A stretch of DNA of 64,000 nucleotides from Sipunculus nudus. Its lineage: Eukaryota > Annelida > Sipuncula > Golfingiida > Sipunculidae. Both the position numbers and the translations under genes were made by a program. The notes below the pieces were generated by a model that had not been told where the DNA came from, searched no databases, and was given only the letters and a program-made list of their open reading frames with translations. This document shows positions 1 to 64,000 of the stretch, piece by piece (positions within the stretch are counted from its first letter, which is position 1; the number at the start of each line of letters is the position of its first letter). The stretch spans positions 62,630,917 to 62,694,916 of the forward strand of contig CM049319.1 in the NCBI GenBank assembly GCA_026874595.1, read 5' to 3'.

Positions 1-490
1 GCTGAATCCTTACTACATACAATCAAGTTGACTTAATGAAGTGCTATGGTGCAGACACTCACTGTGGGCTGGCTACTGTAAGTTTGAAACTAGTTGAGCA
101 AACACCTGCAACCTTACAGTACCTTGGACTAAGTGAAATTCCCAAGTCACCTTTACCCTGATGGGATAGAACAGTATTGGGAGGAGTCCATTGGTAATAC
201 AGTGGTGTTCCAATATTGTGATATCCCATAATACTTGAAGCCAGGTCTCTAAATTGGTTGAGCTGAAAACCCTGCTTCAGTGGTTTGAACAGGCACCAAA
301 ATGATGGGTCTGAAATGATAATGGCCAGCCAATTAAATCCATAATAAACTACACAGAATTCAAAATTGTTCACATGCCTTATCAACAATAACGAAAATCA
401 CTGGCTATGTGACTGGTCAGATTCTCCTTAATGTTACAAATCGGGAGATGGTTGATCTAAAGATAGATTTTCCTTTGACATTTATTGAGG
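1..490. other. No gene seen
   Basis: Ordinary AT-rich sequence. Short open frames on the minus strand have no recognisable family features. Confidence 0.5.
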
Positions 491-775
491 GTGATGGCGT
501 AATGGTTAAGGCACTGGCCTTGTGACGGCAAGGCTGTGGGTTCATGTCACAATCTGACCCCCCAACTGCGCTAAAACTCCTAGGCAAAGTATTTACCACA
601 AGGGTGCACTCTCTTGACCCCGGAGTGAATGGTACAGGTCATGGGAGGAAGGCAACTTTAGAACGAAATAACCTTCTAGCACCTAGCTTATATGGCTGCT
701 TGGGTTGTCCATCCCTATGGAGTGGAGAAAAGCTACAAGAATACATCCAGAAAGACCAGGAAGGCAAAGTGTAAA
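491..775 (+). mobile_element. tRNA-derived SINE
   Basis: The head reads like a tRNA: an A-box-like TGGCGTAATGGTTAAGG at about 494-510 and a B-box-like GTGGGTTCATGTC at about 536-548, with the usual spacing. A body of about 220 bp follows. The B box has drifted from GGTTCGANTCC, so the copy is old. The 3' boundary is uncertain. Confidence 0.65.
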
Positions 776-858
776 GTCAGATGAGACTGACATCATTGGT
801 GATATCAGACTATAAACCACCACCTCACCATCTTTTACCTTTACATACCGGCTGCACA

Positions 859-1306
859 TGAGATTGATTCCACTGAGATTGATTTCATTGAGATTTGTTC
901 AATTGAGATTGATTCAATTGAGATTTGTTACATTAAGATTGGTTCCATTGAGATTGGTTCCATTAAGATTAGTTCCATTAAGATTAGTTCCATTGAGATT
1001 GGTTCCATTGAGATTTGTTCCATTGAGATTGGTTCCATTAAGATTAGTTCCATATAGATTGGTTCCATTTAGATTGGTTCCATTGAGATTTGTTCAATTG
1101 AGATTTGTTCCATTTAGATTGGTTCCATTGAGATTAGTTCCATTGAGATTGGTTCCATTTAGATTGGTTCCATTGAAATTGGTTCCATTGAGATTTGTTC
1201 CATTTAGATTGGTTCTGTTAAGATCAGTTCCATCGAGATTTGTTCCATTGAGATTGGTTCCATTAAGATTATATCCATTTAGACAGGTTCCATTGAGATT
1301 GGTTCC
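859..1306 (+). repeat. 15-bp minisatellite, about 30 copies
   Basis: Tandem units of the form GGTTCCATTGAGATT, with variants (GTTCAATTG, TTAAGATTAG). The unit length is a multiple of three and lacks stops in one frame. The array therefore stays open from 858 to 1322 and would encode repeating Arg-Leu-Val-Pro-Leu. I read this as a by-product of the array rather than a gene. Confidence 0.95.
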
Positions 1307-1312
1307 AATGTC

Positions 1313-2880
1313 CTGTCAATGATTAAAGAAATAGCACACTCAGGGCTGCATGGCTGAAGCAAGGTCTCTGGTCAACAGAGCCAGGTCTAGATCTTACGGC
1401 AGCAGGATCTAGATCATCAACAAAATTTCAAAGAGGCCTATCCTGTTATCTGCCATCTATTAACTAAAGACAAACCCTTGAACCTTTAATAAAAATGATC
1501 CAGAAAATGCCGATCCCACCACCACACAAGCTGTTTGTTTTGTTTATATCCTTGTGTTTATAACATGTGTGATGCCCACCAAAATAACCCAGACACATTC
1601 AACAAGGACAAGTCAGACACACCAGAGTTTTGCAAAGGGCACAATTGCAAATAGTGTTCTTTCATCTACCACACATATGCAACCAACCCCCTTAGGTTTT
1701 ATGGTTTCATTATTGTCAACAATGGTGCATTTACTAACAGCTAAAATTATAAATAAGCAAGCTCCTACATCCCCTACAGAGGCATCAAGAGAACTTATCC
1801 TTACAGGAATTACCTGAATACAATAGTATGTATGTAAAGTAGGGAAAAAATCACATAATTTCTATAAAAAAAAGGTATATAAAAGCCTGGCTTAAATATT
1901 ATATCAGGGCTCTTCCTACTCAAGGATTAGTCATATTTATTCTACAGTGTCTTTTTTAACCTTCAAAAAATTCTGCTAACAGACAGACAAAACAAATCTG
2001 AAGAGAAAAAAAATCACCTTCCATGAAACTTCAATGCTTTTGAATCATTCGTCCTACGGAAAAGCATTACAAACACAGGTGAGAACATTGGTTCCCACAA
2101 TCTTCCCTGGTATGTTTAAAGTTTTATGGGAAACTCTTCAAAGCTAATTATGAATAATTCTGCTGACACACAAATACAACAAACATGCATTGTTGTTAAT
2201 ATAAAATTCTTTAAATCTTTTGTGGGAAAATAAAAATGTGCAAAAAGATCCTTTTACAACATCATATTCTCATGAAAGTCAATCAGCTCAACCAAAGTTG
2301 GGCTTCAGAGAAGATTCTCGGTAGAATCAATGTTAAGGTTATCGTCCCCGCCAGAAACATTAATTAATATTTTCCAATAAAGGTTTATACACTGAAGCGT
2401 AATTTTTGTACTTCCAAATGTACTGATCTGTGCCATCTATTAATTATCTAATTAACTTAGCTCTTAAATCTTCATCTTCGCCATCAATACTTTTATTTGT
2501 ACAAAGGAGGATGAGTATTTTGAAGTTAAGAAACTGATATGGGATATTAACTCGTACCATTATTGATCATGATGGAGAGAAGTCAACAAGTACAAAAATA
2601 ATTAGTTCTCCCGTGTCGTAATCAGATAATTGTCTGGGGAGTGTAATACATATCATTTTCTATAAAAAGTCAACATGCATGGCAGATGATATAATTGAGT
2701 CATTGAGCGGATCAATTTGTAATTGGCTAATACATAAAACTCCCAGTCCCTGATAGGTGCAGAGCCATCCAATCAATGTCCAACATTCTCTTTTCTGCAG
2801 TGTATGTTGGTTCAGGTCCCTCTGGTGAACTTTTACTGTCTTTAACCAAACAAAGTTATCCTGTTTTGTTTTGTGTAATT
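1313..2880. other. Single-copy DNA, no gene recognised
   Basis: No coding exon or clear repeat. The part at about 2330-2520 has several ATTAATTA/TAATTA motifs and lower repetitiveness (see findings). Confidence 0.5.
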
Positions 2881-3100
2881 AAATAAAAAATATTTATAAA
2901 TTAAAACAAAAGTTTAAAACAGGCAAATATTTATAAAAAAATATAAATATAAAGTTTGGTATAAATAACAAAAAATAAACATACAAAAAATACAGAATGG
3001 ATCATATTACCACTTAATATGGCATTTTACATTAAAAAATATATAAATATATATATTTAAAATAACAAAATAAATATATAAAAAAATGCAGATTAGAGCA
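2881..3100. repeat. AT-rich low-complexity tract
   Basis: Composed almost entirely of A/T runs such as aatatttataaa and atatataaatatat. Confidence 0.85.
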
Positions 3101-3463
3101 ACCACAAGGATTATTCACATACTAATTATATATTAAGCATGTTCAATATACATGAAATATTGTTATTTAAATAAAGTTTTATTGTATCTGTATATAATTC
3201 ATTCTAAAACTGTGTGCTTTCTTAAGTGCATACGTGGGAATAAGCTTGGGCTAGGCGCAATCAGTAGTGCTAAATACACACATAACACATGCCACCTGGT
3301 GGCTTTACCATATGACTTAACAAATCAAGCTGAAAAATTTCAAGCTTCCAAAGATGTCAAATTAGAAGATACTTGGCTGAATGGTTACGATTTGTACCCT
3401 GTTATTACGGATGACTGCTGCTTTGATGGTCTCAAAAATAAAGAAAAAATGCTTAAACATTAA

Positions 3464-3690
3464 AAAAAAATCCAGGTGGCACCGCTAGTCTGCAAGAACT
3501 GATGAAACAGTCCATGATGAATATGCATGCAAAGAATCATGGTGATCAATGCATTAGTTTTTCAGATACTAGAGCTTTTGTAACAAATTTTTAATTATTC
3601 TGGAGGGTAGTTCCAAGCACCAAAGCTCAGGGGATATGGGTAATAAAGACCTAATTTCAGGTTTCAGGATTGTTAGAAAATGATACTCTT
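3464..3690 (+). repeat. Family D dispersed repeat fragment
   Basis: Matches 21280-21640 and 44910-45140: a GGTGGCACC-type core, 'agtct..aagaactgatgaaa', 'atgcattagtttttcagatac' and 'gacctaatttcaggtttc'. It is the reverse complement of the units at 8640-10740. Confidence 0.75.
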
Positions 3691-4110
3691 GCAGAATACT
3701 GAAAATGAAAAAAAAAATCGCAAAAATTAAATTTACACAATTAAGAAAACAACAGTATGCACATAACTAATAACTGGTATCTACCATGAATATGGCTAAA
3801 ATGTGGTCCCTTGTCAGTTAATTAAAATCAGTTATCTTGCAACTTATTTTGACATGAATTTTCTGTATTCTGATCCACTGTGATGTTAAGCCAGGTGATT
3901 TTTCATTTGGTAACCTTATGACATGTTTATTATTTCTGTAACAAAGAGAGAATGGGGAGGAAAACTCCTGAAATAGCTTATTCAAACTTTTTTTTTTCTC
4001 TTTTTTTTTACTTAATTTTAACTTGTAGGAAACGTCTTTGTGAAGTGACAACGCAGGACGGTATTTAGCTGACTATGTGTGTGAAAATATTTATAGTCCT
4101 TATTAGAGGT

Positions 4111-4885
4111 TTAGATCTGACACCCCCTGGTGGTCCAGTCTAACATGATGGTGGTCCAGTCCTGGTGCGAGCCAGGTGTAAGTGGTCCAGTCCAGCGGGT
4201 GGACCAGTCCAAGCTATATCCTGTCCATATCAAAGAAATTAAAATAAATTATAATCATTATTTTTTATTATTATTTAATTTGTAAGTTTTTGTAAATTTA
4301 TGTTCTTTTAATCTAAGTAATTTTTCATTAAATTTGTTGAAATATAAAACACAACTGATTATCACACACACAGCAGACCCTGCAACATATAAATAACAAA
4401 AGAAACATATTACAACCTACAACATGAATCGTAAGACTTAAGTTTAATTTCTTTTTTAATTGGAATTTGCATGACGGTAATTGAGTGTCACTAACACCTG
4501 TGTTATTATGCATATCCTTATACACAATAAATTATGCTATCATCTGTGAATTTGAAACACATCATTCAACCACAGGACTATATATATATAATTCCTCCCC
4601 TGGGATAGGTATTGTAAGGAAGGAAAACTGCAGGGCCTGTGTGGGCTGAAACAGTAATAAAATATCAGGGCAAGCTGATTTTTGACTCAATATTTGCAAG
4701 AAGGGCTGCAGACAAATTTTTTATACATGGGTAGTGTTTCAGTCATATAATACCACATGTATATATTATGTGTAACTTTTATTTGGATCTATTTACCAAA
4801 AGACTAGGCAGAGTGGTCCAGACTGGTCTGGTCCAGGGCTAAGAGGTCCGGTATTTTTTGTAAGCAGTCTGGTCCAGTTCTACCC
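4111..4885. repeat. GGTCCAGTCC motif clusters flanking ~700 bp
   Basis: Clusters of TGGTCCAGTCC-type words occur at 4127-4212 (about four or five copies) and again at 4813-4878. The DNA between them is unremarkable AT-rich sequence. They may be the two ends of one old element, but I cannot define its termini. Confidence 0.4.
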
Positions 4886-4889
4886 AGGA

Positions 4890-7350
4890 TATAGCAAATT
4901 CTACCAAAATATTGACAGAAAGCAAAATTGTTCTTGATCCTGTCACTTCAGTCAACATGCAGTGACAACTTAAAATAGTCCATTTTCTTATATGGTTAAA
5001 TCTATTGTATTACTCAGATTTTATTTTTTAAAATGGTGTCAGTTTACTCCTATATAACTGCTGGAAGAAGTGATTCAGTCACTATAAGTAAATGGTTGAT
5101 TTTCCAATGTTAACTGACTTGGTAAAAAAAATATCTGCAAAAATTAAAATGTGACCCCTTGATGGAACAGACTACAGTTGTAAAAAGATTCCTGAGGCAA
5201 TTATAGGATGAAGAGGGGTTTTGAGGAAATAGCTAGAGTACCAGATACAACTGCCAGTCATGGAAATATCCAAGCATTGTTCTCATAAGCTTCTCCATCT
5301 CAGATTACATCACACAATTCCTGTTATAACAATTTAACCTGCACATCTAAAACTTATTTCCATTCTCACCTGCACAATAAATTATACATTAATACAGGTG
5401 ACATTAATTTGAACGGTAATATAACACCACTTAGCAGTTTGCACATTTTCCGCATTATTAGTTTTCAATCCATGAAAGCAAATTTTACTTTCATGCGACC
5501 TGCCCACTTTGGATTTAGGTTTCAGGATCTATTTCATTTTTGGATCTAATTCACTGCAAAGTACATTGGGACTTAATTTAAATGATAAAAGACGAGCAAT
5601 TAAAATGCAACTGAACACCTGAGCCTTCCCAGAATCCAAATCTCTCCTTGTTGTAATCAGTAAACTTTTATTCTTTGGCCCTGCTGCATGACACCTCTGC
5701 TAGGTTAATTGGCAACACTAATTGCTTGTATGCAAAATGATTGTTCTTGGCTGCTTACTTTTAAAACCCATTACAATAATTTGAATTTGTTGCTTTACTT
5801 TATGGTTTCATATTTCAACATGTCAAATTTCATAGATTACGGCAATATTGGATTAACATCTTTTTATTCTGCATAAGAACTGTTATAATTTATTTCAGAG
5901 CATTTACCATTCTTGATGAGATCTTTGAAATAAGAAAACTGCTGGCAGAGATTCAAGATAAAAGAAATCTTTCATTATGCCCTGGTCAGGCAAATCTCTC
6001 TCAATGTTGCATGGCTCAAAAATGCTTTTCAGGAATTAAACAGATTAAATTTAAGTAAAGTACATCTGACATATTTAATTAATAATTTGAAATCCCAGAA
6101 GTGACCCGATCATATAGCAATATTTTATATCTTTCCCATAGCTCTGATGATCAATCAGTAACTCTATAGCACTACCTTAAAACATTTTGCCGCAGCAGTT
6201 AGAACGTTTACTTATAAATCCTTTTATATAAAATATGTTCATTTTATTTGGGGGAGGATCAAATTATTTGAAAACTAACACCGAAGTCAAACCATGTTAA
6301 AGTTAAATAATTACATTAAAAAGAAACGTTTTGCAACTTAAATAATTATTAACTTTAAAAAAAATTAGAAGCTGCAGCTTTGTGGCATAAAGGATTTCTA
6401 CATTAACGTTAATATAAAATAATAATTGCTGATAAAACATATACAGTGTCAGATAGTAATTTTAAATCTTTAAACTTACCGCATGATCAAATTACATAAT
6501 GAACAGAAAAACTTATAGGAACAACAGTCAAAAATGCCATACTGAGAGTAAGATTTCAACAGAGACAAACAAAGAAATGAAAGTTACTTGCCAAGTTTAC
6601 TATTGCTCGCATGTTTAAACATGTCATTGGCTAAAAGTACTTAATGAAAACTTTAACACAAACTCCAGATCTTGTTGTTAGACATTTTGGTGACATATTG
6701 GTATCATACCTGAGCTTGGTATCTCCACTTCAGACCAAAAAAAGGTTCAAGGTGAGCCAAACCAAGTCCAGCTTACGGTTTAGTCACTGTTGTAATTTCA
6801 TTCCGCTAAAGTGGGCCTATTTTGAAAAACCTGCCATGATCTGAGTAAAATGTGGTTCTAGAATGAGTAAAAAAAAAAACCCCCAAAAAAAACAAATACT
6901 GGCCGATATGATTTAATTTTAGATGGCAGAAGAACCTACTATTACCAGGAACACAAAAGCTTACCTGCATCAAACATGGCCTTGCCACTGAAGCTTTTTT
7001 TATTTGACAGCAGGTAAAACATCTGACTTGTGTGTCACAGGTTGGGGGTTTGAATCTATGATCAGCCTTATTTATATCATCATCTGTTAAACTGGTGTCA
7101 GAAGTGGGATCAAGGGAGTTGGTGTTGTGGCACAATCCCCCAACCATTTCACCTGTGTAACCACCATGAAAGCTTCCTGTATTTTCTGGGGGGAAAAATT
7201 TTCATGGAGAGGGAGCAAATGTAAATGTGCCCAGGAAAGTGTTTGTATAAGCCTTTCCTATGAAGCTTGCTTTAGAGGGGAAGTGGATGGAACATAATGT
7301 AAATTTAATTATTTTACATGGATTGTACAAATAGCTATTATAACTAATCA
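4890..7350. other. Single-copy AT-rich DNA, no gene recognised
   Basis: No coding exon, tandem repeat or structured element seen. Frames in the 6.6-7.1 kb part show no family features. Confidence 0.5.
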
Positions 7351-7353
7351 TCG

Positions 7354-7500
7354 TACTCTCCATGGCTCAGATGATGGCGTTCGGTAGTCTATTGGTGGAA
7401 GAAACGGCTTACCCGGATAAAAACCACACGGGCAACTACAACCCACTCTCATAGCCACATTGGGGATCTAACCTGGGTCGCCAGCAGAGAGAGAACATCT
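7354..7500 (+). mobile_element. SINE-like repeat (copy 1)
   Basis: Shares the order ATGGCTCAGATG(A/G)TGGCGTTC, then 'gtggaggaaac..aacccag/acccgga', then a 'ccagg/cctggGTC' segment with 43145-43300. This is the layout of a common invertebrate SINE body. The termini are not clear. Confidence 0.5.
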
Positions 7501-8639
7501 GCTGTGTGTGTAATTGTTTACAGGTTCGTATCCGTAATTGAGCCTGTTTCTATTTCCTCCCTGTTATACAATCAAGATAACTATACATGTAATGAAGGCC
7601 TAGTTATCTACATCATGTCCTTTGATTATCACAGCTTGGCTACCTTAAAATAAATAAATAACTTGTTTTAAATAAACTAGACACTTTGCAACACACAATA
7701 CACAGGAATTCTTTCAAGCCATTTGAAGCAAGCCGGCTTTTTGCTAAAACAAGTTTAGCGATGAAACTACGCTGATTACTTAAGTTTGTTACACTTGCCA
7801 TAGCTGTATGGCAAACAAGGCTAAAGGCTTTATATTAAACTGTAGTAAAACAAATTTGACTAAATTAAAATAAACCAAGCATTTTCTTTGTGTGTGTGAA
7901 ACTCACAAAGAAGTTGCATGACTCTGAAGAAAGCCTGGTGAAGATCATCATCTGCAGGTGTGACATAGCTGTAAATTAGTGAAAAGAACAATCTAGTATT
8001 AAGTGCTTGTTAATGAAAATATTCTGTGGCAGCCGAAGAAAATGCTGTATATACCCTAGTGCCCCCAGACTCTCTTACAAGTTGAAAATTGTTCAGGTGT
8101 GATCGCTTGGCAAAAATCATTTTTAATAGATATATTACAGGTCTCCCATAAGACTCCATGAAGAAATCTAGGAATTTGATAGAGCTCTTGCGAATAAAAT
8201 ATAGGATTTTATTGAAATATTCAGCCTGATATATAGGAAAAATATAGAAGTTTTAACTGCACAATTGTGTTTAACCTGTTTACTTAATATGATCATCATC
8301 TGCATTGTAAAATCTGTATCAGATGATCGTGTCTGGAAAGCTGAGAGGTAAATTCTTGGTTTTCTGTACTGGTGGCCAATTTGATCACTGGCATGGCCAC
8401 AAGAGGCAGTTGTAGTGGCCAGTCTTAGGTTGGTGTATTTTTCCAGTGTCCTCCACCCCTAAAGACAATCAAATTAACTATAGGGAAAATATAATAGTTT
8501 TCACTGCACAATTCATCACATTATCTACCTTTTTTATGTTATGTTCTGTATCACCCTGTAAAGTGCACAATATGAATGTACATTATTAATAAGCAAATTT
8601 GTGGAAACTATGTCCTCTGCTTTTACCTCTTGTTGTTTT
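7501..8639. other. No gene seen
   Basis: AT-rich single-copy sequence. It contains a 9-bp perfect stem (TTCTTTGTG/CACAAAGAA, about 7883-7911) with an 11-nt spacer. Nothing else is notable. Confidence 0.5.
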
Positions 8640-10740
8640 AGCTTCAATGTTTTAGTTTTGATTTTCCCCTGAAGATGTCTCCACATGTCACAGTGCCTGT
8701 GTCTAAGTTTTCACTTTCCCCTGAAGATGTCACCACGTTATAATTTTTCTTGTGAACTGGGAACAAGAGGGAACATTTTTTGTTTTGGAGCTTGTGATAA
8801 TAAATTTCAGACAGATACTCCAAAACCAAAGATCTCCTTTGAAATAAAGATTGATCATGGAGTGTTTCATCAGTTTCTGCAGACTGGTGGCGCTACCTAT
8901 ATTTTTTTGCTTTGCAGTCATCTGATAACAGGGCAAAAATCTTAATGACTAGACCTAGAATATTCTTTCTTGACATGCAGGGAGGCACATGAAATGTCTC
9001 CTTGGAAACCTGGAATTAGATCTCTACCACCCAAAACCTCTGAGCTATGGGGCTTTGAAGTACCCCCTCCCCCCAGAATAATGGAAAATTTGATACAAAA
9101 GCTCAAGTATCTGAACAACTAATACAGTGATCACAATGATTCTTTGCACAGACATTGATCAAGGAGTGTTTTATTAGTTTTTGTTGACTGGTGGTGCCAC
9201 CTGTATTTTTTCATTTTTTTTCTCTAATTTTGAGACCTTAAAAGATGTGGTCATCTGTTAACAGGGCACAAATTGTGACGACTAGACCTAGAATATTCTT
9301 TCTTGACATGCAGGGAGGCACATGAAATGTCTCCTTGGAAACCTGAAATTAGATCTCTGTTACCTATAACCTCTGATCGATCTAAGGAGCTTCAAGAATA
9401 ATGGAAAATTTGATACAAAAGCACACATACTAATGCATTGATCACCATAATTCTTTGCATGGATATTGATCAAGGAGTGTTTCATCAGTTCTGCAGTCTG
9501 GTGGCGCCACCTGTATTTTTTCAATTTTTTATGATTTTTTTCTCTATTTTTTATACCTTTAAAGATGCAATCATCTGTTAATAGGGCACAAATCATTATA
9601 ACTGGACCTAGAATCTTCTTTCTTGACATACAGGAAGGCAAATGAAAAGACTCCTTGGAAACCTGAAATTAGTTCTCTGTTACCCATAACCCCTGAGCTA
9701 TTAGGCTTCAAGTCCCCCCCCCCACCCCCCACCCAATATAATGGAAAATTTGATACAAAAGCTCTAGTATCTGCACAACTACTGCATTGACCACCATGAT
9801 TCTTTACATGCATATTCATCAAAGTGATTCAGTAGTATCTGCAGACTGGTGGTGCCAGCTGTATTTTTTATTTTTTTTTAACAATTTTTTTTTCTCTGTG
9901 TTTCGACACCTTCAAAGATGAGGTCATCTGTTAACAGGGCACAAATCTTAACCATTAGACCTGGAATCTTCTCACTTAACATCCCTGGAGGTCCATGAAA
10001 AATCTCCATGGAAACCTGAAATTATCTTTGTTACCCATGATCTCCTAGCTATGGGGCTCAGAAGTACTAGCTATTGGGCTCAGAGTGACCCCCAGAAAAA
10101 CTAAAAATTTGATACAAAAGCTCCAGTATCTGAACAGCTCATGCACTGACTACCATAATTCTTTGCTGGCATATTCATCATTTCTTACAGACTGGTGGTG
10201 CCATCTGGTTTTTTTCAATTTTTACAAATTTTCTCTCTATTTAAGCATTGGACCTGGAATTTTCTAACTTAACATCCTCAGAGTTCCTCAAAAGTTCTCT
10301 TCAAATACCTGAATTTAGGTCTTTATTACCCATGTTCTCTGAGCTATGGGGCTCAGAACCCCCAGAATAATAGAAGTTTGATACAAAAGGTCCAGTATTT
10401 AAACATCAAATGCATTAATTGCCATGATTCTCTGCATTCATATTGATCAAGGAGTGTTTTGTCAGGTCCTGCAGACTGGTGGTGCAACCTGGATTCCTTT
10501 TAGAATTTTAACACATTTTTTTGAGACCTTTAAAATTGTGGTTTTCTGTTAACAGGGCAAAATGTTAATGTTGGTCCTAGAATCTTCTAACTTGATATCC
10601 AAGGAGGTATGTGAATAATTTCCTTGTAAACCTGAAATTAGGTTTCTGTTACCCATACTCTCTGAGCTATGGGGCTACTATGCACCTTCCAGCATAATTG
10701 AAAATTTGATACCAAAGCAGGGCACAAGTCATCACCATTG
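8640..10740 (-). repeat. Family D tandem array, ~300-350 bp units
   Basis: About six or seven diverged units. Each runs 'gatcaaggagtgtttcat', 'gactggtggcgccacctgtat', 'gtcatctgttaacagggcac', 'ctagaatcttctttcttgac', 'cttggaaacctgaaattag', 'gagctatggggct', 'ggaaaatttgatacaaaag'. The first three copies of the gagtgttt landmark fall at about 8860, 9164 and 9473. The array is the reverse complement of the plus-strand family D copies at 21.3, 44-45, 46.7-47.4 and 50.0 kb. Confidence 0.9.
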
Positions 10741-11340
10741 GCCCTATAGTTAGGGCCCCACTTGAAAAGAGGGTGCCCTATAGTTATCAACCTGTCTGTC
10801 TGTCTGTCTGTCCAGCTGTCCGTCTGTCTGTCGTGCTGTCTGTCCTTCCATTCACAAATTCTTTCCCGGATGATAACTCCAGTTAGGATTGACGGATTGA
10901 GATCAAACCTGAAATATGTATTAACCATCAATTACGGAAGCTCCCTATTGATTTTGGGGTCCGGAGGTCAAAGGTAAAAAAAGTTATTCACAGTTTGGTG
11001 TTAAATGTTAGGTCCCTCTTTCAGCAGGGCAGAAATCATATTTGTAACCATAATTGTTTGTTTTACCTAAACAGTACGACAGGTCCTCATGTCACCAGCA
11101 ACTAAGCATGATATATGGTCATAGTCAGCCATTTTTCGGTAACTTATGCGGTAAAAACCATTACTGAACACCTAGAAAGGTTGCGCTCTCTAAGCAAATA
11201 TGCATGCAAAAGGACACACATTGTTAACACAATAACTGGTAAAAAGTATTTCATACAAGGTCCCCAGACTCTTGGCAGTGATGGACCTTTAGATGGCCTA
11301 CATCATGTTTGAAGATGGGTGACCTTGATGGTTTTTCAAG
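10740..11340 (+). repeat. Bivalve-type dispersed repeat with TCTG microsatellite
   Basis: Starts with an imperfect duplication around 'ggtgccctatagttatcaa', then (TCTG)n at about 10793-10845, then 'ggatgataactccagttaggattgacgg' and 'ggggtccggaggtcaaagg'. Related text recurs at 11540-11700. This is a non-coding repeat typical of molluscan genomes. Confidence 0.65.
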
Positions 11341-11344
11341 GTCA

Positions 11345-12600
11345 CAGAGGTGATAATGCTGAAATGATGTTAACCAAATAGCTCACAAACAATTTGACTA
11401 ACACTCACTGAACTTGCACCAGTAATGTTTGTTATGAAGGGCTAGGTCAAGTTCGAAGATGGATGACCTTGACAGAGGCGATAATTCTCAAATGATGTTA
11501 ATGCAATAACTCTCAAAGAATTTAATGAACAATCAAATTTGTTTCTGCATAATAACTCCCCTCACATATGATGGATAAGATTCAAACATAATATGTATCA
11601 CCCATATGGCCTAAGGGAGAAGCTTATTGATATTTGGGTCAGAAGGAAAAAAAAAAGTAATACACAGTTTGGTGTTCAGTTGCTGATGTCTCCTTCAGTA
11701 GGTCATAAATGGATGAATCTTTTTTGGCTGATTATGAATCGTTTATAATCAATGATTGGTCTTGTTGCTATACAAATGATCTGATGTTGATCATATTTGC
11801 AGTGCCGTAATCAATCGTAAATTTTTGCACATAACTTTGGCTTTTGTGTTGAGGAAATGTGTGCTTTTATATACACTATGCAAGCAAACTAGAGAAAAGT
11901 TTGCGTGAACTAAAAAATCTGCTGAATCCTATGTCACTACAAAGACAGTGTTGCCCCTTGTGTTAGTGATGCCCAGCTTCACTACATAGGCAAACATATT
12001 AGTTGAAATAATGTGCAGGTCTATTCATACTTCAAAAACACCAATTATTTCTGATTATCAGTTGGTAGAAGTCAATCAATCTTTACTTATGAGCCATCAT
12101 GAAATTACAAACTATTTCCAGACACTAGCCTTAACCACTAGGTTTCATTCCACCCCTGATTCTGTTTATCACTTTATTGCATGACCTATATGCCACTCGA
12201 AACATCATATAGTATTCTCACTGTTCCATGTTATGGACCATCAGTGTCTTAGATACTAAATCTATGCGATTCGGATCTTAAATATCTTGGCTAAATATTG
12301 TCCAGTGAAAAATACATTTGCTTTCTCCAAAAGAATAAACAACACATCCATCAAAACATCAAAATCTCACAACTTATTGTTTAAGGACACAGAGCACACA
12401 GTGGGCTAAACAACAAGAGGGCCAACCTACTATGGGATGATACTATAACTTTCCTGGCACTATTCACAAGTCTATAGGTGTCATTCAAACACTTTGCATA
12501 TTCCTTCATTGATAAACCTTTTTCATGTTAAAATTAATACACAACTCTAACAGGAAGTGTTGTTATATATTGTAACCAAATTGCCCTTGCATGACCTAAA
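11345..12600. other. Degenerate repeat then single-copy DNA
   Basis: 11345-11700 continues the family before it ('gaagatgggtgaccttgatgg' twice, 'cagtttggtgtt'). Beyond that I see no gene or element. Confidence 0.5.
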
Positions 12601-12612
12601 ACTAAGAGCCAC

Positions 12613-12759
12613 TTATAATCCCTTGACATTCAAACCCCAGGGCTCTGGTTGCATTTTTACGACAGCGATCCGACCACAAAGGGTCAACGCATCTCCAATA
12701 GCAGCGCAAGCTTCTGCAAAGCTGTCTAAACAGACCTCCCCTGAATTCACAGATGAGAA
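12613..12759 (-). other. GC-richer open segment, possible exon or relic
   Basis: A 48-codon minus-strand frame between stops includes VCLDSFAEACAAIGDALTLC and then GRIAVVKMQPEPWGLNVKG before TAA. Composition is near 50% GC in surroundings of about 35%. The overlapping plus frame is also open (12557-12763). A weak acceptor (ctcatctgtgaattcag) could precede the minus-strand frame. I do not recognise the peptide. It may be a coding relic, an exon of an unknown gene, or chance. Confidence 0.2.
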
Positions 12760-12769
12760 TTAGTTTTTA

Positions 12770-15330
12770 CCGCTACATAATATGATGCCAGCATTTCGAT
12801 GCCAATGATGAAATCAATAAAGACTTTTTACTACATACGCTGTTCATGCCTGACTCAAAATGAATCAGCCACCCTGGACCGCAAGCTAAATCAGATTAGT
12901 ATTATAATGGGTATATCACAGTGAATCACTTTCGCCTTCGTTCCCTCTTGACTTCCATACACTAAAGTTGATTCAATCAAGAGAGAGTCACTCAAAACTG
13001 CCACGACAAAGAAACCATCTCAAAGCCACTGAAAATCATATTCCAAATGATATTGTTCACACAAATTAGTGATGGTGGTAAGCAGTGACTTATTTTCAAC
13101 TGTTTATGAGACCACTGGGAGTACAACAATCCATTGTTTTAAACAGAGCTTTTAGGTTTGAAAAGGAAAATATCCCTTGAATGATGAAAGCTCCCCTGAT
13201 AATTTGAGTGAGTATCAATTATGACATTGTACGCTTTCATGTTTTATGGCCCAAACTGTTACTACAGAAAACCAAAGAAAGGAGAGTACACACTATAAAC
13301 AGATGATATTTGAAGGAGGACTGACTTTGCCCCGCCCCCTTCTTATCTTCATCTCCTATCATTTCATATTATAAACTGATCAAGTGGTATTTTCACGATT
13401 TCTGGACTAGAAGTTCATGGAATTTAATTACAATATCATAGATTTTAGGGTTGGTAATTAGAAGATACTTAAATATATTGATTACTACTAGTTTTAAATA
13501 AATATGGGTTCAGTGATCAATTAAAGATAACATCATACTGGATTTAAAAAAAAAGAAATTGGATATCAATTATCAACATGAGATCACTGATAAAATTTAA
13601 ACTTATTTTATAATTTATTTAACAGACCACACCTGATACGAATTGAGGTACTGCTTTGCAATAAAATAAGTACAACACTTAATTGTCTTATGATCCCAAC
13701 AAAATGAAAAATTGTTTCAAATGGCGTTATTTGTATCAGTTAACAGCAGATTTAAAAAGAGCAACTTGCAAAGAAAGAACAAGAAGTCAGCCTTAATTTA
13801 AATAAAACAAACTATTTATAAGGTGCAGAATCTGAGAAACCACACATGTTTTTATCCCACTGGTCAAGGTAATTGGGCACACTATGGATTATATCATAAC
13901 TGATGGCTGTTCCATTATATCTTTGTCATGCAACTCCTCTTTGGCTATATGCCTCAAGAAGACCTGTTTTTGGTGACTTCAACTGTCCGGGAATGATGCC
14001 ATGTGTGTTCTGGAGGGTTATTTCCAATAAGTTCCATAAAACCTGAGGAATTTACATTATTTCACAACAAAAATCCATCGCAGCACCATCTATCAGAAAT
14101 TGTGTGTATTCAACCCATGAACTCAAAGAAAAAGCTAATGGAAAGCTCAGCCCTTGAAGAAGTCATGTGAAAGTACATGTTCTAATGCGAGGGGTATATG
14201 CTGGTGGTATACAGTGTAAAATAGCTAACTGGCTGTTGGGGTTCTTAGATATTTAATAATCTATTTAATGTAGGGTTGGAAAGCCACTGGAGAAGCCTCA
14301 GAATAATTAAATCAGAAGATTTGACAATATAAATGTTGGTTCTTATCAATGAAGAATTAAATTAGTATCAGACTTATAGTACCTCATCAATTTTAATGCC
14401 AATCTTTGTGATTATATTAAAGTTTGAGATTATAAAAGCCAAATTTAAATGAGCACCAACTGCTTGAATGAACAGTACTCATGAGAAAATCTGGAAGTTC
14501 TTAAAGAGCATTTGTCTGAAGGACATTCAACTTCCAGGAAACACTTCCCAGCAGTATGGAAAAAAAGTCTAAAAGATGGCACAAGCTTTATAACAATTTA
14601 TTTTTTATCTTTAAAACAAGTGTATTCTAATTATTTAATTACTGGTAGGCAACTTTTTTATTTATTAAAGCTTTGATCATTTTGATAGCTTATGGTAATT
14701 TAATTCTTGTCTTCCTTAAACCATCATTTACCAGCCAATGAATTTGTTTCAAATATTATTTAAATAGTTGCTTGAGGAACACAACAATGCAAAATCCATT
14801 ATTTTAAAACATAAACAGAAACTTGAATCCCTATCAAATGACAACAGACCTGAGGGTCAGGTTGCTCAGCTGTAACTGATTCTGAGAAGTTTCTGTAAAA
14901 TCCTAGTGGTTGCATTGACTGTGCACTTTTATGGACTACATGAAAGATGCAGGAGCCTCTCATGATCATTAACATGTATTTGTAAAAGTTTCAGTATTTC
15001 AAATTAGTGACAGTCATATGTAAATAAATATATCCACTGGGAACATATGAAACCCTGCTAACTATGGAATAATAGACCTGTGCATGTTTTAACCATTTTA
15101 ATTTTTTGTTTATTTTACACCGTTTGTAAATTTGTATTAAAAAAATCTAAAATATATAAATTATTCAGAATTGTAAGTTGCATCATTATTTATCCTTACC
15201 ATAGTTTGGCTCACATCAAGTTAAATTATGCATACATATATATTTGATTATTTTTTCAAAATGTTTGAAATGAATTTAAAAGATTTTTTAAAAGAAACTA
15301 GAATATGACAAGTTGAAAAGCAACTTTGTG
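12770..15330. other. Single-copy AT-rich DNA, no gene recognised
   Basis: No exon with recognisable protein similarity, tandem repeat or terminal-repeat element was seen. Confidence 0.5.
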
Positions 15331-15334
15331 TATC

Positions 15335-16690
15335 CACCGAAATCAGAGTGGAACGGGTGAAGTGAGGCAGTGATTGAGTGGCAAGGGGAAATAGAGTGAG
15401 ATGTGTTGCATATTAGCATGGATGCCTGCAGCCAAAATGTGTATGTAGGTTGCGTCACCTACCACAAAATCCAGAAAGCTGTCCAAGTTGTATACATATG
15501 CAAAATTTAAGGCAGATAAGTCAAATCACTACATGTATATGAGTGATTTTATCCCACAGCAGACAAACAGAAGGACTTGTGCAAAAATTGTGGCAGGTGG
15601 CGCAACCAATTTTGTGTATGATTAAGAGCAAGGTGAGATCTATCCAAGTGCAAAATTTCAGGGGGATATGTCCAATCAGTCATGAGATATAAGCCTAAAT
15701 GTCTGCAGTGTTAACTTAAGCTATCCAAGATGTATAAACAATCAAAATTTTAGGCAGATAAGTCACACCACTACTGAGATATGAGTGATTTAACCCCATG
15801 GCAGACAAACAGACAAACGCTGTGCAAAAATGGTTGCAGGTGATGAAAAAGAGCTATGGGAGAAATATACACATGCAAAATTTTGGCCCAATTGGTCAAA
15901 TGGTTCCAAAGATATGAGTTTGGATGTCTGCAGTGTAAACTAGAATGTAGGTGGCGCAGCCTGTCATAAAAACAAGAAAGCTGTCCAGGATGTATAAACC
16001 TGCAAAATTTTTAGGCAGATATGTCAAACCATTGCCCAGATGAGTGATTTTATCCGACAGCAGACAAACAGAAAGATACTGTGCAAAAATGGTTACAGGT
16101 GGCGCCACCAGCTTTGCGTATGATAAAGAGCTATGTGATATCTATACACATGCAAATCAACCAGTCTGGAGATATAAGCATGGATGTCTGCAGCTTGAAC
16201 ATGAATGTAGGTGGCGCCACCTGTCATAAAATCAAGAAAGCTATCCAGGATGTATACGCATGTCGAATTTCAGGTGAATTAGTCAAACCACTGCAGAGAT
16301 ATTAGTGATTTTAACCCAAGGCAGACAAAAAGATGGACACTGTGCAAACATGGTTGCAGGTGGCGCAACCATTTTTGTGTATGTTATAAAGCTATCCAAG
16401 GGCTACATTTGTACAAAAAATTTTTCCTGAACGTCAAACGGTTCCCGAGATATGTGGGTTTATGTGTGGATACAGATGCACGAACGGATGCTGGGCAGAG
16501 AGGAAAGGTCAGAGGTCAATGCCAATTGGTTAGGCACCAGTTCACATGTGACCTGATAATTGGTGTAAGTTTCGGAAAAATCAGTCCAGTAGTCTCAGAG
16601 GATTTCTCTGGAAACGAATACGGTGGCGGCGACAGAACCTGGTCAAACACATAGTATCCGCAAAACTTGGTTGGCGGATAAAAATATCAC
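15335..16690 (+). repeat. Repeat array A, copy 1 (~1.35 kb)
   Basis: Begins with 'gagtggcaaggggaaatagag' and contains about five alternating modules of ~230-280 bp. The modules carry 'gtcataaaatcaagaaagctgtcc', 'gcaaaattttaggcagataagtc', 'gagtgattttatccca', 'gcagacaaacag', 'gtgcaaaaatggttgcaggtgg' and 'cttggatgtctgcag'. Perfect GGTGGCGCCACC palindromes lie at 16098-16109 and 16210-16221. The end (16480-16680) has 'gaggaaaggtcagaggtcaa' and 'catagtatccgcaaaac'. The same element lies at 29515-30870, and its tail alone at 41040-41400. Confidence 0.9.
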
Positions 16691-17289
16691 TTGAAAAACA
16701 TATTGCCACAACATGGTAACTTCAAGATTAGTACAATGAGTTTTCAGTGCATGTTTCATTTTAATTAACTAAATAAAAGATATTTGATCAAAAATTCCCT
16801 TTTCAAATGAGGTATGTACATTGTTGTTTGAGGGAGAATCAATATAATTATTCAACTTAAAGCCTTAACTGTTTACAGGCCACTAAAGAGCACTCAAATA
16901 CTGAAATTAATATTCAATTTCACTCATGTCAAAATGACACCAAACTTTTTAATATTCAATTTTACTTGTGTTAAAAAATATACCCAAACTTTTTACTCCT
17001 CTGAAGCAATCTGACATGTTCTGAACATCCACACTTTCATAGCAATACATCACTTTGCGGACACAATTAAATGTGCACTTTAATCATTGTAACCCCTTTG
17101 TAATATGATAATAAATCCAAAATGAATGAATTTAATATAGAAAACTATGACATTCATCAAATTTATGCATCCTTTCAGGGGTGGGGGCAGAGGGGAAGCC
17201 TATAGCTAAGCTGAGTCAAGGGAGATGCCTGGAGTGAAGCAGTTACATAACACAGGTGAGGCTGCATCTCTCACTGCAGACCACTGGAC
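16691..17289. other. No gene seen
   Basis: AT-rich single-copy sequence with two similar 'ttttaatattcaattt' stretches. No further structure. Confidence 0.45.
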
Positions 17290-18045
17290 TGGGTTTGCTA
17301 GATGTAAACAACACTTGACATTGGGTATGAAAACTTGAATAAAAGCTACCCTTTTTCACCAGTTTCTTTCAAATTTCGGATTTTATTAGCTTATCTGTAC
17401 ATCATGTGAAAATAATAATGTACATATTGGAGAAAAATGTGCCAAATAAAAGTTGGGCAAAATTTAATGTAATGACTTTACATTTATGCTAATAAATTTA
17501 AAGAATTTACAAAATTTTGATCAATTTTTGGTGTACAACTAAAACTAAGTTGAATATAGATATATGCTTGAAATCAGCTCTCTTGATAAACCAACTATCA
17601 TGTTGAGTGAGTAAATATATTTCCTGATTTTTGACAAAGTGCATTATGTTTGGGCCCATAACTTCAAAGATTTACACAATATTGACTTAATTTCTGGCAT
17701 GTACATAGGAAATGTCTGCAGAAATAGTTAGGCCTATATCAAATAGATTAACTACGGCAATTTTCAAAGTGGACAGTTTTGAAGTTTAACAAAAGTTTTT
17801 TTCTGGAAAAATGAGGTTTTTTCTTGATTTTCTCAAAGTAATGAAGTCACAGTGACCTAGTTCCAGGTATGATAAGAGAACTTAAGTACATCTAACTCTA
17901 TGTCTAATTTTAAATTTGTTGGTCTGAGGGTTTCAAAATGTGTTCCCATAATGGATGAACCATCAGATGGCCGGACATCAGACGCACAACAGACAAAGGT
18001 CCATGACTGTAATAGCTCATATGACTTGTAGTTGGCTGTGCTAAA
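17290..18045 (+). mobile_element. Family E element, decayed copy
   Basis: Shares with 49285-50021 the order 'aaaacttgaataaaa', 'gtgcca..aaagttgggcaaaatttaa', 'gcattatgtttgggcccataac', 'tttctggcatgtacatagga', and a degenerate terminal hairpin ('aatagctcatatgacttgtag ttggctgtgctaaaa') near 18011-18045. No head palindrome is visible, so it is 5'-truncated or diverged. Confidence 0.75.
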
Positions 18046-18389
18046 AATTATATCCTCCTTGACTATAACTAAATTTTCATAAACAGGTGTTCAGGGTTAT
18101 AATAGATCACATCCTTTAAGGATCAACATTTATGAAAAAATCTCATCAAAATGTAAACCATGAGTCATGGCACTCAGTTAACATTTTAATGCTGGCTGCA
18201 GTAAGACAGCAAAATACCACAACATGTAGTTTTTTTACTGTATATCCAAACATTAATGGATAGTATGTAGTTAATAGGTGATATATTTTTTTCACAGAAA
18301 TCATTTCATTAGTATTTGTCGGTATGTTTTTTGTGTATGATTTCCCTTTTGATATATAATTAATGTATAAGGAAACCCACTGACATACA

Positions 18390-18815
18390 CTTAAACAAAC
18401 CAACAAACATTTATGAAACAATCTCCTTGATATCTTGTAGTAAGAAACAAACCAACAAACATTTATGAAACAATCTCCTTGATATCATGTAGTAAGAAAC
18501 AAACCAACAAACATTTTTGAAACAATCTCCTGGGTATAGAATGCCCAATGAAACAAACCAAAAATATTAATGAAAACATATGTTCTCTTTGATACAAATA
18601 GAAAAAGCAAACCAACTAATTTATGTATGATTGATCCAATCCCTAGAAATTCCAAAATGTTAACATAATTATTCTCAAACAATCTCCTTGGTAAAAGGTA
18701 CAATGAAAGAAACCAACTGAAGAAATATTAATGAAAACATGTTCTCTTTGATACAGATAGAAAAAAACAAACCAACTAATTTATGTATGATTGGTTGTTC
18801 CCTGGAGGTTCCATT
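18390..18815 (+). repeat. 52-bp minisatellite with diverged longer units
   Basis: Three near-identical 52-bp units ('aaacaaaccaacaaacattt', then 'gaaacaatctccttgatatc') start at 18393, 18445 and 18497. They are followed by a ~165-bp diverged duplication (18543-18640 against 18705-18800) sharing 'aatattaatgaaaacat', 'gttctctttgatac' and 'caaaccaactaatttatg'. Confidence 0.85.
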
Positions 18816-20012
18816 AGATTATGAAAATACTCAAATGAACTTCATCATAGAATTTGACAAAGACAGGGACCTGCATTTTTTAAATTTCTCTGGGTTGAGA
18901 ATTTTCCTTATATTAGGGAACCACCTAACCCTACTGAATAATACTGTCTGCGCTAGCAGAGAAGCAACTAGCAAAGCACCCACAATTTATACAAACAGGC
19001 AGTGGTAACAATATGAACGGTGACAAGCATAACCATATCGGCAGTGACTACACTTGAATTGACAATACATAAAGTGGAACTTGGGTTTTTCGTTGCCATA
19101 AAAAATTTCATTTACCAAAAGACAAGGTAAGGTAATATGCCAGAAAACAATACAATCTCATCCAATATAAAGACAAAATGGGTTTCTCATCCGCCATGTC
19201 GCTCAATCAGCCATGCCATCTGCTATGACTACATGGCTTACTGTGAAGAAATATCTAATTAGGACACTGGTGTTCTATCACTAATTGTTAAAATTTTTGC
19301 CAGCATTTATGACACATACTGTATGAAGCCCAGACCACAGGGATTAAGTGCATGTTGAATTAAATGAAGAAGTTTGCTGCCAATCATAATACCAGATGTA
19401 AAACCTGCTGCCAGCAATTAAAATAAATCATGCACGCTATCAAAGTTTCTCTTCAATTTAGGCATAATCTCCCGTGATTCCATTTCAGAGAGTGCAAACT
19501 TTCACTTTGTGAGCTTTATCTATTTTAATCAAAGAATTCTCTTAGCCAACAGTATACTTTATCATCACACAGTGTACATTAGAAAACAATGTTATTTCAA
19601 ATTTGCATAACTCAGATATCCATTTGTATTTTAAGTCCAAGGAACATGTTCCTGTAATAAAAAAACAAATATTTGTTACTTTTTTTTCACATCCACCAAG
19701 CAGCAGGAGTTTAGTTATTGGCAGCTTTGATTTGTTTGTCTGTTTGTCTGTTAGCAACATTACTCATAAAGTTATAAAAGAATCTTGATAATTTTTTCAT
19801 GATACCTGGGCAATGATACAAGAAACAATTGATAAAATTTTGGGGATCACCATCTGGATTCAGGAATTATTTAAAAGGAAATATGCTGTATTTCTGATAA
19901 TGCCATATGGGGGTAATGAGCTGCCCTGGGGGGCGGTCTGCAGTCTCTGAGTGATATTGTCTAGTCACAAAGTAAATCTCTGTTGTTTGGCATCTCAGAT
20001 CTCTCATTTTCC
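18816..20012. other. No gene seen
   Basis: Single-copy AT-rich DNA. Includes a short TTTGTCTG run at about 19733-19752. Confidence 0.45.
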
Positions 20013-20147
20013 TGTTGATGCCTTCAGACAGGTCCATGGCCTGCTGGTGCCTTCAGATAGGTCCATGGCCTGTTATTGCCTTCAGACAGGTCCATGGCCT
20101 ATTGGTGCCTTGAGATAGGTCCATGGCCTGTTGGTGCCTCCAGACAG
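20013..20147 (+). repeat. 29-bp minisatellite, about 4.5 copies
   Basis: Unit 'gccttcagacaggtccatgg' plus 'cctgctggt', with starts at 20020, 20049, 20078, 20107 and 20136, exactly 29 bp apart. Confidence 0.95.
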
Positions 20148-20739
20148 TATGGGCAAAGTTTAAAGATGGATAACACTTGTTTGGACCACACCCAAATCCT
20201 TATTATATAGTAGGAAAGCACTTCTAAAATTCCATGCTCCCACTAAGGACCAAAATGAATTATATTAAGTGTAATTTTCCTAGGGTGTCATTAACTATTT
20301 CTTCAGTTTATTTACATAAAAGTTTAAGACACATGTTTTACAAGTACTGATATTAAGATAATTAGAGATAATTTGCAATACTCAACCTTTATATTTTCAA
20401 TAATCAATCTCCATACCTTAGTTAATCAAGATTAATGTTTCTCCTGATAGTCAGTCCTTCTGAAATTTCTCCAGCATTAGACATTTTGCTTTTTGATAAA
20501 AATCATGTCCATGGTTACTGCATCCATTGATAAGATGTATCAAATCTTTTCAGCAACAGAAACACAACTTTGTTTATGCATGCTCCTACAATTTTTTCTG
20601 CAGATGTCTTTTAAGTGTCTTTTGCCACAACCACACAGTCTAGATGGCATGCTTTGTTCATCTTCAAACTAGCTATTGAAACTGTACATAATCATACATT
20701 TCTCTAAGCTGTGATACATACAAGGTAGGATTCTATACA

Positions 20740-21130
20740 AATGAATTTCATATATCGGTCAACTTTGAAACCAATATGTCAATCCAAAGAGGAGTTATCA
20801 TCCGGAAACAAATATGTGGACAGTTGGCTCTGGTGACCATGACCTTGATACCCTAAAATCAATCCGGCTCATCCCCTATATGCAGGTCAGTTATACAAGT
20901 GTAAAATGGAAGGCTTGGGATGAAAAGTTTGGCTTAAAATGCATCCACAATCTTTCTAAAAAGTGGATCCTGTGACCCTGACCTTTGAACTTGTGACCCA
21001 AAATCAATAGAGTTCTTGCATTAGGGGTGGGCCATATATAAGTCAAGTCTGAAATCCATATGTCAAAACAAACTTGAGTTATCATCATGAAACATATTTG
21101 CTAGACATACAGAAAGACAAACAGACTGTC
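20740..21130 (+). repeat. Mollusc-type dispersed repeat
   Basis: Contains 'gagttatcatccggaaac', 'gtgaccatgaccttgat', 'tgaccctgacctttgaac', 'gtgacccaaaatcaatag' and a near-repeat of the first half. This kind of text is abundant in bivalve intergenic DNA. Confidence 0.7.
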
Positions 21131-21239
21131 AGGGTAATTAATATAGGGCATTAACTTATTCAAGCAGGGCCTGAATAAACAATACAAGGTTTCAGGACAC
21201 AGATGAAACCACAGTTGCAAATCTAATAGTATCAATATA

Positions 21240-21780
21240 AATGGTCAGTCTCAAAATAAAGGAAAAATGCATCAAAAATGAAAAAAAAATACAGGTGGCA
21301 CCACCAGTCTTCAGGAACTGATGAAATCAATCAGATTCGATAAACACACCAGGTTTCAGGACACTGGATGAAACCACGAGAAACTGACATAACTGTTGTC
21401 ACTTGATGGACTCAAAAACAAACAAAAAAATCGTAAAAATTAGAAAAAAAATATATTTGGCACCACTAGGTTCTGGAACTGACAAAACTAGTCATGTTTA
21501 ATGTTCAAGGCAAGATTCATAGCAATCCATGAAGTAATTATCAAGATACTGGAGGTTTTGTATAATAAATTCCCAAAGCTCAAAGGATATAGGTCACACT
21601 GACCTAAATTCAGGTTTCTAAGGAGATTTTTTATTGACCTTTCAGGATGTACACCTAGAAGTTTCTAGGTTCAGTGATTAGGATTTGTCCAGCAGTTACG
21701 GCCAGAAGGCGAGACGACCAGACTGCTGAAGGACAGAGCACCATACCAATTTGACTTTTAAAACAGCTGAGCTATAAACG
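21240..21780 (+). repeat. Family D dispersed repeat
   Basis: Two partial units with 'aggtggcaccaccagtcttc', 'aggaactgatgaaa', 'ggtttctaaggagatttttt' and 'agaagtttctaggttcagtg', ending at a decayed 'agctgagctataaa' tail near 21770. Similar to 44.9-45.3 kb. Confidence 0.8.
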
Positions 21781-22150
21781 TAGCTATCCTTAGTCATAAA
21801 ATGGGAAGAGAAAATTTTTAAACAATATTGAGTAATAGGAAAGCCAAATTTCTAACAACATCCAAAATTCTTAAATATTCATTTTTGTATAAAATTCATG
21901 CAAATCAATGAAAACTTTCAAATTAGGGTCAAGGTCTTTCTTCTAAGAGGCCAGCACTGCCACTATTATGAAACAAAAGAGATCTTCCAAAGAAATCTAG
22001 GACATTTCTAAAAGTAACATCAAATATTAAAACCAGGTTGGAACAAAAATATAAACTTATTTTAGTATATGACTGACATTTATACAAAATGATTCTTCAG
22101 GACTTTCTTCAAATGAAATCATTTAAACTTCATATTTTAATTTGGATATA

Positions 22151-22334
22151 CAGTGAAACTTCATTGTGTCAAAGTCGAAGGGACCCTCAGAACACTTCAA
22201 CACATCTGAGGTTCAAAACAAGTGGATTTTATTTGATTATAATCTAACTAGAGTTGTCCGGAATATTGAGTCTGTAACTTTGACATAAGCAGGGTATTCG
22301 ACTTAAGCAAGTTCAACAAAACAAGGTTTCACTG
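22151..22334. mobile_element. pogo/Tc1-like MITE, 184 bp
   Basis: Inverted termini: ATACAGTGAAACTT on the left and its near complement AAGGTTTCACTGTAT on the right, each flanked by TA (22149-22150 and 22335-22336). CAGTGAAACCT ends with a TA target duplication are typical of pogo/Tigger-type MITEs. No transposase is encoded. Confidence 0.8.
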
Positions 22335-22339
22335 TATAT

Positions 22340-25300
22340 TATTTGGATATAATATTTTAATTTGGATTTTTTTAAATTCTTCTTCTAATTAGTTTTATTT
22401 TTAAGGAATTCTCCTACCTCCTCAGTCATTCTTGTAAAATTCTTAAAGAAATCTCTTTCATGGAGAAACAGAGCATATCCGATGCAGGTACAGATGTAAG
22501 GTCTTTATAAAATGATCCTCAGATCAGTACTGTTATGAACAGAGTGTAGTATAATTAGAAAGCAGCTAGTACTAATGGTAATGTTACGATACAATGAAGC
22601 CTGTTAAACAGAGTACAGCAATGAATACAAGTGCTTCCATTTCATGTCATCGGATGAAACTCCGCCAATAATCCATGATAAATCTATACACTCCCTTAAT
22701 TGATTCTCTTTTGATCAGAAAATTGCCAAGCTTTGCATAAAATGCACTAATAGCTACTAATGGCTGATAATTTATATATGTCCTTAAACTGTTTTTGTTT
22801 ATAAGAAATTATTAATCACAAGAAGTGAACACATAATTGGTCATTCATTTCTTATTACACTCGCTAAACCTCTACCTGTCATCAAAGCGATTCCTGGCAG
22901 CACTTGCGATTATGACAGTACATCCACGAACCATTACTGTAATATTAAACATCATTCAGTGCAGGAATCATAAAAAATACTGCAAACCTTAATGCCAGCA
23001 GCAAGAAACAAATGATGTCAAGATCATCTTAAAAGATGCGGTACCTCCTTACCTAATTACCATTTCTCATTATGGAGCCCTGAATATCTTTGAGGAGTAA
23101 CAAAATGGGCCTGAATGTAATTATCACAAGTCAGAGGGCCCTATCTACGTACATGCCTAATTGGTGTTTGATTAATTAACAATCCAAGATAAGGAATTGC
23201 GACATATTCTTCAAGCTGGCTAAGCTGAGTGGGTGTTATAAGAAACATGCTTTAATCCGTCATCCCGATCTGCTCCCAGCACAATAATGAAGACATCGGC
23301 ACATGAAAAGATGACATACCCTAAAAAGAAAACCAAAAACAGCTCATACGACAAACTATTAGTTTAGCCTGAAGCTAAGCTCATGGGAACAAGAGGCTCT
23401 GTAGTTGCTTCCAATGGCACTGCAGCAATAAGAACGATATCCCACATCCCTTTTCCCCATAAAATACGGTTGTAAACCTGGACTTTAGGGTGGTTTGATG
23501 AAGGTCGCAAGATCACAGTTTCGGTTATCAATATCATCTGTCAATATTTGGAGGACTTTCTCGGTGCTACAGGTGCTATTTATTTGCCGTTATGCTGCGT
23601 ATAGTTACCATTGTAAATCAGAGCGTCATCTACGAGTCACACAGCCTCTCCCTAAGCTCCGAATTCACCATCCATAACTCTTTTTTTCTGTGGGGTTGTC
23701 ATACTTAAGAAGGCTAGATGACTTGGCTAACTATGAAGCGACACTACCATTGGTTTTTGTTGGGCAGTACGAGAGCAAGATTTTAGTCCCCGGTACTTTG
23801 TCATTCTATGTGCAGTAAAGACCTCATTGGAAGATTGATGATCAATCCTGGTTGTGAGTGAGCGCGGCATGAATTCAGCGTGGTAAAACCAAGATTCTCA
23901 AACCTAACTGTCACAGTTGTATCCCTGAGGATAGTTTACGCTGACATTTTGATGAAAGAATCTCAAAAAGCATTTAGAATATAATAATACAGGGAGCATT
24001 AAAGTTTTGTTCATTTACGGTGTGCCTATTATTACTTATGGTAGTAATACTGCCTGCGTTCCCATTTTGCTCGCAGAGCGCATTAACCTAATTAATGTTG
24101 TATGACACTGCAGTGATTGTAATTTTCCCTGCTACAAAGGCAGCCTTTAATTAATGTGCAAAGGCAGCAAAATTTAATTGGTCTTTGGAGTTTATTGAAC
24201 AACATCAGTATAAGAAGAAATGTCAATTAGGGAGAGCGATAAGACTTGTAAGAGGAGCTGTAGGCTTTGTTCATCCAGAGTTATATAAATAAGGTAATTA
24301 AGATTCCCTTTACATTTGGGTGTCCTGCTACCATATCCGCTCGGCTTCCGCATGGTTTGCGAATAACACTGAACTTTCATTTATGTTCAGATGTGCTTTA
24401 AGAACAAGGCTTGTATTTCCCTAATTATAAATGATGGGTATTGACAAATCATTCTTGGAAACAATCAAATGAAAATGGAATACTCCAGTACTTTCGAGCA
24501 GAGATCAGAATATGCCAAACAGTAAAGCTTGATCCTAACAATGACCGCATGGAATGTCCCCTGTTCTATCCTAACTTATGACAGAATGACTGACTGTTTC
24601 TAATGTTCATAGTCACATGAGAATATCATGTTCTATAAAGACTGAGCCCGTTTTCCCACAAACATGCATTAATTCTACCTCTTTGACAGGAGAATCAACA
24701 AGCAATCAGTGCATTGATGTGACCTGCAAGGACAAAGACTCGTTCCTTCATCTTGAAGGAATCGATGATATATCGTGATCCAAAGTGTTAACAACCAGCC
24801 GAAGCACACCACGGGGCTTCAAATCTCTTTATCTGATAAGGTCAGCTGACCTAGTGTTGGCATAACAGGTCTAAAACCTGTCACTCAAATCTATATTTAT
24901 AGCACTGTTTTGATAATAAACATTTCAAATGCCACGAGGGATACAATATAATTCTCTCTTTTAAAAGGAATTTCAAGTTTGATTGTCCACATTTTCCCTT
25001 CCTTCAACATGAACATGAAAACAGATAGAACTCATAATTTTAGATGATTTCAACATCCTCTCTACTTAAGTTCTTACTACACATGTGCTTGAGGGCAAAA
25101 TATGTGAGGCTTATTTAGAATGGTGGCATATAATCTGATGGAGAATCAACAATAGTGTTTACAAATAATTATGAAAATATATAAAAACTTCCTATCAATA
25201 TGCTCATGAAACCTTGGACTTAATCATAAATTCTGGAACAGAACAAACTGAATCATAAAAAAAAAAATAATGAATGCCTCAATAAAATTAATGGTGAATT

Positions 25301-25930
25301 CATAAAAATTTTGCAAAAATCAAATCATACATTTCCTAATGACGTCAATGGCTACTTTAAAAATACCTGTATAGAACTTTTCATATTCATGGAATTTTCA
25401 CAAATTTCATGAGGCAGCTCTTATCTGTTAAAATAATATGCGCATGAAATTCATATGCTTAAGTGGAACTTCTAATGCGGTGGCAGAGGAAAATCCACTC
25501 AATATTGGTCACGCTCATCAGTTTTATTGATTTTAGTTTCATTTGTGTTTCAGTAGAATTTATGCATTAATTAGAACGTTAATATCTCACCAAATTTTAA
25601 AGACTTGTAATGAGGCAGCAAAAATTGAAAGATCTGAATCTTAAACTAAGAAATGCCGGATTTTGACAAAGAAGATTGAGAGGCTCTTCATCATAATCAG
25701 CACCATTTTGTGCAAGTGAACCAGGCAAATGTTAATTATAAGCAGAGTTTTAATGACAACTAGTTGTATCCTCATCAACACACTGTTGCTTACAACCCAT
25801 TTGGTAGAGTTATACCAATGTTCTATATTCATTATTATTAACAAGTTTGTAAATATTAACAAGTATTAACATCCAAATCCTGTAGATTTACTATTCACAA
25901 TAACATAATTAATTAGTATTAATATCCAAG
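22340..25930. other. Longest repeat-poor stretch, no gene recognised
   Basis: No dispersed family seen here recurs elsewhere in the window. The part at 23000-24450 is richer in mixed-base words and homeodomain-like TAATTA/ATTAAT motifs (for example near 23171-23181, 24092-24098 and 24148-24154). It may be conserved non-coding DNA. I see no protein-coding exon. Confidence 0.4.

Positions 25931-25932
<2 letters not shown>

Positions 25933-25978
<46 letters not shown>
25933..25978. repeat. (TA)n microsatellite
   Basis: About 23 uninterrupted TA dinucleotides. Confidence 0.98.
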
Positions 25979-25979
<1 letters not shown>

Positions 25980-25981
<2 letters not shown>

Positions 25982-26965
25982 TATTCATCAGTAAAAAAGT
26001 AAATACTTATATTAATACAAAATAAACCTGAGGTTCAACCATTTTAACCTTATATACATGAATAAATATTAATCTCTTACCAGTGTATTATCAACTAGTA
26101 TCAACAACTAATTAATCACCAAAGATGAGACAGGTCTTCCATATTTGGAGTTATACCCAACACAAAGTGGTCATCCAAATCATGCCATATACTACAAATG
26201 TACATTTTAGGGAATGCAAGCCTCCACTATTTTGGGGTTCCTATTGTAGGATGCTCCCAAAACTGTATTTGCATTCACTTGTAAGGCCCATATTCTTAGG
26301 TTCATTCATGAAAATGTGACTGTATTGTGACTGTATGTTTGTGAATATTCTATGATGACATTCCTGAATTCAGATCCACATCAAAGTCTAATTCCTTACT
26401 GATTGGTTTATTCCCTGGAAAACTTCATGAGATTCCATCATGATTACAGGAGTTATATTGTGAAGAAACACACAAACACACACACGAACAGAGATGAATG
26501 CATACCCTTCTGGAGAAGGGAATAAGCAAGTTTAATTTCAGCATTCTGAGAATATAGTAAGCTTGCAAAATGTACAGGTCAGAGTCAAATTCTGCTGACC
26601 AAATTTGGTAAAATGACCAAAGATTTGTTGAATTAAATAGTTTTTCTAAGTAATATAATACAACAGAGAGCTTGATCCAAAATATATCAATATCCTCTTA
26701 TTAAGACTAGCAGGGACAGTTTTAGAGGGGGTGTGCCCTCTTTTTCCCCATAATTATCAGGGAACTGGGGTAATTTAAATATGCCTAATACCAAATAGCA
26801 TCACCAGATGTCTCCCAATCTTTCTTCTTATCCTCTACTTCAGTATGTGACTTGTTTACCCAGGCCAGGGTTTTCAGCCCCCTATAGAAGATCCTGTATC
26901 CACCAGTGACTATATATTAATATGATACCCGGCCTTCAGTTTTGTACTATTTCTGCACCTGCAAA
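25980..26965. other. No gene seen
   Basis: AT-rich single-copy DNA. 26468-26485 has a short ACAC run. Confidence 0.45.
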
Positions 26966-27442
26966 CTATATACTAGCCGCCTGCAGCAATGAAATGTCTT
27001 GCACAGTTACTGGACGACTGTTCCGTTGCCTCCCCATATATAGAGATAAGTGGTATTTGACTAAGATATGATCGTATTTCAAGGAAAGGCAGTTTTATTT
27101 TAAGATTCACGGATGGGGGGGGGGGGACATTAAAACTTCTTCACCATGGCAAAAGTATCTTATTTTCAATACAACTACAACATATTGGCAACTGTACGTG
27201 CATTTTACTTTGGTTATTGTGTATTTTGGCCTAAGAAGACACGGGTCGTACTGCTCATAACAGCCATAAAAGAAGCAGTTAGAATGTATATGTAGCGGTG
27301 ACAATGTTTTGTGTACTGGTCCAATTTTTATAAGAGTTATACACTTGCCCAGAAATTAAGCAGGAAATTTATGCAATCAGCTTATCATAACAGAATTTTG
27401 TCTTTAAACAAGGCCTACAGGCCTAATGCAAACCTGTGCAAT
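26966..27442 (+). repeat. Dispersed repeat G, copy 1
   Basis: About 350-450 bp similar to 38908-39310: 'gaaatgtcttgcac', 'ccccatatatagagataagtgg', 'cattaaaacttcttcaccat', 'ggcaaaagtatcttattttc' and 'agacacgggtc'. A G-run interrupts at 27115-27126. Its end (27402-27442, 'aacaaggcctacaggcctaa') recurs at 63251-63291. Confidence 0.85.
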
Positions 27443-27540
27443 GAGGTTACACCAGGTATAATGCTTCAATGCTGGACCATTACTTTTCAAGAACGTGTAA
27501 TATGTATATGAAAAATACAAGTACTATACACTTAGAACAC

Positions 27541-29430
27541 TAGATGTGTCGGAACGACACGAATGCCCCCGCCTGGGGCAAATTAGAAACATTTGTTAAA
27601 TTTTGTAAAATTTTTTAAGTTCAGGAGGTGTTGTATGGTCAAAAGTAGGTCAACAAGGGCAAAATGCAAACTCGATCTGTAAAGGGTCATTATCAAGCAA
27701 CACACCAAAAATCAGGCCATTATATGCAGGCATTGTGAAAAAAAGTCCATATATGTGCATTTATCATGAAAATTTCTGTCTTTCATGAAATTTTCTATGT
27801 TCAGGATCTGTCATATGGTAAAAATAGGTTAACTGGGACGAAACGCGAACTCGATCTGTAAGTGGTCATTATGGGCCCACAGACCAAACATTAGGCCTGT
27901 ATCTGTAAGCATTGCATTGCAAAACTAGAATATTAGCAAAAGTTGATTATCATTTATAAATTTCAATTGGAGAGTTTTATACCATGTTTCATAACAATCC
28001 ACCAAATGCTTCCTGAGAAATAAGCTCCTAAGTTTTTTTCTATACTAAGCTCTGTAACCTTGAAAAGTAGGTCAAGATCACCCATCTTTGAACTTGACCA
28101 AGATTTTGTAAATATAATGCAATAGCACTGAAGAAATGAAGTTCCTGTGTTGAATACCTTTGGAGATATCCTGCACAAAAGGCCAAAATTGAAAACATCC
28201 TATAAAATTTCATTAAAAAATCAGAAATTGCAGGTGGTGCCACCGAAATTGTGCCGCACATACAGACCATCAGTCCCAATGATCATAGTAAGTTTTGTGA
28301 AAATCCACACAATGGTTCCTGAGATATAAACTTCTGAGTGTTTTTCTATAATCAGCTCTAAAATGTAGAAAAATGGGTCAAGGTCACCCATCTTCGAACT
28401 TGACCGAGATTTTATCGATATACATCTTGACTGATGAAATAAAATTCCAACGGTGAATCCTTTTAGAGATATCCCGCTCACAAGGTAAAAGTTAACAGGC
28501 GCGGAACGGACGGACGGACAGACACCGGACAGACAGATGGACGGACGGACAGACGGACAGCTTGGGTGACGACAATAGCCCATCAGCCTATGAGCTGAGG
28601 GCTAAAAACGGCTGTACATTTGTATTTGTCATGAAAATTTCTATTTTTCATGAATTTTTCTAAGTTTAGGAGCCGTAAAACGGTCAAAAGTAGGTCAACC
28701 AGGACGAAACGCGAACTCGATCTGTAACTGGTCATTATCTGCCCACACACCAAAAATCAGGCCAATATCTGCAGGCATTGCGAAAAAAAGTCTGTACATG
28801 TGTATTTGTCATGAAAATTTCTATTTTTCTTGAAATTTTCTAAGTTTAGGAGCCGTAAAACAGTCAAAAGTAGGTCAACCGGGACGAAACACGAACTTGA
28901 TCTGTAACTGGTCATTATCTGCCCACACACCAAAAATCAGGCCAATATCTACAGGCATTGCGAATAAAAGTCCGTACATGTGTATTTGTCATGAAAATTT
29001 CTATTTTTCATGAATTTTTCTATGTTTAGGAGCCGTAAAACGGTCAAAAGTAGGTCAACCAGGACAAAACGCGAACTAGATCTGTAACTGGTCATTATCT
29101 GCCCACACACCAAAAATCAGGCCAATATCTACAGGCATTGCGAAAAAAAGTCCGTACATGTGTATTTGTCATGAAAATTTCTATTTTTCATGAAGTTTTC
29201 TATGTTTAGGAGCCGTAAAACGGTCAAAAGTAGGTCAACCGGGACGAAACGCGAACTCGATCTGTAACTGGTCATTATCTGCCCACACACCAAAAATCAG
29301 GCCAATATCTGCAGGCATTGCGAAAAAAAGTCTGTACAACTGTTTGATTTCGGAATGACGGAATGACGGAATGACGGACATGGGTAAAACTATATGCCCC
29401 GGCCACTTTGTGGCGGGGGCATAAAAAAAT
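27541..29430 (+). mobile_element. GGCGGGGGCAT-ended element with 180-bp tandem units
   Basis: The left end has the palindrome GTGTCGGAACGACAC (27547-27561) followed by AATGCCCCCGCC. The right end is a 31-bp hairpin (29393-29423) finishing GGCGGGGGCATA, then an A-run. The ends are inverted copies over 11 bp (ATGCCCCCGCC/GGCGGGGGCAT). The inside is a tandem array of 180-bp units: two before a nested insertion (27580-27925) and four after it, phased exactly at 28621, 28801, 28981 and 29161. A (GGAATGAC)n run precedes the hairpin. No protein is encoded. Confidence 0.85.
27926..28604 (+). mobile_element. Nested insertion inside the 180-bp array
   Basis: The 180-bp unit is interrupted after 'gcattgcattgcaaaa' and resumes at 'acggctgtacatttgtatttg'. 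The insert carries 'gaacttgaccaagattttgt' twice (diverged), a GGTGGTGCCACC palindrome (28233-28244), a GGACGGAC-rich run (28503-28560) and a terminal hairpin (28576-28604, TAGCCCATCAGC pairing with GCTGAGGGCTA) followed by AAAA. Confidence 0.8.
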
Positions 29431-29514
29431 AATTAAACAAACATCACTGCTGAAATTCTGGCATAGGTGCACACAACACAAAAACTAGAATACCGGTAGT
29501 CAACAAGCAACTAC

Positions 29515-30870
29515 ATGTATCTGCCAAAATCAGAGTGGGCTGGGTGAAGTGAAGCATGGATTGAGTGGCAAGGGGAAATAGAGTGAGATGTGTTGCATAA
29601 TAGCTTGGATGTCTGCAGCCAAACTGTTAATGTAGATTACGCCACCTACCACAAAATCAAGAAAGCTGTCCAAGTTTTATACATATGCAAAATTTTAGGC
29701 AGATAAGTCAGACCACTACTTGTATGTGAGGGATTTTATCCCACAGCAGACAAACAGAAGGACGCTGTGCACAAATGGTGGCAGGTGGCACCACAAATTT
29801 TGTGTATGATTAATAGCTATGTGAGATCTATACACATGCAAAATTTCAGGGGGATATGTCAAACCAGTCCTGAGATTTAAGCCTTAATGTCTGCAGCGTA
29901 TACATAAATGTAGGTGGCCCCACCTGCCACAAAATCAAGAAAGCTATCCAAGATGTATAAACCTGCAAAATTTTAGGCAGATATGTCAAACCACTGCCGA
30001 GATATAAATGATTTTTTCCCAAGGCAAACAAACAGACTAAAAGAGCTACATGAGATCTATAAACATGCAAAATTTTTGCCAAATCGATCAAATGGTTCCA
30101 AAGATATGAGCTTGGATGTCTGCAGCGTAAATGTGAATTAAGGTGGAGCCACTCGTCATAAAATCAAGAAAGCTGTCAAGGATGTATAAATGTATAAACC
30201 TGCATAATTTCAGGTGGATAAGTCAAACCACTGCTGAGATATGAGTGATTTTATCTCATGGCAGATGAACAAATGGAAGCTGTGCAAAAATGGTGGCAGG
30301 TGGCATCACCAGTTTTGCATATGATAAAGACCTATGGTAGATCTATACATATGCAAAATTTTGGCCCAACTGGTCAAATGGTTCCTGAGATATGAGCTTG
30401 GATGTCTGCAGCTTAAATGTGAATGTAGGTGGTGCCACCTGTCATAAAATCATGAAAGCTGTCCAGGATATTTACACATGCAAAATTTCAGGTTGATAAG
30501 TACAACAAATGCAAAGATATGAGTGATTTTATCCCAAGGCAGATTAACAGATGGATGCTGTGCAAAAATGTTTGCAGGTGATGCCACCATTTTTAGTGTA
30601 TGTTAAAAAGCTATCCAAGGGGTACATTTGTGCAAAATTTTTAGCCTGATTGGTCAAACGATTCCCAAGATATGTGGGTTTATGTGTGGAAACAGACACA
30701 CAATTGGACGCTGGGCAGAGAGGAAAGGTCAGAGGTCAACCAAAAATGAGGGCGAACCTTCAGAGTTCTCCAGAAACCTGTGCATCCGTAGCGGTGGCAG
30801 CGGCGTCCGCCTTTAAACATAGTATCCACAAAACTCTGTTCTCGTGGATACAATGATTGTAGCTGGTACC
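29515..30870 (+). repeat. Repeat array A, copy 2 (~1.35 kb)
   Basis: Same order of modules and same head as 15335-16690 ('gagtggcaaggggaaatagag', 'gtgagatgtgttgcata'). The tail has 'gaggaaaggtcagaggtcaa' and 'catagtatccacaaaac'. A GGTGGTGCCACC palindrome lies at 30428-30439. Weak extra modules continue to about 31190. Confidence 0.9.
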
Positions 30871-31194
30871 ACTAGTGCTGTACATATATACATATGCCAA
30901 ATGTCAGATTGATATGTCAAACAGTGAAATAAGCAGGGACACACTGTGCAAAAATTATTGTAGGTGGCACCACCAGTCTTGTACAAAATAAAGCTACTAG
31001 ATATGTATAAACATGCCCAATTTTAGGCTACTGTATCAAATTCCTCTGTAGAAATAAGCAGGCGCATACACTGCAAAAGTAAATATATAGGTGGCACTAT
31101 ACCTGTTTTGTAAATGAGAATACCATCAAAGACACATAGACAGGTCAAAATATCAGGCCAATACATCAAACTTCCCCAGAGTTTGAATCACTGC

Positions 31195-31620
31195 GCTGAC
31201 GAGGCTCAGGTGAGTAAGGCAGTTGCCCACAAGTGAACTTTGACAAATTGCTGTCTCAAGCTACTGCGCTGAGTGAACCCTTGACCTGGACCTGGCTAGA
31301 CTGAGTGAACTTTTGACATCTACTTGGCTGCACTGAGAGAACTCTTGACCTGTTGCATAATCTGACATAGTTGGCAGTCTGCCAAAACTATGAATAGATC
31401 CAGGCTGAACTTTGGTGCCCAATCTGATGCAGTGAGCAGTCTGCCATAGCTAAAAATAGAATGCAGCTACTGCACTGAATGAACACTTGACCTATACCTG
31501 CTGCACTTCTTCCATTCCTGGCACTGTGCCAAAACTATTTATAGAGCTGACATCATCTTGGCCAATGGCCAACATCAAGGCACTGGCAATCTGCCAATGG
31601 TAAACCAAGTGCTGCCATCT
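31195..31620. repeat. Degenerate tandem repeat (cactga..gaac..cttgacctg)
   Basis: Recurring 'gctgcactgagtgaac..cttgacct' and 'gcagtctgccaaaactat' blocks with irregular spacing. A related block is near 63895-63935. Confidence 0.5.
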
Positions 31621-31624
31621 GTAC

Positions 31625-32215
31625 ACAAAAGTGGTCCCAACTTGAATTAACTTTGAAATTAATTTTCCCAATACAAAATGCTTTTCAGATGATTTTTTAT
31701 AAAAAAGAAATCAGGAATATATGTAAAATTATTACAGATGCATACTGAATGCAAAATTAAAATACAGATACATCTCATTGATGGCAAATTCTTGAATTAA
31801 GTTGAGTAGGGATACCAATAATTTATGATCCATGTACAGTTCTTTATATACAATCAGAGAGCTTAATATCCATGATTGTAACATTGCCTGATATGATGAA
31901 TAACTTAAATAAAAAAACTTTCTTGTCAATATTAACCAAAGATAACCTGAAATCCAAATGTCTAGTGACATGATGTAATAGATGCTGATAAACTGGTGCC
32001 AGGCTAGATGTAACAGCAACACACACCTAACATATATGGTAAAATGACTCAATTCAATCTCCACACTTCAGCCAAAAAATCATTCATGTGCAACCATAAA
32101 TGACAATTTTTATAAGAATTATTGTAGAGATTATTCTTGTAAAATATTTAACAAACTTGCTTCAGTGGCATCAGTTGAAAAACGCTTCGCAGGTTTATAA
32201 CACATAAGGAAGATA
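31625..32215. other. No gene seen
   Basis: AT-rich single-copy sequence. Minus-strand open frames here show no recognisable protein features. Confidence 0.45.
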
Positions 32216-32217
32216 CA

Positions 32218-33490
32218 GCAAACTGGCTAAGTTTAGCTTCCCGTAACCAGCCAAAAAGCACTGAACCAAAACCTTTTGAACAAACTTGAATTATCAACAT
32301 CTGAGGATAATTAATGTGTCAGATTTAAGATTTGGCCCGGTGGTTTTTGAGAAGATCTTTGTAGCCACTGAGCTAAAATGAGCTATTATGGCATATGACT
32401 AAATTCAGCTTCCCATATACGCTTTTTACACAGCACATTATCCATAGGCCAACTACCTATATTATAAGCCCTGTTTGTTATGACCTTGTATCCTGAATCC
32501 TTAAACCAGAGGGGAGCACTGTATTTTGGTCCAATCAGATAAACCCTGTGCTGGAAGCAAAACGGCTTACCAGCCAAGCGAGGAGTACACAAAGCCAATG
32601 TTGTTCATTTCGTTTTGAGTGACAGCGACCGTTTAAATAGGCCAAAGGCTCAGAGAGAATCGCCCCACATGTGGTTTCTGGGCAGAGACTGATGCCTGTC
32701 AAATGTTTGTTGACTTGCATTTGGTTGGCTGATAGTCACGTCAGCAGTTTCTTAAGCAGACAGGCCCATGTGCACAACCTGGTGTTTAAATGCATCATAA
32801 ACGTTCAAAGCAGACAGCGTGAAAATAAGTAGCTTCTTTAGAAGCGCAAGATTTCCGCTGCCTCAGGAGCATACTTCCCATAACTCAGCCAAAAGTCACT
32901 AAACAGAGACCTTTTGAACAAACTTCAGATCACCCTAGGATCATTTCTGTGCAATATTAAACAATTCTTCTGTATGAAAGGAGATTTTTGTAGCCCTTAG
33001 TGTGATATAGCCACTGATGACCCCGTTCATAAAAAGGCTGGTGGAGGTGGCGCCACCAATACCTCAATTTTAGATATGACTCATGTGACCAACACTGGCA
33101 TAAAATTTGGTGATGATAGCTCCAGCCGTTTCTGAGATTAAAAATTTTAATATGCTTATATGGACAGATGACTAAGTTCAACCTCCTGTTCAACCTCAGC
33201 CAAAAATCTCCGAACTGGAACCATTCAAACAAACTTGAGAGAGATTGTTCAAGGGATCATTTCTGTGAAATATTGGATAATTTGGCTGGAAAGTTTCAGA
33301 GAGGAAGATTTAATAAATTTTTTTTTAGCTTTTTCCCTATAAAATCTCAGAAAATGCAGTTAAAAAAGAAATAAACAAAATCCGATAGAGTTTTCAGATG
33401 ACTGTTTATTTGCAAATGTGACATGTGATGCTAGCTCCTGCCGTTTTTGAGATAGCTATGGTTAACGTACAGACAACGCACGAGGCACGA
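32218..33490 (+). repeat. Repeat family F, interrupted by a DNA transposon
   Basis: Two or three diverged modules carry 'cagccaaaa..cactgaac', 'ccttttgaacaaacttgaa', 'gatagctccagccgtttctgag' and 'gatgactaagttcaacc'. A perfect GGTGGCGCCACC palindrome lies at 33046-33057. The module text resumes across the insertion at 32418-32873. A further copy is at 63480-63720. Confidence 0.75.
32418..32873 (+). mobile_element. Non-autonomous DNA transposon M, copy 1
   Basis: 456 bp, flanked by perfect 9-bp duplications CTTCCCATA (32409-32417 and 32874-32882). Termini are TACGCT... and ...GAGCATA (imperfect inverted). Internally it shares 'tttgttatgaccttgtatcc', 'agaggggagcactgtatttt', 'gtccaatcagat', 'ggctcagagagaat' and 'tagcttctttagaagcgcaag' with the copies at 36627 and 41836. 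It is inserted in repeat family F. Confidence 0.93.
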
Positions 33491-33499
33491 TGAGATATA

Positions 33500-34915
33500 A
33501 GCAATTTTCACCGAAAGCACATGTACAGATGGACACCACAGAAAAGCGATTGCAGATGGTGCCACCAGTCTTATGTACAAGATGGAGGACTCCAAGATCT
33601 ATGATTATGCACAATTTCAGGCCAATAGGGCAAACCACTCCTCAAAAAAGGGCATTAATTTAGTCTACAAAAAACGGAAAGGTAGGTGGCACCACCTGTC
33701 TGGTTTATGAGAAAACTTTCAAAGATTGATGGACATGCCAAATTTTAGACAAATACCTTGAACCACTCTGGAGAAGCAATTTTCACCAAAAGCACATGTA
33801 CAGATGGACGCCACAGCAAACCGATTGCTGATGGTGCCACCTGTCTTGAGTAAAAGATGGAGGAGAGCAAGATCTATGGATAGGTACAATTTCAGGCCAA
33901 TAGTGCAAATCAATCCTCATAAAAGGGCATTAATTTATTCTTCAAAAATGGGAAGGTAGGTGGTGCCACCTGTCTGGTTTACAAGAAAAACTTCCCAGAT
34001 GGATGGACATATATGAGCTTTTTCACTCAAAGCACATGTACAGATGGATGCCACTGCAAATTATTGCAGATGGCACCACCAGTCTTGAATACATGATGGA
34101 GGTATCCAAGATCAATGTCAATTTTAGCCCAATCTGTTAATTAGTTTTAGACTTATAATGCTCACAGTACTGTCAAGTGGCAATGATGAGGTATTACAAG
34201 GCACAAAAACAAAAGAAAGACAGAAGGGGGTGCCACCTGTTTTCCGTAAAAGACAAAGCTATCCAAGATCTTTGGTAAATTTGATTTTTGGACCAATGCA
34301 TGCATCCCTTATTGAGATATTTATCATTTTGTGTGATTTTCACCATATATGGCAATATTCAAGGTCAAGGCCACTCTCATAGGAAAGGTCATGACCCCAA
34401 TTTATAAACATCATCCCATAAACCATGTCTATGTATATGCATAATATGAAAGAAACCTGTCCATTAGTTTTTGACTTATAATGCTCACAGTACTGTTAAG
34501 TGGCAATGATGGGGGTATTAAAAGGCACGAAAACAAGAAAAGGATAACAGGTGGTGCCACCAGTTTCCAATACATGACAACTCTAAGATCTTCAGTCAAG
34601 TTGATTTTTGGATCAATCCATGCAAGATTTCTTGAGATATTTAAGAATTTGTGTGATTTTTCCCCAAAATGGACCTATTCAAGGTCAAGGTTACTCTCCT
34701 AGTAGTAAAGGTCATGACCCAATTTTGAATAGGCTTCTTCCTCTCACCAATATCTATGCACATGTCAAGTTTGGTAAAGATCTGTAAAATATTTTTTGAG
34801 TTATCGCGTCCAAACAAAATCTCTGCGGAGGAGGTGCTAGCGGAGATGGCGCAACCATGCCTAAACCATAGTATCTCCAGACTTTGTCTGGCGATACAAT
34901 TACTATAATACTGCC
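33500..34915 (+). repeat. Repeat array C
   Basis: Three units at about 33519, 33790 and 34033 ('gcacatgtacagatggacgcc', 'gcagatggtgccaccagtct'), then two units 323 bp apart at 34158 and 34481 ('atgctcacagtactgt', 'agtggcaatgatg'). The end is 'cacatgtcaagtttggtaaag' and 'catagtatctccagactttg'. GGTGGTGCCACC palindromes lie at 33959-33970 and 34550-34561. Confidence 0.88.
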
Positions 34916-35699
34916 AGTTCTCATAAATGTTGAGAACCCTTATTTAAACTAACAGACATATAGAAACAGTAAAGAGCAAATATATTCACCTCTTACAATG
35001 ATGAACTGTATCTAATATTCTGTATGCAGTAATTTGCTGTATCCTCAATGGTGCTCGGAAAAACACGTAGACATTGAATTTGGTACTGTACTAAATATGA
35101 AATTAACATGCAACAAAACACATTAATCAACATCGCAGCACAGTAATCTCTTGGTATGTATTATATAAGGGAAAAGGTTCATAAACTAATTTGCATATTT
35201 CTATGTTGCATCATCAATCTGTTTGTCTCATGAGTTGCCTGGCAACACAGTGAATATACAGCCCTAATAAAGATGACTGACTGACGATTTTTTTCGCTCT
35301 GTTGAGCAGCTACAGGTTGCTGTGGTCAAGACTCCAGCCCTGTGCGCTCCTTAAGCATAATTTTTGGAGCGACAGAGCACCATCGATTTACCCGCACTGA
35401 TGACTTACACAAAAGCCACTACACCCACAGCCACAAAGGCTAAAGCAGCATACATTCCCTTCTCCAATCCCAGCAGCGAAGACCTAGCCATGCCAATTGA
35501 GAGCTGAACCCAATCCGTGAAACGACTGAGCTTCAAGACGAGTGCCATTTTATACTTGCAGTTTCTGCCATTTAGACAATGTTAGCAAGTTTTTTTTCAT
35601 AAGCCTACTAAAGATACTTTATTAGACTTTTGAAAATTCACCAAGTCACTTACTTCACCAAGGTAAAGATATATGAAAAATTAAGAGATTTCCATCAAG
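34916..35699. other. No gene seen
   Basis: Single-copy sequence. 35290-35420 is GC-richer but no exon is recognisable. Confidence 0.45.
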
Positions 35700-35965
35700 C
35701 CTTTTAGGGCTCAACTTCAACTTTTGAAGTACTAGCCGAGTCGGGCAGTAACACCTAGCTTTTACTTGCCCTTAGTGAATTTTTACTTGCCCAATAATTA
35801 TTACTGATTGTATTCAAGAACACAAACATCCTGTTCAAGCCTTTACTTGATTGAGGGTGTATGTTGGACCCACTTGCCCAATCAGGCAAGTAGGAGACTT
35901 CTAGTTGCCTTTCCCCTAATATCTGGAACTTTCACTTGCCTCAGGCAAGGGGTTAATCATTTAAG
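35700..35965 (+). repeat. Dispersed repeat H (ACTTGCC motifs), copy 1
   Basis: Starts 'ttagggctcaac' and repeats ACTTGCC/GGCAAGT words. The reverse complement layout, ending in 'gttgagccctggct', is at 58780-59100. Confidence 0.6.
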
Positions 35966-36617
35966 TTGAGTCCTGCCTTTGCTAAGAAAACCTATCAGTT
36001 GTGTCCGAACAAAATGTATATTTCACCAATGTGTTTGCAACTGCAGTCCTGAAAAATTATTTGTCTACAAATTATTTTTGGAGGATAGGGATGTATGTAG
36101 GGATGATGCATAATCTTTTCATGTCTAGTTGATGGGACTGACTGCTCAATGCCAACAGAAATATATATATTTTTCAAAGGGCTAAACTAACAAATTGATG
36201 GCAGATGGAGAGTTTACAGCCATGGCATGGTTATAGCACTCAGGTGACCAATAAATGACAGGTCTATGAAATATTCTGTGACACCTAAGAAAATTACATT
36301 TTAATTGTTTATATGAAGAATTTTAATATTGTGCATGCTTGGTGAACATGCCAAGACTTTACCTGATAAATTACATCATTAACGGTTTATTTGGATGGAG
36401 TGAATTTGGCACAAGTCCAAGTTCAAAAGTCATTGTCAGTCATCTATGAATCAAGAATCATTTGGGACTCAAAGTCCAAGTCAAATATAAATCTCCTTAC
36501 ATAGATAAATTTGAATTGGAAATCTGAGATTATCATGTAAATTTGTATATTAATTTATATTTACTTTTTTATTTTTTTATATGTAGCTCCTGATGAAGAG
36601 CTAAAGCTTAGGTTCAA
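35966..36617. other. No gene seen
   Basis: AT-rich single-copy DNA. Confidence 0.45.
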
Positions 36618-36626
36618 TGTAAAGTC

Positions 36627-37096
36627 TATGCTCCCGAGGCAGCAGAAATCTTGTGCTTCTAAAGAAGCTACAGATTTTCGCGCTGCCTGCTTTGACCATT
36701 TATGATACATTTAAACACCAGGTGGTGCCGATGGGCCTGTCTGCTAAAAAACTGCTGATGTGACGAGCAGCCAACCAAATGCAGGTCAAACAAACACTTG
36801 ACAGGCATCAGGCTCCGCCCAGAAACCACGTGTGGGGCAATTCTCTCTGAGCCTGTGGCCTGTTCAAATGGCCGCCGGGGCGATGTGCTGTCACTCAAAA
36901 TGAAATGAACAACATTGGCTCCGTGTACTCCTCACTTGGCTGGTAAACTGTGTTGTCTTCAGCACAGGGTCTTATCTGATGTGACCAAAATACAGTGCTC
37001 CCCTCTGGCATTGAGATTAAGGATACAAGGTCATAACAAACAGCGCTAACGATATAGGTAGTTGGCCTATGGGTAAAGCGCTGTGTAAAGAGCGTA
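36627..37096 (-). mobile_element. Non-autonomous DNA transposon M, copy 2
   Basis: 470 bp in the opposite orientation to copies 1 and 3, flanked by perfect 9-bp duplications TGTAAAGTC (36618-36626 and 37097-37105). Termini are TATGCTC... and ...GAGCGTA, an inverted 7-bp pair with one mismatch. Internal text is the reverse complement of copy 1. Confidence 0.93.
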
Positions 37097-37109
37097 TGTA
37101 AAGTCTTAT

Positions 37110-38090
37110 TTTCTTATTATTCTGTTTGTAGTTTGCATATAGATATGCATTTTAGTATTCAAGTCTTTATAGTATAAGACATTTATATATTCTAGTGGAC
37201 TCGAAATGGACTTAGCCTGATTTCTCCTGTCCTTACCTCTTAAGGGGGTTTTTCACACAGGGCCTATGCGTAGTTGCTTATAGTGCTGCATACTGACTAT
37301 GCCAACTTAAGCTTACACTGCCCTACACTGGCCTATGTGGCAATACACCAACAAACTAAAAAGGGTGCTTGAAATAGAAGTCGGCATAGAGCATTGGACG
37401 CAGAAATTATGCAGTTTTTACGCAAGTCTACACCAATCTACACTACTGTACACTACGATACACCCTGCCTTGGAAAGAGTATGCTACCCTATGCCAGTCC
37501 AATGAAAATATGTTATCAAACGCTAGCTTATGCATAACCTATGTAGGGGCTACACCACTCCTGGGGGTAGCAACATTTTTTTCATGAGAACACAGCGTAA
37601 TTTTGGTGTACTTGGTTCACAGCAATACCTAACTCTACATAGGCCCATTGTGTATAATCCCCTTGAGTCCACGTTTGAGTCCAGAACTGTTGAGTCCTAC
37701 TCCTGGTCTGAGTCTCGAAAAAAATGGAATCTGGTCTGGACTCGAGTCCAGTTCTACACCTCTGAAGTGCGGGGTACATCATTTTAAACCTAAGACAACA
37801 CTTGGGAATCATTTGGCAGCCTCTGTCTGGCCTTAGCCATCGGGGAACTAGGGAGCACACAAAGAACAAACATCTCCCATGATCCCAAACATGACCAGCA
37901 CATTAAAAATGTTCAATATATACCTGTTTGTTCTCTCTGTGCATAATTTTAATTCACAGGCAGGTAGAACAAAGTAAATTTCAGGTTTGTCTTCTATAGC
38001 CTTCACTAGACTTACTGACTGCAAGTCCTCACAAACATAGTGAGGTAGACCAGCAAAAAGCTGAATCAGAAAGCTGAGAGTTCACTTGGA
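37110..38090. other. Single-copy DNA with short-word repeats
   Basis: 37260-37560 is full of 'ctacactac/cctatgc' words. 37660-37760 has GAGTCC words and a perfect 16-bp palindrome CTGGACTCGAGTCCAG (37736-37751). These may be remnants of small inverted-repeat elements. No gene is recognised. Confidence 0.4.
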
Positions 38091-38094
38091 AAAA

Positions 38095-38905
38095 CATAAA
38101 TAGAAATGATAATGAAGGTGAAGGAAGAAAAGTGCCAAAATAGCAAGTAAGAAAGGAAAGTTCCCAAATAACAAGTAAGGAAGGAAAGTTCCCAAATAAC
38201 AAGTAAGGAAGGAAAATTCCAAATAACTAGTTAGGAAGAAAATTCCCAAATAACAAGTATGGAAAGAAAGTTCCCAAATAACAAGTAAGGAAGAAAAGAT
38301 CCCAAATAACAAGTTAGCACAGAATTTTCAAAATAACAAGTAACAAAAGAAAGTTCCCAAATAACAAGTAAGGAAGGAAAATCCCAAATAACAACTAAGG
38401 AAAGAAAGTTCTCAAATAAAAAGTAAGGAAGGTAAGATCCAAAATAACAAGAAAGGAAAGAAAGTTCCCAAATAATAAGTAAGGAAGGAAAGATCCCAAA
38501 CAACAAGTAAGGACAGAATTACAAAATAACAAGTAACGAAGGGTAGTTCCCAAATAACAAGTATTGAAGAAAAGTTCCCTTTGAACAGTTAAAGAAGGAA
38601 AGCTCCCAAATAACAAGTAAAGAAGGAAAGAGTACTAATAAGCAAGGAAAGATATTTCCCAAATGATAAGTTAGGAAGGAAAGTTCCCAAATATCAAGTA
38701 ACAATGGAAAATTCCAAAATAATAAGTGACAAAGGAAGATTCCCAAATAACAAGCAACGAAAGAAAGTTCCCTAATGACAAGTTAAGATGGAAAGTTCAT
38801 AAATATCAAGTAACGATGGACAGTTCCAAAATAACAAGTGACAAAGGAAGGTTCTTAAATTAACAAGCAAGGAAGGAAAGTTCTAAAATAAAAAGTAAGG
38901 AAGTG
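38095..38905 (+). repeat. 28-bp minisatellite, about 28 diverged copies
   Basis: Unit is 'gttcccaaataacaagtaag' plus 'gaaggaaa', with many substitutions and small indels. Antisense frames stay open in pieces and give repetitive hydrophobic peptides. These are not taken as genes. Confidence 0.93.
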
Positions 38906-39473
38906 GCAGCCTGCAGAGAGGAAATGTCTTGCACTGTTTGAGGACGACCCCATATATAGAGATAAGTGGTGTTTGAACATGTTAAGATAATATTTTCTGT
39001 AAAGGCAGTTTTATTATCAGTTTCATGGGTTGGATGACATTAAAACTTCTTCACCATGGCAAAAGTATCTTATTTTCAATACAACTGCAACATATTGACA
39101 ACTGTAAGTGCATTTTACTTTAGTTATTGTGTATTTTGCTCTAAGCAGACACGGGTCATACTGCTAATAACTGCCATGACAGAAGCAAAAATAATGTATG
39201 CATAGTGGCGACAATGCTTTGTATTCTTCGTCCCGTTTTATAAGGGATATAAACATATAAAAATTGTGAATTTATGCAATTAACTTTTCGTATCAGATTT
39301 TTTCTTTAAAAATTATTGAGATGCCTGATTGTGATTCTGATGCTTTTTTTCTGTTATAGACAGATCATTATTATAGTAAGCTTAGAATCCCACCCAAGTG
39401 TATACATGGGGGGAGGGAGGGGTTACTAAAATGTACTCTCAGACATATTTAACATTTTAGTCATCCTTAATGG
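38906..39473 (+). repeat. Dispersed repeat G, copy 2, inside the 28-bp minisatellite
   Basis: Matches 26977-27390 ('ccccatatatagagataagtgg', 'cattaaaacttcttcaccat', 'ggcaaaagtatcttattttc'). It starts directly after an 'agtaaggaag' of the minisatellite and is followed by one more minisatellite unit, so it interrupted the array. Confidence 0.8.
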
Positions 39474-39510
39474 CTAGTTAGGAAGGAAAGTTCCCAAATA
39501 ACAAGTTAAC
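39474..39510 (+). repeat. Stranded 28-bp minisatellite unit
   Basis: Reads 'gttaggaaggaaag' and 'ttcccaaataacaagtt', one unit of the array that otherwise ends at 38905. Confidence 0.9.
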
Positions 39511-40409
39511 TGGGCCCTTTAGTGGAGAACCATTAATACTGCTGGTTCAACAAATGCAGATAATCTAAATAAAAGCTGAGTTTATTGTCTCTACAAGGAT
39601 TATAAAGATAAGTTCCATTCTTTCTATATATACAGCTGAGAATTATTCAGAAGATTACAGACTTCGGCAAAATGAAAACATTTGTTTTGGGACCTCACAG
39701 AGAGAAACCATGCAATACCATTGTCATTGGTACATGATTAACCATATAGTACAGCTGCTTAAAAAAAATTAAGTGTTTTATTGTAAAATGATTTATTCCA
39801 ATTAATAAAGTTGACTTCATTTGCTAAACTCCATTATTGATGTAATAAACTGATCTAATTCAGCAGTGTTAATACATGGAACATTGTATGCATTTTGGGT
39901 ACATATGAATATGGTTTCTGAGATTAGTTTATTATTTGCTCAACAGGTAGCAGCACCTGATGAACAAATCTGCAAGAGCTCCTCTATTACAGCAAGTGAA
40001 GACTAAAAGAAGACGTCAATGTCAACATCTACAAAGTGGATGATCATACTGGTTTTGAAAAAAAGCATGAAGGGGTAATTTATATTGCACAGTATACAGT
40101 CAATAGGACAACAGAGAATTTAATATTTCATTCTTATAGCAATGAGAACCATTATTCATAGGACTAAACCCCCTACAAAGCTGAGAAATGCATCTTGACT
40201 GATATTTAATCTAAGTTTGCTAACTTAATGTGAATAAAGCTGTATATTACATATATCTTTAACCAGAGTAATCACTTTTTGGGATGAATGGAAGAGAATC
40301 ACATATACAACTGAGAGCTCAGCTGAAATAAAGCTAATAGATGAAGAATACTGTGAATGTACACAAGGTTAATTGAGAGATGCCCAACAGGCATCACTCT
40401 GAGTGAAAA
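39511..40409. other. No gene seen
   Basis: AT-rich single-copy sequence. Confidence 0.45.
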
Positions 40410-40990
40410 TCTTAAAAGTCAAAGGTAAAAAAATAAATAAATAAATAAACAAGAGCACTACAAACATGAAAAATACACCCACTGTGTATCTGGTGACCTC
40501 TGACCTCATTAAATATGCATGAATTTTGAAAATAAAGTAATTCAGGTGAGAAACTGTATTAGTAAATATGTATAACGAGTTTTATGAAAATCCATAGGAT
40601 TCTTGGTAAGTATCAAGGTGCCTCCAAAGTGGGATGACCTCTGACCTCTTTAAATATGCATGGATTTTGCTGGAAATTGAACTAAGGTGAGATATTTTTT
40701 TTATTACTGTTTCTGATGAATTTGATCAAAATCCTTTATATTCTTCATAATTTATTGCCATGACACCACAAGTAGCCTAGTGACCCTTGACCTTAATAAA
40801 TATGGGTGGATTTTGCCCATAATAAAACTCGGGCGCAATAATCTGCTGCTAAGTAGTTGTGGTGAGTTTCGTGAAAATTCATCAAAGCCCCGGTAAGTTA
40901 CCATGGCGACACTTAAATTTAACAGACGGCAGGACAGTCAGACAGATGGACAGTGGGTATACCATCCTACCCAGTCATATGACCGGCATA
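40410..40990 (+). repeat. Dispersed repeat with tandem 'gacctctgacct' modules
   Basis: Three modules of about 140-150 bp ('gacctctgacctcattaaat', 'atgcatggattttgc', 'gagtttcgtgaaaattcatc'). It begins with an AAATA microsatellite (40429-40448) and ends in a GGACAG-type run, a common mollusc repeat layout. Confidence 0.7.
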
Positions 40991-41039
40991 TTAAAAATAT
41001 CAAACAAATATGATAAAACCTAATCTGATTAGGGAAACC

Positions 41040-41405
41040 TATAAGACACAATGTATTTCAATTAGATGTGGATACAAGCAGAGAGATCCACCATTTTTTT
41101 ATATATGTTATCAAGCTAACCAAGGACTACATTTGTGTAAATTATTTTTTGATTGGTCAAACAAGTCCGAACATATATGGATTAATGTATCAAAACAGAG
41201 ACACAGATGGACGCACTGGAGAGGAAAGGTCAGAGGTCAAAACAAAATATTTTGGTACCAGTTCACATGTGACCCAATAATCGTGTACAGTTTCGGAAAA
41301 ATCTGTCCTGTGGTCTCAGAGTTCTATTCCAGAAACAAACACGGCGGCGGCAGGACCTGGTCAAAAACATAGTATCTGCACAACTTTGTTTTGGCGAATA
41401 CAATT
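41040..41405 (+). repeat. Array A tail fragment
   Basis: Matches 16370-16680: 'tgattggtcaaac', 'gaggaaaggtcagaggtcaa', 'accagttcacatgtgacc', 'agtttcggaaaaat' and 'catagtatctgcac'. Confidence 0.88.
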
Positions 41406-41835
41406 AATAATAAAAATAATGCCATTATATCTATCTACAAGGTATACAATAAACATTTATAAGTGCAGAAAGTCCCTAGAAACAGAGTCAGAAGTGTTCA
41501 CTATACCAAACATGTCATTATTTAAGAGAGACTTACAAGATAATTTCAGCATAAGTTTTGTAAACCTTAACAAACCTGCAAATCCTCACCCAGTCACAAA
41601 GTCACATTTTTTTCCATCACATGTCCAAAGGCCCTGATATATAAGAACTCACAAAACATGCCTCAAATTTTATTACCATAATGTTTACAAACAATTCAGT
41701 GTCATTCTGTTCTTGGCTGCAGCATGAGCCATGTTTTATTCAGTATTTATGCAGAGCCAGCAGCCAAGGTATTTCAGCCTTAGCCTGAACTATCAGCAAC
41801 TCAAATGTAGATTGATGTCCATATTTCAAGAACCC

Positions 41836-42503
41836 TACGCTCTTTACACAGCGCTTTACCTATAGGGCTACTACCTATATCGTAAGGCGCTGTTTGTTAT
41901 GACCTCGTATCCTGAATTGCAACACCAGAGGGGAGCACTGTATTTTTGTCCAATCAGATGAGGAATACACAGAGCCAATCATATTAATTTCTTTTTGAGT
42001 GACAGCTCATCCCCAGCGTAACTGTCTGAACAGGCCACAGGCTCAGAGAGAATTGCCCCTGACGTGGTTTGCTTAGGGCCTTGGGCACATAGGATGCTCG
42101 GCCGGTGAGCTGTAATTCAAACGAAACGTAACAACAAAGGCTGCGTGCACACCTCGCTTGCTGGTTTCAGTTCTGCAGACAACAGATACATTGCTACGCT
42201 AACACAGTCATAATGTCATAATCAAATCGGTGGATGATGCGAGAATGCAGAGGGAGCAATTTAAATTCGACTGGAAACTCAATAAGCTGCGCTTGAAGCG
42301 CAGCAATGGGCGGAGCAGGATGCCTGACGAGTGTTTGTTTATTGGCATCTGATTGGCTGCTTGTCACATCATACGCACGTTTATTTCAGTGGAAAACGAA
42401 CCGCCATCTGGTGTCTAAATATATCATAAATGGTCAAAGCTGGCAGCGTGAAAATCGGTTGCTTCTTTAGAAGCGCAAGATTTCCGCTGCCCTCGGGAGC
42501 GTA
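41836..42503 (+). mobile_element. Non-autonomous DNA transposon M, copy 3
   Basis: 668 bp, flanked by perfect 9-bp duplications CAAGAACCC (41827-41835 and 42504-42512). Termini TACGCTC... and ...GAGCGTA are a perfect 7-bp inverted pair. It shares the ends and inner blocks with copies 1 and 2. It has about 200 bp of extra inner sequence near 42080-42310 ('gctgcgcttgaagcgcagc' hairpin). No transposase frame. Confidence 0.94.
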
Positions 42504-42552
42504 CAAGAACCCACAAAGAACACCTTACTCAGCGGGGTAAATTCATCTTCAA

Positions 42553-42579
42553 GGGTGGGGTGGGGGGGGGGGGGGGGGG
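42553..42579 (+). repeat. Long G tract
   Basis: GGGTGGGGT followed by 18 uninterrupted G. Length in the assembly may be inexact. Confidence 0.95.
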
Positions 42580-42797
42580 TGACTCACTGGTGTAGAAGGG
42601 AAACAAAATTGGGACAACTTATATGTATTTTTTTGTCTATGGGACACATTTCAAATACATTACAATTATCCAAAAGGTTTTAAAAATAAGAAATTTTGTT
42701 TCCAGTGTAAATAAATCCTAAACCAGGTCCAGAAGTAGATATATAATATTCATACTACCAGACTGGAACTGAAGGCTACAATCATTAAAATCACATA

Positions 42798-42818
42798 CCC
42801 CCCCCCCCCCCCCACCCC
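42798..42818 (+). repeat. Long C tract
   Basis: About 16 C, then ACCCC. With the G tract 220 bp upstream it forms an inverted pair. Confidence 0.95.
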
Positions 42819-43144
42819 AAGTATTCAGTCCCCTGACTGTACCTGGTTTTAAAGTACTAGCATGCTTCATATAACCTGTTCATGTGACAGCTACCTGGAA
42901 AAATAATGTCATATTTCTCAGGATTTAGACGAAAATATTGGAGAAGCCACCCCCCACCCCCCTTGGGACACACTTGGAATCGTTCCTGACATTTCAAGAC
43001 CAAAACATGCATATCCAAATGATGGTCATGAAAGTTGTTTGACAAATGTTGTGCGACACCACCATCAATTATAAATATATAAACTTTATTTATTTGACAC
43101 AGATTGTACAATTTCTTATAATAACAAATAACAGGCACTCATCA

Positions 43145-43300
43145 TGGCTCAGATGGTGGCGTTCATTAGTCTTGTGGGTGGAGGAAACTGGATAACCCAG
43201 AGAAAAACAGCAACCTTGTACAGGCTTACATTACTATAACAGACTCTAAAAGCCACACCCACATATTGACACCAGGTCACAAGCAGAGTCTGAGAGAGCC
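43145..43300 (+). mobile_element. SINE-like repeat (copy 2)
   Basis: Same block order as 7354-7500, including TGGCTCAGATGGTGGCGTTC and 'gtggaggaaac'. Confidence 0.5.
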
Positions 43301-43713
43301 ATTCCACAAACCAGGCCCCTATACTACAGATACAGCGAAACTTCCAAATTATTACCATCAATGGAACCTCAATAAGTGCTCACATTTTTTAGGTGGTTGT
43401 CTAAGCAAGGTCTGATAAAAAGAGCAAAACAGATTGGGACCCTGAACAAGTGGTCTTAATAGAGGTGAATTTTGGTTCCTCATATTAAATTTAAGAAAAT
43501 CAAATTTTCGGAAAAAAAGAGACAGAAATTCAAGATTCCACTGTATTCCTTATATTGACCAGTTAAAAAAGGCACAACCCTGAAAAGTCGCGTTAACAAC
43601 CGGGAAGTTGTTTGGTTGTTGCGTGTCTTTTTTATGACTCTGACAGAATATATAATCTGGATAATACGGCTTTTCTGCATGTGCAGCAATAAGTGTTTGT
43701 GATTGATTATGCA

Positions 43714-44908
43714 ACAAGTAACCCATTTGTCATGACACTCAGCTGACTAGGAAGACATTCAGAAAGCAAATTTTATCATCTGAGTGACAAATTTTGAAGG
43801 TGGTATCCCCATTCAACTGTAGCTATTAAAGTTCTTCAAAATCAACAAGAAGAAAACGTTTCATGATGACATGTCCAGCCATTCCCATGAAATCTAGCCT
43901 TTTTGTATGCAGTACGTCAGCTGAGCTTGACATGACCATGCACACTTTTGAGGGACATCCTGGATGTCAAGACAGAAGATTCTAGGTCCAACATTAAAGT
44001 TCTGTACCCTGTCTGACTGTCTTTGTGCTTAAGATGTTTTTTGCCGGTAATATTGGTCTCCATTACCTAATTTCAGGTTCCCATGGAGACTGCCCAAGAC
44101 GTTTTGCCAGTAGCACATAAATATAGGTAACCATGACCTAATTTCTGGTTTCCATGGTGATTGCCCAAGCCTTCCCTGTATAGAACATTGGAACATTCTA
44201 GGGTTAGCAGATACAATTTGTGCCCATTTGATTTTCAGGGTGCTTAAAATCATGTTTTTGGCCCTTATTTAACAAAATTAAGGTCACCATGACCTAATTT
44301 CAGGTTTCCATGCAGATTATCCCAGGACCTGCCTGAATGTCAAAGTAGAAGATTCTAGGCCAAGCAGATACAATTTGAGCATTGTCTGACTTAGAGAGTG
44401 CCCAAAATCATGTTTTTAGCCTGTAGTTCACAAAAATTTTCAAGGAGTTTGGCCTTGTAACTCCTTGGATGTACAGTTAGAAGTTTCTAGGTCTAACAGT
44501 TATGATTTTTGCCCTATTAACAGACGAACTGCTTCATCTGAAGGTCTCAAAAATTAAAAATGCATAAAAATTAGAACAAGTGACCTGGGGGTCATGACAA
44601 TCAGCCAACTAGGAAGACATTAACAAAAGGAATGTTAATGAATACCAAATTTTGTAGGTGTTTTCCTCATTCAACTTTATTATTCTTTGGGGTACTCAAA
44701 AGCCCCATAGCTCAAAGGATAGAAGTCACAGTGACCTAATTTCAGGTTTCCAAGGAGATTTTTCATGGTCCTCCCTGGATGACAAGTTACAAGATTCTAG
44801 GTCCAGCAGTTAGATTTGTGCTTGGTGAATGGACAGATGGACAGACAGACGGACGCCAGGCAGAGACTGATCACTTCAGCTCAGATGACTTTCAGTCAGC
44901 TTAGCTAA
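43714..44908 (+). mobile_element. Family D elements with heads and hairpin tail
   Basis: Two heads (ACAAGTAACCCATTTGTCATGA at 43714, ACAAGTGACCTGGGGGTCATG at 44576) are followed by 'gacctaatttcaggtttcca', 'ttctaggtccaacag' and related blocks in several diverged modules. A GGACAGACAGACGGAC run precedes a terminal hairpin (44877-44907) and AAAA. No coding capacity is seen. Confidence 0.75.
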
Positions 44909-45284
44909 AAATTACAAATGGTGCCACCAGTCTTCAGGAAATGATGAAATACTCCATGATCAATATGCATGGAAAAATCATGGTAATCAATGCATTAGTT
45001 ATTCAGATATATTTAAGCTTTTGTGTTCAATTTTAAAAAATATTCTGGGGGGGGGGGGGGGTGCTTAGAAGCCCCATAGCTAGAAGGATACAAGTCATAG
45101 TGACCGAATTTCTGATTTCTAAGGAAATTTTTAATGGGTCTTCAGTTAGGAGTTTCTAGGTGCTGCAGTTATGATTTATGCCCTGTTAACAGACCAAAAG
45201 ACGGACACCTAGACAGATTGATGGATGGACGAGGGACAAATAGTGATTGCTATAGCTCAGAGGACTTTCAGTCAGCTGAGCTAA
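44909..45284 (+). mobile_element. Family D unit with second hairpin tail
   Basis: Begins with 'ggtgccaccagtcttcagga', has a G tract at about 45047-45061, and ends in a GGACG run and a terminal hairpin at 45253-45283 (TAGCTCAGAGGACT, loop ttc, AGTCAGCTGAGCTA). Confidence 0.75.
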
Positions 45285-45289
45285 CATAG

Positions 45290-46660
45290 CAAAAAAATTA
45301 ATTGATTCTGCAAGAAAATGACTAATCATTGATAAAGTTTGATTAATCAGCACACCACCAATGAATAGGATGTAAATTCTTTGAGTTCTCATATCCACAG
45401 ATACAAAAAAATGGTTGTTTTTGTGACTCTAAGTATTCAGTTCAAATTTACATATGATAATGTAGGCAGGCTTCACATATTTAGCTTGTAATGAGGTTAG
45501 GCTATTAAAGTGCACTCCTCGAATGCACAACTAAGTGCAGATCTCAAATGCACTAATGAAGAGCTTTTTTCTACTACATTTTGTCAGTGCACTACTATTA
45601 AAAGTGCACTCCTCAAGATCATTTCTCATGTGAATTTATGAAGTGCACTACATGTACTTATATACAAACCTCATGTGCACTGTGACACCAGAATCCATTC
45701 AGTTCCACGCTCACCACACTCATACACAAATACGCATACACACTTCTTTTTTTAAAACAAAATATGGTTAACTGTGGAGTATCTTATATAATAGTATGAT
45801 GAAAAACTGAAATGATTTGCTATTCTGTAATCTAGATGCAATCATCAAGCATTCATTGGAAGCTCCCCCCTGGAGGCCTGCAACTGAGCGACAATCAGAG
45901 ACTGGCTATGGAGTGTATTACCTCAGTATAAAGTCAAGGTCCATCATAAATATCACGTTCAAATCTGTGACCTAAGAATAATATTGTACCAAAATTTCCA
46001 ATTTTGAAAATCAGCCACAATGAAGATCTCAGGGTGACCTAGAAGGGTCAACACCCCCCACTCTAGAAAAATGTTACCCAAATACTACTATAGAAGTTAT
46101 CTTATCAACCCCTATAAGTCTCCTGTCATAAGGGGGGGGGCGGCTTTATCAATAGGCCGTCTGAGCCTCAGTTTATTTATGCACATGTTACTGTTAGAAC
46201 CAATCAGGAAGTCATATCATATAGGGAAACTTTGACTCTGGACAAGACTTCAAATACAGCAAAAAAGGAAGTTCCTCTTGGAAGGTATGTGTCCAATATT
46301 TATATGCTCTATTGACAACTTCCAATTTGTAAGGTTGAATCTTTGTTATTTTACCCTATTGAGTGTTTTGTGGGGGTTCCATTTTCATAATGTTGTTTTT
46401 CAAAATATTACAAAGGGTATGTTATATCAAAGTCTTCTGCCTTTGATAGTCAAACATTACATGGATAGATGTGTGCATGATGTGCCAATAAAAGTCAAGT
46501 GGTAATGAATTATTCATGAAGGTTTCTTTTTCTCTCGACAAAGTCCCTTTCACAGATACCTCATGCCAATCACAGTATAAGGACATATACTGCATGAACA
46601 TTTAATACATGGATGGCCACCTTATTGACCTTATCACTGTCATATCATTACCACACACCA
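45290..46660. other. Single-copy DNA with GCACT words
   Basis: 45510-45680 is rich in 'gtgcact(cctc)' words. No gene is recognised. Minus-strand frames at 45186-45398 are repeat-derived. Confidence 0.4.
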
Positions 46661-47395
46661 GACAAAACAAGTGACCCATGGGTCATGACGCTCAGCTGAA
46701 TTTGACATGTATACAGGTTATGCACGTATTATTAACTGATGCTATGATCTGATAAAAATATTTGTTAAGGAAACTTGAACAATGGGAAGAATGATTTCCA
46801 GAGGGCTCAAATTCATGTTTTTTGGCCAACAGTCCTCAGATAATATGTTATAGTGAGAAGATTTACTAGGTAAGAAGTTTCTGCTACCACTTGTGTCCTT
46901 CTGACTAACAGGGTACTTAAATCATGTGGTATCATTCTGCTCATGGAATATAGGTCATGGTGACCTTATTTTGGATGTCATAGGAGACATTACAATTAAC
47001 TCCCTTTATATTAAGAAAGACATTTCTAAAGCAAGCAGTTAAGATTTGTGACCTGTCTAACTTTCTTGGTGCTCAAAATAAAAGGTCACCCTGACCTTAT
47101 TTCAGGTTTCCAAGGAGATTTGCCCGAGACTTCCCTGTATATTCCATGGTACATTCTAGGGTTAGCAGATACAATTTGTGCCCATCTGATTTTCAGGGTG
47201 GTAAAAATCTTGTTTTTGGCCCATAGTTCACAAAATATAGGTTACTGTGACCTAATTTCAGGTTTCCATATAGATTTACCCAGGACCTGTCTGAATGTAA
47301 TGTCAGAAGATTCTAGGCCTAGCGGATACAATTTGTGCCCCATCTGTTTGACTGGGTGCTCAATATAATGCATGTCTTCGGCCTGTATTTAAAAA

Positions 47396-50021
47396 ACAAG
47401 GGACCTATGGGTCACGACGCTCAGCTGTTATATAAGATTAAAAAATATGATTTAGGAATGAGGCATATGCTGGTTTGGTGTGGTAATAAATATAAGCTTT
47501 ATTATGAGTTGTTGGTGTTTAGCTTATGTATGATTATGATATTATCTTTGGAGACAGGGAATAGGATTGATTTCATTTATTTTATTAACAAATGGAGTAC
47601 TATTGTCACACAGATTTTGACTTGGCCATATAACTTATAAGCAGAACATATGATATAAGAGTTTAACTATTTATTAAAAAAAAATTACAAATATTGTCCC
47701 AAATATAATTTTTATTAAAAATAATAAGAGAATCTTATGATTTTTTAAAATGAATTATAACTGAAATGATTATTAAAATAATATTAAAGAATATATTCAT
47801 GAATGCATTCATGAATACATTTTGAAAGTATTTGCACTGGTATTCATATACTTTCATTTTTACCTGAATTCCAATTCTTTATGCAAGACATTTTATAATG
47901 GAGTACACATTCATATTCGTATTTAAATACAATTGCAAAGTTTTCCCACCATTACTGGCATTTATTCAGTTTTCACCAAACAATGATGTTGAGAATCCAG
48001 AATATACAAAATTCACACATTTAAATTATGATCAAAAGTACCTGGTTTTATGGCTTTTATTTATATTAAAAAAAAAAATGTAATATATTCATTTTGGACT
48101 AATTTCACATCAATGTACACACTAGACACAGTAGGAATCTAGATTAATAATATCAACTGCATCTTTGTCTATCATTAATTTCCTTCATATGATCCTTAAT
48201 GATTAGTAATGAATAATATGATTTTATTTTTTTATCATTAAAATTGAACTGAAAAATACCATAGGTGACTGCATGGTGTTATTTGGAGTACGTGACATTC
48301 TATCCATCGATACAAGATTCTTTTATCATCAGTAACTGCGAGTTGATTTCCTGTTATTATAAACTAACAAATTCTTTTTTATTTTTCTTTAATTTGTTAT
48401 TAAAAAACAATAAAAATTTATTAATTTATTGTTAATTGTTATGTTGTTGGTTAAAACTACTAGATGAGTTGGGTTGGACACCTGGATCAACTGTGGCTGG
48501 CCATAAGCTGCCTACCTGCAACAGTGTATGGCTCGCCTCAAGCATGCATAATTTGCTGAAAGTTCAACAAGGTCAACATACAGGTGACTCAAGAGGGGCT
48601 GGAGAGAGTTAAGGTCTGACATGGTCTCATAAAAACATTAATATGCGCTACAATTTTTGGCCAATTTCTTTCAGCTTTCTAAACTAAAAAGCTGAAATCC
48701 TTGTGTGCATGATATGAAAATTATATCAACCGTGCTCACAGGAAACAAATGTGCCATGGTCAAAGTTGGGCAAAATTTAAGGTACTAATTTTATATTTAT
48801 ACTAATAACATATAAATTTGAAAAATTCAGGACTAATTTGGGGTATTCAATTGAATCTTGATTAAATAATGTTACATCCCTGGCAAAAAAACTCTAGCTT
48901 CAGCAATCCCCTTGTTAAGGGAGTAAATATATTTCTTTACATAGTGCATTATGTTTGGGCCCATAACTTAAAACAATTACGCAATACTGACATCATTTCT
49001 GGCATATGCATAGAGAATGTATACAAAAATATGTATATTATATATGATTAAAGTCACATCAGTGGTTTTGATATTAGGCAGTCTTGAAGTGTAACAATGG
49101 GTTTTTAATGGAAAAATGAAGTTTTTCATTAATATCTCGAAGGTATTAAGTCCTAGTGACCAAATTCTTGGCATGGTAGGGAATTTTGGAGACATCTAAT
49201 TGTATGCCAAATTTTAGGAACTGAGAGCTGAAGCTGGGGAGCTGAGCTCTTGCAAACTGCATAACACTAGCTTGATGTAAACAATTTGTTACATGGTGCT
49301 TGAAAACTTGAATAAAATCTACAGTTTTTGATCAACTGGTTTCAAATTTTTGGTGTTAACAGACAAAATGCTAACAAAAACATGCTGAGAAAATTAAATC
49401 CACAGTACTTACAGTAAAAAAACGTGCCATGGTCAAAGTTGGGCAAAATTTAAGGTACCAATTTTTTATTTTTGTTAATATTTTAAAAAATTCAAAAGAT
49501 TTTGATCTAATTTTGGGTATACAATTTAATTTTGATCAATTAAAGTTATATTACTGGAAAAAAAGTCCATAGCTTTGACAGGTTTTGTGTTAAGTGATCA
49601 AATATCTTTCCTGATTTTTTACAAAATGCATTATGTTTGGGCCCATAACTTTTTTAAATTATACAATACAGACATAATTTCTGGCATGTACATAGGAACT
49701 ATATAGAAGAATATTATATGGTAAATATAAGGGAAAACAGATGAGTGGTTTTGATATTAGGCAGTCCTGAAGTGTGAAAATAGGTTTTTAATAAAAAATT
49801 GAGGTTTTTCCTTAATTTCTCAAAGGAACGAAGTCGCAAAGACCCAGTTTTCGGATTGGTAGGAGATCTTGGGGACATCTTAACATTATGCTGAATTTTG
49901 GATTCCTAGGTCTTACGGTTTCAAAACGTGCCACATCTATGGACAGATGGACGGACGGACGGACGGACGACGGACAATGGACCACGACTATAGCTCAGAT
50001 GACTTGTAGTCAGCTGAGCTA
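47396..50021 (+). mobile_element. Family E element, 2.6 kb copy 1
   Basis: Head ACAAGGGACCTATGGGTCAC, then CTCAGCTG. It contains two tandem ~675-bp modules with 'gtgccatggtcaaagttggg' (48751 and 49424), a 24-bp palindrome at 47794-47817, a (GGAC)n run at 49950-49970, and a terminal hairpin at 49991-50021. It is closely similar along its length to 53371-55960. No protein is encoded. Confidence 0.9.
49991..50021 (+). other. Terminal 31-bp hairpin of family E
   Basis: Left arm TAGCTCAGATGACT, loop TGT, right arm AGTCAGCTGAGCTA. 13 of 14 pairs form, with the one mismatch at arm position 9. Confidence 0.95.
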
Positions 50022-50279
50022 ATAAAGGTCATCATGACCTTATTTCAGGTTTCCAAAAAGAATTGCCCAGGACCTTCCTGGATGTACAATTGATAACTAG
50101 ATCTAACAATTACGGTTTGTGCCCTGTTATCTTTCAAACTGCATCATTTAAAGGTCTCAAAAATATATACTGCTTCATTTAAAGGTCTCAAAAATAGAGA
50201 AAAAATATGTAAAAATATGGAAAAAATACATCAGTCTTCAGGAACTGGAAAAAAAACACTATTTAATCAATATAGAGTC

Positions 50280-50470
50280 AAGCCCACTTTGTGTCATATC
50301 AGTTAATAGAAAATCCCGCTTATTGTCCCAAACCATTTACTATATAAACAATGGTAAATCTGACCATTTAATATCATGGAATATTGTCATAATCCCGTTT
50401 ATTGTCCGGCTTGGAACCCTTGAAAGTGATACCAGTTCGCAGTTAATATCACATCAAATGCTGACACGGC
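50280..50470. repeat. Possible small element with duplicated 'cccg.ttattgtcc'
   Basis: AATCCCGCTTATTGTCC and AATCCCGTTTATTGTCC lie about 80 bp apart in direct order within pogo-MITE-like text. Ends are not clear. Confidence 0.35.
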
Positions 50471-51230
50471 GATAAAAGAGGCCTAGAGCCTGTAATCGGT
50501 CAGGCGTATCAAACGATCTCCCACCTGTGTGCGGCAGGCATGTGCAGTGATGCATGCTAGTCACTCCTCGTCACTAAGCTCATTAACATCTTAAGATACC
50601 ACGGTAATCCAGATCATTGCTTTTCTTCGTACATTAACAAGGGCGATGTTTACGATCACATATCATACATAATTAACTCCTGGCCTTTGAAAGGCCGCGG
50701 TTTAAACTTCAGTGACATTTTACCAAGATGATATAAAGCACATGATCTAAACGTTGCTTACGACTGGAAATCCCCTTTAAGGGTCAACGAAAAGCTGGAG
50801 GATTTGTGAGCACTGGAGGAGATACCTGGTAAAAAACCTTAATCGCAGCAAAACTTCAGAAAGTTGACAATGACATGACAATGTTCGCTCCCTGAACAGT
50901 CCTATCATAAAGATGATCAAAGAAGTTTGAGTCATTAATAAGATATCTGGAAAATAAGGCGCAACAGTCGGGCAAAGAATTATTTAGTAAAATAGTTTGT
51001 TACAAATAACATAATAACTGTGCCGCATATTTCCAGAAATTTTACTTCATGACCAAGATGCTACATCTCATTCTGTTTGCAAGTCGGATTTTTGTCAGTT
51101 ATTGCGGCATGTGGCATAAAACTAACAGGAAATAAATTTTAACATGTGCATAAACGTAATTTGATATGCCGTTGTGCAATAAAAATATTCATAAACGTTC
51201 CTGTTTCCTGTTTATTGACGATTTATTTAA
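50471..51230. other. Single-copy, GC-richer patch, no gene recognised
   Basis: 50460-50700 has mixed-base sequence including GCCTTTGAAAGGCCGCGG and CCTGTGTGCGGCAGGC. I see no translatable conserved peptide. Candidate regulatory DNA only. Confidence 0.35.
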
Positions 51231-51234
51231 TATC

Positions 51235-51256
51235 ATATATATATATATATATATAT
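51235..51256. repeat. (TA)n microsatellite
   Basis: About 11 TA repeats. Confidence 0.95.
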
Positions 51257-51961
51257 TAATATATTAAATGTTATGATTTATCTACAAGAAAAATCATTAG
51301 TTAAACTAGGACTGTGTATGAATGATTATGAATTTTTCAAGATTTGCTTCTTGGATGATAACATCTAGTGCTAGAAGCCATACGAAAACAATCGCAGATG
51401 GCACCCCCAGTCTTGGACATGATGATGGAGGTATCCAAGCACAATTTCAGGCCAATATGCCAAATCATTCGTGAGAAAAAGGGCATATATTTATACTATG
51501 AAAACCTTAAGGTAGGTGGTGCCACCTGTCTGCTTTATGAGAACTCTTCTAGATGGATGTACATGTCAAATTTGTACATGACCATAACATTGAACCACTC
51601 CTGAGATATGAGCAATTTTCACCTAAAGCAAATATTGCCACATAAAAAGAATGCAGATGGTACCACCAGTCTGGTATCCAAGATCAATGAACATGCCAAA
51701 TCTAAGCCCAATCTGTCCATTAGTTTTTGACTTAATTGAAATGATGGGGTATTAAAAGGCGTGAAAAAAGAAAAGGATAATAGGTGGCGCAACCAGTTCT
51801 GGGTACATGACAACACTATCAAAGATCTTTGGTCAATTTGATTTTTGGATCAATCCATGCACGATATTTTGGGATATTTAAGAATTTGTGTGATTTTCCC
51901 CCAAAATGGACTTATTCAAGGTCAAGGTCCCTCTCCTATTAAAGGTCATGACCCCATTTAA

Positions 51962-53370
51962 ACAAGGGACCCATGGGTCACATTGCTCAGCTGAATTTTG
52001 GAAAATATTAGAAACTGCAAAATATTTTTATTTCTTTTGGTTTTTCATGTATATTATCATTAGAAAAGCTATGAGAAAATGGCCCTGCTAAAATGAAACT
52101 CTGTAAATTATAGAATAATGGACATGAGCTAAACCATTTAGTGATGTACCAAAGGAACAAATAGGCCTACGGTAAGTGTTATATAAAAGTAACATTTATA
52201 AGGTAATTAAGTTTTCAAAAGTTAAATAAATGGCCATACGAGTTAAAAATTAATCCTACAAAGTTTGACCAATATTCCTAATTTTATTACTAAGTTAACA
52301 GTGTTATTCACACCTGGGCCCTGCCAACTTTAAGAGATATGAATGAAATGCTACAAAGTATTTATATCTTTTAAATCTTGTCAGTTAGCACTTACATTAG
52401 ATCCTAATATTTTATCACATTTGAATATTAGGATTAAATTCCTGAATTTTTTTTTTCTTTAAAAAAATCAAAATTGTCCAAGTCTCATCAATAAGAATTT
52501 ATTTTACATTAAAATTATAAGATTCATCTTGTTTATTAGTCCTGTGTATTGAAGGGGTGGGTGGGGGGAGGGGTCTCCATTGTTTCTGCTCGTTGCTGAA
52601 AAAAATTGTTAATTTTAAGATTCATCTAGTTCATAGTACAGGTCTGTCAAAAGAATGGGGTGGGGGGGGGGGGGGGAGAAAAAGGCTCCCTGTGGTATGG
52701 TATTAACTGCAGACAGCCTGATCAAGCTCAACTCAGTGAAGAGAGGGCTTGCCCTAGTGATGGGATTGCATAACATTATGCCTACAGCCTGGGGAACATA
52801 GAGAGCTGCACTGAATGACCTACAGTGACCAAAGTGGACTACTTGACAATGTAAGGGAATACAACAAGAGCCTAAAAAAAAAATTCAATTCCTAGCCTAA
52901 TTTTGCAGCTTTTATTTTCAAATTTCAGATTTTAAGAGATTAAATCTTTATGTGTACATGCTGTGAAAATTAATTCCACAGTACTTACAGGAAAAAAATG
53001 TGCCGTGGCCAAAGTTGGGCAAAATTTAAGGTACCAATTTTTCATTTTTGCTAATATTTTAAAAAATTTAAAAGATTTTGATCTAATTTTGGGTATACAA
53101 TTTAATTTTGATTAGTTAAAGTTATATTACTGGAAAAAAGTCCTTAGCTTTAACATGTTTTATGTTAAGCGATCAAATATCTTTCCTGAATTTTTACAAA
53201 ATGCATTATGTTTGAGCCCATAACTTTTTAAAATTATATAATACAGACCTAATTTCTGGCATGTACACAGGAACTATATAGAGGAGTAATTATGGTCAAT
53301 ATGAGGAAAAACAGATGAGTGGTTTTGATATTAGGCAGTCCTGAATTGTGAAAATAGGGTTTTTAATAAA
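51962..53370 (+). mobile_element. Family E element, head and partial body
   Basis: Head ACAAGGGACCCATGGGTCAC and GCTCAGCTGA at 51962-51995. The body at 52960-53366 matches 49370-49795, up to 'ggtttttaataaaa', where the next copy's head begins. No tail of its own is visible. It contains G-rich runs at about 52553-52573 and 52659-52677. Confidence 0.75.
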
Positions 53371-55960
53371 ACAAGGGACCTATGGGTCACGGCACTCAGC
53401 TGTTATATATAATAAGAAAATATGATTTAGAAATAATGGTTTGTGTGGTAATAAATATAAGCTGTATTATGAGTTGTTGTTGTTTAGCTTATGTATGATT
53501 TTGATAGTATCTTTGGAGACGGAAGAGGATTGATTTAATTTATTTTATTAACAAATAGAGTACTATTGTCACACAGATTTTGACTTGGCCATATAACTTA
53601 TAAGCAGAATATATAATATAAGAGTTTTACTATTTATTAAAAAAAATTACAAATATGTCCTAAATATAATTTTTATTAAAAATAACAAGAGAATCTTATG
53701 ATTTTTTAAAATGAAATATAACGGAAATGATTATTAAAATAATATTAAAGAATATATTCATGAATGCATTCATGAATACATTTTGAAAGTATTTGCACTG
53801 GTATTCATATACTTTCATTTTTACCTGAATTCCCATTCTTTATGCAAGAAATTTTATAATGGAGTACATATTCATATTCGTATTTAAATACAATTGCAAA
53901 TTATTCAACCATGTCTGGTATTTATTCAGTTTTCACCAAACAATGATGTTGAGAATCCAGAATATACAAAATTAACACATTTAAATAATGATCATAAGTA
54001 CCTGGTTTTATGGCTTTTATTTATATTTTTAAAAAATAAATGTAATATATTCATTTTGGACTAATTTCACAACAATGTACACACTAGACACAGTAGGAAT
54101 CTAGATTAATATTATCAACTGCATCTTTGTCTATCATTAATTTCTTTCATATGATCCCCATTCATTAGTAATGAATAATATGATTCACTTTTTTATCATT
54201 AAAATTGAACTGAAAAATACCATAGGTGACTGCATGGTGTTATTTGGAATACATCGATACAAGATTCTTATATGATCAGTAACTGCAAGTTAATTTTCTG
54301 TTATTATAAACTAACATATTTCTTTTCTATTTTTCTTTAATTTGTTATTAAAAACCAATAAAAATTTATTAATTTATTGTTTGTTGTTATGTTGTTGGTT
54401 AAAACTACTAGATGAGTCGAGTTGGACACCTGGATCAACTGTGGCTGGCCATAAGCTGCCTGGCTGCCCCAGTGTATGCCTCGCCCCAAGCATGCATAAT
54501 TTGCTGAAAGTTCAACAAGGTCAACATACAGGTGACTCAAGAGGGGCTGGAGAGGGCCAAGGTCTGTCATGGTCTCATAGAAACATTAACAAGCTACAAT
54601 TTTTGGCCAATTTCTTTCAGCTTTCTAAACTAAAAAGCTGAAATCCTTGTGTGCTAACATGAAAATTATATCAACAGTGCTCACAGGAAACAAACGTCCC
54701 ATGGTCAAAGTTGAGCAAAATTTAAGGTACTAATTTTATATTTATATTAATAACTTATAAAATTTGAAAAATTCAGAACTAATTTTGGGTATTCAATTGA
54801 ATCTTGATTAAATAATGTTACATCCCTGAAAAAAAAATCTCTAGCTTCAGCAATCCCCTTGTTAAGGGAGTAAATATATTTCTTGATTTTTTACAAAGTG
54901 CATTATGTTTGGGCCCATAACTTAAAACAATTACGCAATACTGACATCATTTCTGGCATGTGCATAGAGAATGTACAGAAAAATATGTATATCATATATG
55001 ATTAAAGTCAGATCAGTGGTTTTGATAATAGGCAGTCTTGAAGTGTAACTATGGGTTTTTAATGGAAAAATGAAGTTTTTCATTAATATCTCGAAGGTAT
55101 TAAGTCCTAGTGACCAAATTCTTGGCATGGTAGGGGATTTTGGTGACATCTAATTGTATGCCAAATATTAGGAACTGAGAGCTGAAGCTGGGGAGCTGAG
55201 CTCTTGCAAACTGCATAACACTAGCTTGATGTAAACAATATGTTACATGGTGTTTGAAAACTTGAATAAAATCTACAGTTTTTGATCAACTGGTTTCAAA
55301 TTTTTGGTGTTAACAGACAAAATGCTAAAAAAAACATGCTGTGAAAATTAAATCCACAGTACTTACAGGAAAAAAACGTGCCATGGTCAAATTTGGGCAA
55401 AATTTAAGGTACCATTTTTTTATTTTTGTTAATATTTTAAAAAATTTAAAAGATTTTGATCTAATTTTGGGTATACAATTTAATTTTGATTAATTAAAGT
55501 TATATTACTGGAAAAAAGTCCATAGCTTTAACATGTTTTGTGTTAAGTGGTCAAATATCTTTCCTGATTTTTATACAAAATGCATTATGTTTGGGCCCAT
55601 AACTTTTTAAAATTATAGAATACAGACATAATTTCTAGCATGTACATAGGAACTATATAGAGGAATATTTATGGCAAATATGAGGAAAAACAGATGATTG
55701 GTTTTGATATTAGGTGGTCCTGAAGTGTGAAAATAGGTTTTTAATAAAAAATTGAGGTTTTATCTTAATTTCTCAAAGGAACGAAGTCGCAAAGACCGAG
55801 TTTCGGCTTGGTAGGAGATCTTGGGACATCTAACATTATGCCGAATTTTGGATTCCTAGGTCTTACGGTTTCAAAACATGCCACATCTACGGAAGGTTGG
55901 ACGGACGACAAACAATGGACCATGACTATAGCTCAGATGACTTATAGTCAGCTGAGCTAA
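53371..55960 (+). mobile_element. Family E element, 2.6 kb copy 2
   Basis: Same layout as 47396-50021: head ACAAGGGACCTATGGGTCAC, 24-bp palindrome at 53755-53778, two ~680-bp modules (54696 and 55378), a GGACGGAC run and a terminal hairpin at 55929-55959. By eye, it differs from copy 1 by scattered substitutions and small indels only. Confidence 0.9.
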
Positions 55961-56120
55961 AAAGGCTTCGTCCTCTCACCCATGTCTATGCACATGTCAA
56001 GTTTGGTATAGACCGGTGAAACATTTTTTGAGTTATCACACCCAACAGGAATCTCTGCCACGGCAGGGCAACCATGCTAAAACCATAGAAATCCCGACTG
56101 TGTCTTGGGATACAATAAGT

Positions 56121-56948
56121 GTATTAAACCTGGTTCATTAATGTACACCACATGAATGGTAAACTAAGCTATAAAATTAAAAGTATAAGGAGTTATTTGA
56201 AACCACAACCATGAGGTTATTTTGCTAATTTTGTTTGAGAAGATAAATATTTCTGACAAAATGGGTTATTTTAACAAAAGATAAATTATCTAAAGTTATC
56301 ATGCTGTAGGAAAAACATGTTACTTCAAATATCTGATTATAAGCAAATTTTTAGAGACAATAAAAAACAAATATTTGGTACATCTGGTACTTGAACACAT
56401 TTCGAAAAAAAAACCTTTATAATAGTATTTGATAAAATTTATTTACTGCTAAGTTTTTCCATATGTTCACACTCATATGTTTGTGTGAGTGTGTGTGTGT
56501 GTGTGCAGTGGTTAAATGTAGAGTATTTCATCGCACACATGACTTGAACAATACAAAATTAATCCATCTTATCAATTTGAGTTCTTGGTTCATTTCAACT
56601 GCTTGGCCTTGTCATATATATTATTTATAATATCGTAACAGTAATAACTGAAATATAAATTTCAGTTATGTTTCCATTTTACAACTTTAAGGAGACTTAA
56701 ATTTGATTAAATAAACAAAAAACATGCTGCTCTTAAGCCTGTGTTACTTACATATATAAAAACACAGAAACAGGCAAATGCGTGAAAATAACATTACTGA
56801 CTTAGACACAAACAAGTGGTTTATGGCAGATCAGTAGCAGCAACAGTGCCACTTACATAAGAATAAGAGCAGTCAGAATGGTAATTTACCTGCGTCAATG
56901 TGTCCAAGGTAATGGCAATCAAAGAGATAGATAATAGCAATTTTTTGT
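56121..56948. other. No gene seen; (GT)n microsatellite
   Basis: AT-rich sequence downstream of UBE2M with a (TG)n run at 56482-56506. Confidence 0.6.
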
Positions 56949-57212
56949 TTTATTTGGGTAAATTTGGCCCAAATCCGATCAAGTGTCCATATTTGTGGAT
57001 AAAACCACGATAAATAAAAAAGTCTGCACCCCCGTTTGTCTTGAACAGCAGTAGTTGGTGCCACCTGGTGGTAACACATACAGCTCCACCTGGTGGCATT
57101 TTTTCCATTAACCTATCTCATTGGCTGCCCGAGGTCTCGCATAGGTTTCATCTTTACCTCCCACTGATGAAAGTAAATCCAGTGACAAAATATCCAAGGT
57201 ATCAGTTTTTGT
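56949..57212 (-). other. Possible UBE2M 3' UTR with AATAAA
   Basis: The first AATAAA on the minus strand after the stop codon that does not overlap the stop lies at 56954-56949, about 260 nt downstream. The stretch also contains two copies of a CCACCTGGTGG-like motif at about 57058-57098. The polyadenylation site itself is inferred. Confidence 0.35.
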
Positions 57213-57353
57213 TTATTTTAAACACCTCTCAAAGTATGTGGACCCTACATAGCCTCCACGCATGGACTTTGAGACATTCTGTTCGAAGAGTCTTCTGTTA
57301 TTCTGTAGGACCTCAGCAGCATCTTTGTTTAGAGGATCTTCAGGGTTTGGCTC
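57213..57353 (-). CDS. UBE2M: UBE2M (UBC12), terminal coding exon
   Basis: This is the last coding exon of the NEDD8-conjugating E2 enzyme. UBC12 accepts NEDD8 from the NAE1-UBA3 E1 and passes it to cullins. Read on the minus strand, the exon follows a cag acceptor (AG at 57355-57354). It encodes 46 residues beginning [20 protein letters not shown] and ending [10 protein letters not shown], then TAA at 57215-57213. From memory of the family it matches the C-terminal 46 residues of the 183-residue vertebrate protein with about four conservative changes (E/D, Q/S, R/K, I/V) and the same length. It corresponds to the C-terminal helices of the UBC fold. The frame is intact with no stop or frameshift, so this is a working gene and not a pseudogene. 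The intron on its 5' side is phase 0. A processed copy is excluded because the preceding exon lies 4.5 kb away with proper splice sites. Confidence 0.96.
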
Positions 57354-57480
57354 CTGGAATATAAAATGTCTTGGTGACAATACTGTCTGTTACACCTTCT
57401 GCATTATTACCACCCTGGATTTTATAATAAATTTATAAATCTTGCAAGTAATAAGAACCATATTGTATGAAAATGTGTAA

Positions 57481-58524
57481 ACAAGGGACCCATGGGTCAC
57501 TGTGCTCAGCTGAAGTTGACCTTGAAGGTAAAAATCTAAAATAATATCAAATGGAGATAAAGTGTAAGAGGAAGAGGTAATAAAGGCCATGGTTGGTTTA
57601 TATGATTGGTTCGTATTGATGTTTAAGAAATTGTTGCAAATAATATTTTGTGACCAAAACATGGTTGCTAGGGGGGGGGGTTATGAGAATTACTGTACAC
57701 CTGTCACAGCAGGGGATCTCCCCCAATGACTGTAACAAATCAGGAACCCTGGCAGAGCTGACTTCCAGTGACCAGGAGTAGGCGGCCTGCATATGGATAA
57801 ACAAAGTAACTGCAATAGAGCCTAAATGAAAAAATTCAATAACTACCCTAATTTTCAAGCTTTTATTTTCAAATATCAGATTTAAACAAATTAAATACTA
57901 ATGTTTACATGCTGTGAAAATTAATTCAACAGTACTCACAGGAAAAAAAACATGCCATGGTCAAAGATGGGCAAAATTTAAGGTACTGATTTTATTTTTA
58001 TGCTAATAACTTAAAAAATTTACAAAATTTGGATCTAATTCTAGGTATACAACTGAATCTTAATTAAACAAAGTTATATACTTGGAAAAAAAAATCTCTA
58101 GCTTCATGTTTAGTGAGTAAATATTTTTCCTGATTTTTTAAAAAGTGCATAATGTCTAGGCTCATAACTTTAAGAAATTACACTTTACGAACTTAATTTC
58201 TGGCATGTATATAGGAAATATATCAGAGAATACTTCTGGTAAATATTAAGGAAAACAGATCAGTGGTTTTGATATAAGGCAGTCCTGAAGTGTGATAATA
58301 GGATTTTTATTGAAATTTGAGGTTTTTCCTTAATTTCTGGAAGGAACGAAGACTCGGTGACCCAATTTTCTGTTTGGTAGGAGATCTTTGGGACATCTGA
58401 CAGTATGCCAAATTTTGGATTCGTAGGTCCAACGGTTTCAAAACAGGCCAGTCTAACGGACGGACAGACGACGGACAATGGACCACGACTATAGCTCAGT
58501 TGACTTACAGTCAGCTGAGCTAAA
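57481..58524 (+). mobile_element. Family E element inside the UBE2M intron
   Basis: About 1.04 kb. The head ACAAGGGACCCATGGGTCAC contains the 12-bp palindrome GACCCATGGGTC (57487-57498), then GCTCAGCTGA (57504-57513). The body shares 'catgccatggtcaaagatgg' and 'tttctggcatgtatatagga' with the larger copies. A GGACGGACAGACGACGGAC run and hairpin (58492-58522, loop TAC) end the element before AAAA. Antisense to the gene. Confidence 0.9.
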
Positions 58525-58614
58525 AATATTAACCAATGAAATACTGTGCAGTGTTTCATACAATCTTAGCAACAACCTCAAAATATCCACCACTTTATCA
58601 CAGTCACAATTTTT

Positions 58615-58720
58615 TTCGCTCTTGATATCAAACCTCATTTAGACAACCACCTCAAAAATGCATACACATAATAGAGGCCCGTTGGTGTCCGAATGAGGTT
58701 TCACTGTATAAGTGTAACAT
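58615..58720. mobile_element. Pogo-like MITE fragment
   Basis: Ends in GAATGAGGTTTCACTGTAT, the same terminus type as the right end of the MITE at 22151-22334. The left end is not clear. Confidence 0.5.
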
Positions 58721-58779
58721 TCTTCATATATGAGCCTTGTAAATTATGTGGTGACTAATAGGGCTAAAAAAAAAACGGT

Positions 58780-59100
58780 TCACCACATGCCTTGGGCAAA
58801 TAAAAATTCCAGAAACTGGTGTTTGGGCAACCTAAAGTCAGCACCTGCTTGCCCGATTAGTTACTCATCAACTAATCTTCCATATCTGTCATAATAATTA
58901 AGAGTTTTTATTAACAAACAACATTTTAACATGTTAACTGTCTATTATGCAAGAATACATGCAACATAATCATGTGGAAAACACAGGAAACAATCACTGA
59001 TTTTAATGGGCCAGGTAAATCATCTGGGGCAAGTAAATACTCATCCTTACTTGCCAAACTGGGCAAGTACATTCAAAAGATATTGTTGAGCCCTGGCTTA
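58780..59100 (-). repeat. Dispersed repeat H, copy 2
   Basis: Reverse-oriented relative of 35700-35965. GGGCAAGTA words and a 'gttgagccctggct' end. Confidence 0.55.
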
Positions 59101-59819
59101 TGGCATGAGTTCTCAGAATGACATATTACCATGCATTTCCTCTAAGTGATGAGCTCACACCAAATCTTTGTTCAATAAAATGCCACTATTATGAAACATT
59201 AACAGAGCAAAACTATCCTCTCACCATAAGTTAGTTCTTTCACATGCTTCAAATTTAGCAAGAATTCCATCACAAATAATTATAACTCTATATGCAAGAC
59301 AGCTACCCTGACCCTATTAATGCTCAAATGGACAGAATGACTGAGACAGATCAACTGTCAGAGAAATGTTTCCAATGAGGGTATGCTGGTTATCACCACC
59401 ATACATCTCTTCCAAATGAGAGCACTGATAACAGTGAGTTAAGTTTTCATTATCAAGCAAATACTTTGACACTTGCATTCAACTATCATAAATGACATCA
59501 AAGTATGACTTGCTAGCAATCAAATTGCCCTTTGAAAAACTTAAAAAAAAAGAACAAACACATGAAACTTGACAGCTAGTTAAGGTCTGGTACAAAAAAG
59601 GGGTGCTAGCTTAACAAAAATATATTTACCAAAAAGGGTAACATACAAAATCTGTACAACTAGAAAACCTATGCCTACACAATACTTTGCACATCAAACT
59701 CTTGGCTGCAGTGCTGACACCTGCTGGCAAGTTTGATAACAATATGTTGAGTGAAATGAATAACTTGGGGTATGACCACATTCACTTATATACCCTCCAT
59801 ACTGGGCTATAGCTTGTTA

Positions 59820-60247
59820 GAATTCTCTTAAAATTTCAAATTACAGGTATGTCTCATTTAATTAGTAGAATTTTCTTCAAATTCAACTTACAGGTAAGTC
59901 TCATTTAACTGGTAGGATTCTCATCAAATTTCAACTTCCAGTTAAGTCTCATTTAATTTGCAGAATTCTCATCAAATTTCAACTTCATGTAAGTCTCATT
60001 TAACTGGTAGAATTCTCATCAAATTTCAACATACAGGTAAGTCTCATTAAACTGGTAGAATTCTCATCAAATTTCAACTTACTGGTAAATCTTATTTAAT
60101 TTGCAGAATTCTCATCAAATTTCCAATTACTGGTAAGTCTCATTTAACTGGCAGAATTCTCATCAAATTTCAACTTACAGGTAAGTCTCACTTAATTTGC
60201 AGAATTCTCATCAAATATCAACTTACAGGTAAGTCTCATTTAATTAG
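59820..60247 (+). repeat. 48-bp minisatellite, nine copies
   Basis: Starts at 59820, 59868, 59915, 59962, 60010, 60058, 60106, 60154 and 60202. The unit is 'gaattctcatcaaatttcaa' 'cttacaggtaagtctcattt' 'aactggca'. Several units hold CAG|GTAAGT and TTTGCAG, which look like splice sites on the plus strand, opposite to UBE2M. Confidence 0.95.
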
Positions 60248-60249
60248 TG

Positions 60250-61229
60250 AATTATATGAACAGGAGCTTCAGACCACTAAGACAGAAAATCATTGATTCT
60301 GATGATCATCATTCCATTGTATTTATGTTTGTAACTGAAAAAAAAGTACTGCAAAATTTTGAAATCATAAAATACTAAAGTAAAGTAAAAATATAAAAAA
60401 TAAATATTTTAAGTTTCAGTTGAACATATAATACTGAAGTGTATAAATGAATCTTGATATCTTCATTAGTTATTTATGTCCAACAGAAGGGAACTGTTGT
60501 CATTTTGACATAAAAGTAGGTAGGTGTAAATGGCGTATATGTTTTGGCATTGTAAGCTTGAAATTAAAAAATTTTGATCAGAAAAAACTGTTGAAGCAAA
60601 AAGAAATCGGTCTGCCTTTGTATAACCAATCATGCCTGAACCAAACTTTGGGTATGTGTAATTATGATGCGAGTGGCTTTGTTACTTGGTTTACTGTAAC
60701 TTGAGATCAACCTGGGGTATAATTTGCTCAGTTGGTTCCAGTCAGCTGATCTGATGTCATGTGAATAATCAGCCATGTATCAATGGCAGAAAACCACAAA
60801 CTGTGTAGGCCTTGAAGGGAAAGGGCAGGGGCAATTAACTCAGCTGTACATACAAATGCTAGGTCAAACACCACCATTATAAATGTGCTAATAAGAATCC
60901 TGATATTCTAGTTTTCTGAGCAAAACTGGCTATAAAAGGCATCACTGACACCGTAACTGTAGCCAAGATACAGTTAAAATCCCCTGGATGAAACCGGTAG
61001 ACAGATTTGAAACTTGTTTAGATGGAGCAGAAATCCTAGGCTGATCCATGGTAGATTTTATTTCGCCTATTCCTAACTTAACTGCATCTCATCTAGGTGG
61101 TTTAAAATATAACTTGTAAGATTGCAGCTGTAATGTAGATTATGTTAGATCATGATAGTCATATTTGCGAGGTGAACTTTTTACCTAACTGTATTTCGAA
61201 ATTATCTGAGATTATGGTAGAAACAATTC
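60250..61229. other. Intronic single-copy DNA
   Basis: No exon seen. A degenerate tail hairpin ('gctcagttggttccagtcagctgatct', about 60727-60753) suggests an old family E end. The plus-strand frame 60447-60704 has no recognised features. Confidence 0.45.
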
Positions 61230-61760
61230 ACCTATTTCACAAAAATATGTAGAGTGGTCCAAAAGTTAGTGTTGACAAAAATTTCTATTTGGCTGATCCG
61301 ACCTTGAAGATGAGGGTCAAGGTCATCAGTTTTCCTCCAAGGTCTTAGTTGAAACAACTTGCATATCAAATTTAGGGAGAGATTATGCAGTGCTTAAAAA
61401 GTTACCACATTCACAAGAATGTGAAAATGAAACAATGAGCAAAAATTCCAGAGTTTTGACCTTGAGGATCCAAGCCAAGGTCACAAATTTTGGAACTCAT
61501 CAAAGGAATTGGTTGAAACAATTTGTGTATCAAATTTAAGGGGAAAATATGCATACTTCAAAAGTAAATGGGTTCACAAAAATTTTCTATTTGGGCTGAA
61601 TTGACCTTGAAGGTGGAGGTCAACAGTTTTCTGAGATATTGGCAGACACAATTCAAATTTCAGTTTTATGAAAGAATATTGAGTGGTTCAAAAGTTATTG
61701 CATTCACAAGAATGACAGATGAATACTTCCACCAACAATGACAGATCAAACACTGCATGT
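61230..61760 (+). repeat. Degenerate ~150-bp tandem repeat
   Basis: Three modules with 'gagtggt(c/t)caaaagtta', 'ttgaccttgaag/gg..caaggtcac' and 'ttggttgaaacaatttg.(g)tatcaaattt'. Confidence 0.65.
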
Positions 61761-61840
61761 CTCCCCCATTGGAAGGAAGACATTATTACAGTACCTGCTA
61801 CTCAACATGCAGATATGCTGGAAGATCAGTTAATACATAC

Positions 61841-61904
61841 CAGAAACAGATACTGAAGGCCATAAATTATTGAGTTGATTGTCAACACCGGTTTCCAGTC
61901 TTCC
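61841..61904 (-). CDS. UBE2M: UBE2M (UBC12), penultimate coding exon
   Basis: This 64-bp internal exon on the minus strand sits between a good acceptor (pyrimidine-rich ctatttttcag, AG at 61906-61905) and a donor gtatgt beginning at 61840. The first base completes a split Arg codon (phase 2). The next 21 codons read [20 protein letters not shown] plus a final Leu, which joins in phase 0 to EPNPEDP in the exon at 57353. The peptide equals residues about 117-137 of vertebrate UBC12, directly after the active-site loop. The catalytic cysteine (Cys111 in human, in the stretch before Arg116) belongs to the preceding exon, which I did not find between 61905 and 64000. That exon should lie past the window end. 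The exon is identical to the vertebrate peptide as I recall it, so the identification is secure. Confidence 0.96.
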
Positions 61905-62580
61905 CTGAAAAATAGAAGCATGATTTAATATTCACTATTTACAGCTTCTGACACTTTAAGGGTCCTATTCACATAAGAGGTATATTAAACATACAAGAAG
62001 TAAAGTGTTTTCTCCTTAAAATATTATGGTATCTGCCTATATGTCATTCTAAAACTGTGCATTACTCCTGTACACAAGTGAAAATAATCTTGCACTAGGA
62101 ACAATCATAGACAAAAACAAGCACAGCATGTACACCCCCTGGTGACCATAATGGGCAATTTAACAAACAAAGACTCAAACCAGTGTTTCTTCTTTCATGT
62201 TTCTACTGCTTGATTGGGAGTTTCATGTGCAAGATCAAACCTTTGGTAATGCAGGCTTGTTTTGATAAACATAAACATGTGGACTGTTTACTCACACAAA
62301 ACCATGATCATGTATAAAACAGGTGAATAGGAGATAGTAAGTCCATGTGGATGGATAGTTTTGCTGGGAAACTTTGAGGCAAAAAAACTAATAGCATGAG
62401 ATACCAGTAATAAACATGCAAATGCTTATGTTCCTTTGGATGTCCTACACAGAACATTGATTCCTGCATTAACCCTTATGTGATTCACTCTGCTTTTGAA
62501 TGTACCTGTTTACAATCAAACTATATACACTGACTGGCAGAATAAATAACTTTACATTTACATTTGTCATAAGTAAAGGT

Positions 62581-62880
62581 AAGGTGACGTCTGTTTGGCG
62601 AGCCTTGTGGCTCATCAGGCTGGAGCTTATGCCTGTTTCTGTAGTGTGAAGCGACTTTGGGAGTAAAACTCCTCCTGGATGGGATGCTAGTTCATCACAG
62701 GACACCTTCCCAGTATTTACTGGTACCCATTTCTACTGCTAGGTGGACAGAGGCACACTTGTGGTTGGGACCTTGCCCAAGGGTCTTAGCAGGATAGGGA
62801 TCTGACAGGGTTTCAAACTCAAGACCTGATCGTGAGACACAACACTCCATTTTTCAGCCAGCGGGAACATGTTTTGCCAA
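62581..62880 (-). mobile_element. tRNA-derived SINE, minus strand
   Basis: On the minus strand an A-box-like TGGCTGAAAAATGG (62860-62847) and a B-box-like GAGTTTGAAACCC (62820-62808) form the tRNA-like head. The body contains the reverse of 'ccttgcccaagggtctta' and 'gggatgctagttcatcac', as in widespread invertebrate SINEs. Confidence 0.75.
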
Positions 62881-63479
62881 CTGCCCTACTTTCAGGCAAA
62901 GTCATTCAGGGGATCTCCTGATTGACATGTGTTGTGGCTCTGCAATGCACATGGCCCTATGTGCTGTGTTTATATTGACACCTGTGATCACAGCCAGTCT
63001 ACTGTTTTTAACACTCATTTACAGGACTTAGCATATTGTTTCAAGGCAATATATTGCCTGTGGCAGGTACAAATATATTTTAAAGGGATCAGCTATTTTT
63101 GTGTTAATTCAACATGCTTTAAACGTGACTCGGTCCCTTTAATCAAGGGCTTACAATTCAATGTACTGATTCTCTGATGCATTAATGTTAAACCCCTAAT
63201 ATTAATCAAGTTTTCAGGAGAAGCTGGGAAGTCTGCTGAATAGACTGATCTTCAAACAAGGCCTACAGGCCTAACGCAAACCTGTGCAAAGTTTGGGAGT
63301 ATGAATGGAGATTTATTTTTAAAAGTTAATATTGATCCTCTTATGTCCTGCATGTCTTCCTTAGTCATTATGAAATGGATGTTTCAGACCTGCAAGTTTT
63401 GGACTAGGACATTTTAAAACTAGGATGTACCAGTCAGGTTTTGCCAGGGAGAATTATTGGGACATATGAACGGACAATT

Positions 63480-63720
63480 TGGCAGCATGGTTTTGGAGAA
63501 GAACATTTTTTAATGTTTTTAGCTTTTTCCCAATAAAATCCAGGAAAATGCAGTAAGCCAAGAAATAAGCAATATCCGATAGAATTTTTTAGAAGACAAA
63601 TTTTTTGCGAAAGAATTGGTGATGCTAGCTCCTACCCTTTTTGAGATAGCTATGACACACAACGGATGACAGAAGACGGACGAAGCCACACCACTGCATA
63701 AGCTCACAGATTTGCTAAAA
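63480..63720 (+). repeat. Repeat family F, copy near window end
   Basis: Matches 33300-33490: 'aaaatgcagt', 'aatatccgatagaattttt', 'gatgctagctcctaccctttt' and 'gagatagctatg'. Confidence 0.82.
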
Positions 63721-63779
63721 ATGCAAACCAAGTTTTTTCAAACAGTTAAAAGATATATTTCCAATAGTCTGGCATTCTG

Positions 63780-63802
63780 CGTCTAGACAATGTGTCTAGA
63801 CG
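63780..63802. repeat. 10-bp inverted repeat with 3-bp spacer
   Basis: CGTCTAGACA, atg, TGTCTAGACG, a perfect short hairpin. TGTCTAGA words recur to 63845. Confidence 0.9.
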
Positions 63803-64000
63803 TCTGAATGCTGTGTCTAGATGTCAAGGCACATTGTCTAGACACCAGACAGAGCCAGGTCAGTTGCAATGGTGTATCTGGACCCTACCTGGTTGTACTA
63901 AGTGACCTCTTGACTTGGCTGCTGAAACTCAGCATGTTGTCAAATTTGTTTTCAATCACAGAAAGCCTTTTTCAATTGGCCACACTAAATTTTTAAAGCT

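Follow-up and report, generated by a model that had tools for sequence, protein, structure and literature searches.

Single flaws in the 5′ hairpins of probable non-autonomous Helentrons from Sipunculus nudus

Repeat elements in the window

The window analyzed here, 64,000 nucleotides of Sipunculus nudus DNA (contig CM049319.1), contains three copies of a repeat family E and one element of family G, within which an element of family N is nested. All are read on the minus strand. In this direction the parts follow one another as a T-run, the 5′ subTIR with its inverted repeat (IR), a GTCC-type microsatellite, the body, the 3′ subTIR, a palindrome and CTWG before a T. This reverses the initial annotation: its "tail hairpin" corresponds to the 5′ subTIR with the IR, and its "head" to the 3′ subTIR and 3′ palindrome. 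With the final base of CTTG or CTAG taken to define the outer end, the element limits on that side also shift, to 47397, 53372 and 57482 for E and 27540 for G.

The G element spans 27540-29423, from its 5′ end at 29423 to a 3′ CTAG at 27540. The 5′ subTIR and IR make up a hairpin (29393-29423) with a C.C mismatch at arm position 9. The microsatellite adjoining the 5′ end has an 8-bp unit (29351-29378; CGGAATGA on the plus strand), and central tandem repeats of a 180-bp unit, in 4.1 copies, occupy 28604-29338. The 3′ subTIR (27563-27573; GGCGGGGGCAT on the element strand) agrees with the 5′ subTIR at 11/11 positions, and the 3′ palindrome GTGTCGttcCGACAC (27546-27560) leads into ATCTAG followed by T. 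The nested N element, also on the minus strand, covers 27925-28604 and terminates in ATATTCTAG before a T; neither a 3′ subTIR nor a palindrome was seen in this copy. Its 29-nt hairpin (28576-28604) is present as first described, except that it contains a one-base bulge instead of a mismatch.

All three E copies lie on the minus strand. Copy 1 (47397-50021) has its 5′ subTIR and IR hairpin at 49991-50021, located by the hairpin scan and mismatched at position 9, with a GTCC-type microsatellite adjoining the 5′ end (49941-49980, limits set by eye). Its 3′ palindrome, GACCTATGGGTC on the plus strand, lies at 47402-47413 and its 3′ subTIR at 47419-47427 (9/10 bp). Copy 2 (53372-55959) has the corresponding hairpin at 55929-55959, palindrome at 53377-53388 and 3′ subTIR at 53395-53402 (8/10 bp); in copy 3 (57482-58522) they are found at 58492-58522, 57487-57498 and 57504-57513 (10/10). 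The exact combination of GACCCATGGGTC and GCTCAGCTGA, initially given for the family, is confined to copy 3 among these. Copies 1 and 2 share the palindrome GACCTATGGGTC and carry the motifs GCTCAGCTGt and aCTCAGCTGt, respectively, which still agree with the right arm at the mismatched position. A changed base is seen in single 3′ palindromes, for example those of E copies 1 and 2 and of A2, a copy of family A.

An all-position scan of the 64 kb (arm 14, loop 3, at most one mismatch) finds four hairpins, namely those of G and of E copies 1 to 3. Each is 31 nt long, with 14-bp arms and a 3-nt loop, and the mismatch is at arm position 9 in 4/4, which bears out the plan described at the outset. 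Hairpins of this type are absent from ten first-order Markov simulations of the sequence. A fifth E-type hairpin (45253-45283) is mismatched at positions 9 and 10. The claim that the far-end motif is complementary to the right arm, mismatch position included, also holds in both families: the G motif ATGCCCCCGCC (27563-27573) and the E motif GCTCAGCTGA (57504-57513) match the right arm in reverse complement, mismatch base included.

Assignment to Helentrons and Rep loci

We consider it likely that E, G and the nested N belong to the HINEs, the non-autonomous class of Helentrons, with an element strand that corresponds to the minus strand of the window. The Helitron2/Helentron assignment was made in the initial annotation and is supported by the subTIRs, the adjacent IR, the GTCC-type microsatellite, the 3′ palindrome and the T-rich insertion. 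A 5′ subTIR with complementary IR and adjoining microsatellite is found in E and G of the window and also in families A, N, Q and M; the 3′ subTIR precedes a palindrome close to the 3′ end in families E, G, A, N and Q. The features of a canonical Helitron (Helitron1: 5′ TC, 3′ CTRR, hairpin ~11 nt from the 3′ end, A/T insertion) do not describe these elements. There is no 5′ TC at the element starts, where a T is followed by arms that begin with TA or GC. The CTAG of G, A and N is compatible with CTRR, unlike the CTTG terminus of E, and the 3′ palindromes stop 4-8 nt from the element end.

According to the excerpts of PMC4067079 and PMC2374699 used here, Helentrons and HINEs of the DINE-1 type share with the present elements the subTIRs, a partial or interrupted IR by the 5′ subTIR, a GTCY microsatellite, central repeats, a palindrome past the 3′ subTIR, T-rich insertion without target site duplication (TSD) and a Rep/helicase/endonuclease partner. 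They differ in that a long 5′ stem of 12-14 bp contains a single discrete flaw here, and the 3′ ends are CTAG or CTTG, then T. Cg_HINE of the Pacific oyster (part of PMC7492417) has the same order of parts, GTCY-type microsatellites and, like G, satellite-like tandem repeats in the middle. Of the 11 Cg_HINE elements in that source, all except two have predominantly one-mismatch subTIRs, whereas the five families E, G, A, N and Q have family-level subTIRs that fit flawlessly; a single mismatch is reported in the 3′ subTIR of D. mojavensis DINE-1 (excerpt of PMC2374699). The asymmetric terminal inverted repeats of Helitron2 are likewise arranged with a 5′ repeat that pairs just downstream and a 3′ repeat inside the end (excerpt of PMC3627910). 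Proto-Helentron-Pi of Phytophthora infestans shares the 5′ TT, the 3′ CTAG and the lack of a TSD, but the part of PMC4067079 used describes it as nearer to Helitrons and inserting between A and T.

Insertion junctions and the order of parts were compared in 13 copies (three E, G, nested N, A1, A2, N3, N4, Q1-Q3 and the Rep locus H2). At least one T is present on both sides of the insertion in 13/13, and at least two T precede the 5′ arm in 12/13, the exception being E copy 1 (TTTAT). The CTTG/CTAG end motif is in part recovered by construction, since 3′ ends were located by it and the pattern used to select the Q copies ended in CTWGT. Independently of the CTWG search, the homology of two A copies stops at TTTTCTAG before a T, and H4 and C5, found via the subTIR alone, end in CTTG followed by T. 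The empty-site comparison suggested initially yields a single paralogous site, for E copy 1 (44134-44340, plus strand), where the same repeat lacks the insertion and shows no target duplication; T-rich insertion without TSD refers to the T flanks of all 13 copies and to this one site. Cut-and-paste MITEs with TIR and TSD, which the inverted repeats near both ends of E and G might suggest, are a highly improbable reading, given that the repeats are subterminal and unequally placed, the TSD is absent at the family E empty site and the protein tied to the E ends is a Rep/helicase.

A Rep/helicase element with the same ends, for which a search had been proposed, is represented by H2, where both E ends are found around a Rep/PIF1/endonuclease frame. 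This open frame of 2342 codons contains Helitron_like_N, PIF1 and, below the Pfam cut-off, Exo_endo_phos; the H3 frame, 93% identical to it across 5,979 bases, has Exo_endo_phos_2 above its cut-off. The H2 3′ end (TCAGCTGAGC, TGACCCATGGGTCA and CTTG) lies ~1 kb past the frame on the same strand, and E-type hairpins with a GTCC microsatellite lie upstream. The E 3′ end is found at two further Rep loci; an E 5′ end adjoins a Rep frame at the H2 locus only, where it is present in two tandem copies and may be part of a nested HINE. For H4, no 5′ end was found in the ~11 kb searched upstream of the frame, and no E-type ends are present in the pieces read of H1, H3, H5 and H6. At the ends of the H1/H5/H6 group the homology enters satellite-like arrays, again free of E-type ends. 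The flanks of this group revealed family Q. G motifs were sought in six of 143 Rep matches (H1-H6, 14.5 kb each); none flanks a Rep frame, and no autonomous element for G was found among these six. H4 contains a G copy ~4 kb past its Rep frame. The H2 frame reads in the same direction as the minus-strand element order, but frame direction alone is not decisive, because the Rep frame of some Helentrons runs the opposite way (excerpts of PMC4067079 and PMC3627910).

Flaws in the 5′ stem

A fixed mismatch at position 9, as first envisaged, does not extend beyond E and G. The stems of A, N and Q are instead interrupted by a one-base bulge at another place, which leaves a single flaw in the IR as the constant feature. 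In all five families, the family 3′ subTIR pairs perfectly with the 5′ subTIR over 10-12 bp, and the IR, with a single flaw in each family, persists through the full 12-14 bp of the arm; these families come from a single genome and may share ancestry. Besides E copies 1 and 2, N4 has an imperfect subTIR match (10/11). No 3′ subTIR was found for N1 and N2 (L017, L018), which occupy the same insertion site within G and were left out of the N comparison, nor in ~4.4 kb for subfamily E4 (L021, L022). A scan of 167,005 bases for unbulged stems with 0-2 mismatches before a microsatellite gives 14 rows, none of them flawless.

For six families including M, the modelled energies range from -8.4 to -13.5 kcal/mol for the real hairpins, from -13.9 to -18.4 kcal/mol for subTIR:subTIR pairing and from -13.9 to -18.1 kcal/mol for flawless hairpins, in a model that ignores tether length, proteins and superhelicity. 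On these predictions, the 3′ subTIR would be favoured over the IR as partner of the 5′ subTIR, and a flawless IR would be about equal. The flaw rule probably extends to M, an old sixth family, where the agreement is that of a column consensus and the five 5′ ends are all different. Only the 3′ end of M3 fits this consensus (12/12), and its own 5′ end is one base off. In one case, M5, both subTIRs carry a change that is missing from the IR, and the 3′ subTIR fits its own 5′ counterpart over 8 bp in the duplex model. The 3′ subTIRs of M2 and M4 are decayed, and the 3′ end of M1 was not found.

With both position-9 sites left free, the E hairpin occurs at 23,412 places in the genome and is mismatched in all of the first 100 listed. 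E 3′ ends account for 8,824 rows genome-wide, and 99 of the first 100 have the base that pairs with the 5′ subTIR. Among the first 100 non-A rows listed for the mismatch site there are 42 with T, 22 with G and 18 perfect loci; provided that these are typical, flawless E hairpins number ~120 of 23,412. The copy-level covariation for which a test had been proposed was not found, the mismatched base being about as variable as a paired neighbor (417 rows). No selection on the mismatch is visible in individual copies.

A possible strand-exchange switch

Helentron movement is rolling-circle replication of one strand, and we know of no demonstration of how a Helentron finds its 3′ end. We tentatively suggest, while holding it open to considerable doubt, that Helentron ends act as a tuned strand-exchange switch, in which the 5′ hairpin is one flaw short and the 3′ subTIR displaces the IR to define the end of the transferred strand. 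The 5′ subTIR and its IR would fold back on each other as a hairpin. On arrival of the displaced strand at the 3′ end, this hairpin would be opened by the 3′ subTIR pairing with the 5′ subTIR, and the pairing, the 3′ palindrome and CTWG would together mark the point at which the strand is cut. One mismatch or bulge kept in the IR would direct the exchange to the 3′ subTIR, the alternatives otherwise being of near-equal stability. As part of the same tentative reading, the type and place of the flaw vary across families and the sign of the modelled energy difference would be constant. Individual copies do not avoid the perfect hairpin (the 18 perfect loci above), which counts against a switch, as do the imperfect subTIR matches of E copies 1 and 2 and of N4, the one-mismatch subTIRs of Cg_HINE and the mismatch in D. 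mojavensis DINE-1. The proposal extends the hypothesis that pairing of the 5′ and 3′ Helitron2 repeats sets the endpoint (PMC3627910, in excerpt); the excerpted account makes no mention of a kept flaw in the 5′ hairpin.

It is quite possible, if somewhat short of an even chance, that the IR is instead a relaxed by-product: the transposase would need the subTIRs only, and the drifting IR would end up with a flawed arm. The mismatched base is free of copy-level constraint, the stem of the related subfamily E4 has several flaws, and in DINE-1 the IR is characterized as repeating the 5′ subTIR partially and/or with interruptions (excerpt of PMC2374699). Free drift, however, should spread families over none, one or many flaws, whereas each of the families E, G, A, N and Q has a single flaw in an arm retained over its full 12-14 bp. 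The same regularity, together with usual 3′ palindromes that are flawless and shorter, could mean that the flaw is a directional mark that lets the Rep protein distinguish the 5′ hairpin from the 3′ palindrome. We find this unlikely, since the flaw is a mismatch at position 9 in E and G and a bulge elsewhere in other families, and such variation argues against one fixed shape being read. Less probable still, the flaw may serve only to keep the host genome free of a perfect palindrome with a short loop, which would be unstable. The 5′ stems are indeed near-perfect palindromes with loops of 3-4 nt, but arms of 12-14 bp are short for palindrome instability, and such a role would not require a perfect fit to a distant 3′ subTIR.

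The repeat with the highest copy number in Drosophila melanogaster is the Helentron derivative DINE-1 (PMC4067079). If the rule of a weaker IR is true, the 2013 pairing hypothesis (as excerpted from PMC3627910) becomes testable on annotated genomes and in a cell assay, and the rule would also offer a means to orient non-coding HINEs. The kind of element is already known; what the flaw rule adds is modest but testable, and the flaw may help such an element to recognize its own end.

Orientation of the elements and the Rep loci

Scanning the entire window for hairpins in which 14-bp arms enclose a 3-nt loop, one mismatch being allowed, recovers four, each mismatched at arm position 9, and 10 Markov-simulated windows contain none of that geometry. 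These are the same four hairpins that the initial annotation had named, in E copies 1 to 3 (47397-50021, 53372-55959 and 57482-58522) and in the G element (27540-29423), all on the minus strand. It also claimed that a motif at the opposite end equals the right arm's reverse complement even at the mismatch site. In G (27563-27573) and in E copy 3 (57504-57513) this holds exactly, whereas one base departs from it in E copy 1 and two in E copy 2, away from the mismatch site. The palindrome in these latter copies is GACCTATGGGTC. Outside the three named copies, more E 3'-type motifs lie at 40317, 46673-46699 and 51968-51994, and more E 5' hairpins at 44906 and 45253-45283. The middle of G consists of a 180-bp repeat (4.1 copies). 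An array of 28-bp tandem repeats (28.2 copies) occupies 38121-38903.

Read on the minus strand, the elements comprise a T-run, the 5' subterminal inverted repeat (subTIR), an adjacent arm (IR) that pairs with it into the hairpin, a GTCC-type microsatellite, the body, the 3' subTIR, the palindrome and the end. Because this order matches the published layout of HINEs (non-autonomous Helentrons; PMC7492417, PMC2374699), the supposed tail hairpin is the 5' subTIR with its IR, and the original head/tail assignment is reversed. Three loci with Rep matches (H2, H4 and C5) are consistent with this orientation: in each, the match is followed downstream on its own strand by TCAGCTGAGC, a GACCCATGGGTC palindrome and CTTG. 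Open frames span 2342 codons in H2 and 1658 in H4. Since some Helentrons reportedly have a reversed frame (PMC4067079, PMC3627910), direction rests on frame and layout jointly.

The proposed search for a Rep/helicase element with the same ends yields H2 as a fit to E. Two tandem E 5' hairpins with microsatellite lie 4.66 and 3.94 kb ahead of the first piece read, the outer one 14,884 bp from CTTG. This 5' end, seen at H2 alone among the Rep loci, could be that of a nested HINE. Helitron_like_N and PIF1 exceed the Pfam cut-offs in H2 and the endonuclease domain falls below (22.8 versus 24.5 bits); H3, which is related, has Exo_endo_phos_2 above its cut-off. The H2 and H3 frames (L004:1-5127; L005:1954-7299) also contain an N-terminal Herpes_teg_N match and DUF6570. 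PF14214 has at least 143 matches; the analysis covered parts of seven of these loci. A second Rep group (H1, H5 and H6; L009-L012, L023-L026) has open frames of 1436-2426 codons and is flanked by satellite-like arrays; H5 and H6 have more than 19 kb in common, and the Q-type hairpins point opposite to the Rep frame.

Stem flaws and the fit of the subTIRs

Genome patterns (T-run, stem closed by TA...TAT, GTCCGTC) returned 3570+4633 rows in a first search (reversed-pattern control, 615+619) and 374+568 in a second (control, 127+85). Families A, N and M were found beside E and G among the first 100 rows listed per search. Family Q was recognised in the flanks of H5 and H6 and yields 3,029 rows genome-wide (control, 0); in the rows listed, its 3' palindrome occurs as TGACC..GGTCA and CGACC..GGTCG, a paired change. 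The 3' ends derive from two fetched copies each of A and N, three complete copies of Q (1999, 1615 and 1835 bp) and an alignment of four old copies of M.

Against the 5' subTIR, the IR carries a C.T mismatch at position 9 in E (C.A in a minority), a C.C mismatch at position 9 in G, and a one-base bulge in A, N and Q. The regularity in the ends is real, but it covers more families than the fixed geometry of the initial annotation and takes another form, the stems of A, N and Q being bulged. At the family level, the 3' and 5' subTIRs match flawlessly over 10 (E), 11 (G), 10 (A), 11 (N) and 12 (Q) bp. All five M 5' ends differ; the M3 3' subTIR agrees with their column consensus at 12/12, and the M IR has a bulge plus further flaws. 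Within single copies, the fit is full in E copy 3, G, A1, A2, N3, Q1-Q3 and H2, partial in E copy 1 (9/10), E copy 2 (8/10), N4 (10/11) and M3 (11/12), and absent from the nested N copy.

Were the odd one of three a matter of chance, it would be the IR in five of five families with probability 0.0041, in six of six with 0.0014 and in four of four with 0.012, though the families may be non-independent. This was not a blind search: the Q genome pattern required a perfect motif, and the A and N 3' candidates were picked by partial identity to the subTIR. The A end is placed independently of that search, because a homology boundary fixes it. Among 14 rows with 0-2 mismatches before the microsatellite (167,005 bases, window plus L001-L014; bulges outside the scan), none has a flawless stem.

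In a naked-strand model with DNA parameters, the stem loses 2.9 to 5.5 kcal/mol to the flaw in E, G, A, N, Q and M1 (the last paired with the 3' end of M3). In these six families the flawed hairpin is 3.5 to 7.0 kcal/mol weaker than the subTIR:subTIR duplex; a flawless one would lie at -1.2 to +1.5 kcal/mol relative to it. For M5, taken with its own 3' end, the hairpin comes to -4.5 (-12.7 if flawless) and the duplex to -11.5.

The IRs of DINE-1 have been termed partial and/or interrupted (PMC2374699), and the printed 5' hairpin stem of Fusarium FoHeli1 and 2 is, by our reading, shorter than their 12-bp repeat (PMC5148889). Both are consistent with the IR being the weaker partner. In most Cg_HINE elements, however, one-mismatch subTIRs predominate, which argues against a universal rule (PMC7492417). 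We found no statement of such a rule in the portions of the literature searched; it may nonetheless be in print. In a canonical Helitron, Helraiser experiments assign the terminator role to the 3' hairpin (PMC4778049).

Insertion ends and decay of copies

T stands beside both ends in 13/13 copies examined, and at least two T precede the 5' arm in 12, the exception being E copy 1 (TTTAT). All 13 3' ends are CTAG or CTTG, then T. Most were located via this motif, so its support is partly by construction; the homology boundary of two A copies and the H4 and C5 ends support a CTWG-type end independently. E copy 1 sits in a repeat unit with an insertion-free relative at 44134-44340. At this one site, the empty-site comparison suggested earlier reveals no target duplication: the flanks, once joined, align through the junction. 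The 3' end of E copy 2 abuts the body of another E copy (52956-53371, from E position 226 on), and no E match was found in its 5' flank; the arrangement is not a simple nested insertion, and is perhaps a tandem or one-ended event. The nested N (27925-28604) apparently travelled and multiplied with G, because its flank inside G is the same as the N flanks in L017 and L018 (contigs 1 and 2).

The E hairpin occurs at 23,412 places in the genome. In the hairpin's orientation, 669 rows are non-A at the mismatch site, with perfect loci entering once per strand. Of the first 100 listed, 42 are T, 22 are G and 36 come from 18 perfect loci. A paired neighbour position has 417 variant rows. E 3' ends number 8,824 rows, with G at the site in 99 of the first 100 listed and T in one. 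G hairpins number 2,527 with the C.C mismatch, and 207 rows are without it (71 T, 10 A and 19 perfect rows, or 10 loci, among the first 100). The listings start at contig 1 and are non-random samples. Tested for the covariation that the initial annotation envisaged, these counts indicate instead that the copies decay as inert ones would. These are transposons of a known kind, very abundant here, and the regularity of their ends is real; selection, if any, would act on the source elements, and selection on the flaw would be detectable only by comparison between families.
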